NCBI RefSeq assembly: GCF_964204865.1
Contig: NC_135263.1
Coordinates: 10,151,426-10,215,425, forward strand
Length of the DNA: 64,000 bases
Direction of reading: 5' to 3'
DNA from: Styela clava
Lineage: Eukaryota; Chordata; Ascidiacea; Stolidobranchia; Styelidae
Shown here one piece after another: positions 1-64,000 of the stretch (the stretch's first letter is position 1; every line of letters starts with the position of its first letter). The notes under the pieces are model-generated. The model did not search any database and was not told where the DNA came from. It saw only the letters and a program-made list of their open reading frames with translations. A program made the translations under genes and the position numbers.

Positions 1-147
1 ACAGGAGTTAACATCAGTGTCATTATTGTTGCTAAAATGACGAAAACTGCAATTTTTGAAAATCAATAATTAAAATAGCGGCAAAGTCTAACCATAAAAA
101 TACAGTATAACATTCATCAAATTTGGCGTGCATTTCAATAGCATGTT

Positions 148-330
148 TCCCCGAGAATAGACTTCCTTGTTTACTTCCGTAACATCGAATAATCAGCAAG
201 ATGCAAAAAGTGGCGTAACAATAGACATTTTAGCAGTCGCTCAGACACTTTTTTCACCCGGTCAAATTTTCAGGTTTGTTGTAAACATTAAATCGTTGTC
301 GCATTCATGCTATTTGTTAGTTTTTAGTAG
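148..330 (+). repeat. Degenerate single-arm copy of the 39.5-kb foldback repeat
   Basis: From the CCCCGAG at about 149 this stretch lines up, with many substitutions, with the right arm of the large foldback at 39855-40160. Shared blocks include ACTTCCTTGTTTACTT, the AAGATGCAAAA block, GCTCAGACACTTTT and TTGTAAACATTA. Only one arm is present, so it is a decayed or partial copy. The short open frame that crosses it is a by-product of the repeat, not a gene. Confidence 0.7.
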
Positions 331-924
331 TGGTTTAGTAGTAGCTTACCTTAAACTACCAGGAGTTAGAATTCCAATCGTTACTAAAGAATATTTCAAA
401 TTCGCGCTTTCCGATTGGATGAAACGTTACCTGTAGTCTGACATATTCGAATATTTATTTCCGAATCTGATTTTATTTAGTATAACATCATATTATCGTT
501 AACTTTCTTTACGTATAAATTGTGATTGAATAGTAATAAGGAACTTATTGAAAAATGAATTGAGATGGTAAAAATAACAAACATTAAATGAATGCACCGA
601 ATACCTGATATATTGGCGCTGAGGAAATTTTTTTTGTTACATAAAGCTACACTCAGTTACATATTTACTTTTATCGCACGTATGTAGGGTGATGTAATTT
701 TTCGAAAATTGGCCTTCAACAACAAATAAACGCTAGTTAAATATGCTTTACTACCAATTTCGCCATGGTTTTTGAAGCAGCAAATTGTAGTCCTATTGAG
801 AGGAAGCATTGCTTATCTATGTTTTCAATAATGAATAATGTAGTTATTATTACAATGATGTTGTATAGGTACTTTAAAGAAACGATTAGGTAATGACTTG
901 TTTCTAAAACTTAACATTTCAAGT
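331..924. other. Intergenic, nothing recognised
   Basis: AT-rich sequence with no convincing open frame, RNA gene or repeat structure that I could recognise on either strand. Confidence 0.5.
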
Positions 925-1929
925 CAGGGGTGCACAACCTTTTTTCTTCAGACGGACGCATTACCTTTTTGGTACTCCTGAAGTGCACCAAGTTGTCGCC
1001 TAACCTGGTACACAGCCTCAGGTTGTGCGCCATCTTGGTGCGCATACTTCAGGAGTACCAAAAAGGTAATTAGGCTGTTAGGCCGCGGTTATTTAGGCCG
1101 TTAACATGGATATATATTATATCGGTAATATTTTTCAAAAAGCTCGTTATTATGCGATCATCGGCATAGAGACGCTAAATATAAATAGAAGGGTGAATCT
1201 GCAACTAGAAATTTCCAACTGAAAATAAGGTAGTGAATATTAAGACTCTAAATTTTTTTTCATCATATTATGATGATATATACGCTAATCAGTGTGAAGT
1301 ATGTTCAATCAAATTTCATTTTGTACTAAATTAAAATGTAAGTTTTGGAATTTTATCGTAGATCTTCGGATTTTTTAACGGCGATAACGAATTCGCAAGA
1401 TCGCAGGTAAAAGATTCAAAACTAAATGTAATTGGATAAATTTTCCACGTATACCAATGTCCGCTGATTGCCCTGCTATTTTACAGTAAAAAATAATGCT
1501 TATATTTTAAGATAGGTCGATTAAATCGGAAGTTATGTCGAACACAATTAAATTTATATAGCAAGATATTTTGAATGCTCGCATTGGTCGTGGATTAGGT
1601 ATTTTGCCTAACGTAAAAATCCTTATCCACCGAAAAAGTTGGCTCTTTCAACGAGTAGCGTCATCGTTATATCATGTTTCAGGAGCTGCCGTATGGAAAG
1701 TTTTGACTCCGATTCTGGCTGGCTGCGCTTCTGGCATTTTAGTGACATGGAGCGATGTTTACAACTGTTACTTTTTATAATCTCGTGTCTAGTTTATTTT
1801 CCATTAAATACGTAACAGTCAAGCGCCACAACATAGTATGTTATTAAACATATGTTATTTTACAGTAAAACACATACAACAGCACGGCCGCACATTTCAC
1901 CTTCGAAGGCCGCAGGTTGTGCACCCCTG
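925..1929. mobile_element. hAT-type non-autonomous element, 1,005 bp
   Basis: The left end begins CAGGGGTGCACAACCT and the right end is its exact reverse complement over 16 bp. It is flanked by TTTCAAGT (917-924) and TTTTAAGT (1930-1937), an 8-bp target duplication with one difference, as is standard for hAT transposons. No transposase frame is visible inside, so it is a deletion derivative or is badly decayed. A separate foldback sequence sits inside it at 961-1069. Confidence 0.85.
961..1069. repeat. Foldback repeat nested in a hAT element
   Basis: The arms are 961-992 and 1034-1069. TTACCTTTTTGGTACTCCTG at the left is repeated inverted at the right, and both arms go on into a GCACCAAG block with a 3-nt gap. 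The loop contains CTAACCTGGTACACA. The same words in the same order occur in the foldback in ENPP6-like intron 5 (46948-47182) and in a fragment at 27061-27098, so this is a dispersed family. Confidence 0.8.
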
Positions 1930-4702
1930 TTTTAAGTAGTCGAACAGAATTGAGCGAAACCAATGGTTCCTCTAAAGATGTGATCAATATGAAATATAAC
2001 AATCCCAAGAGTGTTATGACTTATGAAAAGCTGTAGACGCAATAACGAAAAACGAACGCTTTTAGTTGATGCTGAGACAACGCCGAAGCGTCGATATTTT
2101 TTTTTTGAATAGAATCAAGCCGTTTTTTTAAAATTGCTTCGAATTAATGTTGATTCAAATCGCTCCTGAAATTTACATCCCTAACTTGTACACAGCAGCC
2201 TAGCTTGCTCACGTTGTGCTGTCTTTCAAATTGGCTTTACGAAGACTCGCGTAGTACTCAATAATACAATTGTTTTAGGTAAAAATAAAACAAGAATACT
2301 GCGGTACAGTACTATTCCAGTTATACGATCTCTATGGATGTTTTACAGGGAAAATTATTCCCATACATTACTATTGCAAAATTTCTGATCCATGTTTTTG
2401 ACTTACAAACTGAATTACATGTTTTATAGCCATCATTAGGATTCTTTACATTCAACTACCTGCTACCGTAGATAAGTTCGGCTTAGTTCATAGCAACTTT
2501 GACCGATTAAATTTTAATTACTGCAACTAAACTGAGCAGTGGAGTATTATACTCAAATTGCAATAACACAAATAAAAACTGACGAATTACAAGCAAAACA
2601 ACAACAAAAATCAATGTTATCAACCATGCCTGAAACTCTGTCTAAGTGAAAAGGTGTCCAAGCAACTGCTAAAATTTCCATTCTTACGTTATCATAGACA
2701 TTTCGCCCATTGGACGATCTTACAGAAATAAACGTGAAAGAAAAAAGTTTACAAAAAAGGAAATCAATGCTCGGAGAAACTGGCAAAATTCAAGCATTGT
2801 TTTCAAGATCATGGCATTTCTCCTCCATCTCATAGTTCCTAAATGAATGAAACGAAAACAAAATACACAATCACATAGTTTCAAATTGCACTTCTTCAGC
2901 CTTTTCATTTTTACTCACGGAAAGTAGAGTTATGCGTAGCCTACCGCCCTATCAACACGTCGTTATCGAAGATATGCATTCGCGATGAGAGCTATATGGT
3001 CGCTGATGAATAAGTAATTCGAGTGCAAGGGCCAACGTTGCCGGAAATCAATGAAAGCTAGCGTATGTATCAATCATTGTCAATTAAGAACTTTCTATCT
3101 AAAATAAGATCGACGTTTTTAAATATACAAACATACATACGCGTTCTTCAATTATAACAATAATAACGTAACGTTACTTTCAGAGTACAGTACAGCAATT
3201 CGACATGCTCTAATTGTGTGTGATCATTAATTATCAATTCCCACTATTTTCCTCAGAGCAAGATAACACGAACCTACTCAAAAATGAATGTAACTCATCC
3301 ACAATTAGAGTCACAGATGAGGTGTCAGAACCACAAAGTAGCCTACTCGCGAGTATTTTACGTAGCAGCTAATCATATGCAGATTAAAGTGAAATTTAAA
3401 ACACCGTTGCCATTTTTTCTAGGTTTGTACAAGGCCAGAATATCAGATGAACAGTTATAATACATAATATGAATTTGTTATAATATCTTATATTAATCAA
3501 AGAAAATGTTATTCTGTCCACATTTAGCCACTATTCACATCAATGACAGTGCATCAAAAAATCTATCTTATTTTTGTTTAAATCACAGCCTATATTAAAT
3601 TATTATGATTTAGTGTGCGTTACGTCCGGTAAGATCATTTACTTTTTCCGCTTTGAAATTGGAAAAATTTCTTTCTCAGAATTGCATTTTCGGCTGAGTA
3701 TATATGAAACAGTAGAAAATGGATTGAGGAAGATACAGATCCTAACAATTATTACAAAATACTGAATTCTTTTAGAAAATAAATAAAACTTAAACTGTTC
3801 TACTAATATTTTTTCCTCCTCTTATATTTCATGACTCTCGATTTGATTTTAAATAAACTTGTATGAAAAAAACTCCATTCTTAAGAGTGTAAAGTAAAAT
3901 GTTTAAAATAAATACCGTCGTTATATTCTAAAGATAATACTGTTTATATAATAACACTTAGTTTTAAGGTTAACAACGACGGCCTGATGTCCTAAACAAA
4001 TAAAATAACGTGATCTCGAAAATGTAAAAATGATTTCAAATACGCCTGTAATAAATATATCGAAATATACGATTCAGCTCTCAGCTTAACACTAAGCTCA
4101 AACAATCCTCCTAGATAAAGCAGTTAAGAGTATCGAGTGCCTAAATGGGTTTGTAATCGGGCGTCAAAGCCGCGACGAAATTCATGGTATTATCGCATAG
4201 GACAGTAGATGGTCGCTATCTTGTTTTCCTTAATTATTTATATCCGTCAAACCTGCGCTTTAACGAAAGTCAAAAATTGATCAAAGACACCCTCCATTAG
4301 GCACACATAATTGAAACGACATGGCCAAACTTGGGCACCCTTTTAGTTAAAATGTTGTCGAGAGAAGCAGAATTGAATTAATCTTTCAAATTCGAACAAA
4401 TTTTATACCATTATACGGTAAGTTATTGATGCCTTAGTTGGCATGCCTTTGCTAGCGGATAAATTTAATGCTGACCCCTGAATATATAAGGAGGCGTTTG
4501 ATATATATATATACAAAAATGTTTAAGTTGTGTTTTGTGATTAAAATATCTATATATATATTTAATTATTTATTCGCGTTATTCGAGCGAAGAGCTTTTG
4601 TTATGTGCTATATATGTAAATTGCAGTGCAAAGGCATAAATTTAGAATTCTAAGTTAAAGTACCTCGGATTTATTTATTATTCTCGCCCAGAGTGGTACA
4701 GG
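1930..4702. other. Intergenic with one degenerate foldback-arm copy
   Basis: No gene is recognised. Around 2600-2790 on the minus strand there is another faint copy of the foldback arm best seen at 39.5-40.2 kb; the GTTGTAAACATT, TCAGACACTT and GACGTAACA words are still traceable in mutated form. The rest is AT-rich without visible structure. Short open frames here lack splice context and family features. Confidence 0.5.
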
Positions 4703-5217
4703 TAGATTTAAGATCGGGCCCGAAAATTCTAGCCCGGCCCGACCCGGGCCCGTGGCTATTAAACCCGACCGGACCCGAGCCCAACTAATTAACTGGATTT
4801 GCAGGCCCGACTAAATAACTGGATTTACCTTTACCGGTACTTTTAAAAACGAGATTGTTGTATGCGATGAATTATAATGATGGTTTGAAACAAATACCCC
4901 ATTTCACGAGTAACCAAACTTGAAATAAGCCCCGAACATTTTGCAATGGTAAAGTATAGGAAGAATATTTTCGGGGGTCAAAGGTCGGGGAAAGGTTCAT
5001 TACAGCTTTTTCTCTGTTTTATTCAAATTATTTTATAACGAGTATTCCTTAGTTTAGTATTCGCACATGGTTTTGGTAAATATTTTTCATAGAAATATAT
5101 TTATTTAAAAAAATATATCAGCGATAGACCCGACCCGACCCGAACGTAATGATTGACATTTCAGACCCGACCCGAATTTTAGGACGGGTCGGGCTCAGGG
5201 TTCAGATCTTAGCTCTA
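4703..5217. mobile_element. hAT-type MITE with GGCCCGACCC subterminal repeats
   Basis: The termini TAGATTTAAGATC and TAGAGCTAAGATC (reverse complement of the right end) match at 11 of 13 positions. The flanks are GGTACAGG (4695-4702) and GTTACAGG (5218-5225), an 8-bp duplication with one difference. Both ends carry clusters of GGCCCGACCCG words, typical of subterminal transposase-binding repeats. The interior (4831-5000) is a module of about 170 bp also found at 40172-40350 and, inverted, at 50811-50976. Confidence 0.78.
4831..5000 (+). repeat. 170-bp dispersed module, copy 1 (inside a hAT)
   Basis: It starts TTACCGGTACTTTTAAAA and ends GGTCGGGGAAAGGTTCAT. It aligns almost throughout with 40172-40350 on the same strand and with 50811-50976 on the opposite strand. 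Diagnostic blocks are ATGATGGTTTGAAACA, TACCCCATTT and TTTTGCAATGGTAAAGTATA. Confidence 0.85.
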
Positions 5218-8200
5218 GTTACAGGTACTGGTGAATATCCTTCGCGGGCGAGAAAATATATTCAATCAGTAAACGAATGGAGACACAAAAATAAAAAAGG
5301 AAAAGTGAGAATTGTCTGGTTTTCATATTTAATGAGTTTCCAGTAATTTCAGTGGCTACTCGTAATTTTGCTCAAAGATGATCTTACTCAACGCTAGAGT
5401 AAATGCGCGTGAACTCACTCTGAACAAATTCGATTTATAAAATTCACCAACGAAACCCATAACAAAGATAAATATTACCATAGTAACAGATAATAATATT
5501 CATCTCCGTGGAGATCCCATGTCAGACAAAAAATGCAAATTAAGTGACTTAAGTTTGTTTTCAGTAAGTAATAATAAACAACGATGAAACCAATATGGTA
5601 AAAAGGCGGTGGATGCGTTCAGCGTGCGTGTTACCTAAAAGCGTATTCACTTATGAACCATAGCCATGTTCTCGCGAGGCAATAGTTCAAAGGTAACATC
5701 AACAATATTAAAAAAATTATATCAGCATTAAAAAAAAACAATAACATTTCTAAGAAATAGTCAAAACATACTTGCATTATCTTGCTGCTTTTCTGCCGAC
5801 GATGTAACCTTATATTTGGGAACGAAAACTTCGTCGTCTGAGCTAAGAAAACATTGACATTGAGCCTCAGTCTACTCAACGGTATTTATTTCACTGCAGA
5901 TCGATTTTAAATCAATTACAGTATATCTTTTTCCAACAAACAGTAAACTTTAGTCTCGGAAGAAATTTTAAAATTTTTTATTGAAATATATTGTTGAAAG
6001 ACACTCGCCCATCATGTTTGACTTTGATTAGACAAAATGTTCAGTATATAAATATATGTAAAAGTTTGTCGTGTAAGCCTATTTTGTCGAGTATGCAAGC
6101 AGAAAAATTATTAAATCCTTAGAATTTATCACATATATATATGGTCAGAATTAATCAGCTTTGGAGTTTTTCATTTTTGTGACTCATGGAAATTGTTAAT
6201 TTATTTTTATTTTGTTTCATATACTTACGCTACGAAGCACGGATCTTCAAACAATGGAAGGTATTGTTTGTAAGAAAGTGGGAATATATACAATTTTGTA
6301 CGTTTTGTATATTTCATTGTACAATTTGTAAAAATGGATGATGAGTTCAGTTCATTACTGAGTTGGCACTCGAACATTGAACGCGGATTTTCAACGTTTT
6401 ATATAAGACAACCGGGCAATTAGAAATATAATGCTATGGAACAAACAATATATAAATAATGTATATGTTACGAGCAAAATTTCATGAGAAATGATATATC
6501 AGGAACGGAATTGCGATATGACAAAGCGTACTATTGCTTTTCTGAAGTTGTTGCTTTAATGAACGCCGTGATCGAAAGTATCAAAAGTCAATATCTCCTT
6601 TTATTATAAAGTCAAAAGCAAGTTCTCCTCTCTCTGGATATCTATGTTTTCATTGTACATTCTAAAAGTCTAACGAATAAAATAGTCGTATTTTTTGTAC
6701 ATTTACTCGTGTTTTATTTGTGTTTTTTAACACCCATAGCTTCTCCCCGACTTTATTTATTATTTTGCGGCAAAGGATTTGAAGGAAATACCAATATTTT
6801 ACTGACTTTTGTAGAACGTTTTTCAATAATGTTTCGCAAGACATATCGAAATAATTGAAAATAATATATTTAAACGGACTTCAGTTACTTCTCGTGAGAA
6901 TTTGAAATTCTCCATTTTTATGAGTGTGGAGTAGAATGTCTAAAATAAATACCTCCGTTCAAATCTAAAGATGATACTGTATATATAAAAGCAATCCGAC
7001 TTCAGTTACCAGTTTATCATATATATTATACACAAATTTGCAATGTAAAGATTATAATTTACTGTCGAAATAGGAGCACATATTTATACCGTGTTAATAT
7101 CGAACAGGTAGAAAACTACAATATTACAAATGTTTACATTGCGCCTTCGCTTGACTCTTGGAAGTACAAAATACGTGGATCGATGTGATATGTCAAATCT
7201 TGAAGTAATCTCAATCGATATTGGATTCGGCAACAAAAACAAAAATGCAACATATTGACGTCGTTTAATACTTTTATCTTTTCCCCCCAATGTTCGTCCT
7301 GGCAATAATAAAATAACACATTATATAGCTCTCTGTCGCTCCCATGTTAAACAATTTCAGAGGCATTCTGAAATATTCATGGCCGCTCTAAAATATATAT
7401 CGTTCACAACAGTGTTGTTCCTTCCCTTAGCTGCGATCTGACACCTGTATTAGCATTTACGTGTTGGGCTAAGTGTTCACTTTAAAATTCCGGCAATTAT
7501 TTTAAATTAAAACCAGTATAAAGTTAAATTTATAATTTTTATATAGACGTGACTGCCTCAATGCGAATGATTTTTGTGACCTAACTGACTCAGAAGCACC
7601 CCGTCTTTGAACTTGGTACTTGTACTGAAATTTAAGATTATGTGGCAGAATACGAACGATATTGATAATAACAGGTTAGGCCACAACCGAAAGGTCACTC
7701 CCTATATGCAATATACAGGACCAAAATTGTAATTTTGGAGTTTTTTCATTTTCAATCTAATATGAAAGTTTAGAAGGTTATTATATTTCAATTCGTTTGT
7801 TTGTAAAAATGGTTGAAGCAGACCAATACAAGCACTCTTTACTTTAACGCCAATGGCTGAATATGAATACCTATTTACAATAAGCCTGAAACGTTATCGC
7901 CAATCAAAATTTATTTAATAATGTCGTTTATTTCTCCAAATATGTTATATATATACGATATATATTTAGATTTGGCTTTTTGAAATATCGATTTGATAAT
8001 ATAAAAAATCATTTTAATCGAAACCTTGAATTGTATAACCATAAAAGTGGTATAATTATGATGCATGGCCTCATTTATCGAAGCGAATGATATATTTTTG
8101 TTCTTTTCTTCTTTATATCTTTTTCTTCTGCATTGCAAAAATCAGTGTGAAATTTCGCTTACACGTAATTTGAGGTGAAACCACTTAATGGACAAAAATA

Positions 8201-10829
8201 TAAAACCAGCAATATACAACTTTAAAAAATAAATGGATTTTAAAACATAGGTAGCCTATTTTTTAAAATTTACGAAGCATGAATACATATCAAGTATTTG
8301 CCATACGAGGCCTCGCATATAGCGCATTGCCCGACGCAATCGTTTGCGGCCATCGCGTGGCTGAGAGAAACATCGATTACAAATAGACAATTTGAAAACG
8401 CAGTAAATTGACTTTGACACGAAAATGACATTGCGGAGGAGATATTCGTAAAAAATTAATGATGCACCGGAAGACTACATATCGAGATAACAATATATAT
8501 ATAGAATGAATTCCCTTTCTGGTTGGCTATACGAAGAAGAAAATCGGATTTGGAATCGGCAAATAAAAATTTAGTTTGAAAACATTTCAAAAACAATTTA
8601 GCAGAACAGATATAAACACTATTCATTAAATAAGTTATCAGAGGTACTTGGACCTCTCTTGTCGTTTCAAATCACTGTGTTATTGGACCGGAGCCATGTC
8701 CAGGTAATGAAACAAAAACTGTAAACTTCTCTAACTTGTTGACTGGAAGAATATCAAATTTTGACAAGAAAGTATACATGTTCAAGTATATATTTCCCAT
8801 AGCGAATCTCTGTGTAGCCGACCACTTGTTGATTTTACCTACCTAATTAGAGTTCTGAGTCAAACCCGATGAAAATCGATTTCTGTAACCTGTGATCTGT
8901 CCGTGACTGGAAATATTTTATGACCTTATTGTAGACGTGATTAATCGATTTGCTGTCGTAAACATTAGAGCTAAAATATTTTGTGCAAGTCTGAGTAACA
9001 ATGTTTTTCATTCAACCAATATTTCATCCAATGAACAAAAATTTTTGATGAGCAATTATTTTCATTATCAGGAATATAAGATATGCCAGTTGTCATAGAT
9101 TCCACAGAAATATTCACCTTCAACCGGAATGTTAATCTAAATAGTTTCCGTCTATAATTTTCCTTATTCATTAGGAAGATCAATTCAAACTATTCGATTT
9201 AGTGTAGACAAATAAATTCTTTGAGTTACAAAAAATATTTGAGACAGTATTACGACGATAGTTACAATGATGAGTTGTGAAATCGAGAATGTTGGTGCTG
9301 GAAATAGGAATAGAAATTGGAATATTCGAAACTAGAAAACTGCCGAAGACATTTCAGTCGTCATCTACATGTTCACCAAATCCCTATTTGTATTATTTCC
9401 CAGAAAACCCCATATTAAGAAAATTACCTAATCATAGATTTGTTGAATTGCCATTGAGTGTTTGAAAGAAATACACCTAGAACGACATGAAAACTTTATT
9501 CTTTTCGAAAAATCAGGCATTCACATTGTTCAGATGATATCCAATACATAAGGTTTGAGATTTACAGTGGATAATATAAAGCAATATGATTTACCGGTGA
9601 AAATCTTGATGCTTTCACAAACGAAATATACAGCGGCAAGCCATATGTGATGATTAAAATTTCCCTAAAGTTCCTAGAATTAAATCCTGAATGTACATAT
9701 ATGCATAGGAACCATGGTTTGTGGCAAAGGCACGCGTAATATTTGTCATTTTCAGTTTGAGTGTTCAATAATGTTCCCCCTAAAATGCGCTTGGGTCATT
9801 GTGGAAAGTGGAATCTAACTATTATATACTAATTATCATACACCATGTAATAATTTCATAACAAATGAGTTCAATTCAAAATTGTTTTACACAAAGGAAG
9901 ATTTTCCATTTTTCGAGAATGTCGGATGCGCAGAAATCTGGTTGTAGTTATAGCGGTCGACAGTCAGAGCAATCAGACAGATTATTAACTTTAGCATAAC
10001 GGAATTTTATGCTATAATCGGGTTCTACAGTCCACAGGCCTACATCATATTAGGGCGCTTCAAGATACCATACGGAATCGGTGATATTAAAATTGTCGAT
10101 GAGTAAAAATGACTGACCCCACCCTATCAGTTCATCTTTAGCTTCTGCCTGAATGGTTTAATGAGATTTCGGAAACATTAAACTTACTGAAAGCGAAAGC
10201 CAAATTCTTCAAGAATATGTCCGAAATGTAAGTACCGACATCCGGGTAACCATTGCTCTGATTCAAATATGTTTTCGGATGGATCGACTTCTTCAAATCG
10301 CCATTTCTAGGTATCATTAAATATATGTCATATATATGACATATATACGCTTTTCTGACAATTGAGGCATTCGTTGGGGGCGTTGAGAACATGAATTCAC
10401 CTATAGTACACCAGCATCACGGGCGCACACAATGGCTCATGGGTGTATTTATGAAATGAAAATATCGACTCAAATTTTCACAAAATCACCCATTTAAATA
10501 CATAAATATAATCGATAATACACTTATGAAAATTTGCTTTCTTTCTCAGTTATACCGAACAAATGTAGCTAGCTGAAATTTTGGAATAGGTTTACTTCGA
10601 TAATTATCGGGTATATATATTCATTTTCATGTACCATGGAGTTTTATCACAATTTTGAATTTCTCACACAGAAGTTGTCAGACATTATTATTCTTTATTT
10701 GCTGTTGGTGTGGCTGAACATGTCAGAACTGGCACATTTAGACGCAATATATAAGTGCATATTTTGCTTGTACAAAATATGTTTTTGTAACAGGCGATAG
10801 AATCCAATATAATATGAATATCGATTTTA
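5218..10829. other. Intergenic, no gene recognised
   Basis: AT-rich sequence with scattered TATATA runs. A minus-strand stretch at 10188-10316 is open and exactly bounded by CTAG and a GTAAGT donor, and is reported as a possible exon in the findings. Nothing else could be supported on either strand. Confidence 0.4.
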
Positions 10830-11032
10830 GGTGACCGTACATTTGAACCCACGCACATTTGAACCCATGTGTATATCCACGGGTTCAATCTATATGCGGG
10901 TGCTAAAACCCATGGGTTAGGGTTAGTATGGGTTCAACTATCCGAAAAACAAAAAAAAAACCATAGGTGCAATAGCATACAGGTGCAATTGTCATGGGTT
11001 CAAATGTACGTGGGTTCAAATGTAATGGAACC
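10830..11032. mobile_element. 203-bp MITE-like element with 37-bp terminal inverted repeats
   Basis: The terminal repeats at 10830-10866 and 10996-11032 match at about 32 of 37 positions; each contains ACATTTGAACCCACG followed by a second ACATTTGAACCC. The element is flanked by a perfect 9-bp direct repeat TCGATTTTA at 10821-10829 and 11033-11041. A 9-bp duplication fits Mutator-like elements best, but an 8-bp reading (hAT) is possible. The interior carries a short GGGTTAGGGTTAG stretch. There is no coding capacity. Confidence 0.75.
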
Positions 11033-14000
11033 TCGATTTTATTATGCCAGAGCAATAATAAGCAGCATTGACAGATATTATATTGCAAAAGCGTGTTTTA
11101 GAATAAGTTTGACTGAATATCACCAATGTGAAAAAATTCAGTTAGTCAATAAAAGGACCACACAACAGAACAACGGTGTTTTCTAAGTGCTCTCGTGAGT
11201 CGTGACTCTAAAGGCGAGTCGCTAAATAGACCGAGGTAACATTTTATTACATTCATCTAAAACTTTCATATTACGGGGGATTTGGCGTCACATTCGTATG
11301 ACCTCACGGCTGCGTCGTATTAAAAATTTATAGCTCAGAATTAATTCGATTATACGACGTCCCTTGGTGGATATTTTGAGACGTATTTTATTGACTCTCG
11401 AACACTCTTATTGTGTTGTGCCGGTGAAAAGTTTTTTGGAATCATGATGGAATAGCTATTTCAAGAATGTTCCAAATTCAGAATTCGGTTATACGTTTTT
11501 CATTTTTATGTACAAAATGCTCAACATCTTTAACAAAGTGAGTTAGTACCTGAACCTAAAGCAACTTGCAAATCTGTGGCAACGGCAAGCGGTAGGCTAC
11601 TATGTTTGACGGGAGCTGAACCAGTCTATGATATTAGTAGGAACCGTTCAGGCTGAGACAAGCTTTGCTGTTGCCTACACATTTCCATTGAAATAATGAG
11701 ACAAACAAGCCTGGCCTCATACATAATGGAGTTGAAATGCACTTGATAATGTGATCTCAGCCCCCTAAGTTTCCCGCCAAATTCATACCGAATTCCTAAG
11801 AATTCCTACCGACATTGACTACTACTAGACTAATCAAGTGGAAAACAAATCTGACCATGACCAATCCCATTTATCACGCTCAAGGCATTGAAAATACTGT
11901 ACAATGTAATTTAGAACTCTATATTACTCATACTTTGACAGGAAAAGCTGAATATAACTACAGTATACTATTTCAACATGGAAGCAAACAAACAAACCGT
12001 TATGTTATGCTTATACAAATACCTACAATAAAGGCTCGCATTTTTTCTTGAATTATTATACTTCACACCAACAAAATATAAATCCTAAAATCAGGCTTAC
12101 CTTTCCCAGCTTTCGACTTGCTGCTACAGCCCGCATGATGATGGTGATAATCTACAGATAGCCTCCCAATCTTGGCAACTCTTCACCGTAGATATTTCGA
12201 GGTGATAAATCCTGCCTTTTTTTCGCTATTATATCTTATGGTTAAAAATCTAACGAATCTGCTCAAAAATATATATTCATGCAAATGAAAATGGAAAACA
12301 TCGAAACGGAACAAGGTTCGAAATACGACGAAATTTACTCATTCCATTCAATGTCATTACCTCGAAATAATTCAATTTAATACAGTTTAACTATATACAA
12401 AATCTGACCTGATTTAAAAAAAAGGAAATACTCCATTATGCACATTCCAACATGCCGAACTTCATGGTTTATTAGTCCGCTATTTCAATTTCATCGCCTT
12501 GACTAATTAACTGTAGCGTGAATAGCCTTCAATGAACAAAGTCATTTTGTGGAAAATCGATCGTAATACGTTTAATCCCGTTGCCTCTGTGAAGGTAATT
12601 TCATATTCTCTACCGCCCGTTCTAATATTGAAAACAAGCGCTGTCGGCGACGAGCTGAAAGACTTTTTGCACTTTAATATATTTGAAGTGAAGTGCAATG
12701 TGCATTTAGTGATTATATAATTTCTACAAGGGAACGTGTTCTCGCTTTGTAACGGTTTTAATTTTTATATTCGCAATTTTCAATTTTACCATTTAGCACG
12801 TTGCTTCAGACCATTTTCGGAGAACTATCCACTATAATTTAGAACGTTACAAACTTATTGGATTCGTCTCAATTAATGGTAAAATCGCTCATTTCAACTT
12901 TTGAGAGTATGGAGAGATTCTAGTTTTGCCTATTTCCGAAGCGAGTTATTTTTAGTCCAAATGGCTGTTTACGCTCGAATACTGTGTTGATTGACTATGT
13001 AACTGCTATTCTTCAAAAATTTGTTCGGAAAACGAAAAAAACTTATTTTGACCATTTCAACAGCAAACCATGGCGTTACACTCCTTCGCCAGTTAGGGGA
13101 CAAATTCGCAACATAAGCACCTAGCAGTTGAGCTGAAGCAGCATTGAATATGTAGTTAATTTCTCCCGCTTTAGCAAAAACAGTGTGAGATTGTGAGAAC
13201 ATCATGCGCTGATAAAAGTATTTCACCAATCGAACGGAAATAAGTCCGAAAAGTACTTTGGCAAATGAGGATGATCACCATAATAGTATGATGAATTTTC
13301 GCATAATAATGGTATTTATTTGGCAATTCTTATCACATTTTGGATATTAATATAATACACAGCTTTCTCGGACGGTAAGACATTATGATCAGTTGCTGTC
13401 ACCGGATGCTGTCAATGTATCATCTCTCGTACTAACGCTACCAAATATCGATTTCTCTCATTATGAATATTACATGCATGATTTATTCAGAGATATTAAC
13501 CAATTAAATCGCACCTACAGTATTTGAGTAATACGACTAACGGAAACTACGAGCGTGTTTTCGTACAAACACTAACAAGGCATCTTAAACCATAATATAG
13601 TAAATTTCCCATCATTCGCGGAGTACGGTTTCGTTGTTTTCCGAAAAACATTCAAATTATTTTTCCTTTAAAATAAGGGGCTGTAAAAGTAGAAAATTTG
13701 AATAAGAAGTTCTTAATCTTGTTACGACTAAATTGCACAATAGCACTTATTGTATTTTCGAAAATATATTTTCAGAAAGTTTTGCCTAGTTATTGAATTG
13801 CTTTCGATTTACTTGTATGGCTTCCGTAGCGCATGACCTCTTGCGGGTGATTTTCGAGTGAGTTTCATATATTTAAAATAAAAACGTTGTCATAATAGTT
13901 ATGATCAGTTATTTACTTTCATAAATTTCAACTAGCTAAACTATAATGTTGAAATCGAGGTAAATTCGAGAACAGAACATCACACACCATAATTGCGCGC

Positions 14001-16889
14001 AAAAGTTTAATCTTGATATCACAAAGTCATAAATTCATATTCCAATTTCGAACATTAGTAGATTATCGAAAATACGAATATAGTATAATCAACTTGACGT
14101 TTTCTCCTGCAGACATACTTTATGTTGATCGCGCTAAAGTTCAAACTAAGCTGTTGCTATCAAGGTTTAGTTGCACAGATTCGACTTTCTTGCAATAACT
14201 TTACGCAGGCATCTACCTCAGTTTTGTTATGTAATTTTCTCTGCACCTTCGCATAAAAATTGAGAAATGTATCATTTGATTTATGCCACAATTTGAGCGA
14301 TCTCTCTCTTACCTTGGTGCACGAGCCCCTGACCACATAATAATCTTAAATGTCATTCGACGCGTTCCGTAAAGTCAGCCGAACACAATGAAAAATCGAT
14401 TAGCGGTTATACGGGATATAGCATAAGCCAAAAGAGGAGCCAAAATTTATATAAATATTGGACTGTGGCCCGTCTTCGAACGTACGTCAATTATTTGTTC
14501 CTAATCTTTAGGCCGCAGTATGCGCAAAATATTCTTTATCTCCGCCAGAGAACGTACGTTTGATTTCAAAGGCGCTCTCTGCCCCGTTATTCATTAGGTA
14601 GATTAATATTTAAAATTTTATGAATCTGCCACAGCGCGCCGCGGAAACCATCGCGCCCTGCAAATTTTTTCTTTGTAAGTGTTGTATTAAAATTATCGTA
14701 AAGAATAATGGGTTTGAGATAAACTCTAGTTCACGTCAATCATGTCCCTTATTATTCCTTTGCAATAAATTTAGAAAATCGTATCAAAAACGTGTCATAG
14801 AAGTCAAACAATTCTCTACTTCTTGGCCTCCTGAATATAAGCTCGCGATATTTTTACATTGCACCAAGCAGGTTACGCAAATTTATTCAGCATTATCAGT
14901 CAGTTTTATTTTTGCTACATTATTGTCGTTCCTTTGAAAATTCGTCGAAAAGTGGGAAGCATTATAGAAAAATATTGAAAACCGGCTTGCTGGGCGCACC
15001 AACGAGGTTTGTAAATAACAAACTCATTTATGGGTTTATTTTTCAAGATAATATCATTAGGATCCAGAAAACTAATTAGTTACAGATCATCCGCATTTTT
15101 TAAATTGAATGATCCCGTCGATGGCGATTTTGCCAAAGGCGAATTGTGCTGTAGCTTTTAATTATATTTGGACGATAAATTTTTAAAATCATATTTACTG
15201 TCGATGTTGCTAATATGCATCGTTTACGAAACAAACACTGATATATTATTTAGTTTACTGGATAACTATGCAAGTTTAATTTTATCAATATAAATCGATC
15301 TAGTGGCGATTTTGGGGCATAAAGCTAACGGCCTATCTATACTGGCAATATATTTCACACTATTTTCACAAGAGAATAGATTATTGATCGACGCTGAACA
15401 TAGATCCCCAACGCCCTGATGACAATCAGTTTGTTGTAAGAGTTTTCGACTCAATGAGTTTCAGCGTTCGCTTACTTGAAAATTTTCCATATCGTGAAAT
15501 AAAGGTTACGGGTCGAACATGTTCCGATTGGTAGCGTCGGTCAACTAACTAAAAGTAATTGCTGATGTTTATCATTGAATAAAGGTTTAAATATACGCAA
15601 CCTAATTTTATGTTTTTGATTGTCATGACAAAAATAGAATGATTGGACTGTGGCTGCTAGCAACATCTATTAATCTTCAAACGGTCACGTCAACGTGAAA
15701 TGTGCATTAAAATAAATGCTGTGGCATTCAATACATCTAGTCGTGAAATTGTTCTGTCATAATAAGGTTTCATCAGATTGTTTTGCCACTTCGAGCTTGG
15801 TATGACAAAATCATTCCCGTTTATTTTTCGTGCGTTTACTATTCAATTTTAAAAATATAAACGTACGCACATAGTCTAAAATAAAAATAGCGTTGGACTA
15901 TGCACTTGGGTTACACTCGTAATAAAGGTGATCGAGTCGATCCCCATGAATAATAAATAATTAACTAGTCAAAATTTTCAGCATGTTAATGAGCTATTGA
16001 TTGCGCTTTACACTAATGACGTTGTATGAAAATGATGCATTGGAAAATTCTATATATATATATAACTTGTTAATTCACATGTTAAAGAGCAAAAACATAA
16101 TTATTGATAGAATTCTATATATATATTTGTAGACTGTGATCTGACGGTACGGTAAACCGTACTGTACTGCGAACAGATGTGTCCATATATTTGGGCGTAG
16201 CTCTCTTGTTATTTATTCTTTTGGTGTTAAAATATGAATATACATATACCTGTAAAATATCCGAAGGAGCGTCACTAAGCGTACGATAGCGATCAATATC
16301 ACAATTAACAAACTGAGCAATTAGACCAGTGAATTATTTATGTACCGTGCAAATCGCGAGATTGCGATCCCATGCATGATAGTATCATTTCAAGTTGTAG
16401 TGTATCCTTCCGCAGATGTATCGATTGCGATTTTTGCAATAACGCGACTGACCAACGTTACTGGTCATGGCGACTACGAGATTGCAGCCGTATATCAACG
16501 CGACATTGCTAGCTGAAACGTGTAATCGTAACGCGTTGGTTCTACTGCGATAATTGCTAATAAATCACCCGTTTTGCCAACAATCTTACTATCAGAGCTT
16601 ATTCTAACTCTATACCCATGTTTTATACCGATTGCGACCCTGAACATGTCATCAAATCCAATTCACCTACGGGCGCTATCCTTTAATATTTCATGGATAT
16701 TGTGTAATATCCATGTTCAGATTGCAATATAATATTTTCATGTAGCCATATACTATTATACAAACCCTCTTCTAATCAATTTGCTAGTTGACTCTATTGT
16801 GCTGATCGTGCTGTGCATTGGCGTTATGGGACTCCGATCACATCATGTGCGAGTGAAAATATTTCCCGCTCTCTCCTCATCCGCTGTAG
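11033..16889. other. Intergenic; possible unrecognised minus-strand exons at 12.1-12.7 kb
   Basis: No protein family is recognised. Minus-strand stretches at 12507-12654 (preceded by TCTTTCAG and running to a stop) and 12101-12136 (ATG to a GTAAGC donor) look splice-flanked and are discussed in the findings. At about 16170-16210 there is a partial copy of the unit that is tandemly repeated at 41414-42016 (GTGTCCATATATTTG, GCGTAGCTCTCTTGTT). The rest shows nothing I can name. Confidence 0.4.
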
Positions 16890-17746
16890 AAGGCATGTCC
16901 AACCTTTTTAATGCCACGGGCCACTTTCAAATGAGGAAGCTCATTGCGGGCTGCAAACTTAAATATATATACCAGTTCTGAATTACGTTAGAATTTGCGC
17001 GTCGTGGAATCAAACGCTTGGATTGAACAAAGCTATTGCGAATATCTGAACACAATATGCACGCATTTTTATGCATTGAGTAAATTTCAGAAGTTTTATT
17101 TAACGCAAAAAAGCCAGTAGCAAAGATATTGTACAGTACACTTTTTACTTTACTGGCGAAAAAGATGATCAAAGCCTACACGAAAGATAATAATCATAAT
17201 GAATTGAATTAGGGTTGCAAATTTATTCCTATATTTCCTCGACCAATGATCGCACAATAGTTTTCGATTTTGTTGAGCAAAACTCGCGCTTCTTCTAGAA
17301 ATAAAAAAAAACATCGATGTCGACCAGAGCGCAAGATTTGGTACATGTGATAACGAGAATCGATATTGGGACGCAGATGGCCTGAACACACAAACCACAA
17401 TCACGAAACACACCATGCCCTAATACACGGCTCGTTGTAAACGGAGGTTGAATACAACGGGCTGAAATAGACAGATCGTACATATCAGTGCTCACTAGAG
17501 CCGAAGTAAATTGAAAGTGATGTCTCTAAATCTTCATTAGTCATGTCTCTCGCGCATTTGAATGAAGAATTTTTTTTTTAATATTATTCTCCCTAATTTT
17601 TTATGGAAGGTGTCAATTGTAGCTCAAATTTGTGGGGGACACCGGGTTAAATTTAGTTTATTTAATTTCGGAAAATGCTACGCGGGCCACTCGTAACTCC
17701 ACGACGGGCCACAAGTGGCCCGCGGGTCACGTGTTGGACGACCCTG
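16890..17746. mobile_element. Degenerate hAT-type element, 857 bp
   Basis: The left end is AAGGCATGTCCAAC and the right end, read inward, is CAGGGTCGTCCAAC. Both are followed after a short gap by a CGGGCCAC block. The flanks CGCTGTAG (16882-16889) and CGCTCTAG (17747-17754) form an 8-bp duplication with one difference. The right end resembles the CAGGGTGGTCCAGG end at 60677 in the SDHB intron, so the two are probably the same family. Any internal coding sequence is ruined. Confidence 0.72.
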
Positions 17747-18415
17747 CGCTCTAGGCTCGGATGCATTGCGCTTATGTCTGTTACCTTCGCTGTCTTCGCG
17801 TGTGAAGTTTCAATATCAATACCTAACCAATACGGAATTTCAGGTCTTATGATCTTGTGACCCCAGTACAACTCATGTCTGATATCCGTGATGATTCATT
17901 ATTAACCATTTTTAAATTTTAAGGCTGTTCCAGTATTTAACCGATTTAAAATTGAAAAAAATGGCACTTGCTCAATTTTTTATTCAGGTTTATGATTCCG
18001 TTTGAAAGGTCAAAAATTAAATACGATTGAATAAATGACTGTCAATATTTGAAAAACTACCCTTATAACGTTAAAATGCACAATATACCCAATCAAACTA
18101 CTTGAACAGTTTTACCCCAATAATTTTATTACTTCTTAAAAAAGATAAGAAATCGATATATACTGGTATGTCCACAGATTTATCTAGGTCTTTCTAGGCA
18201 ACAACGAAGGAAGAAGAGTAGGGCATGGGGGCAAAAGCAAACAGGCGGCCGAAGAAAAGAGGGCAGAGCAAACAGTCGACCGAAGAGAAGAAAGGGGCAC
18301 AGAGTATCGCAGATAGTCAGCGTAAGAGCACAGAGAGTCCAGGTAGAAGGAAAGCCAAGCCTCGCATCCCATCGTCCATATCCGGCCCAGCTGCTATATC
18401 TCAAAAGTGAATATC
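17747..18415. other. Intergenic, GC-richer patch at 18190-18410
   Basis: No gene is recognised. The last 200 bp are less AT-rich and open in several frames on both strands, which looks like composition or repeat sequence rather than a gene. It leads straight into the hAT target duplication at 18416-18423. Confidence 0.4.
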
Positions 18416-18423
18416 AATGTTAT

Positions 18424-21400
18424 CAGTGGCGGCGCGTGATCATTTTGACAACCGGGGCAAGCTACTGCGGGACCAAGTCACCCCCATCTACGGGGACAGG
18501 ATGAGCGCTTTAAGTTCTCCCATCATTTTATGAGTATAAAAACCATTCCATCGGTAACAACCAATCGGCAAAAGCGACAATTTTTAACGATAAGAAAGTG
18601 TCTTTAAAACCGGTCCAAGTCAAGGGATTAATAAATATAGACATAGTTTATTTTGAAAACTCTTTCAAAAGGAAAGGCAATATTTACCCAGATAAATACA
18701 ATGTCATATTAACAGAAACTTCGGGAAAGCAGACAAAACCTAAAATAAGGTTTAAAACGTTACTATGAAGAGAGGAAAGGTAATGCAAAGATAAGGACAT
18801 GCGTCGCTCACTCATAGATATATATGCTGCTAGACTTCTACTGCTTGAACATATATGCAACACGCCGCGGTTTCTTGGAAGCAAAATGCTCAATAACGCG
18901 CTGATTAAAGTCATGCATCCCAGAAATAACGTCTCTGTGAATGGATAAAACAGCCAAGGAATTTAATCTATCTTGCTTCATTGTGTTTCTGAGATACGTT
19001 TTAATACGCTTCAGCGTACTGAATGTTCGCTCTGCGTCGGCGGAAGAAATAGGCGTCGTCAAAATGATGTCCAGAAATTTTGCAGACGCCGCAAAGGTAG
19101 TTACTAGAGTGTTATCTATGAGGAACCCATAGAGCGCGCAAGTTGATGTGATGTTCAAAAAAGTTTGATTGGTGTATATACATCGCAATTCATTTTCCAA
19201 TTTAGCCACGTTTATCATGGGGTAAAATTTGGAGACAGTAGCCAATAAATGGATGGGAAATTGACGTGCAAATTTTGCAAAATTTTTGGGGTTCATCAAA
19301 GAGAACGCGGCAGGGTGTTCAGTGCGCAGACGATCGTCTATTTGATTCACCAGAATGTCACAGCATTCCTTTGCAGACAAAATCAAACGCTGCGTTGTTT
19401 GCCCGCGGCGTAAAGAAGCACTCCATGTGTCGTCGTATTTTATTGTTTCCCGGATACGAGATACAGCATCGCAGAAGTCTGAAATACACGACTGCACAGA
19501 CGCTCCATCCATTAGCCTTGACTGCAATGCGCCGTATAATACATCCACGTGATAGAATATTGTGGAGAAAAAAGCGAGAAAAAATGAAAACTCACCATCT
19601 TCTAGCAGACGCTTTAGACCTGCCGCCTCCCTCACAGAGCAGAGCGTTCGTCCCAAACCGGAGAGCTCTGAATGCCATTGAAACACTCAATGAGCTCAGA
19701 CCTAATTTCGGACGCGCCCTGCACCACGCGTGATTGGAAGTTCCAACGTGTTGGTGCACAAGCTGGGAGACGGCAGCTACATATCTGGCGAAGGAGGTCA
19801 GAGCGCTTCGGCGAAACGGAAAAAATGAAGAAAACCCCGAAACATTTGCAAAAAATATACGGACGAGAGGGGGATCAAGACACATATTTTTAATAACGAG
19901 GTTAAATTGGTGTGCAAACAATGTAAAAAATGCGCATGAGGAAAATCTTCTTTTATATAAACTTGAACACCATGTTTCGACCCACTCATGACTGCCGCGC
20001 CGTCATAAGTTTGAGCTATCAATTTTGACTTCGCGTTGTAAGGCTGTAACACTTCTTTCAGTACAGCCGATATCCCGCAAGCCGTGCGATCAACGATTGG
20101 TACAAAGCTGTAAAATCTTTCGGTAGGTTTACCATCTTTCACAAACCGAAAAATCACAGCCAGTTGAGAAACGCACGTGATGTCAGTTGTCTCGTCAGAC
20201 TGAATCGAAAGGAACTGGCAATTCTCAATTTCCAGAGCCAAATGTTGTAAATAAATTTTATACATTGAGTCGAGCAAATCATTTTGGATATCCTTAGATG
20301 TCCCTTTCGAAACACTTGCGGCATCAAGATGATCGATCTCTCAATACTGTATCTAGGGATGCGGTGTATTCCACCATATCCAAAAATACCCCTCTATTAG
20401 AAGAGCCAGCCCGTTCATCGTGCCCACGGAAGGACAGCTCGTGACAACCAATGAACTTCAAAACATCTATCAATCGACCGAGAACATGGCGGTTTTTCTC
20501 GACGTTTTGGTTGTGCCGACGAATAAAAATGGCGCGTCCTTCATCCAACTGTGCTGCAATATTAACATTTCCGAATGTTCGGTATTTTACTGCATTGTCC
20601 AGATGCTCCATAGAAGATTGATGATCCCTGGCACGCTCGGAAAGATGTTTAAGATCTCTAAAACCAAATTTACACCAACGTGAGTCACGAGCGGTAGCAA
20701 AAAGTAGGCAATAAAAACAAAAAAGTGCATTTTTGTCCTCGCTGTAACACAACCATTCGTGTTTTTTATACCAAGTTTCTGCGCAGAATGTACGCCGACG
20801 CTTTCCTCCGTCATGGGATTGTTCCAGTGAACAATTTTTTGGTTGATAAAGCCCAAGACGTTGTACCTCTAATTTTTGTTCCAGCGGCAGCTGCGAAAAC
20901 GGAGTGCGAAGTAGTGCATCAACCTTATTCATTATGAGGTCTAAGGCAAAGAAATGCGAAGCCGGAAAGAAGTGAGGAGCTCAAAAGGAATGTGGAAAAT
21001 CGAAAGCAAATGGACTAAAGGTCTCTAACTGATTCAAATAGCGAAACAAGCGACAAAAACGAAGGCGAGGAAACTATCAACTCTTCAAGCAACCAACGAA
21101 CGAGAAGGAATGCGTGAATATGTCAACACGTTGTTGTAAGAAACGTCGGCATTGTGTCGTCATAATTTCGGGGCTAGCCCCGATCGGCCCCGATGATTTA
21201 GTAAAAGAAACAGAAAACAAACGAGACAAACGCGGCGAGTGGAAGATAAAAGAGAGAATACGATATACAATGAGCAACGGGGGCAAAATCGGCGTCGCCC
21301 CGTCGACGTTCGGCGAAGGCTTTGCGAGCGAAAAATGAACCATGTCGGGAGAATATGGCTAGTGTAGACAGTCTGTGCAACCGATATTGAGGTATTTTTC

Positions 21401-21473
21401 GAATATTTTTTTATTATACCGAAAAAACACCCGGGGCATTGCCCCGGTTGGCCCTATTGACGTGCCGCCACTG
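18424..21473 (-). mobile_element. hAT transposon, 3,050 bp, ZMYM1-like transposase lineage
   Basis: The left terminus is CAGGTGGCGGC-like: it reads CAGTGGCGGCGCGTGA, and the right terminus inverted reads CAGTGGCGGCACGTCA (14 of 16 identical). A second shared block CAACCGGGGCAA follows at both ends. The element is flanked by a perfect 8-bp duplication AATGTTAT (18416-18423 and 21474-21481). It encodes, on the minus strand, a hAT transposase with a TTF-type zinc finger, a central domain and a C-terminal dimerisation domain, broken by frameshifts. Full length with crisp ends and perfect duplication suggests a fairly recent insertion that has since lost coding ability. Confidence 0.95.
18838..20932 (-). 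pseudogene. hAT transposase (TTF zinc finger / dimerisation domain), frameshifted
   Basis: It reads as three collinear segments in different frames. The first (20324-20932) starts MNKVDALL and holds a TTF-type zinc-finger region with CFYC and a KHLSERARDHQ stretch. The second (19798-20277 and a little upstream) holds the catalytic-core start with QSDETTDIT, YDGAAVMSG and HCLHTNL. The third (18838 to about 19730) ends in the hAT dimerisation domain with SSADAERTFS and KTYLRNTM. Changes of frame occur near 20340 and at least twice between 19680 and 19860, where homology continues across frames. The protein resembles the ZMYM1-like/zinc-finger MYM-type hAT group. As it stands no full transposase can be made, so the copy is non-autonomous. 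Confidence 0.92.
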
Positions 21474-21654
21474 AATGTTATATTGGGGGTGTCCCGTGAT
21501 AGATCAAATGACGACGAACTCGACGGCTAAAATATTTGGAAAACCATCACTGATTTCTAACAATTTTCACCAATAGGATTGAACAATCATATTTCGTTTT
21601 TCCTGCTAGTGCGACTTCAGTGATGCTGTTGTAGCGGGCAGGCTACATAAGAAT

Positions 21655-21952
21655 AGTAGGATAGTTAGGATAAGGATAAGAAAAAAGATTTACATATCTA
21701 TCCCGGGGATGCCATGTCGGGTATGGGATTAGTTTTATTGTTTGTCTTCGGAAGCATGGACTTGGTGGTGGAGTAAGCCGTAACCGACCAGCGGTTACGT
21801 TAACCCCCAACGACGGCGAGGAGTCCAGCGATCCTCTCACACATAACCATCCCTGCATGGGATTCGGACCTGCGAACCCACGCAGAGTAATTAGAGGTGC
21901 GGTGGCGAGCGTGTCCCTTACGCTTAGCCCGTTGAGCCACACCGCCGCGCCT
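21655..21952 (-). mobile_element. tRNA-derived SINE, full-length copy
   Basis: Read on the minus strand, the 5' part is tRNA-like. A box-A-like TGGCTCAACGG lies at 21929-21939 and a box-B-like GGTCCGAATCC at 21860-21870, spaced as in a tRNA with a long variable arm. The body continues with TGGACTCCTCGCCG, GTAACCG-TGGTCGGTTACGG and CACCAAGTCCATGC, and the 3' end is made of TTATCC/CTATCC repeats. The same body occurs at about 49393-49690, 50310-50545, 50635-50765 and 56935-57150, so this is a dispersed family of Pol III origin. Confidence 0.85.
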
Positions 21953-21955
21953 GTG

Positions 21956-23638
21956 TATTCTAGTATTCTTCACCACATATTGTTAATAGTGCATGTTATT
22001 TGCCTGAAACAAGATCGTTGCTCTAATTCATTCCCTTTATGATATATTTTCCTTCGCTCAGTGCTGCTCGTGTTTATCGTGCGCATTGTTAGTTAGAAAT
22101 TTGGTTTCATCATATATATTGGGGTTAAGGTTTTAAGTGTATTTCGTTATCTGTTATTTGGATTGTGCATCTAAATATACGAACATTTAGCATTCAATCT
22201 ATTGTGTGCTTATTGACCTCTGAAGGAGTCAGTTGGGGTTTTACTCCGCTAACGTGTGTTTAATAACAGGGGGGTAAGAACGCGCAGATAGGGTCAACAG
22301 TCCCCTATACTGTAATAGGTATCCCTAACCCCTTAATGAGGATGTCCCCATGATAGATCAAATGGCGACGATCTATGGAGCTAAAATACGTGGAAAAACA
22401 CTATTGACGAAGTGTCTAGTTTCGTGTTTTTGAACATCTTTAATCTTTCTTAATTTAGGGTACATGCTATAACTTGCTCACATGCTCAACCCGTGATAAT
22501 AAGGTAACAATTGGCAGTAACTAGAGCGCAAGAAGCTAAACACTTGAAGTATTAAACGTACTGTATTAGTATTCATTTACGTTTCACCGTTAAACTATTG
22601 CACTAAAAGTCGGCGGGCCATTTTTAATCGTTACAAGTGCCGTAATTAACCCGCGGTTTGGGAACCCCAGGTTCAGGGGCATAACTTGTGTAATTTTTTT
22701 AGCTTCCTTTTAATCAGTATTAAGTTAGATCGTTTGTGAGCATTTCTGAGAATAAATAATGTGACCGTCTTTGTTCGTTTTGCCACATTTTGCGCCCTCC
22801 AGCAGCGTGCCGCCCGTGGATTTATCTACAAGATCCAATGGGTAGCTACGTCACTGCATCCAAACCTTTATTTAGAAGCCCATTTAGTACCTCGACGTAA
22901 TAGCAGTTCAATTAGCCTGTAACACGAGCTGCGGTAATTTTATTGGTGGCGAGTTCCCAATTTCATCTACTAAAACGATAAATCCAACTTCCGTGAATAG
23001 GTGAGCGGTCAAAAACTGTAATATGCAAAGGTTACCTGTCAATAACCTTCATAAACAGTTCTCTCAGCAGCTAAATAAGCACCCATAAAGTAACCTGGTA
23101 GGCACATTCTGATACATTACTACAACTATATACAAACATTTGAAGTAAATGTAGATGATATAAACAATGTATTTACAAAAAGCGCTCCATTGAAATGGAA
23201 GCTGTAGGGTACCCACATTTTTGTAACAATATTGAGAAAGTATGAAAAGTGCCATAAGCAAATATTGAGAAGACAAAATTGGCAAATTTATAAGTTTTCA
23301 AAGAGTGGGGGTTGCAAGCGCGAAAATAACTTTGGATTAATTCTAGAATTAGATCTGACAAACTTCAAAAATTTTTTTTGTGACATAGCGTTTAACCTTG
23401 ATTTGCGCTATTTTCACGAAAAGTGAGCGAATTGTATGCCTGTTCCATGATTGAAAATGTCTACACAAAAACAATGACGAGTTGTTTGATGGTGAAATTC
23501 TAGACAATTTTGCAGTATATACCAAAGTGGATAAATTTCAGTTTCTAGTCACAGATCCAACTGCCAATACTTTGTCATCCAATAAACACACTGCCTCTCC
23601 GGTAAAAAATTAAAAACAAAAGGAAAGCCATCTTGGAT
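21956..23638. other. Intergenic downstream of SF3B6, repeat remnants only
   Basis: No gene is visible. A motif of about 65 bp with TGATAGATCAAATG-CGACGA and GGCTAAAATA occurs at 21485-21550 and again in the same direction at about 22345-22412, flanking the SINE. An isolated hAT-like right terminus TTTGGGAACCCCAG ends near 22672 without a partner that I could find. Confidence 0.45.
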
Positions 23639-25667
23639 TCACTTTTTGTCGTCTGTGCTTACACCAAATTTAGCTTTCATCTTTTCCAAATTTTCTTGCT
23701 TCTTTTTAGCATCTTGTTTCTTGAATGTCTGAAAGTGTGTAATTGAACCAAATGTCACTTTTATAATTGGAAAACATTGCAATATAATAATATACATGAT
23801 CCCAATATAATTGAACTAAATAAATTTGTTCACTGTTCTAATGCAAATGTTGGGTGATTTTATCTATATATTAAATATGCAATATAATATTTAAAGTGGA
23901 ATGAGTTAATGACTAATAGTTTAAAGGCTAATATAATAAGTAGCAGATTAGAATAAATGAGATATCTGAAAGGTGACACAATCATAAATGATTCAGATAT
24001 TAGTTCCCTTGCGACAATCTTACGTGAATGTAAAAATAAAGATAAAGTCAGTTCTTCAACCAATGTCATCATTGGTTAAATAAAACCAAACCATATTAAA
24101 TTAAAAATTATATTATAAAGAATAATATGGATTCATGCTCGATTTCTGGAAGCCAAACGTGGAACACGTACCCTGTTTGGATTGTAATATAAAACTACAA
24201 GATATCTGTTGCAAACATTGAAACCAGATAAATGATCACAGGCATTCTTTGCATCAAATATATCTTCATATACAATATATGCAGTTCCCTTTGACTCAGC
24301 TGTAGTTCCCCTGTAATGAACAATAAAATAAATAGTCAGTACATTGAATGTTGAAGGGAATAGAAAAGAGAAGTTTTTAATTGTGACGTAATGGGCTGAG
24401 ATCAATTCCTTGAAATGAACAACAATTACCTTAAGTAAAGCTTAGTGTTCCACACTACATCGGACATAACCATCCTTGGCCAAATATTTAGATTCTTTTT
24501 ATCTCAATAAATGTATATTTTCAATAAAAATGATATCTTACATTCGTATTTGTCTGATTGCACCGTACTTTCCGAATATATCATACATTTCTTCAGCTGT
24601 GATTTTGTATGGTAAATTCCTGACATATAAAATTCTGTTAACTTCTGGTGGAAGTCTCACCTGAAATATAAAAAATATTATATAACAATTGTCATGAAAT
24701 GGAGTTTTTGTTAATCAAAAATTAAAAAAATTTCAAATTAATATATTATAATTTTGAAAACAGTCATTTACACAAAGTATTCATAAAAATGAATAAAATT
24801 TGAAATTGTTGACAACAACGTGCTGATATTTATTTTCTACCTTAGGTGTGGGTCTTGTAAAACTGAAAATTATAGACATGAATGTTATTAGCCGCTATAA
24901 ATTATAGAATCAACAGAAAAAAGAAGATATTCTTGTGGAGGTAAGAAGGAATACAGAAGGTCGATGTTAAAATTAAAACAGAGTTAACAGCACATTCGAT
25001 AAATATTATTAAAATTGGTTTAAATATCCATTTGTGTTTGATGAAGCACTCGAAAAAGTTCTAGGGTAAAAAAAAATATTTTAGGTACGGTACCCGTATT
25101 TATAGTAATAGGCAGGCATACACAGCTATGCAATTTCATGTCAGTGTGAAAGTGCAATAGATTAAGATATAAAACTGCTTTGGCAGTTTGGTAACGATGG
25201 CAGACTTTCAAAATCACAAATTTAGTAGGCTAGTGTCCGAGGGTCGATAAATTATTATTTACTAATTTTACAATTGAATTTATTCATGAGAATTATTACA
25301 GTTAATTGATATAGGCTACGGTACCTTAACTTAATTCTGATGTGATAATTCTGTCATAATTCAGTAATTTAAATTCTTTTTGATGACATGGCACTTACTT
25401 CAACATTCAACAAAACTAGAATTACAAAACTTTAAAATCTGGAGTGATTGATGAAGTTGCAGTGGAGCTTATTCCAGTCATTTATTACAGACCCCACAGC
25501 TGAATGGTAAGTTAGGTCTGTAGGTACGGACACGGTACCGTACTGGTACCGGTATGTATTTCATTATAATTCGCGACGTCTTACGAAAACTATCATATAA
25601 AAACTAAAGCAAAATCATTTACAATTTAAAAACTTACATTAGCTCGCCTTGCCGCTTGCATAGCCAT
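23639..25667 (-). CDS. SF3B6: Splicing factor 3B subunit 6 (SF3b p14), 125 aa, 4 exons
   Basis: The product is the small U2 snRNP/SF3b subunit that lies at the branch-point adenosine during spliceosome assembly in the nucleus. CDS exons (minus) are 25638-25667, 24542-24660, 24172-24310 and 23639-23728; all introns are GT-AG and the joined frame gives 125 aa, the same length as I recall for the human protein. One RRM covers most of the chain: RNP2 LYVRNL at residues 21-26 and RNP1 KGTAYIVY at 57-64. Tyr22, known in the family to contact the branch adenosine, is present. The stretch [20 protein letters not shown] is essentially family-invariant. The C-terminal tail is lysine-rich and divergent. 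The ATG is preceded directly by TTTCAAG, like a splice acceptor. The gene is divergent from HACL1. Confidence 0.97.
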
Positions 25668-26231
25668 CTTGAAATTCAGATATTTGGAATAAACCAGCGA
25701 AAACACCTCTGTGAAGCCGAACAACAGACAAGAAATCGTCAAATAGTATTTATGTATAGAAAGATCCTACGCGTAAAATAGGAATGTTCCCATTTAAAAC
25801 AATCTATTTCAATAGTGCTATAATATGACGCAATAACGCTGGGGAAACGTAACAAGAACGATTCGCGGATGCCCAATGCTGTTAAAAAGTGTCATAAGTT
25901 TTACCATTATGTTGTGGTCATTTTGATCATAATTGCCTTCCGTGGATATCGATATTCTAATGGGCAGCTTGTTTTTATAAATGCGTCGATTTGAATCTAA
26001 TTTTTCCTTTAAACACAGTTGGTAAGATGCCATTTCTAATCTGTTGCCCAATGCTCAACAGGCTTTGTTTGCGCTTAACATCAATTTATTTGCTTGCTCA
26101 TATTCTCGCTAGCTACTGCGCTTGATATAGTTTTCTCTGTAGTACTGAGTAGGGTTCCAGTAACAAGGCGTCCTGCAATCAATAATTCGGTGTTCTGCAA
26201 TCTATTTTGGATTTGAAAGAAAATTTAGATC
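25668..26231. promoter_or_regulatory. Shared upstream interval of SF3B6 and HACL1
   Basis: The two start codons lie 564 bp apart on opposite strands, with no other gene between them, so promoters for both must lie here or in adjacent untranslated sequence. I see no clear TATA box; one broad bidirectional promoter is plausible but is inference from layout. Confidence 0.5.
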
Positions 26232-29200
26232 ATGGACGATGATATCACAGGGGCCCAAACCTTGGCGGAAAGTCTGAAAGCACAAGTATGTATATGTGGG
26301 TTATTTATGCCAATGTCAGAATGTGTTGCATTCTACAGAAATAACAATACAGCAATATGTTAACAATTCTAGCGGTATGTCCAACATATTTACTGTGATA
26401 TTTTCATGATTTTTTCGCAGGGAATCAAATACATGTTTGGAGTGGTTGGAATTCCTGTCATAGAGGTTGCAATTGCAGCACAGGCAGTCGGCATTCAATA
26501 CATTGGAATGAGAAATGAACAAGCTGCTGCATATGCTGCTGGTGCTATTGGATATTTGACTGGACGGCCAGGTTCCCTTTTGATCTGATTGTTCAAATTG
26601 TTTATCAGTTTTCTGTGGCATGTTTGATCCAGTTTTTCAAAATTTTTGAGAACCAAATTTATTTTATTCCTTATCCATTTGAGTACTTTCAGATCCTTGT
26701 ACTGCTTATTATTTCACAATTGAATGCATCTAAACAGATAATAATTTTGCTTTGAAAAGGTGGAATATTTATTGTGTGGATGGTACTTTTAAGATAAGGC
26801 ATAGAAATATCATATTTTTACTGGAAATGTTCAACATTTTCAGTTCAAATAAAAGTTGCTGAAGCATGGAAAATATGCTTCTATTTACTACAGGAGTGGT
26901 GACTCCTCTACGGCCCATGGGCCGGGGCCACGGCCCATCTAATTGGGCCACATGGGCCGTGGCCCATAGCTTGATGGGCCGCGGCCCCATCAGGAAAAAT
27001 TCAATTATCTTAACAAAATTTTCAATTTTTACCAAATTGTCGATATTCGAACCAAAAAAATATACTCCTGTAGTATGTGTACCAGGTTAGGGTTAGGACA
27101 AAAAAAATTCAGATTTTTTACATTATAGTTCTATTATGAGTTCGGGGACTGTCTGTGTTAGCCAAGTGAATAGTTTCTTTACACAACTTGATGGGCCGTG
27201 GCCCCGGCCCATGGGCCGCAGAGGAGTCACCACTCCCACTCTCTATTTAAGAATTCTAGAAAAATTAGCTATTAACCATAATTTTAACTCAAGCTCAGCG
27301 GAGAGAGAGTGGTGAAGAATTATTTGAATTTTTTATGCGCACTGATATTAATGATTTTCTGTAATTCACAGGTGTATGTCTGGTTGTGTCAGGGCCTGGT
27401 CTGATACACGCTTTAGGTGGAATGGCAAACGCTCAAGAAAACTGCTGGCCCATGATTACTGTTGGAGGTTCATCTGATCAAGATCAGGAACAGATGGGGG
27501 CATTTCAAGAATTTGCCCAGGTATATTAGGGGTTATCATAACAAGGTTATGTCACCATTTTTATAAGTCTAAATTTATAGCTATACTTGTATTTGTCTAT
27601 GGATTTTGTTTCCTTATAATACGGATTTGGGACTTCAGAATGATTAGGCCTATTCAGTTATATACAGTATATATTTACCCCAATTTATCATCTCCAGGTA
27701 GAAGCAAGTCGGATGTATACCAAATTTTCTGCTAGACCATCTAGTCTTGAAGCAATACCATTGGTTGTTGAGAAAGCTGTTAGAACATCTATATATGGAA
27801 GACCTGGTGCTTGTTATATTGATATTCCTGGCAATTTTGTAAATGCTTCAGTGAGAAGGGGTGATTGTAGGTAAGCTTCACCAAATTTCTGATTGTTATA
27901 CATCAGTGTGTAGTAACCTGAAATGAATATTTTCAAGTAAATTATTTTATGGACCATGCCTTCTGTATTGGAGAATTTTCAAGTTATCAGTTTTGGAAAT
28001 ACTCCAACCAAGTCACCGAAGTAGCAAAAAATTGCATTGAAGATAATTTCACACATTCATAGATGCCTTCCTAAAATATTGAAAAATTGACTAGCTTGTT
28101 TCTGCAATATGTCAAAATATGGCTGCATTGATACCGAGACAAATATTGTCAATAGATTAATGAATTCTAGTTTGATTTTCACAATGACATTTATTTCATA
28201 TCTCCATGCCAATGAGGGGCATATTTATCTATATCATTGTTTTTATGAAATCTATTTCAACTCGAAACAGCAGTGACCCAACATGATTTGTGAATCGGGA
28301 GGGCAGTAAGTATCAGCTTGATTTGAGACTGATGACTTACTGCTCGCAACTTGGAGATTTAGCAACATTCATTAAATACTGATATTTATGCTTATTTATT
28401 ATATTCAGACAGTTTCCAATGTGCCCAAATCCATCAGGCTTGAAAGCTGATTTGAATGTTATGAAGAAAGCATGTCAGACATTGATGATTGCTAAAAGAC
28501 CATTGGTTATCATAGGCAAGGGGGCAGCCTACTCCAGATCTGAAAAAGAAGTGCTGGAATTTGTGGAGAAGCATTCGTTGCCCTTTTTGCCTACACCTAT
28601 GGGAAAGGGTGTGATACGTGATGACCATCCATTATGTGTATCTGCTGCGAGGTCTAGGTAAGTTACCTCCAATTATTTGATTTTTCAATGGAATGATAGC
28701 AAACGAAATTATACAAAATGAAAATATTGGAATATTTCCAGGGCTCTTCAGATGGCAGACTGTATACTGTTGATTGGTGCAAGATTGAACTGGCAACTTC
28801 ATTTTGGAAGGTAACTATTGTTTATTTTTCAAAATTGACCAACGTTTTTTGGTAGCGCAACCAAAGCACTAACAACAGCTGCAGAAAATTTATTTATTGC
28901 AGTAGTGAAACTAGACTTTCCGGCAGTGAGTTATATATAACCTGTCTATCTGCGTACAATTTTTACAAAAAAACGCCTAAAAGCACAATTTAATAATACA
29001 GATATTGCTTACATATGCTTCTCTAGACATACATCACAAAATAATAATTTGATTTCATTTTGTCACACTACTGAGTAACAATCCTGTTTCAAAATATATA
29101 GAAATTAATAGAATAATACGGTTTTTGCACAAATGCTCCCTGATGTGCCCAAATTGTTCAACTGTCATTACTTTCCAGTTGCCCGTAATTTTTGTTCATC

Positions 29201-31162
29201 AACCAAATTTGTATCCATAAGTACTGTCATATTTTAGGCCTCCGCGATTTGATGAATATGTAAAAGTGATTCAGATTGATATCTGTGCTGAAGAATTGGG
29301 GAATAATGTTCCAAGCAGTATTGGCATCCATGGCAATATATCAGATGTGGTTAAACAGGTATGTTGAAATTTATATATACATATATGCTGAAACTCATGT
29401 TCGCATAATACAAATAGCATCGGCGAATTTACTTTCTAGACACATTTTTAAGCATTTGAATTGCTATCCATTAGTTGTGATTTTTTATATCTCACCAAGC
29501 AAAGGCTGATGAGTATGTGACGTTTTTATCAGAGATTATTAGTATATCCGTGAATATCATTTGTCATTCAAATTAACTGTTTCTATTTTTTTTTGAAAAT
29601 TTAGATGCAGCAACACTTTGTTGGAATTCACAGAGGTATCATGTGGAAACATCCAACTGATTCTAAGTGGTGGGAAGCTTTGAACGAGAAAATTGAGAAA
29701 AATGATGAGCAAGTTAAGGTATAACAATTAATCGTAATTTAATTCAGATAAATTTTGTAAATGGAATGAATTGTTTGTTATTCATGTTTATGTTGATTGA
29801 TAGTTTTTTGTAATATATCTTACTTTTTCTTTGTAGGCGATGTGTGCGGATCATTCCGTACCGCTCAGCTACTATGCCGTTTATGATATATTGAACAAGT
29901 ACTTGCCTAAAGATAGCATCATTATTGGGGAAGGAGCAAATACTATGGACATTGGAAGAACTATGATGAAAAACTATTACCCAAGACATAGGTTTGGAAT
30001 GATTATTAGACTGTTTTGTACAAGGCAATTGTCTTGTATTGTAATAATACCATAAAATTGATTCAACATATGATTTCTCATAGGCTTGATGCTGGTACTT
30101 TTGGAACAATGGGAGTAGGGGTTGGCTTTGCAATTGCAGCTGCTTTATATGCTCAAGATTCTGCAAAACCAGGACAAAAACCTCAAAAAGTGGTAAGCTA
30201 GTTTCTTTGGTTTCTCGCGGCTTCCCATCCCCAGTAAAAATGTGTGGTGAATTTTATTTATTTTTCAATTTCGGAAAAAAATAAAATTGACTAGGACTTA
30301 GTGAAGGTTGAATTAATTTTTATTACTTTATTTCATTACTTCTTGACGACACAGTGCCAGAATCTAGTAGTTTGGCATTTTGCCTGGTAATCATTGATGA
30401 AGGGAAAAAATTATTTTCATTGAAATGTTTGAATGAATTTTAAAATTGAAGAATTAATTCTGGGGTATTCTATATAGGATAGTGTTTGGAATGTAACAGC
30501 AAGCAATATAGTGTATTCAACAAATGCATGAAAAGGGACAATTAGTGTCAACTTCAACCATACAAGAATTGTATGGGAATTGTCATGAACTCTGAATTGA
30601 TATTTACTATTTAGGTATGTGTACAAGGTGACAGTGCTTTTGGATTTTCTGGAATGGAATTAGAGACTGTAGTACGATACAAACTTCCCATTATTTTTGT
30701 GGTTGTCAACAACAACGGTATTTACAGTGGTGGACCTAAAATGTTCTGGGATGGACTAAAAACAACAGAAGATGTTGCAACTGGGTAGGTGTATTGGTTT
30801 CTTGATGAAATAAAATGAACTGGCTAGATTGGTCTTGACTTGGATGAAAATCAATTCACATTTTCTCTCAATAAATTTTTTACTGAATTTCTTGAACATC
30901 TATAATTTAATTGTTAATTTTTACTTTGGTTAGGTCACTTCCGATGTTCTTGACTCCAAATTCTCGTTATGAGCAGATAATGAGTGCTTTCGGAGGAATT
31001 GGCTACTATGCAGAAACACCCGATAACTTTGATCAAGCCCTTAACAATGCTTTCAACAAACATGCTGATAATGGGGAGCCCTGTCTAACCAATGTTATGA
31101 TCGATTTGACTTCTGAGCGAAAGCAGCAAGAATTTCAATGGCTTACAAGAAGTAAAATGTGA
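26232..31162 (+). CDS. HACL1: 2-hydroxyacyl-CoA lyase 1, 580 aa, 12 exons
   Basis: This is a peroxisomal thiamine-diphosphate enzyme that cleaves 2-hydroxyacyl-CoA to formyl-CoA and a shortened aldehyde in alpha-oxidation of phytanic and 2-hydroxy fatty acids. CDS exons: 26232-26285, 26421-26571, 27372-27520, 27698-27870, 28409-28657, 28742-28810, 29238-29358, 29605-29718, 29837-29991, 30084-30192, 30615-30784 and 30934-31162; every junction is GT-AG and in phase. The length is close to the human enzyme. The catalytic Glu of the ThDP-binding Pyr domain is E51 in RNEQAA. The ThDP/Mg motif begins GDS at 453-455 and ends NNN at 480-482. The protein ends Ser-Lys-Met, a peroxisomal targeting signal type 1. 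Intron 2 (26572-27371) carries a hAT-type MITE. The exon 2 donor is GTTCCC, weaker than the others but fixed by the reading frame. Confidence 0.97.
26888..27241. mobile_element. GC-rich foldback MITE in HACL1 intron 2
   Basis: The inverted arms 26893-26938 and 27191-27236 are 46 bp with one mismatch; each contains GGAGTGGTGACTCCTCT and CGGCCCATGGGCCGGGGCCA. A perfect 8-bp direct repeat TCTATTTA flanks the element (26880-26887 and 27242-27249), which points to hAT mobilisation, although the outermost few bases of the two ends do not match. Inside, 27061-27098 is a fragment of the GGTACTCC/GTACCAGGTTAGG foldback family. The GGCCCAT words are repeated further in the left half. Confidence 0.75.
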
Positions 31163-32049
31163 ACCTAACGGCTGTCAACCAAGTCATGAATAATTCCAAT
31201 TTAATTTTTTGTTTTAATATACAGAAGTGTTTATCATCTCTTCTATGCAATTGATATTAATTTTAAATCTGCGTTTCCTATTAAATCCTATTTATTATCA
31301 TTGCAAGTGATATTATCTTTGTAAAGGGGGGGCATTACCACCTGTAGGGCTGAAACAACAACCGTTGATACGGGTGCGACTGCAAGGTATAATTTGGCGT
31401 TTTTGGTTGTTTTGCTGTTGTATAGACATTACGATAATAGCATGCATGCAAAAACGCGATTCATTTAAATACCTAGAGCTAGTTTGCCTTTCCAAATTTT
31501 TTTTTTACCAGAGCAGTGTTTTCTTGAAGGGTAAATAATTCACAGCTGTCTTGCCTTTCCTTAATAGGCCTGACTAAATATTTCACTAATCTTCTACACA
31601 AGCATCAATATATAGGCCCAAAAAATGTTCTAAAACAAAGGAAGAAACCAGGCCTGCCTCAAAACTGGTGATTGATATTTAGTAGCGATTTGAGCTAGAA
31701 CCAAAAGGTATCTTGAATACCATGATACATACAACACTGTGAAACTTCAGAATGACTATATTTAAAGAAGATGAGAATGAATGTATACTTTCTAAATATT
31801 ATTTACATAATTTGATGATGGTTCAGGTATAAACGGTCGATGTCGATTGTTTGGTATATTCCCATCATTGTACAGCAATTTGTACAAATATACATAAGCG
31901 AATCCTATATTTCAGCGAATTGAATTTGTACAATCTTATACTTGACCCAGTTCACTGTATGATTGAGTCACCACCTACCATGGATAAAGGAAAATTATAC
32001 ACACAACACAATTGCATAGCGGCAGTAGCCATAAAATATGGTATTGGAA
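31163..32049. other. 3' intergenic space between convergent HACL1 and UBE4A-like
   Basis: 888 bp between two stop codons on opposite strands. It must hold both 3' UTRs and poly(A) sites. I see ATTAAA-type words but no unambiguous AATAAA close behind either stop. No other gene is visible. Confidence 0.5.
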
Positions 32050-35000
32050 CTAGCTATCAGATTCATCAAGTTTTTTCTTCCTCTTCTCTTCAATCCAGAG
32101 CGTGATTTTATTTTTCAACTCTGTGTTTGGGATAACATCTTGCATTGTAAGAGAAGATCTGTTAAATGGGTCAGTGGGATCACTCATCAGATGTCTTGAT
32201 ATAGTAGATCTGTCTACAACCTGTTTTGATGTTGGTAAAGTCACAGGATCACGCATTAATGTTGACATTAAGGCATCAAAAAATTCATCAGGAGCATCCA
32301 TAAACATCTCTTCTTCTTCCTCCTCTTGACTGCTAAAGAGTTTGACGCGTTCAGATATTTCCATCATTTTCTGTCGTAACTCTTCATTACCGATACGTCT
32401 AAGAACTTGACAGGCCATTGGAAATAACTTATTAGAATATGACCTACCATCTTTTGATATAGCATGGCAAAAATCATCTTTTACGCAAAGGTGGACATAT
32501 ATTTGGCATAAGTCCACTACAAGTACTTTTGGTTTGAACTGGTATTTGGAAAGATCTCGTACCCTTAGCGCACCCATTTTCGGCCCAACTAATTTTAACA
32601 AAAAGTCATCAAGCATGGCAGCTACTCTATCAGCCAGAGATGGATGACTAAAAAGTTCTTTGACTTCTTTGGCTTCTGTGAGATAAACCAAGGTGTCTAA
32701 AGTGTCATTTGATAATAAATTGTGATATTTTGCCAGCATTCCTAACTGTCTCAACTCCCCTTCTTTTTGCATTTTTTCCTGTTGATTCAATTCTTCCCAT
32801 TCGCCTGCTGCTTTCTCACGTTCAAGGCCTTTTATTTGTGTCAAGAACCCCATGGCTTCATCCAATAAATAAATAGAATCATTGAGAAGCAGGTTCGTAA
32901 ATTGCAAAAACAAAGGATGCGAAACCTCATCAATATTACTGATAGCCAATCTTACATGCTTCTTGATCATGTCATTACAAGATTTCTTCTGCCATAGATA
33001 TTTTAGGATTTGATACAAGGGTTGCCTATAGTGAAACTTTTGCTCAAATTGATTTGGATCGCCAGTAAACTCTATGTCGACAAAAAGCTGAAGAGTAGCA
33101 ACAGTTAAAAATGGAGAATGTGGGAAAGCATTGAAAATTTCTTCTTTGTTGCTTTTTGAATTATCATCTTCAGATAAAGGCATTACAATTGGTAACACTT
33201 CAGCAAGAGAGGCACGCAAATGTGGATTTGACATTCTACTTTTATTTCCCATGTAAATCGTAATAACAAGAAGAATGTCATGGATAAATGGGTTAAACAA
33301 GTGCGCCGATGAACGATCGAACCTCCAAATAAACAATAGCATATCGGTAAGGTTTTCCACAACATATTCAGGAATGCAGTAAAGACCTTTAGGCACAGTT
33401 TCGCCCTCAGGAAGGGGTAGAACAACTCGTGCCAGTGTATCATTGTTGTCTGACATGGCAATATGATTCAAGTATTGTGCTGTTGTACCATGAAGTCGAA
33501 TGCACGCTTTGAGAAAAGCGGGCTCAGTTAACACTCCTTTTATACTCAAATAATTACGCATACCCGTCTCGAACCTTTTGACAACAAGAGCTGCGTGTCC
33601 ATTTGGATCTTGTCCAGAAGCACGAATCTGACGATAAACATCTTCATCACGATTTAAACTTCGATTCAACTTATAAAATTTTTTGATAAGGCCATGGACA
33701 CTGAGATAAATTGAACGGTGTGTTAAGAAAAAGCACTCTGTGATAAAATTATACGAGTCAGCTATAGTTACTGGCGCTGGTGTATTGTCTTCAGTTGATT
33801 GCAACCGGGTATCCTTGTGTAATTGAACGCCATGTACACCCTTGGCATGGGCATCAGGCTGTCCCGTGACATCAATATATGATGAATTAATTTTTAAAAA
33901 CTTGGGAGGTGTTGATTTCGAGGACCCCTCTTCAATACCTTTTACAACAGTTTTTTCTGAGCAAAAGGGCAAACAAAGACGAAGTAATACGCTGCTAATA
34001 TTAAGTTGTGTCGCATCTGGACCAAACACATCCATAAAAACATCGACGTGTTCGTGCGACCACATTTTTGCAAGATAACCATGATGAGCAATGGTATTAC
34101 CAAACCACTGCAAAGTCTTAGAACGGGTAGACTTGTGTTTCAGAAACTGTCTAATAATAGAAAACAGTTGAGAATGGAACCCATCTGTTTTATTCTGAAG
34201 ATGATATTCCTCATTTTCGACCTCAGTTGGACCCATCCTCGCAACATCTTCAAAAAACAAATACGCTTTTGTTTGTGGATCTGGAACAAGACACGACTTT
34301 CCGAATAAAATGTCAAGAAAACTTTTCTTTTGTGTTCCTTCCATAACCAACTTTCCATCTATTTTAGCATCATGATTCAAAGTAACAACTGCTAAGCCAG
34401 GATGCTCAGCGAACGTTGACAAAACAGCAAGATGAACGTGTAATCCGGCATCTAATAAATCATCAAGGCCGAGATCATTTGCAAGAACTTCCAGCAATGG
34501 TGCAAAAGCGGCTTCCATCAGATCAGGCTCATTCATTGAGAAATAATCAGCAACACTATACAAGCAAAGTCTAGGAGGGCTTGTGGGATCCGAACAATCA
34601 TTCGATACAAGCATATTATAAAACTGTTGGTGAACCATTCCTTTTTCTTTTCCAATTTCCATAAATAATTCTGGGCTAATAAACGCAGTTGATATATTTC
34701 GAACAATCAGTTGACGATAAAATGATATTGTCGATAAAAGATTTGGTGGAATATATTTTTCTTCATGCATTAATCTGTTGAAAGATTGCAATAAATAAAC
34801 AAGAGGACGATCCTCTTTTGCCTCCTTTTCTGTAGTTTCATTATGTTCTTCTGATCGCTTCACGAGAGATTTTTCAGGGTCTATTAACAAAAGACGGTTG
34901 AAGATGAGCTGTTCGACTGTTTCATGCAATGGACCACTTTCATCATTATCCAGTAAAACGCAGAAAGAAGGCAAATCTCTTTTCACTTCCTCACTGGTAT

Positions 35001-35292
35001 TAAGGTGCTGATTATCAGTCAAAAGAAAAATTCTTTCCGCTAAATCATTTTTATGTTGGTTCAACTTTGAGTTCGATAATTCACTTGGAAAAGTCATTTG
35101 AGTGACATCTTGAGATTCTTTTTCGCTTTCGATGACTTGTCCCGGCAAATCAATTCCGCTTTCATCAATATGTGAATCAGTTTGAGTTGATAGTTTTGGA
35201 ACCTCCATAGGTTCATTGCAAGAATTAGCTAGTAAAGCTGCAAATGGGTTGCTTTGCATTTCAGCATTACTACTGCTTGCTCTATTATCCAT
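32050..35292 (-). CDS. UBE4A: Ubiquitin conjugation factor E4 A-like (U-box E3/E4), 1,080 aa, single exon
   Basis: A U-box ubiquitin ligase of the UFD2 family that lengthens ubiquitin chains on pre-ubiquitinated substrates in the cytoplasm and nucleus. The frame is open for 1,080 codons from ATG at 35292, close to the size I recall for vertebrate UBE4A. The N-terminus has the NPFAALLAN stretch seen in UBE4A. The long UFD2 core contains VDIEFTGDPNQFEQKF, LLDEAMGFL and LVGPKMGALRVRDLS. The C-terminal U-box (about residue 999 on) has DPVTLPTS, VDRSTISRHL and DPFNRSSLT. These features favour UBE4A over UBE4B. It is intact but has no introns, unlike SF3B6, HACL1, ENPP6-like, FAM47-like and SDHB in the same window. 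The bases before the ATG read AAAATAGC. Two DNAJC4-like genes lie upstream on the same strand. Confidence 0.95.
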   Translation of the reverse strand: MDNRASSSNAEMQSNPFAALLANSCNEPMEVPKLSTQTDSHIDESGIDLPGQVIESEKESQDVTQMTFPSELSNSKLNQHKNDLAERIFLLTDNQHLNTSEEVKRDLPSFCVLLDNDESGPLHETVEQLIFNRLLLIDPEKSLVKRSEEHNETTEKEAKEDRPLVYLLQSFNRLMHEEKYIPPNLLSTISFYRQLIVRNISTAFISPELFMEIGKEKGMVHQQFYNMLVSNDCSDPTSPPRLCLYSVADYFSMNEPDLMEAAFAPLLEVLANDLGLDDLLDAGLHVHLAVLSTFAEHPGLAVVTLNHDAKIDGKLVMEGTQKKSFLDILFGKSCLVPDPQTKAYLFFEDVARMGPTEVENEEYHLQNKTDGFHSQLFSIIRQFLKHKSTRSKTLQWFGNTIAHHGYLAKMWSHEHVDVFMDVFGPDATQLNISSVLLRLCLPFCSEKTVVKGIEEGSSKSTPPKFLKINSSYIDVTGQPDAHAKGVHGVQLHKDTRLQSTEDNTPAPVTIADSYNFITECFFLTHRSIYLSVHGLIKKFYKLNRSLNRDEDVYRQIRASGQDPNGHAALVVKRFETGMRNYLSIKGVLTEPAFLKACIRLHGTTAQYLNHIAMSDNNDTLARVVLPLPEGETVPKGLYCIPEYVVENLTDMLLFIWRFDRSSAHLFNPFIHDILLVITIYMGNKSRMSNPHLRASLAEVLPIVMPLSEDDNSKSNKEEIFNAFPHSPFLTVATLQLFVDIEFTGDPNQFEQKFHYRQPLYQILKYLWQKKSCNDMIKKHVRLAISNIDEVSHPLFLQFTNLLLNDSIYLLDEAMGFLTQIKGLEREKAAGEWEELNQQEKMQKEGELRQLGMLAKYHNLLSNDTLDTLVYLTEAKEVKELFSHPSLADRVAAMLDDFLLKLVGPKMGALRVRDLSKYQFKPKVLVVDLCQIYVHLCVKDDFCHAISKDGRSYSNKLFPMACQVLRRIGNEELRQKMMEISERVKLFSSQEEEEEEMFMDAPDEFFDALMSTLMRDPVTLPTSKQVVDRSTISRHLMSDPTDPFNRSSLTMQDVIPNTELKNKITLWIEEKRKKKLDESDS

Positions 35293-35906
35293 GCTATTTT
35301 TATATTACAGTATAATAATAACTAACAGGGGCTATTCATTAAAAAAGAAATAAAGATTGGCAATAATCATAAATAGTTCCGCAATTTATTTCAATATAAT
35401 ATATAATGGTGGGAAGATAGTTTTGTAAAATTCATACACCTTAGTTTCTTAGAGTAGAACATTTTCCTTATAATCGACATAATAAGATCATAAGAACAAA
35501 TCACAAGACTTTTGAAGCAAATCATAGTACAATGGGTCAAAAATAACACTGAAGTAAGGTTCTGTTCCATTTCAAAAATAGATCATGAATTTGCCTATAC
35601 AACAGGATTTTTTAATTCGGTAACACCATTTAACTATGTCGCTGTCCATGGCCTTTCGGCCATGTCAACTGAAAACTGAAGAAAGACAGTATTTCAAAAT
35701 GAGCTGTTACTTTACAGTGCAACAATACAACTTGAAACATATTGCTTGTTCATTCTTTATCAATTCTTAAGGTCTGAATCTCTGATACAGAAATAGTTAA
35801 CAGTCAATTGTGAGATGCATGGACTAGAATTCATATATAAAGAAATAGAGGTGGCAAATAGTGCTGAACTGAACAATGGCCTTATCCAAAAAATTTAAAA
35901 ATGGCA
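35293..35906. other. Intergenic between UBE4A-like and the first DNAJC4-like gene
   Basis: 614 bp that must contain the 3' end of the DNAJC4-like gene at 35907 and upstream sequence of UBE4A-like. Around 35640-35670 there is a short palindromic stretch GACATGGCC-like on both sides of GGCCTTTCGGCC. No gene is seen. Confidence 0.4.
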
Positions 35907-36590
35907 TCATTTTTTCTGACGTGCCAGTAACCATTTTTCATGTTCAGAATTAAAGCTGTCAGCATTATGCGGCTCCCTGCCAGATAGGATATACATCCCC
36001 CATACATAAACTGCGAATAATACTCCCGAAATAACGACCAATTCTGTTCCAATTGTTGATTTGGGGGGAGGGCTCATCCCTTCTTGCATCTCACCCCCTC
36101 CAAATTTTTTTGTATTCTCCCAATATTGTGTCCAAAATTCAGAGTCAGATTCAGCTTTCATGTCTCTGTATGCTTTTCCACCGCCATAAGTACTATAAAA
36201 ATCACTCCAATCTGTTGAATCATCCCTATTTTTCCGATATGGGCTTTTATAATCCTTTGACCTCTGTATTAAAGGAGATGAGTACATCCTGCTTTTTTTC
36301 ATCAATTCAAAATTATATGCAGACCTCAGGTTTGGATCAGAAAGAACAGTATATGCTTCATTCAGTTTTACAAACTTTGCATGCATTTCTTCATCACCGT
36401 AGTTCTTATCAGGATGATACTTTTTGGACTTAGAAATGAACGCAGTTTTAACTTGGTCTAAATTTGAATCTTCTGGTATATCCAATGTTTCATAATGACT
36501 TTGGCTTTTCCACTGACTTATACAGAAGCCCCTAATTGGAAAATATGGTCGGACTTGCATACATGCATTAAAGACGCTATTAAAAGACAT
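35907..36590 (-). CDS. DNAJC4-like J-domain membrane protein, 227 aa, single exon
   Basis: A type III J-protein expected to stimulate an Hsp70 ATPase from a membrane. Residues about 32-95 form a J domain with YETLDIPE, the HPD signature in KKYHPDKN, and a conserved FVKLNEAYTVLSDP helix. A hydrophobic span of about 20 residues near 182-203 (TELVVISGVLFAVYVWGMYI) is a single membrane segment. The N-terminus is short, basic and non-acidic, so mitochondrial targeting is possible. The overall plan (N-terminal J domain, DSEFWTQYWE middle, one C-terminal membrane segment) matches vertebrate DNAJC4. No intron is needed. It is a tandem paralogue of the gene at 37368. Confidence is high for a J-protein and moderate for DNAJC4 orthology. 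Confidence 0.88.
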   Translation of the reverse strand: MSFNSVFNACMQVRPYFPIRGFCISQWKSQSHYETLDIPEDSNLDQVKTAFISKSKKYHPDKNYGDEEMHAKFVKLNEAYTVLSDPNLRSAYNFELMKKSRMYSSPLIQRSKDYKSPYRKNRDDSTDWSDFYSTYGGGKAYRDMKAESDSEFWTQYWENTKKFGGGEMQEGMSPPPKSTIGTELVVISGVLFAVYVWGMYILSGREPHNADSFNSEHEKWLLARQKK

Positions 36591-37367
36591 GGCATTAATG
36601 CATAATGCCTTTATTTAATATAAAGACTTAAATACTTTCTGAGAAAATAATTATACATTTGACAGTATATTGGACTGGCTAATCAACTTCACAGTCTAGT
36701 CTAGAATATAATTTATTAATGGTCACATCGATTACTTCTGTGGGGCATTATTTGTTTGAAAAAACTGCCAGACTTCTTGGCATCCCTGGCTGGTTGAACA
36801 TGACTTCCTCGTCAGTCGTCACCCATTGGCATGGTTTGTTGAATGATTATTAATAAGCTGTCACTTATTGACTGCCATTTTTCTTGGCATAAATACAAAA
36901 ATTCTTATCTTATCATCAAAAACAAAAAACAAGTGCAATAGATATTTATATTTTTTTCAGCAATATTTGCATCAAGTTGAATGTGGGAGCACCTTGAGAT
37001 AACATTACATAAATGGCAAAAACAAATAGGTCGTAGACTGAACTTCATTCAAACACTATTTCTTTCATATGTCTAGTATGAAAAGACTGAAAAATAAATT
37101 AAATAGGTATAATATTCAAAAAAATTTGATTTTGATTTTATAAAATAATTGGATATCTTTATTTGATCATTACTCACTTTCAGATTATTAGCAAATGCTA
37201 CTAGTCAGAAGTAGGCTACATGGCGAAAATAAAGAGTAATTTTTTTTTAAATTTTTCGAGATTCTAAATAATAAATCTCAACTATGTGACATATCTATTA
37301 AATAGGAAAGAAATATTTTCCTAATTTTTAACAAACAGCATCGACCTATTTCAACATATAAACCCTC
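36591..37367. other. Intergenic between the two DNAJC4-like genes
   Basis: 777 bp without a recognisable gene or repeat. A short palindrome GGCATTATGCATTAATGCC lies directly upstream of the first gene's ATG (about 36591-36609). The spacing is too long for a typical tightly packed operon. Confidence 0.45.
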
Positions 37368-38174
37368 TTAGGCATCCTCTAATTTTGGATGCGCAATATT
37401 AACACTACCAGAAAATGCTGTTTGTGGCTCATTAGAGTCTGATGGTTCCCTTAATATTTTCTTATGTTTTATTAATTCTGTTCCCTCCCAATTGTCAATA
37501 TCTGTCCTGTTACGAGAGATTTTAAAAGCCACAAAAAATCTAAAAGAAAGTAACCCCAAAATACATATAACAAACACTTTCATAAGAACATCTGGGTTTT
37601 GATTAGAGTTTAAATTAACTTTTCCAGCACCGTGACCTTGTTGTCTATAATAATGAAACCAATAATTAGTTAGTCTGTCACGAGAATGCTCATTGTAGTT
37701 CGTTTCATGCCTCCATTCATTTCGCTGTGTTCTAGTATAACGATCATAAGGGTCTCGATAGGGAGGTCTTTGATAATATTCCCAATGCTGATGTCTATTC
37801 ACATAAGGGTTGTTTCGATATGCAGATGACCAGGCTTCACGTTCATGTGCTGTGTCGAAAGAGCGACGCCTACCTAGTTTATCATCATACTCTTTTCTTG
37901 TGACTGTATTACTTAATACAGTATAGGCATCACTTATCTTCAAGAATTGTTGAGCTTTAACTTTATTGTTTGAATGCTTATCTGGATGATATTCCTTGCA
38001 TAGTTTGAAGTAAGCTTGCTTGACTTCGCTTTGTGTAGCTGTTTGTTTTATTCCCAAAATTTGATAATGATTTTGACTCAATAAACTAGAATAATGAAAC
38101 ATGGCATAGTTTGCTTGACAGCATTGTGATGTTCTTAACAATTTAGCTTTCCATTTACTAAGTTTGAATATCAT
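37368..38174 (-). CDS. DNAJC4-like J-domain membrane protein 2, 268 aa, single exon
   Basis: A second J-protein of the same plan. The J domain spans about residues 34-100 with HYQILGIKQTATQSEVKQAY, the HPD signature in KEYHPDKHS, and FLKISDAYTVLSN. A tyrosine- and arginine-rich linker follows (RQHWEYYQ, RDPYDRYTR), then a hydrophobic segment near 196-216 (VLMKVFVICILGLLSFRFFV) as a single membrane helix and a polar tail. It differs strongly from its neighbour outside the J domain, so the duplication is old. The start is chosen as the ATG at 38174 because TTTACAG, a good splice acceptor, abuts it directly: either a 5'-UTR intron or a spliced-leader acceptor. There are no coding introns. Confidence 0.87.
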   Translation of the reverse strand: MIFKLSKWKAKLLRTSQCCQANYAMFHYSSLLSQNHYQILGIKQTATQSEVKQAYFKLCKEYHPDKHSNNKVKAQQFLKISDAYTVLSNTVTRKEYDDKLGRRRSFDTAHEREAWSSAYRNNPYVNRHQHWEYYQRPPYRDPYDRYTRTQRNEWRHETNYNEHSRDRLTNYWFHYYRQQGHGAGKVNLNSNQNPDVLMKVFVICILGLLSFRFFVAFKISRNRTDIDNWEGTELIKHKKILREPSDSNEPQTAFSGSVNIAHPKLEDA

Positions 38175-39509
38175 CTGTAAACATACAATATAATAAACAT
38201 TACTAACAAGTTTTGATCATTCGTTCATTTGATCATTGCAGCATTGTGATGTAATATTTGTCGTTTGACTGATTTAACTTCAAATTGCACGCTACCATTT
38301 TCATGCTAAAACATAATTTGTATTAATCATTGATAAAAACTTCCTCAACCGCTTAACAATTAAAAAAAAACTGTTTCGCTACAGCTTCTTTTAGTTAAAT
38401 TTGGATCATAATTATTGCTAGCGAGGAGAGCCGCATAAAAACTCTGGCGAGACGCGGTTTGCCCACCATTGCAATAGACCTTATTCAACTAATTTAAAGG
38501 AGAATATTTTTAAACTAATACTTCAATAATAATGTAATATGCCTTCTTGGTTGTGCTGTCAGACTATTCTGGGAAGACAGTAATAATTTTAAATGGTGCT
38601 GCAATCAGCCTCGGCAGCTCGCGTACATGAAAACTGAACGAAATGGATAATCAATGAAATCATTTAGCTCAACTTTTGATTCCTACATTACCGTAAGTAA
38701 GAATACAATTCACAGTATATGTAAAATAAATAAAAGTACAAAATATAGTTCATAGTCCAGTTTACATTCATAATCCAGTTGTTAAATTAGGTTTCATAAT
38801 TTTTCCAGTTTGTTCCATCAGCGATAATTATCCATAAGAATTATGTTATTTTAATAATTACAATCACATAAAACAATAAAAAAGGGGAAAAAACTTATCA
38901 TGAGCATAATTTACTATTTTATATAACGCTTCGCATAAATTTTGTAATTCCTTTCCAAAGGGTTTGTTTACTACTGTGGAGTTTTCTATATTTTTTCTAT
39001 ACATTAGGTTAGGGCCATTTTTATCTGCTTTTCTAAGGAGAGCAATATCAGGTCTTTTAATTTCATATATGATAACATTCTTCATGATCCAAATTGCTGA
39101 ATTGTATATCGCACTATTGATAACAAAAGAATAATTGCATTCAATTTTACAGTAAATATATGGATAAATAAAGGATCATTAAACTTCCATAATATTATTT
39201 ATTAAACACTCATTCGCTAGGTACCATATGCCTGTCAGCCTGTACGGTACCGGTATCAGGATGTATGTACATCGGACATCGCACATGTCAGAATCAAAAA
39301 AGAGTTTGAATAAATAACGGATTGCTAACAAGTAACAAACGATAATGAATAAACGAACATAGAGTTTCATCAGATTCAGAGTCTTGAAACTTTTTATCTT
39401 AAAAAGAATGATCTCGTTTCCGAGGGCTCGCGTGCCAAGTTTGGCACGCGTGCCAGGGTTTGCCCACCCCCAAAGCGTATATATAATAGCCCACCCCTGG
39501 CCTACTGGC
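38175..39509. other. Intergenic with fragments of hAT-like termini
   Basis: No gene is recognised. GGTTTGCCCACC words at about 38458-38470 and 39458-39473, and GCCCACCCCTG at about 39489-39499, look like isolated hAT right termini. Around 39428-39452 is a perfect palindrome-like GCGTGCCAAGTTTGGCACGC. I could not pair these into a complete element. Confidence 0.4.
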
Positions 39510-40160
39510 CTAGTCTATCACACTATCACAGCTATTTCTACACTAATTTTTTTATTACTGCAATTAAACTAAAACTCCTTGGAAGACAGAGTGATCATTG
39601 AATTATCTGTTTATATTTAAGTTTCCGAAACACAAAAAAACTAACGAATAGAGTTCAAAAACCGCGAAAACGAGGTAATGTTTACGACCACGCTTGAAAA
39701 TCTGAGTGAAAAAAGTGTCTGAGCGGATGCGAAAAGGGAGCATTGTTACGTCACTTTTTGCATCTCGCTGATTGGCCAATGTCACGAAGTAAACGAGGAA
39801 GTAGTCGATGCTCGGGGAAAGGTTTCTTCTTCTTCACAGCCTCTCCTTTATGGACCTTTCCCCGAGCATCGACTTCCTTGTTTACTTCGTGACATTGGCC
39901 AATCAGTAAGATGCAAAACGTGACGTAACAATGCCCCATTTTCGTATCCGCTCAGACACTTTTCTCACTCAGACAGATTTTCAAGCGTGGTTGTAAACAT
40001 TACCTCGTTTTTGCGTTTTTGAACTTTATTCGTTAGTTTTCAAATGTGTTTCGGAAACTTGAATATAAATCAGATAATTCAATGATCACTCTGTCTTCCT
40101 AGGAGTTTTGATTCAAATGCAGTAATAAAAATTAGTGTAGAAATAGCTGTGATAGACTAG
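39510..40160. mobile_element. Large foldback element, two arms of about 310 bp
   Basis: The left arm 39510-39822 and right arm 39855-40160 are long, closely matching inverted repeats around a 32-bp loop. Terminal blocks CTAGTCTATCAC and GTGATAGACTAG match, and the arms meet at CGATGCTCGGGGAAAGG. The left arm has an extra ACTATCAC near its end and a few small indels. I see no coding capacity and no certain target duplication. Single-arm copies are present at 148-330 and, more decayed, near 2600-2790. It resembles foldback/MITE elements and could form a very long hairpin. Confidence 0.92.
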
Positions 40161-40171
40161 CGTGAAATTCT

Positions 40172-40350
40172 TTACCGGTACTTTTAAAAAACAGATTGTT
40201 GTATGCGATGAATCATAATGATGGTTTGAAACACATACCCCATTTTACAGGCGCCAACTCGCAAAAGCATTCTTAAAATAGCCCCGAAAATTTTGCAATG
40301 GTAAAGTATAGAGAGAATTTTCTGGGGGTCAAAGGTCGGGGAAAGGTCCA
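40172..40350 (+). repeat. 170-bp dispersed module, copy 2 (outside any recognised hAT)
   Basis: It is the same sequence as 4831-5000, starting TTACCGGTACTTTTAAAA and ending GGTCGGGGAAAGGTCCAT. It begins 12 bp after the foldback ends. No terminal inverted repeats surround it here, which helps define the limits of the module itself. Confidence 0.85.
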
Positions 40351-40529
40351 TGGCCCCTTCCTCTAATTTTTCCCAATGGGCTTATCAAAGCCGTACCAAC
40401 CGCACTGGTTCCGAGTGGAATAGAGACTACATTTTGAACAATCGGTTCAAATCAACATGAAAGTAAAAGTCGACTTTCATGATACCAATCCGTACAAGCC
40501 AATTTTTTCTTAAATATTAATCATATTAA

Positions 40530-41100
40530 TATTAATCAGCTAGCTAAAAAGTTATCACAAACCGTTGGTATTTTTTACAAACTGAGACACATTTTGAATT
40601 TTAAAACATCAAAAGCAGTTTACTATAGCTTGTTTCACTCTCGATTACAGTATGGTATTCTTAGTTGGGGATCAGCATATAGGTCTTCATTACAGCCAAT
40701 CCAAGTTCTACAAAATAAAGCACTAAAGTGCATATCATTTGCTGAGAAAAGTCGCACAACCAACCTCCAACTTTATTGTCAGCACGCAATTCTACAGCTG
40801 TCAGAAATGCATACTATGGAAATAGCAAAATTTATGTATCGTCATGAAAATGGTTTTCTTCCCCCTGCTTTTGGTGATTATTTTACAAATTTAAAAGATG
40901 TACATAAATACGGTACTAGATCGAAGAAAACCAGGTCTTATTTCCTACCTCAGGTTTCAACTGATACTGGGAAAAAATCCTTAAAATATAATGTTGTCCA
41001 GGTTTGGGTTATGTCCCATTCGAAATAAAAAATTCCTCTTCATTACTGTTTTCTAAGAAAATGAAAAAGCCCTTTCTCACAAAATACTCAGAGTAATTGC
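40530..41100 (+). pseudogene. 5'-truncated non-LTR retrotransposon, C-terminal reverse-transcriptase end
   Basis: An open stretch reads through AVYYSLFHSRLQYGILSWG and ALKCISFAEKSR, the usual end of a non-LTR (LINE) reverse transcriptase in Jockey/RTE/CR1-like elements. A frameshift near 41000 changes the frame after VVQVW, and the family ending (VPFEIKNSSSLLFSKKMKK) continues in another frame. The 5' part, with the endonuclease and most of the polymerase, is missing, as usual for LINE insertions. The element's 3' UTR may run on to the AATAAA and TC-repeat at about 42414-42432. Confidence 0.85.
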
Positions 41101-41413
41101 CTTCTGACTCATTATTGAGAATATAATAATATAATGATAAGTGAAACATGTTTTATTATTTATGTGCTATATTATTGCTATTGCTATATTATTTATTGAA
41201 CACGTGAGTGTACATAACGATCGTTTTGCGTTTTATGCTGGCACTTCTCTTCTTGTTGTTCCTATTTTAATTCTTCTTGGTATCGTTATAAAAAAAAAAA
41301 CGCTTTTCCCATTGATTACTGGACCATTTGATTTGAAATTTTCAGTGGTTGAAGATGGAATTTTATCTTAGAAGGGTATTACTTTTATTTATTTCAAATA
41401 TTTCGGTGAGCTG

Positions 41414-42016
41414 CATGGGATTCGTTTTTTTGAGTGCGAAATTTGCCACTAGGTGGTGCTACGTGTCCATATATTTAAGCGTAGCTCTCTTGTTTATTTA
41501 TGTAATGTAATATAGTTCTAGTTCAGTTCAATGATTGAATCTGTGATATTCTTATCGCTATGCATGGGATTCGTTTTTTATTTTTTGAGTGCGAAATTTG
41601 CCACTAAGTGGTGCTACGTGTCCATATATTTGAGCGTAGCTCTCTTGTTTATTTATGTAATATAGTTCAGTTCAATGATTGAATCTGTGATATTCTTATC
41701 GCCATGCATGGGATTCGTTTTTTATTTTTTGAGTGCGAAATTTGCCACTAAGTGGCGCTACGTGTCCATATATTTGAGCGTAGCTCTCTTGTTTATTTAT
41801 GTAATTTAATATAGTTCTAGTTTAGTTCAATGATTGAATCTGTGATATTCTTATCGCCATGCATGGGATTCGTTTTTTATTTTTTGTGTGCGAAATTTGC
41901 CCCTAAGTGGCGCTACGTGTCCATATATTTGAGCGTAGCTTTCTTGTTTATTTATGTAATGTAATATAGTTCTAGTTTAGTTCAATGATTGAATCTGTGA
42001 TATTCTTATCGTCATA
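41414..42016 (+). repeat. Four tandem units of about 150 bp
   Basis: The units start at 41414, 41563, 41707 and 41862 with CATGGGATTCGTTTTTT and are 144-155 bp long. Each contains GCGAAATTTGCC-CTA-GTGG-GCTACGTGTCCATATATTT and then GCGTAGCT-TCTTGTTTATTTATGTAAT. The copies differ by a few substitutions and a 12-bp indel. They lie between the LINE coding remnant and a LINE-like 3' tail, so they may be part of that element's 3' UTR. A lone partial copy is at about 16170-16210. Confidence 0.92.
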
Positions 42017-42413
42017 TTGATTATTCATTTTTATATATCGAGACAGGTTTCTCTGGAAGTGAATAGTATTGTGCCAGATCACAGTGTAGTATAATTTTAC
42101 ACATGTCCTCTGAACTACATAATAAACATGATTATATATTGTCGAATCATAGAAAAAAATTATTAGTCGACTCGTTTTTCTGTCTTTTTATATATTTTTA
42201 AATTTTATACTGTCACAATCCGATGAATCCATTATTAAAGCTAAATCACAGTGAACAAAATGGTCGGGAGCCTCGGTGACCTGCTAAGGTCTTGCATACT
42301 GACCGACACAACTCAATGTTCAAATTATTCACTGCACTGTATTTCGATAAAAATCTGTAATATTGTCTGTTCCTTTTTTTTATTTGAAACATTGTTTTGT
42401 GGAAATAAAATCT

Positions 42414-42432
42414 CTCTCTCTCTTAAAAGCCA
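42414..42432 (+). repeat. AATAAA followed by a TC microsatellite, likely LINE 3' end
   Basis: AATAAAATCTCTCTCTCTCTT looks like a poly(A) signal joined to a simple-repeat tail, a common 3' end of LINEs. It would close the truncated LINE that begins near 40530, about 1.9 kb in all. Confidence 0.5.
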
Positions 42433-42583
42433 TAATATTTGGTTTACCACATTTTCGTCTTGTGTGCACTTATATTGTTATTATAATCAAAATTATATAT
42501 AAGACTGACTGTTCGACAGCGTTAATGTGAAGTTTAAACCAATATATTTTTGGCGACAGATATCTTATTTAAGGTTCGCACAT

Positions 42584-43407
42584 CGTCACGCTAATAACCG
42601 AATTGCGTAAGTCTTTCTTGGCGAGTTTTTTTTTTATTAAATAGGTATTTATGTCATGCTGCGCACCTGTCTGTTAACTCAGATTTTATTTTAGAAATTC
42701 CGAAACCAATAAAAATTGAGATTAGTATGACATGCACATTTGTGCAATTGTTTCGTCATAATGAATTATCATTGTTACCAAAGGGCTATTGTGACGTCAC
42801 AAAAGCAAAATAACCTCGGCGAAGTATTTTCTAGTTTTTGCATCTCGGATTCTAGCTTAACGCGTATTAATTTGAATTTATACTACAGTATAGGAAGGCG
42901 TACACTTGTGATATTCACTGTCCGAGTCCAATTCACCTGTGTTGGCTTTTATATTGGGTGCATTGCTGTTTTATACTTAATATTTAATCTTAGTCTTATT
43001 TCAGTGGGTGTGCAGAACGTGTTATATTGATGAAATATATATTTTTAAACATAAAAAATAAGTTTAATTGAAACTGATTAGCTATTTTGAGAATTAGACA
43101 TTGTAGATACTGAGAATTACATTCGTTTTTGGAATGCTTAGTTTCAGGACTGGTGCATAGTAAAGTTGCAAAATTGCGTATGTCCCCAAGTCATAGACAC
43201 ATTTCTGCCTAAGTCACAGTGCGCCATTATGACGTCACTTAACTGCGTCATACAAATCAACTAAAATCTGGCTACGATAAAAAAATTGAACCATGGCATA
43301 TTTTTGACTCTCAATGGCATAACAATATCATTAGAAAGGTTTTTACGTTTTTTCTCAAAACTGCTAAAAATGACTTAGGCAATTCGGTTATTAACGTGAC
43401 GATAGGT
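42584..43407. mobile_element. TIR-bounded non-coding element, about 820 bp
   Basis: About 45 bp at the left (ATCGTCACGCTAATAACCG, AATTGCGTAAGTC) recur inverted at the right end near 43355-43407 (GACTTAGGCAATTCGG, TTATTAACGTGACGAT). There is no transposase frame inside and I found no clear target duplication, so the superfamily is not assigned. The exact outer borders are uncertain by some bases. Confidence 0.65.
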
Positions 43408-44060
43408 TTGATGTTTACACGCATCATGAAATTCGCTGGCAAACTGTAGAGTAGGAAGAAAGACAAGCGTATTAGAAAGATATCAATGAGATACAGAAGC
43501 TTTCCGTTTCCGGACAAATGCATAATGATTTCTTTTAGCTTTACAGGCGCGCCCAAGCGCTAGACTTTGAATGTGCTATAGTTCAATAAGTATGAGGCAG
43601 GAGGTGGTAGACATAAGCCTGTGTAGGCAAGAAAAAGTGGAAAAGCATACGGTACAATTTCGACATCAGGTTTTACGTAGAATGTGGTCACAAAAGCATG
43701 ACCTTGAATTTGTTGTAATTTTCAGTCAAATGACGCTTTGTTGTTAGGCAGATTGGCCTTTCTTTCTATAATATGAACAGAGCCCACTCCCGACATAGGA
43801 TTAGCTAGCCAGATGGTAGGTTGCAGCGACGAGAAGTTACGCGAACCACACATCGATATTGATAGGTTTGAAATTTTTCAATATTGCTGGTTGCCGTAAC
43901 CTATTACTCCTATTACTACTACTGCTCCATTATCCACATTCATTAATAGAAAACGATCAGTTGGCTACCTATTCCACGCCGATTGTCGCCTCATGCTATG
44001 AGACAATCAGTATTCCGTATATCGGGTAGCGGTATTCACTGTAAACGCCATTTCTGCAAC
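43408..44060. other. Intergenic, nothing recognised
   Basis: No coding signal, RNA gene or repeat that I could recognise. The 8-bp duplication of the next hAT element ends this stretch. Confidence 0.45.
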
Positions 44061-44429
44061 CAGGGGCGGCGGCCTAAAGGAAGGGGCCATGGAGGCTGCA
44101 GCCCTTTGTAGGGGGCAGCAGATCTAAGCTGTAGAGATCGCGTTATTGAACATGTTTTTTATTATTATTTCAATTTGAGCTGACATTACGTGTATAATCT
44201 TTTGTGACTGATTTTGAAGCAATGGCTGACGCATTTCCCGTCTATGTGCTCGTCTGGTCATTGCGTGATTTACTTAGCGCAATAATACAAACATTTCACT
44301 CTAACTTGGCCTTCTCATGGATAACCACATCTATGATTTGTTCATCACCGAATTTTTTTGAGGTTAGGTAAAAGGGGCATCATTATCAGAAACTCGCTCT
44401 CGGAAGCAGAAAAGTTTGGCACGCCCCTG
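44061..44429. mobile_element. hAT-type MITE, 369 bp
   Basis: The left end CAGGGGCGGCGGCC and the inverted right end CAGGGGCGTGCC share CAGGGGCG and a GCC block. It is flanked by TCTGCAAC (44053-44060) and CCTGCAAC (44430-44437), an 8-bp duplication with one difference. It has no coding capacity. Confidence 0.8.
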
Positions 44430-44845
44430 CCTGCAACATATATCTAAATGGTGATTATTTCGTCTAAATTAAAACATACACTCTAGATTTGTGTTTTTTT
44501 TTTTAAATCGTCTTACACAAGAGAACTTTTATTTATATTTATTATCGAAAATAAGGCAATAATTCAAACTTTGCCGAGCTGCGCAAGTTCGACCCTTTTT
44601 ATTTTTCGGCACCCTGAAGTGAACTTTAAATGACAAAAGTCTATTGCGGTTAGTTAGAACATAGAACACAGATTACCTATATAGACTTGAGAAATTCAGA
44701 GGTATTGGTCGCTTGTTAGTACATTAAGAATTTGTAGTTGACATGATCGCCTGCTGACGTGACTTTTTATAACGCAAGATTAAAACTAGTATATATTGTA
44801 TTTAAATTGAATTATTTTTGAATCTTGGGTGTATGAAGCAAAGCT
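44430..44845. promoter_or_regulatory. Upstream region of ENPP6-like
   Basis: 416 bp of AT-rich sequence between the hAT MITE and the start codon. It should include the promoter and 5' UTR. No distinct core promoter element can be singled out. Confidence 0.35.
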
Positions 44846-47800
44846 ATGTCTATAATGAGGTATTTATTAATTGGAGCGGTATTATGCACATGTGCAGGAA
44901 GCATGCCAAGTCTTGAAGACCACCATAAACTTCTTCTTCTTTCAATAGATGGAGTGAGGTATGTTAGGGGTGGGTATTAATATTACAGTTCAAAAACCAA
45001 TGTAATATGACGGGCGTGTTTTACTTGCTCTTGCCAAGCCAATACCGGAAGACGCTTGGGGAATTCAACTTGCATGCTATATCCGTTACGTTACAAGCCT
45101 CTTTTGGGTTAGATCAATCCATTGTGAGCGTTAGAGCAATCTTAAGCTGCACTAGTAGGAATATGAAACTAATTAAACCTCAAAACAAATTCAAATTCCT
45201 AAATGATGCATAACACTCTTTTCGGACTACTACACAAAAACTTGAAGGTATTTTTGACGTTATTAAAATGTTAAGCAGCGTCTGAACGTGCCACAATTAC
45301 TACCCGGCGGCCATTAGAAAATCTGTAGTCTAAATTCCTAAAACGAACGAGCGCAGTGGGCTTGCTTTTGTGATACGCATTATGCCTTTGCGATGATCTG
45401 ATACAATGCTTGAACTAGGTATCTTGTTAATGACGTTTCAAACTTATTATCTGCAGGTGGGATCAAACAGACGATATGAAAGGCTTTCGATATATTCAAG
45501 AAAATGGTGTTCGAGCGGAGTACATGATACCGGCTTTTCCTTCACACACCTCTCCTTGTCACATGTCGATAGCAACTGGTAATCTAATACTATAAAAGCA
45601 GTAAGAATTATTTACTTGGCCGAATTATCGAAGCGATGAAAATGTTATTTTAATCAGAGTCTTAAACTCAACGGTCTCGAATGAGTTGTAACCTAAAATC
45701 ATTGCAGGATTGCATACTGAATCTCATGGTGTCGTTCATAACGGCTATTATGATCTGAAAAACAACAGGACAGGACAAACTGGATTCCATGGAGCCCTTT
45801 TCATAAGCGAATGGTTCGATAATGGGCAGGAACCAATTTGGATTACTGCATCTTCCCAAGTAAGAATAAACCGATTCCAGTGAGTTTTACTTCCATTGTG
45901 TTGATGATATTAGGTGAAGGATAAAAAAGGCAGTGCGTAGGGCATAAGATGTATTTTGAGCGTTTTAAATTAGTACTCCTTCTGTGTTTGGTTTTGGGCC
46001 CGCGAGCTTACTTTGAACAAAGTTATAGATAGGAAAATTCTGAAAAAACGGTCCCAAAGCTCCCAACGCCTTTTTTTTTGTAAATAATCTTGTTAAAGTT
46101 TTTCTACACATTTGACTATTGTCGGTCATTTGAAAACGCACAACGTCTCTTCGCCTTTATAAGTTTGTTCGTTTTTTTTTAATAAGCAATAAAATTGAAT
46201 AACAATTAACCAATGCAAAAATTCAAAGGGACTTAAGAGTGGAGGATACCTATATCCAGGTAGTAATTGTACGTACAAAGGGCGGGTGCCAACAAGATCA
46301 ATTTTAGATGCGTATCCAACGATTCCGACAGAAAATGACTGGCGAAAGAGAATAGATGACGTCATATCATGGTTCAATGACGATGACTTCGACTTCATTG
46401 CATTATATTTAGAAGGGGTAAATATATAGTTGTTATATTAATAAAGAACTCACAAGTTTATGATTCACCATTTTCATTCGTTCATCGATGTACCTTACCG
46501 TACGATTATCGTTTGTTTTACTTCTTCGTCCAGCCTCTACTGAAAATTGACACTTGATATACAAGCTGTATATACATATACATTTCGAACATTTTAACCA
46601 AGGAATTTACACATATATATATAATAACACTGTTTTTAGTTGGATGAAATAAGTCACGAATTTGGACCAAATTCGAAAGAAGTTTATCATGAGAAGCAAG
46701 TGGTCGATCGATTTTTACAATATATGTTCAAACAAGTGAAGCTTGCTGGCCTCGAAGACGATCTAAATATAATCATTGTGAGGTAATAACACTGACCTGT
46801 TCTATGCAATTCGTCGCGATACCTCAGTGGCCGTATATGTGCACTGATCAGCTTCCCGATCTATACCAATCAGTAGCTCCGCACATCAACGTCACTTGGT
46901 TTGTCGTTTCAGGTTTTCAAGTAAAATATACCATATACATTATATTTGGTACTCCATTAGTATGCGAACCAAGATGGCGGACACCGGAACGTAGTATGTG
47001 TACCAGGTTAGGGTTAGACCATAATTTCAGGTACAAATACTACGGGAGTCACTTGGCTAGTCCCCAAACTTGTAATAGAACTGAAATAATAAAAATTGGA
47101 ACAAAATTATGGCCTAACCCTAACCTGGTACACATACTAGGTTCCGGTGTCCGTCATCTTGGTTCACATACCACAGGAGTACAATACATTTTTGTGATTT
47201 CGAGGCATTTTACTAGTTTATTAGTGAAGTTCATCAGGCGATTTTTTAATCTCACGCACATCTTCCGTGATACTTATAAAAGTTCTGTTCTGTTCAGCGA
47301 TCATGGTCAGTTGGACGTCGAAGTGAGCTACGTTGACGAAAAAGGAATCAATCTTACCAGATATATCGATCCAAATTGGATAACCTTCGTATTCAGTTAT
47401 GGACCTCTTGGACTTATAGAGCCAGTTCCTGAGTTTAAAACTAGGGTCTACGAAACTCTTAAAAGTGAGATTATAGTTCGATCAAGAGTGACTTCGACCA
47501 GTTATCGCTAACTGTGCTGTAGAACGAACATATTTCTGATATTAAATTTTTAACAGCAGAAGTTCGTGACAAAACGTCTTTTTTCGTGGAAATTCAGCAC
47601 CACCATTTTTAGGCTAGTTACATTACATAAATTCAACTACAATGAAAATTCAACATTTTTTACCTGATTTAACTTGCTTTCCTCAACTGTTAAAGGTGCA
47701 CACAGTCACATGGACGTTTATTATAAAGAAGATATACCGGAACGATATCATTATAAAAATCACGAACGAGTGCCGTCTATTGTAGTCGTAGCTCATCCTG

Positions 47801-48745
47801 GTTATCAGATGTATGATGTAAGTATTAAATCATAACACACAATTACGGACTTGACTCCCCATAACGAAATACAAACTACGGGAGCAATGCTTCAGTTTGA
47901 GACAAGGAAGGTCAAATGACGACATAATGTTTGCAAAATTGCACACTGGAGACCTTGGTTTAGTTATAATTTGATCAAAATGTTTTCCAAGTGTTAAATC
48001 CACATATTCAAGATGAAAATTGTTTAATTGCACTGTATAACATACACCGATTGCGGGCGTAAACGACTTTGTGGAAAAAGTCTCGTTGCCAGAATCTTCT
48101 TGCTTTAGAATTAATTAATTCTAATTACAGGAACACCCTGGGTTTGAAGCTTTGGGAGGGGATCATGGATATGACAATAGATTGGAGCAAATGAGAGCCA
48201 TATATTACAGTGTCGGACCTTCGTTTAAAGTGAGTAGTTAACGTAATTAATTTAACTTCAAATTTACAACAGTAACAATTGATATTCAAAATCAGCCCAG
48301 AAAATCTATGTGACAATGAGTAATATACTTCGGAAATACTAGCGGGAGTCCGTTTAATATTTGATTTAAAACAAATTTTCTAGTATATATCTTCTTCGCG
48401 TTTTTGAGGAAATCGAACCAAGATATTCTTTTTTTGATTCACATACCTAATATTAAATCAAGCAATGTTGTATTTCGTTTTGCATTTTAAATGCGTTATT
48501 ACTTTCGTAGTGAGCAAACTTCCGAATTCTGGTTTCAGAAAGGAGTTCGTATCACGGAGTTTGAATCAATAAATGTTTATCCTCTGATGTGCTATCTTCT
48601 CGGTCTTGATCCTGCGACAAACAACGGAACACTGGATATTTTATACTCAATACTAAAAAAAGACGAAGAAGAACGAAAATTTGATATGAAAAAGACTCTG
48701 ACTATTTTAGCCTTCACCTGCTTCGTATTATATACTCTTCTTTGA
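44846..48745 (+). CDS. ENPP6-like ectonucleotide pyrophosphatase/phosphodiesterase, 434 aa, 9 exons
   Basis: A secretory-pathway phosphodiesterase with two zinc ions. The closest relative I recognise is ENPP6, the choline-specific glycerophosphodiesterase. CDS exons: 44846-44958, 45457-45578, 45708-45859, 46238-46417, 46640-46782, 47298-47464, 47696-47817, 48131-48229 and 48539-48745, all GT-AG and in phase. A hydrophobic N-terminus acts as signal peptide. Metal ligands of the family are all present: D35 (SIDGVR), D191 and H195 (LDEISHEFGP), D238 and H239 (SDHG) and H345 (GDHGYDN). The nucleophile position is T69 in FPSHTSPCHMS. The last 16 residues are hydrophobic (TLTILAFTCFVLYTLL), fitting a GPI-attachment signal as in ENPP6. 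A start at 44855 in the same frame is an alternative. AATAAA follows 99 bp after the stop. Introns carry repeats (a foldback in intron 5). Confidence 0.9.
46948..47182. repeat. Foldback repeat in ENPP6-like intron 5
   Basis: Arms 46948-47017 and 47113-47182 pair over about 70 bp with few mismatches. The left arm reads GGTACTCC, GAACCAAGATGGCGGACACC and GTACCAGGTTAGGGTTAG; the right arm is its inverse. It is the same family as 961-1069 and the fragment 27061-27098. Because the sequence stays open in one frame, a spurious open frame of more than 200 codons crosses exon 5, this repeat and exon 6. Confidence 0.9.
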
Positions 48746-48843
48746 TACCCATCTTTAATTTTGCCATGTTTTACTTCGCTGTGATGAACTTTTGATATAT
48801 GCTAAAATATTTATTTGGGTAAAGGCCTAGATATCTTGACTTT

Positions 48844-48849
48844 AATAAA
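48844..48849 (+). promoter_or_regulatory. Poly(A) signal of ENPP6-like
   Basis: Canonical AATAAA within TTTAATAAAGACC, 99 bp after the ENPP6-like stop codon and on the same strand. Confidence 0.6.
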
Positions 48850-49058
48850 GACCATGCCAACATTAGCCAGATATTACCGAGCGTTTTGATTTATCACGCA
48901 GGTGTAACTCAATGGCTTGAGAAATACTTCGGCATATTGTCGTATTACAGTGATGGGACGATTCCGTCGTCTGTAACAGTACGGAAACAATATGTTACTC
49001 TGACAAAAAAAAATTCCCTATTTTCGCATTTTGAAATTTATTGTATTTTTCTTCCATT

Positions 49059-49370
49059 ACTTATCGATCTTGATCGGTAAGTATTTTGATAGGTATTTGT
49101 TTGTCTGTTAGATACACGCGATATCTCACGAAAGCGAGGTTGGGTCTGCTCCAATAGCGACACCGCGTGTCCCATCGCTAATTAATTAATAACTCGCTAA
49201 TTATACGACATAACTCATCCAAAATCAATAGGCTTCTGGTTCGAGATATGATTGCACATGCAAAATTTGGAGCAGATTCAACCTCGCTCTCGTGAGATAT
49301 CGCGTAACATACGAAAGTGTCTAACAGACAAATGCCTATCATCATACTTACCGATCGAGATCGATAAGTA
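49059..49370. repeat. Inverted pair of a dispersed repeat between ENPP6-like and FAM47-like
   Basis: The left arm 49059-49157 and right arm 49268-49370 are inverted copies: ACTTATCGATCTTGATCGGTAAGT, GATAGG-ATTTGT and CGCGATATCTCACGA-AGCGAGGTTG are shared. The centre (49188-49267) matches 51520-51595 in inverse orientation. A longer single copy lies in FAM47-like intron 10 at 51399-51610, so the locus here is two head-to-head copies, one internally deleted. Confidence 0.85.
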
Positions 49371-49392
49371 ATAAACTGATTGATTGAAAAGG

Positions 49393-49690
49393 ATTTCGGC
49401 GGTGTGTCGCGCATCCTGCTAAGCGTTGGGAACATGCTTGCCACTCTGAATACCCTGCTGTGTTCGCAGGTTTGAATTATGTTGCTGTACTCCTCGCCGC
49501 CGTAGGGTGGTTTACGTTTCAGCTGGTAGGTTATGTCTACCCCTACCATCAAGTCCATGCATGGATTAGGTCCAAAACCAAAAGAAGGAGAACTAATTCT
49601 ATACACGTTATGGACTGGCAACCGCACCAGAGGTAGTGGTTTGTCATATGAGTAAGCCATCCTTATCGGCTTTCCCTCTTCTCGGAATAA
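49393..49690 (+). mobile_element. SINE copy, full length but diverged
   Basis: The tRNA-like head GGCGGTGTG...GCTAAGCG, a box-B-like GTTCGCAGGTTTGAAT, then TACTCCTCGCCGCCGTAGGGTGG and CATCAAGTCCATGCATG align with the SINE at 21655-21952, in the opposite orientation. It is diverged from that copy throughout the head. Confidence 0.75.
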
Positions 49691-49942
49691 ACATGCAAAC
49701 CCTTACTGATTGATGGAAACACTATTTGCTTAATTCAAAGAGCTTTTTGCATCGCTTCCTAACTTTACATTCCATTTGCCAGGAGTCAAAATTTACACAG
49801 AATCAATACAATATAGTAAAACATATTTATATTCAGCAGACCCTTGCTTGTTGAAACGTTCTTAAAAATTAAAATATACCGAGATTACCATGTTTCATTC
49901 TACCTGATAGCAAAAAAAAAGTGATACAAAAAAGCGATATTG

Positions 49943-52900
49943 CTATCTGTTTGTAGAATAAATTGATCGCACAGTCAGTCCTGAATTTACTCTTGCCGAG
50001 TTTCGTGAAAGTTCTCTTCTGGTTCCAAGTCTGTGATTTCGTTCGTCTGCAGGAGGACTGTTCAATCCTTCAGCTTCATCCTGTAGGTCTGTTACTTTGA
50101 CCATAAAATCTGGCTTCCTTCGGTTGCCTCTTTCCAAAAATTGTCTATGGAATAATCAAACACATGATACAGCAAAATTTTCCAACAGTAATTCAAAAAA
50201 GTTCAAATTGTATAACAGTTCCAAATAAGGCTTGCATACGCTAAAATTTTAGTTATCAAAATATTGTATTCCAGGATTCTAAGTCAAAGTTTACTTCCGT
50301 GTGGAGTTAAAACCCATGCGGGGATGGTTATGTGGGAGAGGATTGCTGGACTCCTCGTCGCCGTAGGGTGGTTCACATAACCGCTTGTCGGTTACGGTTT
50401 TCTCCATCATCAAGTCCATACTTCCAAAAACAAATAACTGGCTAACTAATTCCATACCCTACATCGACTGGTAAACGGACGAGAGGCCGTGGTTCGCCAT
50501 ATGATAAAATCCATCTCCCCAGGGATAAATATGTGAATCCTATCCCAGTGATTCCCAAAGTGGGCGATATCGCCCCCCAGTGGGCGAAAACGATACAGAG
50601 GGGGCGATTTCGCGTAATCTGTTTTTGTTTGGCGCATCGTGCACCAAATTCTGTACTCTGTGTGCATTCGCAGTCTTGAATCATGTGGGCGATTATTACA
50701 CGCGAAAGGATTGCTGAACTCGTCTTCGCAGTGAGGTACGGTAGTTTGCGTATCCCAGTGGTCGGCAAAATACGGCCGGGGTAAAATAATCTGGCCCGGA
50801 CGATTCACTGAATGAACCTTTGACCGCGGAAAATCCTTTGTATATTTTACTATTTTTAAATTTTCGGTGCTTAGTTCAAGAGTGGTTTCGCGAGTTGTTG
50901 CCTGTAAAATGGGGTAATTGTTTCAAACTATCATTCTAATTCATACCATTCAACAATCTGTTATTTAAAAGTATCGGAAGGAATTCAGTCGTGCTACTAT
51001 TGCTATCAAAACAACAAAATCGCCTTTTTATCAGTAAACGGGGTAATTTTAGATATAATAAAAAAACTCGCTGAGGAACACCGAGCTCATCCATCTCATT
51101 AAAAAACACTATAAGCTATGATTTTTCTTCCTATTTGGTCTGTAATATATTCGTTTCTGACTACATTTTTTTGTAGTGCCGGGGGGCGATGAAGTTGTAT
51201 AAACTACTTTAGGGGGGCGATGGTCAAAAAAGTTTGGGAACCACTGTCCTATCCTATTGAGTAGTTCGAATTCGTAGGTTTCCTCTCCACAAAAATGGTA
51301 AAACAACTGATATTTGATTCCAATATAAATCAAACTAGGTGCAGTACTGATTCAAGCAATTTTTAAATATATCTGCGTAATTTTCTAAAAGTGTTATTAC
51401 TTATCGATTTTAATCGGTAAGTATGTTGATAGGTATTTGTCTGAATGTCTGTTAGATGCACGCGATATCTCACGAAAGCGAGATTGAATCTGCTCCAGAG
51501 TTTGCATGTGCATTCATCATATCTCGGACCAGAAGCCTATTGATTTTGTGTGAATTATGTCGTATAATTAGCGAGTTATTAATTAATTAGTGATGGAACA
51601 CAAGGTGTAACTATGGAGTACGAGCGCTGTTTTGGGGGATCCCCTAACTTTCGATCGATAACTTTTCGGTCTCTGATCGATATTCTCGTTTATACAGTTA
51701 TACCTGAAAGCTTTGGCGCCATGAAGAGGAGACAACTGAGCATCCATTTCATCACTTTTCTTTTTAGATTCAGATTGTTCTCGCCTTTTAACTTCCTCTG
51801 GATCCTCAAGAGGATCCCCATCAGCCCTTGGGGTCCATGATTTGGGATCCAAATACCAGGCCCCATACTTGACCTTCACCCAGCTAGGCATGTACTTTTG
51901 ATTTTCTGCTCCATACTAAAATATAGTTATTATATCTTTTTGAATTCCATCCCTACTGCTGCCAGATTTATATAAGGCATTGCAGACTTTTATTTCGAAC
52001 AAAACCTCGTGACTGATGTTTTTAGAAACTTTTTGAAATCCCAAATGTTAAAATAGATATTTCTTCAACTGATTTTAAATTCTATTTAAACTAAATTGTC
52101 TGGACATCTCTATGGACATATAGTGTTTTTCACACTTATATCATCAGACCTGGATAATCTATGCTATGTAACTATTTTTTAGTGCCATATTCCAAAAAAA
52201 GAGAATAACAGACCTTCTTTGCTTCAGTAGATGAGGTAGTAGCTGCAGATGACAGAGCACTTTTTCTTCCCGATCCTATAGGAGATAACCCGGCTGATAA
52301 TCTTAATTCCATTGGAACATTAGTTAATTCAACAACATGAATAGGAACTGACAATGCAGGCTGAAAATATACACACAAAAAACACAAATAGATATTATAT
52401 CAAATCAACAAAGTATGAAAAATTGTGATCTACAATTATATTATCTTACCTTAGTCTCATAGCCACTGGCAAATAAACTCATAATAGTTGATTCTTCAAC
52501 GTTATTGCTTTCTCCACCTAAACCTGCGACCCAATCGCAAAATTCTTTTGTGACCTAAAATAAATAATAAAATTGTTTCAAATAACAAATTCGCTCTTGT
52601 CTTGTTCCCTAACATGGATCAATGATAATTGTTAGATAAATGCTAAATTCATGGATGTCCTTTATGTGTTGGAAATATGGCTTGTGTATAAATAATATAT
52701 GCTTTATTATAGAATCCCTAAAGGTAATTCAAGCTTAACATTAATAATTTAGATAATGTTTCAGATGAATTGGTTGTCATGACGCTATTCACGGATCAGT
52801 AGTTTCACAATAAAGTCAGTTGTCACAATAAAAGTAATTATTTCAAACACTAGAAAAGTTGCGCTCATTCTTTACTTCAAAATTGCAATATCTGTGAGTC

Positions 52901-55900
52901 TAAGAATATTTTATTACTTTGGTGCTGTGAATAATTTTCTCATACTACAACAAACTGATTGATGTTAAATAATGAAGGAAATTTCCATCAAATAAATATT
53001 ATTATGACTAACTTTTTTAATATGTTCATCTTGTGATGGTGATGTAGGTCTCTTTTTTGAGCCTTTTTTGTCATCTTTTTGTGTCATGTTTCTTTGTAAT
53101 ATCCACTTGTATGGATTTTTTGGTTTATTTTTATCTTGTTGTAATTCAATTCTTAAAAAACAAAAAATTGTAATTTTAGGTTGTTTATGGATGACCATAT
53201 TATACACAACCTGAAAAAAACTCAACACATTAGAAAGTTGTTTTACATATCGTTCGATATCAGTGGCTGCAAGTATAGGACATTGTACAAAGCGAATGGC
53301 GTGAAAAAGCGTCTTACAAAAAAATAGTATTGTTGGAAGGAACCAAAACACTATGCTACCAGTGTCTTTATTAATTAAAGTCCGAAATACGAGATTCCTA
53401 TGAGTCAATATCTAACATGGAATGATAGTACCAATACTCACAAATCAAAGGAAACTGTGTGTTTGTCTTCTGACGATGTCATAAGGTCTCCAGCAGCACT
53501 TCCTTCAATTATTACATCCCTGAAAATGAATGAATATTAACGTTTACAATTAATCAAATCAACTTTGTTTATCTGAGTAAGACCTTGATTACTCTGTAGC
53601 CTGATTTACAGAAAAACACTTCATTTGTCATCTTGTGTGAGCCAGACTACAAAGGTGGGTAGTCTTGTTTTGCTATTTTGTTTTCATATCATGCAACCAA
53701 AGCTCATGGACCCATGGTTGGAAATCACTGCCAATGCAAGAGAATCAACATTTTTATTGGAAGCATATTCTTGAAGCTTATAATGATGCAACGTCACTCA
53801 AATAATATACAGAAATCAAAACACAACTTTCACCTTGTTGCACTGGTTGCTGTTGATTCCTCATCTGTTTCTGCTTCAGGATTCATCTCTGGGTCAAGTA
53901 TGTTTACTACTTCTTCAAATAACTGAAATATAGAATTAACAATTTGATTTCTTAAGCAATCAGATGGCCAGAACAATCAAATAAAATAAAAGTATTTAAC
54001 AGGGCGGCATCCCAAGAGAAAAGAAAACCAATAAGGAAGCTCAGTCATATGATGTACCACAGCCCCTAGCCCTATAACCAATCCGGGTTGAGTAAGAAAA
54101 TGGATAACTATAATTTTTTCAAAAATCTCAGTACCTCAGGAGGCATTCCTTCTTCCAAATGAGGATATAATGCGAGTGGATGTTGAGCAAGTCCAAATTC
54201 CATCTCATCAATATAATTTCTTCTCTCTTCTTGTAGTGGGAGAGATTTACTGAACACTCTTTGTTCTTTTGTTAGTCTGCCCAAATACAATCTTTGTTAA
54301 CTAAATATGCTACAGCAATACAATTTCATTGCTGCCAAAGTTAAGCATCCGGATAATCACAGGATTATTTTATAATATTCATTATATCAGGTATGATGGA
54401 TCGTATTGAAATAACAGTAAAAACAGTTTCAAATCTTCAGACTTGGAGGCTATTTTTTATTTCTTTTCTGGGCCTATGCGGCCCAATATTTTGCAGTTTT
54501 ATTTCGAGTGGTCAAAATACTGTTTTGACATTCATCGTTCATGTTCATTCATTTGAGATTCTCTCTCTTGTTGAAAATATCCTTATGTGCCAATATCGTC
54601 TACCAAATTCACTCATCAATCAAAGAATTTCGTTAAAGAAACTCAATTTTATAGCAGTACAGTTGGCACTTGATTATCAAGAAGCTTATTTAGTGAAATG
54701 CTACATGAGCTCATGGTGCATTATTTTTAATTCTCATTTTAATACCTTTTCTGACATAATCGGTTCATATCGTATTGTATGAGCAGAATTCAAAATTATT
54801 GGTCCCAAATTAACTAGTAATTATTAATTAATTTTAATTAATTTCACAGAATATTGTATATTTTGTGACAATACCTGGATTGCACATTGGTGAGGTTGCT
54901 GCTCACGGATCGTTTGCTATGACTGATAACAGGTGATATTCCTTTATCTCCCTAGAAATAGAATAGAAGGCTATTATTCATGACAATACAACCTAATATT
55001 CCTGTAAAAAAATACTTGAAAATGGAGAGTTACTGAAACTGATCTGAATATGTAAACATTTCTCATGTCATTGAAGTTTTTTTTAAACTTAACATAACTT
55101 GACTACTACGACCCACCTCAACTTCATTTCATACTGTCCCATATGATATTAGGGAAATTTTTACCTCCACAATGAATCCATCTCCAACATCTAAAGGTTT
55201 CCCATCACGAAAATCATCTACGTTACTTTTAATGAAAACCCAATTTCTTCCAACAAGATTATGCGAAGGATCATTTGGCTTTTTTGATTTTATATATTTC
55301 GTTCTCAATCTTTCTTTGTACCTGGAAATAAAAACTAGTAATGAACAACAAAACATAGAACAAATATTGTGTTTTTTGGGTTTGGTTCACATTGGAATTA
55401 TTCAGCAGACTACTTTTAACTACTGTTTACTAGGGATGGGACGAGTCCGGCATTACAGAGATTCGACGAATCCGAGTAATAGGTCAAGGACTCGAATCGA
55501 ATCTGCCGAGTCTGTGACGTCATAATGGAAAAGCAGAAAAATGTGTTTTTGACCATGCTACAGCATCGTGCGCCCACAAACATACGTCGTAGCTCATATT
55601 TTTTGCCTAATGGTTCCGCAGATAGCTGTTGAATCATTTTAAATATATATTTTTTCTCTTTTTTGGCGGCCATAATACAAACGTAAACGTGGTAAATGTG
55701 CGCCTTGGCTGTGAACTGGATTTCCAGCCCACCTTGCGTCAATTCTGGGCGGCTATTCAGAAATTCTTACATGCCAATAGGAACAATAAAAAGCTTTCGA
55801 CTACAATGCTTTCCCATAATTCCAGATATTTCTAGCCGTAAATTTACTATGTCATGTGCGCATATGGTAGAGAAATGCCACTCGTCGTCAATACAATGTG

Positions 55901-56719
55901 GTACATCTGCTTGCAATTTAGTAGTTCATGTAAACGTTCTAAAACTCTCCATGCTTTCCATTGCCTTTTTAGCGAAAGGATTGCACGCAATAAACTCAAT
56001 TTAAAAGAGGTATTGATGAGATTCCCCATTGGGTTGATCCAGAGCATGTTTCATTTTTACGCAAATCAAAAACTCAAAAATATTGCAATACCACATATTT
56101 TATTGTGTACCACATGTATACCAAAAAGAATAGATAGTTTGAAGGCGACTGGCGCAACATCATTGTTATAAGCGATCAATAGTTTTTATCTTGCATTATA
56201 TTATCTGGATATCTGTCGTCGTTTTATTAGGAGTGTTTATAATGCACAGTGCACAAGAAGGATATTGTTACAGATCCAACCTTGAATTTTACCTAGTTAA
56301 GGTATGGAGTGGGATTTATAGAGGCAAAAGTACAAACATAGGCGTAAATTAGTAAAAACAGAATTGATTATGGACTCGGTAAAAATGACATGGACTCGAA
56401 ATCGAATCCGAGTCCAAAAGACTCGAATCCGAGTCCAGATCCGAATCCCAGCCCATCCCTACTGTTTACTGAAACAATTTTTCATACATTCATACAGATT
56501 TTAAGCATGCCTTTTATATAGGCCTATTCCTTCCCAAAAATTTAGAAAAATATCCATTGGTGGTATAAGACACATACTATCCTAACCTATTCTTCAATAA
56601 TAAGTTATTGATTTATTTAAGAATTGTGCAGATACAGAGATATCTTACCATGGCTGTGGACGAATTTTCTTGTCTCCCCTGCCCGGCACCAATAACAAAT
56701 CATACTTATTCTGCGCCAT
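49943..56719 (-). CDS. FAM47-family protein (FAM47E-like), 472 aa, 11 exons
   Basis: A member of the FAM47 family; in mammals FAM47E is reported as a chromatin-associated partner of PRMT5, but the role here is unknown. CDS exons (minus): 56649-56719, 55165-55321, 54875-54951, 54135-54276, 53834-53922, 53442-53519, 53013-53151, 52450-52554, 52214-52360, 51704-51915 and 49943-50144; all GT-AG, all phases agree. Near the N-terminus YKERLRTKY followed by GRNWVFIKSNVDDFRDGKP matches the FAM47 head. The C-terminus has the family signature KYGAWYLDPKSW (about residues 349-360), then LHGAKAFRQFLER and KPDFM. Between them are acidic (LDPEMNPEAETDEES) and lysine-rich low-complexity stretches. An in-frame ATG 45 codons upstream of the chosen start exists; the shorter start matches the family better. 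The gene is divergent from SCOC. Confidence 0.85.
50310..50545 (+). mobile_element. SINE copy, truncated at the tRNA-like head
   Basis: It begins at CCCATGCGGGGATGG and follows the SINE body through TGGACTCCTCGTCGCCG, ACCGCTTGTCGGTTACGG and CATCAAGTCCATAC to the CTATCC tail. A hAT element is inserted in that tail, duplicating TCCTATCC. Confidence 0.8.
50546..51246. mobile_element. hAT-type element, 701 bp, with perfect 8-bp duplication
   Basis: The left end CAGTGATTCCCAAA and the inverted right end CAGTGGTTCCCAAA differ at one position, and both are followed by CGCCCCCC blocks. TCCTATCC flanks both sides exactly (50538-50545 and 51247-51254). No transposase remains. It has captured or received a SINE fragment and the 170-bp module. 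Confidence 0.92.
50811..50976 (-). repeat. 170-bp dispersed module, copy 3 (inverted, inside a different hAT)
   Basis: Read on the minus strand it follows copies 1 and 2: TACTTTTAAATAACAGATTG, ATGATAGTTTGAAACAA, TTACCCCATTTTACAGGC, then GTCAAAGGTTCAT. It is the most diverged of the three copies. Confidence 0.8.
51399..51610 (+). repeat. Single copy of the ACTTATCGAT dispersed repeat
   Basis: It matches the left arm of the inverted pair at 49059 (ATCGGTAAGTATGTTGATAGG, CGCGATATCTCACGAAAGCGAG) and continues through TTGCATGTGC, GAAGCCTATTGATTTTG and GCGAGTTATTAATTAATTAG, which is the inverted centre of that locus. Confidence 0.85.
55431..56461. mobile_element. hAT-type element, 1,031 bp, in FAM47-like intron 1
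   Basis: Both ends read TAGGGATGGG inward (10 bp identical) and are flanked by a perfect 8-bp duplication CTGTTTAC (55423-55430 and 56462-56469). Both subterminal regions are rich in GACTCGAATC/GGATTCGAGTC words, likely transposase-binding repeats. Interior open frames of 60-105 codons do not resemble a transposase I can name, so it is treated as non-autonomous. Confidence 0.92.
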
Positions 56720-57468
56720 AATAAAAGATATAACAGGATTACATTTTTTACTTTTACAATACAATAATACCAAACTATACTTCACATGATGACGAAATAA
56801 ATCTGGTAAAATACACTGCTGGAGGACGTCATGCGAAACGGTATCCATGACGTCCATTATGCCTCACCAGTCACGTTTTGATCACTGAGTGTCGCTACAA
56901 TCAAATAGCTTGTCGGTGTGTTATTTCCCGTATGTGCTGATGTGGAGTCTTGGACGGCTGCGTGGTTCACGTAACCCTTGGTCTGTTATGGCTCCCTCCG
57001 CCATGAAGTCAATGCATCTGAACAAACAACTATCTAACCAGAGCCATCTAACTAATCCCACACCTGACATTGATCGGTAGCCCACGCGTCGTAGGAATAA
57101 TGCGCCTTATCGGCTTCCCTTCCCCTACCGGTACGGTATGTGAATTCTATTATTTTCTATAATGATAGACAAGCACAGCACCATCTTGTTTTATATTTAG
57201 TGAATTTGAGGTCTGCCCGTTGGTCTGTCAGAACGTGAAAAGATTGCCCTGTGTTTCGTCAACGACCAACATACTGTTTCGTGATTCGACGGAAGATGTC
57301 GGTATTGAGTCAACTGCAACCCAATAACAAAAGTAAATATCGATCGGGGCAATCGACTCTTAGTAAACTGATAAGGAAGGTGGTACGGTAACGCTGTGTG
57401 TTTGGCAGTGTTTTGAATTCTTTTGGCCTCAGCATTACTTCAGTTTTATTGTTTTTGAGCTATTCAGC
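56720..57468. promoter_or_regulatory. Shared upstream interval of FAM47-like and SCOC, with a SINE fragment
   Basis: The two start codons face away from each other 749 bp apart. About 56935-57150 is a diverged SINE fragment (GGCTGCGTGGTTCACGTAACC, CATGAAGTCAATGCAT, CTATTATTTTC tail). The rest should contain both promoters; no core element stands out. Confidence 0.55.
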
Positions 57469-58238
57469 ATGGAAGATAAATCTCACAGTGATAGTTCGCT
57501 GTTTAACGTACCACTGAATAGCGAGTCGGGGTCTGGAAGTGACTTGGATTTTGGGGAAATATCGTTAAGTTCTAAAACTACAACATCACCTGTTTCATGC
57601 ACCTCAATCAATGATGCAGGTAAGAGCTATATTAAATATTATGATACTATAATATCTGAAATGGATAACTGCAAAATCTAAAAGCCATATGATTTTGAGT
57701 ACAGATTTACAAATATAATATGGTCACTCCAACAAAATTCTAAATCTAGTCTACGGTCAGACGGTATGACATTATTGAGTAATCCAGTTTTTCTCCAATT
57801 GTTTTGTATTGCACGATTGGGATGGTTATTTCTGGTTTGGTGCTTTTCACGATGAATGCCTGCTATAGCATATAGCAGCCAATCTTGGAATATTGCTCGG
57901 ATATTTCACTCAAATACCGAAGTTATTCAAATTATTTGCTTACTTAGAGAAATGAACAAATGGTAGCAAGCGAGGGTTTCTCGGAGAATTAACGATCTTT
58001 AAACATATTTATTATAGACGGTGATAATCCTGATGAAGCTGCAGAAAAAGCAAGATTAATATGTCAAGTACTGGAACTCCAGAACACACTTGGAGATTTA
58101 TCACAGCGAGTTGATTTGGTAAAAGAAGAAAACTTGAAATTGAAATCAGAAAACCAAGTATTAGGACAATATATTGAAAATTTGATGTCAAGTTCATCAG
58201 TATTTCAGAACACAAATGCAAAAAATAAGAAAAAGTAA
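57469..58238 (+). CDS. SCOC: Short coiled-coil protein SCOC, 123 aa, 2 exons
   Basis: A small Golgi-associated coiled-coil protein that in animals binds ARL1-type small GTPases and UNC-76/FEZ proteins and acts in trafficking and autophagy. Exons 57469-57619 and 58018-58238 join in phase across a GT-AG intron. Exon 1 encodes a serine-rich acidic head ([20 protein letters not shown]). Exon 2 encodes the conserved part: [20 protein letters not shown], the heptad coiled coil through [19 protein letters not shown], and the near-invariant [17 protein letters not shown], then a lysine-rich end. The ATG is preceded by CTATTCAGC. The gene is divergent from FAM47-like. Confidence 0.96.
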
Positions 58239-59841
58239 TCCCAACTATTTAAAATGTCTTTTGTTTTATCTTGATGATAAAAAGATATCAACTATCACTA
58301 TCTGATTACAATTCTAACTGGTTTACAGACTTTTCGCGCTACTCCAAAATTTACTGAAAATCATAACTTGCGAGTCTTAATGCTGTTCTCACCTACAATC
58401 TTCAAGTTTGTATAAAAGTTGTTCGAAGAAGCAGGTTTTTTGAATACTGATATTTCTCGCTATGAAATTGTCAAATATGGTATAAAGTGATGGTATGGTT
58501 CTATATACACTCACTTTTAAAATGTAGAGACAATGAAGTTGCATGTTGATTGTGTATGAATAGATATATATGTAAATAATTTTCTTCATCTTTTTCCATT
58601 ATAGTTGTATTGTTTGAAGCATATTGTTGTAGAATTTAGTGATTTGATGGATTTTTAGTCTAACTGAAGCTATATTGCAGTATCATTGTGTTTAATCATG
58701 TTAGTTTTAATTTTTCACCGACTCTCATGTGAAGCTATTTATTATGAACGATTAAATGTATTACTGTGTTTTAAATGGCTGTCTTGTGTGGTGGAGAGGA
58801 ACAGTATCCAGATCAGAAACTGTTAAATGTAAGCTCTAATGATATGAATCATGCTCCGATGATTTTATCCAACTGTCATCCCGAAGTATTGGAGCTCTTG
58901 TGAGCTTGTATGTGCAAATGTTATATAAATGTTGGGTCTTGTACCTCAAGTACTTCAAGCGCGATCATTTTTGCACATGTCAATTGTAACCCCCACCTGA
59001 CTACACCAACCAAAAATTATGCCACTGCGGCGTCACAATCACGTCATAGAACTTGCCAAATTATACCTATAATCGCCCAAAATGGCATCTGCACTGACGC
59101 TAAAGAACTCACTAACGGCAGCGATTTCTCATATCGGATCGTTGCAACAAGAGAGTAGCTTGCTCGATTTTGTGTGATTGTCTGCGCATCTTGGATGACA
59201 GTTCGTATGTGTTGAAGGGCCTTAATTGCATCACTGTGACGTAATTTTTGGATGGCGTAGTCAGGTGGAGGTTAGGATTGACATGTGCAAAAATCGTTAT
59301 GCTACGCCCACTCGAACTACTTGAGAAACGAAACTACATGAGACCCTAATTGTTTGGATATGATCTTGTGAATCATGTTGGAACTAGTTTATATTCGGTC
59401 AACAACATCCAACTCTCTGTAAACCCAGATTACTTAGTACTAGCCGCTTTTGTACTCTTTTTCTGACCCTGTGCCCACTTGTAATGGGAGATGATATTGG
59501 CAGCAGAGCACATGTTGAGGAAATACGATGGATGGTTCCATACATTCATGGCAGCGTGATGTGTCTTACAAATGTTTATTCAATAGCTGCGACCAAATTT
59601 GCAGTTGCATCATACTGATACCGAAGAAATCTGAAATTCTCAAAGGCCTTCCTACAATAATCTGCATAAAAATCAAGAAATCGTATAATCCTAGAATACT
59701 TTTATCTATCATATGAAATTGAAAATATCTTTATCATTTTTTTCTATTTATTTGAATGACAAGCCTTTCTGGCAGGTTTGCTCACTAGCTGAAAAGATAT
59801 ACTTTAGATAAATTAGAATCGACAACAAAAATAATTTTGTT
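58239..59841. other. Intergenic/3' UTR space between SCOC and SDHB with a foldback
   Basis: It contains the SCOC 3' UTR and, at 58933-59346, an imperfect foldback element. The rest is AT-rich and shows no gene. Confidence 0.5.
58933..59346. repeat. Imperfect foldback element downstream of SCOC
   Basis: Arms of about 130 bp: the left has GGGTCTTGTA, CTCAAGTACTTC, TTTTTGCACATGTCAAT and CCACCTGACTAC-CCA-CCAAAAATTA; the right is the inverse near 59216-59346. Similarity is clear but broken by substitutions and gaps. No coding capacity and no certain target duplication. Confidence 0.8.
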
Positions 59842-59847
59842 TTTATT
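59842..59847 (-). promoter_or_regulatory. Poly(A) signal candidate of SDHB
   Basis: AATAAA on the minus strand about 110 bp after the SDHB stop codon, the right side and distance for its poly(A) signal. Confidence 0.5.
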
Positions 59848-59957
59848 TTGCCAGCCTCCACATTTGAGATACCGATGTTCGAGTGCTGTCAATATCACGA
59901 ATATATGGAACACATTATAACAATATTATACATATTTATCGCCCTGTTATAACATAA

Positions 59958-61909
59958 CTATGACTGGGCTAATCGTTTCTTGATTTCTGCAATTGCTAGA
60001 CCAGGGTTGAGACCTTTTGGACAAGTTGCAGTACAGTTCATGATAGTGTGACATTTGAAAACAGAAAATGGATCATTTAGTTTTTGAAGCCTTTCTTCAG
60101 TGTAGTCATCGCGATTATCAATAATCCACCTATACGCTTGCATCAACACTGCTGGGCCAAGATATTTGTCAGAACTCCACCAGTAACTTGGGCATGATGT
60201 AGAACAACAAGCACACAAGATGCATTCATACAGACCATCCAACTTTTGCCTGTCTTCCACCGATTGATAATTTTCAACACCTTTCTTGCTGGCATCCTTT
60301 TGCTTCAAGTAGGGCTCGATTGAACGGTATTGAGCGTAAAAATTATTCATATCAGGGACAAGGTCTTTCACAACGAACATATGAGGAAGAGGATAAATCC
60401 TTGTTGTCTTTTTCAGGTTTTCATCAATTTTTCTGAATTATATAAAGGCAATATCATCCGGTAAAAATTGGTAAACAACAAAAAGGATAGAGGGGGGATG
60501 TTCAAAACAAACTAAATAATATTCAAAGGAATTTGAAATTATAGACTTTAAATTTTCAGAATAATCAGTAGTTTCATAAGAAATGATTGTCTTTTAGGAT
60601 CTCTCACAGGGCGAATCACAGCCTCCCAAACCATTGCAAGCAAGGTCACCCTGTGTAAAGTCAATTTACCACTCATCAGGGTGGTCCAGGCCCACATGTG
60701 ACCCGCAGCGTCATTATCTGTGGCCCCCGTCGCCTTTGCTGAAGGGTAATCGAAAATCGTATTTGGTGTTGTTTCGTCATAAAAATAACCAGAAAACTTT
60801 TCGACATCTTCAGTCACTAATGTCACTGAATTGATTAGTGTCACGGCTAGCTTAAGCAAGTAGCGAAGTTGAATAGTGTGCCTGGGTAGTCTAAATTGTT
60901 CACTGGCTTTCCTTCTTTTTGGTTGGGAATATATTTCAACAGTTATAATAACTAAATTTTAATGTTATGGCCTGAGAATATAATTTTTTCCGGGGATGTT
61001 TTGCAACCAACAGTATTTACAAAAATGCTTCTAATATGTTAGAAAAATTACCGTACTTTTCTGTACCTTACATTCAGTAAAATATTATAATCAATCATAC
61101 AGCAGTTATGGCAAATATAGTCGAAAGCCCCATTTTGCTATCATGTGAGCAATGAGCGTTTCCAAATTTTGCTTTGAGAACCCCCATCGATGTTCGAGAG
61201 CGCTTACATTTGCGGGAGAACTTTCTCCGTTGTGAAGAGTTTGAAAATTTTACATTATATGTAGATAAATGTTTCAGCGATTTTTCTGGCGTATTTTGCT
61301 TGTTTTAGCTTGATAAATGACAAACAATGACTAATTGTTTGCACTATAAAAGTGTTTGTTTTGTATTGCCCTGTTTACCTATTTCTGACACTATTTCTGA
61401 CACCCGCAAACAATGCAAAAATAATTTTGTGGCCCGCGAAGGCAACAACCTTGGACCACCCTGATATAAATCTTCCTTGTATCTCCACTGATATGATTAA
61501 ACTTAATATTGAGAACAGTAAGTATTCTAGCTCTGTTATCAAATAAACAAACTTACGAAAGGCATGCCAGATGATTTCCACCATTGATGTTCATGGCACA
61601 TGAACCACATATTCCTTCTCTGCAAGATCTCCGAAATGTTAGCGTTGGGTCAATCTCATTTTTAATTTTTATGAGAGCATCAAGAACCATAGGGCCACAG
61701 TCGTCCAGATCAACTTCATAAATCTGCATGACTGGTAGTTTTCCTTTTTTCTCAGGATCCCATCGATAAATAGAAAACTTTTTCATACGAGGGGAATCTT
61801 GGGTCTTGGCCATAGTAGCAGAAGTTCTCAGAGACGAGAATGACATACCAAGCAGGCTCTGATATGATTTTCGCATCACTGTGCGAGAAATCATCAGGCC
61901 AGAAGTCAT
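59958..61909 (-). CDS. SDHB: Succinate dehydrogenase iron-sulfur subunit, 275 aa, 2 exons
   Basis: Complex II subunit in the mitochondrial inner membrane; it passes electrons from the flavin of SDHA through three iron-sulfur clusters to ubiquinone. Exons (minus) 61557-61909 and 59958-60432 join in phase across a 1,124-bp GT-AG intron. The N-terminus is basic and hydroxylated, with no acidic residue in the first 35, as for a mitochondrial presequence. The 2Fe-2S loop has C96, C101, C104 and C116 ([10 protein letters not shown]). The C-terminal domain has C188, C191, C194 and C198 ([13 protein letters not shown]) and C245, C251 and C255 ([18 protein letters not shown]) for the 4Fe-4S and 3Fe-4S clusters. 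The length is close to the human 280 aa. The ATG at 61909 is abutted by GTCAAG, splice-acceptor-like. A hAT-like pair of ends lies in the intron. Confidence 0.97.
60677..61463. mobile_element. hAT-like termini in the SDHB intron, no target duplication
   Basis: The left end CAGGGTGGTCCAGG at 60677 and the inverted right end CAGGGTGGTCCAAGG at 61463 match over 13 bp, and both run into CCCGC-rich sequence. The flanks (CCACTCAT and ATATAAAT) do not match, so this may be two solo ends, a deletion, or an old copy. The left end resembles the right end of the element at 16890-17746. The open frame of about 100 codons inside is not a recognisable protein. Confidence 0.5.
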
Positions 61910-63260
61910 CTTGACGATAGACAATATTATATCCAATATTTTATGTAATAGAACTGTTAAGAAAACAGAGTTCTTCACATTGAAAATAAAAAATCTTGGA
62001 AATCAAAAACTGATACTATTTTGCGCTACCGCCCACTCAAGCAAATGTTAACATGCGAAATCTTATGTGCCTTGCCTCATGTGAATTTGCCATACTTATG
62101 CTTGAACATAAATTTATTGGACATTTTATGAACCATGAATCCAACCTTATGGTTATCCGAATTCAAAACTTAACATATATATACAAAATCTCTCATCTAG
62201 AATATAATACTATCCTATAACATCTACATTGTGCAATATATGAAGAAAAGTTAAGCCATCCACTAGAATATAAAATAACATCTTCTTATAATGAGCTCAC
62301 CAGCTCGGTAGGATATTTATAAATAATTGAATTCATAACATTCTGTCAAATAGCTGGACAATCAATTAGTTGAACAATCAATTTTAGTAAATTTGGGTTT
62401 TCATTTTCATTACAGCATAATCCTGTAATCAGTTCATACTTTCATAGACAGATTGGGAAAGATGGTCTGAGAGTCTGGAGCCCTGATGTAGGCCTACTAG
62501 GTATCTGTCTATACTATGGACACTATAAGATTTAACAATTAAATAGATTGAACACCAGAAACAATGAAACACACATCTGCACATGGTAAACACACACTCA
62601 AAATTTCTTTGAATGCTCTCACCAAGCCGCACTGGGACCTACGGTACTGGTACCGACTACCTGCATACAGACGACTACTGCTAAGTCTAAACCTTGTACT
62701 GCTTTATGATACAGGTAGCGGTAGTACCGGTATGGCACGGTACCGTACTGCTGTATGACCTTCTTATCATGCTCTATCCGTTTATGAAATTTTGTGCTCA
62801 GACACCATTCAGCCATTGTTGTTAACATAAACCACCACATCAAACAGGAAATGGATATTGGTACGGTAGCCTACCACGACAGCCATAAACTTATTTAAAA
62901 TAATTGCTCTTTCGTCAGATCATTCCAGAATGCCATAAATGTACAATCAGGCCCATCGATTGCGCCTGAGAGCATCCTTAATACCAACCTAAATCAACAC
63001 ATATACTTTGGAATGTTGAAATAGGTGTCATTAGCAATTGTATAAATATAAATTCTGACCGTGAGGTGAAACCACCAGTTATCATCTATCAACTTAGCAC
63101 TCCAGCAACCTACATTTTTACAAGCCGTACAGGTTACGTACGTCCTAGTTGTTAACACTTAACAACTATTAACGTCGATCGGATTTGATACAAAGGTGTT
63201 AGTTATGCAGGTTATGTAACACAACAAAGACGCACAATTTTTCATGGAATATGAAGGTTT
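61910..63260. other. Upstream of SDHB, no gene recognised
   Basis: AT-rich sequence that should contain the SDHB promoter. At about 62640-62755 there is a cluster of GGTACCG/TACGGTAC words in inverted arrangement. No open frame with family features is seen. Confidence 0.4.
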
Positions 63261-63261
63261 A

Positions 63262-63430
63262 ATAATATGTATGTATGTATGTTTATTCGTCTCGTAAAAG
63301 CAATATAAAAGAGTAAGTAAATATAAATACTGAAGACGGGATGTATGCACAAGACCATATTGGCCTAAAACACAGATGTGAGGCATACACCCCTTTTGAT
63401 ATATATAAATTATAATAGGGTAAATCAAAT
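63262..63430 (-). repeat. Probable LINE 3' end with CATA repeat tail
   Basis: Read on the minus strand, the sequence ends GAGACGAATAAACATACATACATAC. This is typical of a CR1/L2-like LINE 3' end with a short tetranucleotide tail. No coding part is visible next to it, so at most a short 3' fragment is present. Confidence 0.5.
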
Positions 63431-63814
63431 ATGTACAATATGCTTCTTTATACAGGCAGTTGTGCAAGGAGGGTGGGTGGATGTGGTAACAGGGATAAGG
63501 GTAGAGTGTACAAAACTGTTTGTACAAAGGAGTTTGTTAGACAAAACAACATCTATAAATAGAGACACAACACAACATCATGAAATATATGAATATAGTA
63601 ATAAAAACTTTTTTTTAAAAAAATTAAGAATTTGGATGAATGTACAACACCATTGAGTGATGATACCACATACTATAAAACGCGGGGAATGGTCAAGTTT
63701 AAAGGGTGTGTACATATATGGTATGCACCACTCAAGGGCGATAGTGTTATAAGTGGTCTATGGCTGTTCTGGCCAAAATGTGACCCTACAGGTTTTGGTG
63801 AAATAGGATAAAGG

Positions 63815-64000
63815 TACGAGGTGTGGCTAAAAAGAAACGAGACTGACGTCACAGATTGCGCAACACGATTAACCATTGGTAATCAACACTTTTACAGTGT
63901 GGTGTAATATGTGTTCTTTGTTCAACAGCTTTTTTGACACAATATCGCAATTATTTTTGCTCTTTAGGAGCCATAGGTGAATGTGATTAATTGCTTGTTG
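63815..64000 (+). mobile_element. Left end of a mariner-like element, cut by the window edge
   Basis: TACGAGGTGTGGCTAAAAAG followed by AAACGAGACTG looks like a mariner terminal inverted repeat starting at a TA target. Only 186 bp are in the window, which would be the terminus and untranslated leader. No transposase codons can be read with confidence. Confidence 0.6.

Follow-up and report, generated by a model that had tools for sequence, protein, structure and literature searches.

AG dinucleotides at start codons

The 64,000-nt stretch of Styela clava DNA analyzed here (the window) raises the question of why an AG dinucleotide stands directly at, or within 3 nt of, so many of its start codons, and whether these AGs are 3' splice sites for the trans-splicing of a spliced leader (SL). 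A sequence-only reading of the region had counted such an AG in six of nine independent genes. All six of the AG-ATG motifs quoted were found at the gene starts, with offsets to the ATG of 0 nt for DNAJC4-like 2, SF3B6 and SDHB, 1 nt for SCOC and UBE4A-like, and 3 nt for HACL1. DNAJC4-like 1 (start at 36590, minus strand) and FAM47-like (start at 56719, minus strand) had been correctly described as lacking an AG at 0 to 3 nt. By contrast, ENPP6-like (exon 1 at 44846..44958, plus strand; Pfam Phosphodiest, 5.6e-76) had been listed as negative, yet its first in-frame ATG (44846) is preceded by an AG at 2 nt; by that reading's own rule, the tally is thus seven of nine and not six of nine. In eight of the genes, no other in-frame ATG lies between the start and the preceding stop codon. 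The exception, FAM47-like (exon 1 at 56649..56719; Pfam FAM47, 5.1e-15 for a piece joined by hand, with the match downstream of exon 1), has two more in-frame ATGs 43 and 46 codons upstream of 56719; both are without an AG at 0 to 3 nt, and FAM47-like therefore remains a negative. Nine genes were indeed counted, but their independence holds only in part, as three of them are neighbors on the same strand, a related pair among them.

Chance rates were calculated from the ATGs of the window. An AG was found 0 to 3 nt before 19.8% of all 2558 ATGs, before 270 of 1474 intergenic ATGs (18.3%), and before 207 of the 792 intergenic ATGs with a purine at -3 (26.1%). The claim that the AGs exceed chance was borne out for the original six of nine, at a P of about 0.002 to 0.013 (0.0019 by the intergenic rate and 0.013 by the purine -3 rate). 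For seven of nine, the corresponding values were 0.0002 and 0.0018, and shuffling of the 40 nt before the starts, with a correction for the post hoc offset window, gave 0.00025. Eight of the nine starts carry a purine at -3, as in a Kozak-type context, which among intergenic ATGs raises the rate of AG at offsets 0 to 3 from 18% to 26% but alone falls short of six or seven of nine. The motif string of UBE4A-like was found once more in the window, at 308 on the minus strand, where there is no gene.

Strength of the AGs as splice acceptors

A 3' splice-site model (PWM) was built on 31 cis acceptors of the window; the FAM47-like intron between exons 2 and 3, for which the frame did not close with the chosen sites, was left out, as were the donor after FAM47-like exon 9 and any later exon of that gene. 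When real acceptors were scored leave-one-out against intergenic AGs, the model gave an AUC of 0.93, with a median score of 7.16 for the cis acceptors. DNAJC4-like 2 (37368..38174, minus strand; Pfam DnaJ, 4.4e-22) carries a DnaJ domain and has its whole coding region in a single exon, as one open frame; its ATG (38174) is abutted by a strong 3' splice-site-like sequence, TATATTGTATGTTTACAG (38172..38192, minus strand). This site scored 8.70, which is above the cis median, within the top 0.9% of AGs, and at or above 21 of the 31 cis acceptors. Six upstream ATGs lie within 70 nt of the start, and splicing there would have to remove them.

Four further AGs were each found to score at or above only 4 of the 31 real acceptors and lower than the other 27: those of SF3B6 (score 3.33; exon 1 at 25638..25667, minus strand; TISU-like start TTTCAAG/ATGGC; protein alignment to the solved p14/SF3B6 chain beginning at residue 1), SDHB (1.82; exon 1 at 61557..61909, minus strand; start GTCAAG/ATG; E of 6e-136 to a solved SDHB chain, aligned from residue 19), SCOC (2.38; exon 1 at 57469..57619, plus strand; start CTATTCAG/C-ATG; Pfam Short coiled-coil protein, 8.6e-24, residues 55-117) and HACL1 (3.64; exon 1 at 26232..26285, plus strand; start AATTTAG/ATC-ATG; TPP_enzyme N, M and C domains). 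For UBE4A-like, the AG (offset 1) scored -4.24, below every real acceptor used (0 of 31). ENPP6-like, in which an in-frame stop lies 4 codons upstream of the ATG, has an AG that scored -7.39 in a poor acceptor context; these two AGs resemble no real acceptor. Since the scores of the original six span 8.70 to -4.24, their reading as a single class was rejected. Real acceptors of the window can themselves be weak, with 3 of 31 ending in AAG, and acceptors for trans-splicing may be unlike the cis set on which the model was trained.

Taken together, the six AGs lie in surroundings more acceptor-like than those of AGs that precede other intergenic ATGs (P = 0.0046; 0.039 with DNAJC4-like 2 removed). 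When ENPP6-like was added, the P-value was 0.025, and 0.13 with DNAJC4-like 2 then removed. The excess was limited to the final 10 to 30 nt upstream of the ATG (P = 0.001 and 0.025), where an abutting acceptor would sit, and acceptor-like sites within 60, 100 and 200 nt of the nine starts were in no significant excess. The proposal that these are 3' splice sites agrees with the enrichment and the set-wise context, but individually only the AG of DNAJC4-like 2 looks like a typical acceptor.

Alternative explanations for the AGs

The explanation that we favor, and to which we give an even chance, is a mixed set: one true acceptor (DNAJC4-like 2) among six (or seven) AGs that otherwise reflect mostly ordinary start contexts. 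Judged by its sequence, the AG of DNAJC4-like 2 most likely serves as a genuine 3' splice acceptor, and we infer splicing at this start and none at the others. What is spliced onto this acceptor would be a leader supplied in trans or, alternatively, a distant 5'UTR exon. In SCOC and UBE4A-like, the A at -3 would raise the likelihood of an AG at offset 1, the CAAG/ATG of SF3B6 and perhaps SDHB would represent a short-5'UTR/TISU-like context, and the AGs of HACL1 and ENPP6-like would be due to chance. Against a mixed set are the P of 0.013 for six of nine (0.0018 for seven) even at the 26% rate, the set-wise acceptor context, and the confinement of the excess near the ATG; for it are the upstream ATGs of DNAJC4-like 2, its lack of a median-strength donor within 1 kb, and DNAJC4-like 1, which is without an AG at its start yet has an acceptor-like site (8.37) 18 nt upstream.

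A TISU-like short-5'UTR start context at SF3B6, and in part at SDHB, overlaps with the mixed-set explanation and is possible, if less probable, as an account of its own. SF3B6 reads CAAGATGGC, the first nine bases of the full TISU motif, SAASATGGCGGC; it matches SAASATGGC and not the last three bases of the motif, and SDHB (CAAGATGAC) fits the upstream part only, SAASATG. The core [CG]AA[CG]ATGGC occurs six times on both strands of the window, once as the SF3B6 start, but the string CAAGATG alone occurs 18 times. In the TISU paper (Elfakess and Dikstein 2008, PMC2518114), AAS precedes AUG, genes with translation starting in the motif have a median 5'UTR of 12 nt, and mitochondrial, RNA-processing and ubiquitin functions are overrepresented among TISU-bearing genes. 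SF3B6, a housekeeping gene with CAAG directly before ATGGC, is similar and would be expected to have a very short leader; by contrast, SDHB is a partial match and the other genes do not match. TISU was described in human genes, and its role in this animal is putative. In favor of the mixed set, upstream stretches free of ATG extend 126 nt in SF3B6, 173 nt in SCOC and 181 nt in HACL1, as expected of ordinary contiguous leaders, although three such leaders among nine starts do not reach significance together (P = 0.13).

SL trans-splicing is already known as a mechanism, and has been reported in tunicates, cnidarians, ctenophores, flatworms, nematodes and others, with at least 58% of expressed genes trans-spliced in Ciona intestinalis (PMC7986045). 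Trans-splice acceptors were likewise detected in 9850 of 12397 non-operonic Ciona genes by TSS-seq (PMC11155486). The present starts are like those of C. intestinalis and Oikopleura dioica in having an AG upstream of the start in many genes, and AG/ATG fits the A that usually follows the acceptor AG in Oikopleura (PMC6389100). A shared spliced leader on these messages thus remains plausible yet unproven; that trans-splicing uses most of the AGs as acceptors, with the mature mRNA reading from a common leader almost at once into AUG, we consider rather doubtful. The enrichment above chance and the set-wise acceptor context, better than that of controls, speak for it, as does the finding that DNAJC4-like 2, SF3B6 and SCOC lack a median-strength donor in the 1 kb upstream. 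However, such missing donors are often expected with about one donor per kb per strand, five of the six AGs are weak acceptors, acceptors within 60 to 200 nt of the starts are in no significant excess, and the case here, unlike those in other tunicates, is proposed from genomic DNA. A tiny leader is also not the rule in Ciona, where EST 5' ends lie a mean of 64 bp before the ORF, though the 5'UTRs are also called short (PMC4528069), and the trans-spliced htt message has a 98-nt 5'UTR (PMC1636649). For an SL RNA gene, there was no Rfam match at gathering thresholds in the 64-kb window. A tRNA scan of the window was empty. A 155-bp tandem array at 41426-42015 was viewed by eye as a candidate SL RNA array.

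Cis-spliced 5'UTR introns with their last base at or nearly at the start codon are improbable. The HACL1 AG could pair with a donor-like TTGGTAAGA (score 8.34) 210 nt upstream, and median-strength donors were found for SDHB at -391 and UBE4A-like at -802. Against such introns, a separate one would be required in each of many genes, and DNAJC4-like 2, SF3B6 and SCOC lack a median-strength donor within 1 kb. Donors were detected within 1 kb upstream of DNAJC4-like 1, FAM47-like and ENPP6-like as well.

If most of the AGs were indeed trans-splice acceptors, genomic DNA by itself would have located SL trans-splicing in this animal, a result with a bearing on how often the mechanism arose. On its own, an AG in front of an ATG is an unreliable marker of a trans-splice site; the strength of the acceptor, any upstream ATGs and the context of the start codon need checking as well.

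Adjacent DNAJC4-like and UBE4A-like genes

DNAJC4-like 2, DNAJC4-like 1 (35907..36590, minus strand; Pfam DnaJ, 4.6e-19) and UBE4A-like (32050..35292, minus strand, start at 35292; 1080 aa; Pfam Ufd2P_core, 8.1e-143, and U-box, 9.5e-28) are adjacent on one strand, with gaps of 777 and 614 nt between coding regions and an AATAAA in both. In Ciona, operons are defined as same-strand genes with intergenic distances of less than 100 bp; coding-region gaps, rather than mRNA ends, were compared here, and by these a tight operon was not established. An operon of these three genes resolved by SL trans-splicing, in a lineage with leaders on many genes, is unlikely. Its acceptors would be the AG/ATG of DNAJC4-like 2, a site 18 or 48 nt before DNAJC4-like 1, and one 39 nt before UBE4A-like. 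The two sites before DNAJC4-like 1 scored 8.37 and 7.03, the former ranking second among all acceptors that precede the nine starts. The site before UBE4A-like, 51 nt after an AATAAA, was weak (score 2.0, top 20% of AGs). All three coding regions are single-exon, similarly to Ciona operons, in which single-exon genes are common (PMC2760879).

Genes of the window and their start codons

The window consisted of animal-type DNA with introns (64% A+T), and each of the nine genes named in the sequence-only reading was found to agree with its family by Pfam domains or solved-structure matches. The UBE4A-like gene (Ufd2P_core and U-box, 1080 aa) and the DNAJC4-like 1 and DNAJC4-like 2 genes (a DnaJ domain in each) had single-exon coding regions. 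By Pfam, ENPP6-like carried a phosphodiesterase domain and HACL1 three TPP-enzyme domains, in 9 and 12 coding exons, respectively. SCOC and FAM47-like were matched to Pfam families, and SDHB was matched at E 6e-136. The start of SF3B6 was well supported, because its alignment to the solved p14/SF3B6 chain, and thus its conservation, began at residue 1. The finer names DNAJC4, ENPP6, HACL1 and UBE4A were taken from the sequence-only reading and general knowledge, and are presumed here. The best solved-structure matches of the HACL1 protein (26232-31162, plus strand) were named oxalyl-CoA decarboxylase or 2-hydroxyacyl-CoA lyase/synthase.

An AG at or just before six of the nine start codons had been read as more than chance and as a sign of spliced-leader (SL) trans-splicing with tiny 5'UTRs. 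All six motifs were located at their starts, with 0 nt (DNAJC4-like 2, SF3B6, SDHB), 1 nt (SCOC, UBE4A-like) or 3 nt (HACL1) between AG and ATG. In eight of the nine genes, no in-frame ATG lay between the preceding stop codon and the start used; the exception, FAM47-like, had two earlier ones in frame, at 43 and 46 codons before its start, neither with an AG at 0-3 nt. DNAJC4-like 1, scored as lacking the motif, was indeed without an AG at 0-3 nt. ENPP6-like had been scored likewise in error, as an AG lies two bases upstream of its first in-frame ATG (44846); the next ATG, three codons further, may have been taken instead. By one consistent rule for all genes, an AG was present at 0-3 nt in seven of nine starts.

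Control rates were derived from ATGs of the same window. Of the 2558 ATGs in total, 19.8% had an AG 0-3 nt upstream. Among the 1474 intergenic ATGs the number was 270, and among the 792 of these with a purine at -3 it was 207; the last set is the fairest comparison, since eight of the nine starts have a purine at this position. At the intergenic and purine -3 rates, P was 0.0019 and 0.013 for six of nine starts and 0.0002 and 0.0018 for seven of nine. When the 40-nt sequence preceding each start was shuffled, 1.7 starts with AG were expected, and P was 0.00025 for seven starts after correction for the freely chosen offset window. Thus, the AG count exceeds chance, as had been proposed; the enrichment is real, but of modest meaning.

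Strength of the AGs as 3' splice sites

A splice model was built from 31 acceptors and 30 donors of the window's own gene models (introns of HACL1, 11; ENPP6-like, 8; SF3B6, 3; SDHB, 1; SCOC, 1; and 7 acceptors and 6 donors of FAM47-like). The acceptors ended in CAG (18), TAG (10) or AAG (3). A weight matrix covering the final 18 bases of the intron plus the first exon base separated real acceptors (leave-one-out) from 3683 intergenic AGs with an AUC of 0.93; the median score of real acceptors was 7.16. By this approach, the DNAJC4-like 2 start AG scored 8.70 (top 0.9% of AGs) and equalled or exceeded 21 of the 31 real acceptors. The AGs of HACL1 (3.64), SF3B6 (3.33), SCOC (2.38) and SDHB (1.82) each equalled or exceeded 4 of 31; that of UBE4A-like (-4.24) exceeded none, and that of ENPP6-like scored -7.39. 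As a set, the six AGs outscored those preceding other intergenic ATGs (P = 0.0046, or 0.039 when DNAJC4-like 2 was left out), but with ENPP6-like added these values rose to 0.025 and 0.13, respectively. Compared to random intergenic points, the best acceptor near the nine starts was stronger within 10 nt (P = 0.001) and 30 nt (P = 0.025), and not significantly so within 60, 100 and 200 nt (P = 0.076, 0.21 and 0.34). Strong acceptor-like sites, with scores of 8.37 and 7.03, were also detected at 18 and 48 nt before the DNAJC4-like 1 start. The proposal that the AGs are 3' splice sites held for DNAJC4-like 2; the sites of SF3B6, SDHB, SCOC and HACL1 were weak, and that of UBE4A-like scored below all 31 acceptors. 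Overall, one of the six is a convincing predicted acceptor, one or two are probably explained otherwise, and the rest are weak candidates.

Trans-splicing, 5'UTR introns and contiguous leaders

Six ATGs lie in the 70 nt upstream of the DNAJC4-like 2 start (100-nt stretches picked at random across the window, with genes left in, had 1.96 ATGs on average, and 1.3% of them had six or more). A contiguous leader would be badly obstructed by these ATGs, which favors removal of this stretch by splicing. By contrast, ATG-free stretches of 126, 173 and 181 nt precede SF3B6, SCOC and HACL1 (for random intergenic positions, the chance is 0.089, 0.037 and 0.032, respectively), as would be seen with ordinary contiguous 5'UTRs. 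This pattern is a post hoc observation, and three such genes among nine did not reach joint significance (P = 0.13). SF3B6 and SDHB have CAAG directly before ATGGC and ATGAC, respectively. The full consensus of the TISU start element is SAASATGGCGGC, and this context may account well for SF3B6 and in part for SDHB. In a study of human genes, AAS precedes the ATG of TISU, initiation within the element goes with a median 5'UTR of 12 nt, and genes with mitochondrial, RNA-processing and ubiquitin functions are enriched (PMC2518114).

For a 5'UTR intron, a donor is needed upstream. No median-strength donor was found within 1 kb upstream of DNAJC4-like 2, SF3B6 or SCOC; single ones were at -391 (SDHB), -802 (UBE4A-like), -587 (DNAJC4-like 1) and -792 (FAM47-like), and two at -483 and -478 (ENPP6-like). 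HACL1 had three, those at -725 and -708 inside SF3B6 in antisense and TTGGTAAGA at -210, which could pair with the HACL1 start AG. Such donors have a density of about one per kb on each strand, so their presence or absence is not decisive between trans- and cis-splicing. SL trans-splicing, if present in this animal, would be an already known mechanism. In Ciona, one 16-nt leader is carried by 58% or more of the expressed genes (PMC7986045), TSS-seq placed acceptors in 9850 of 12397 non-operonic genes, the first functional acceptor is preferred, and upstream regions of trans-spliced genes are GU- and AU-rich (PMC11155486). EST 'cliffs' there lie 64 bp before the ORF on average (PMC4528069) and trans-spliced htt has a 98-nt 5'UTR (PMC1636649), so trans-splicing is possible without an AG abutting the ATG. 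In Oikopleura, A usually follows the acceptor AG (PMC6389100).

A row of single-exon genes and other features

DNAJC4-like 2, DNAJC4-like 1 and UBE4A-like are adjacent on one strand (32050-38174, minus), all with single-exon coding regions; the other six genes contain introns. The two DNAJC4-like proteins share 24% identity over 198 positions. Coding gaps are 777 and 614 nt, both with AATAAA, but this motif is common in AT-rich DNA. This row of single-exon genes resembles a Ciona operon, and on the boldest reading it would be one. Candidate Ciona operons consist of same-strand genes spaced by less than 100 bp; 38% of the genes in operons are single-exon versus 15% of others, and the first gene is single-exon in 60% of operons (PMC2760879). 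Directly before the DNAJC4-like 1 ATG is a 7-pair hairpin, GGCATTATGCATTAATGCC (36591-36609, minus), which holds a tiny upstream ORF (ATG CAT TAA).

Two divergent pairs, SF3B6/HACL1 (25667-26232) and FAM47-like/SCOC (56719-57469), share 564 and 749 nt upstream, possibly bidirectional promoters. Overlapping ORFs in different frames at 18838-20980 (minus) resemble a broken hAT transposase; the sole one checked, 18838-19686 (minus), matched the hAT C-terminal dimerisation region (E 4e-10). A tandem array of a 155-bp unit (3.9 copies, 92% matches) is at 41426-42015, and foldback/MITE-like inverted-repeat pairs, 88-94% complementary, are at 39549-40131, 46942-47189, 49056-51614 and 26893-27236.
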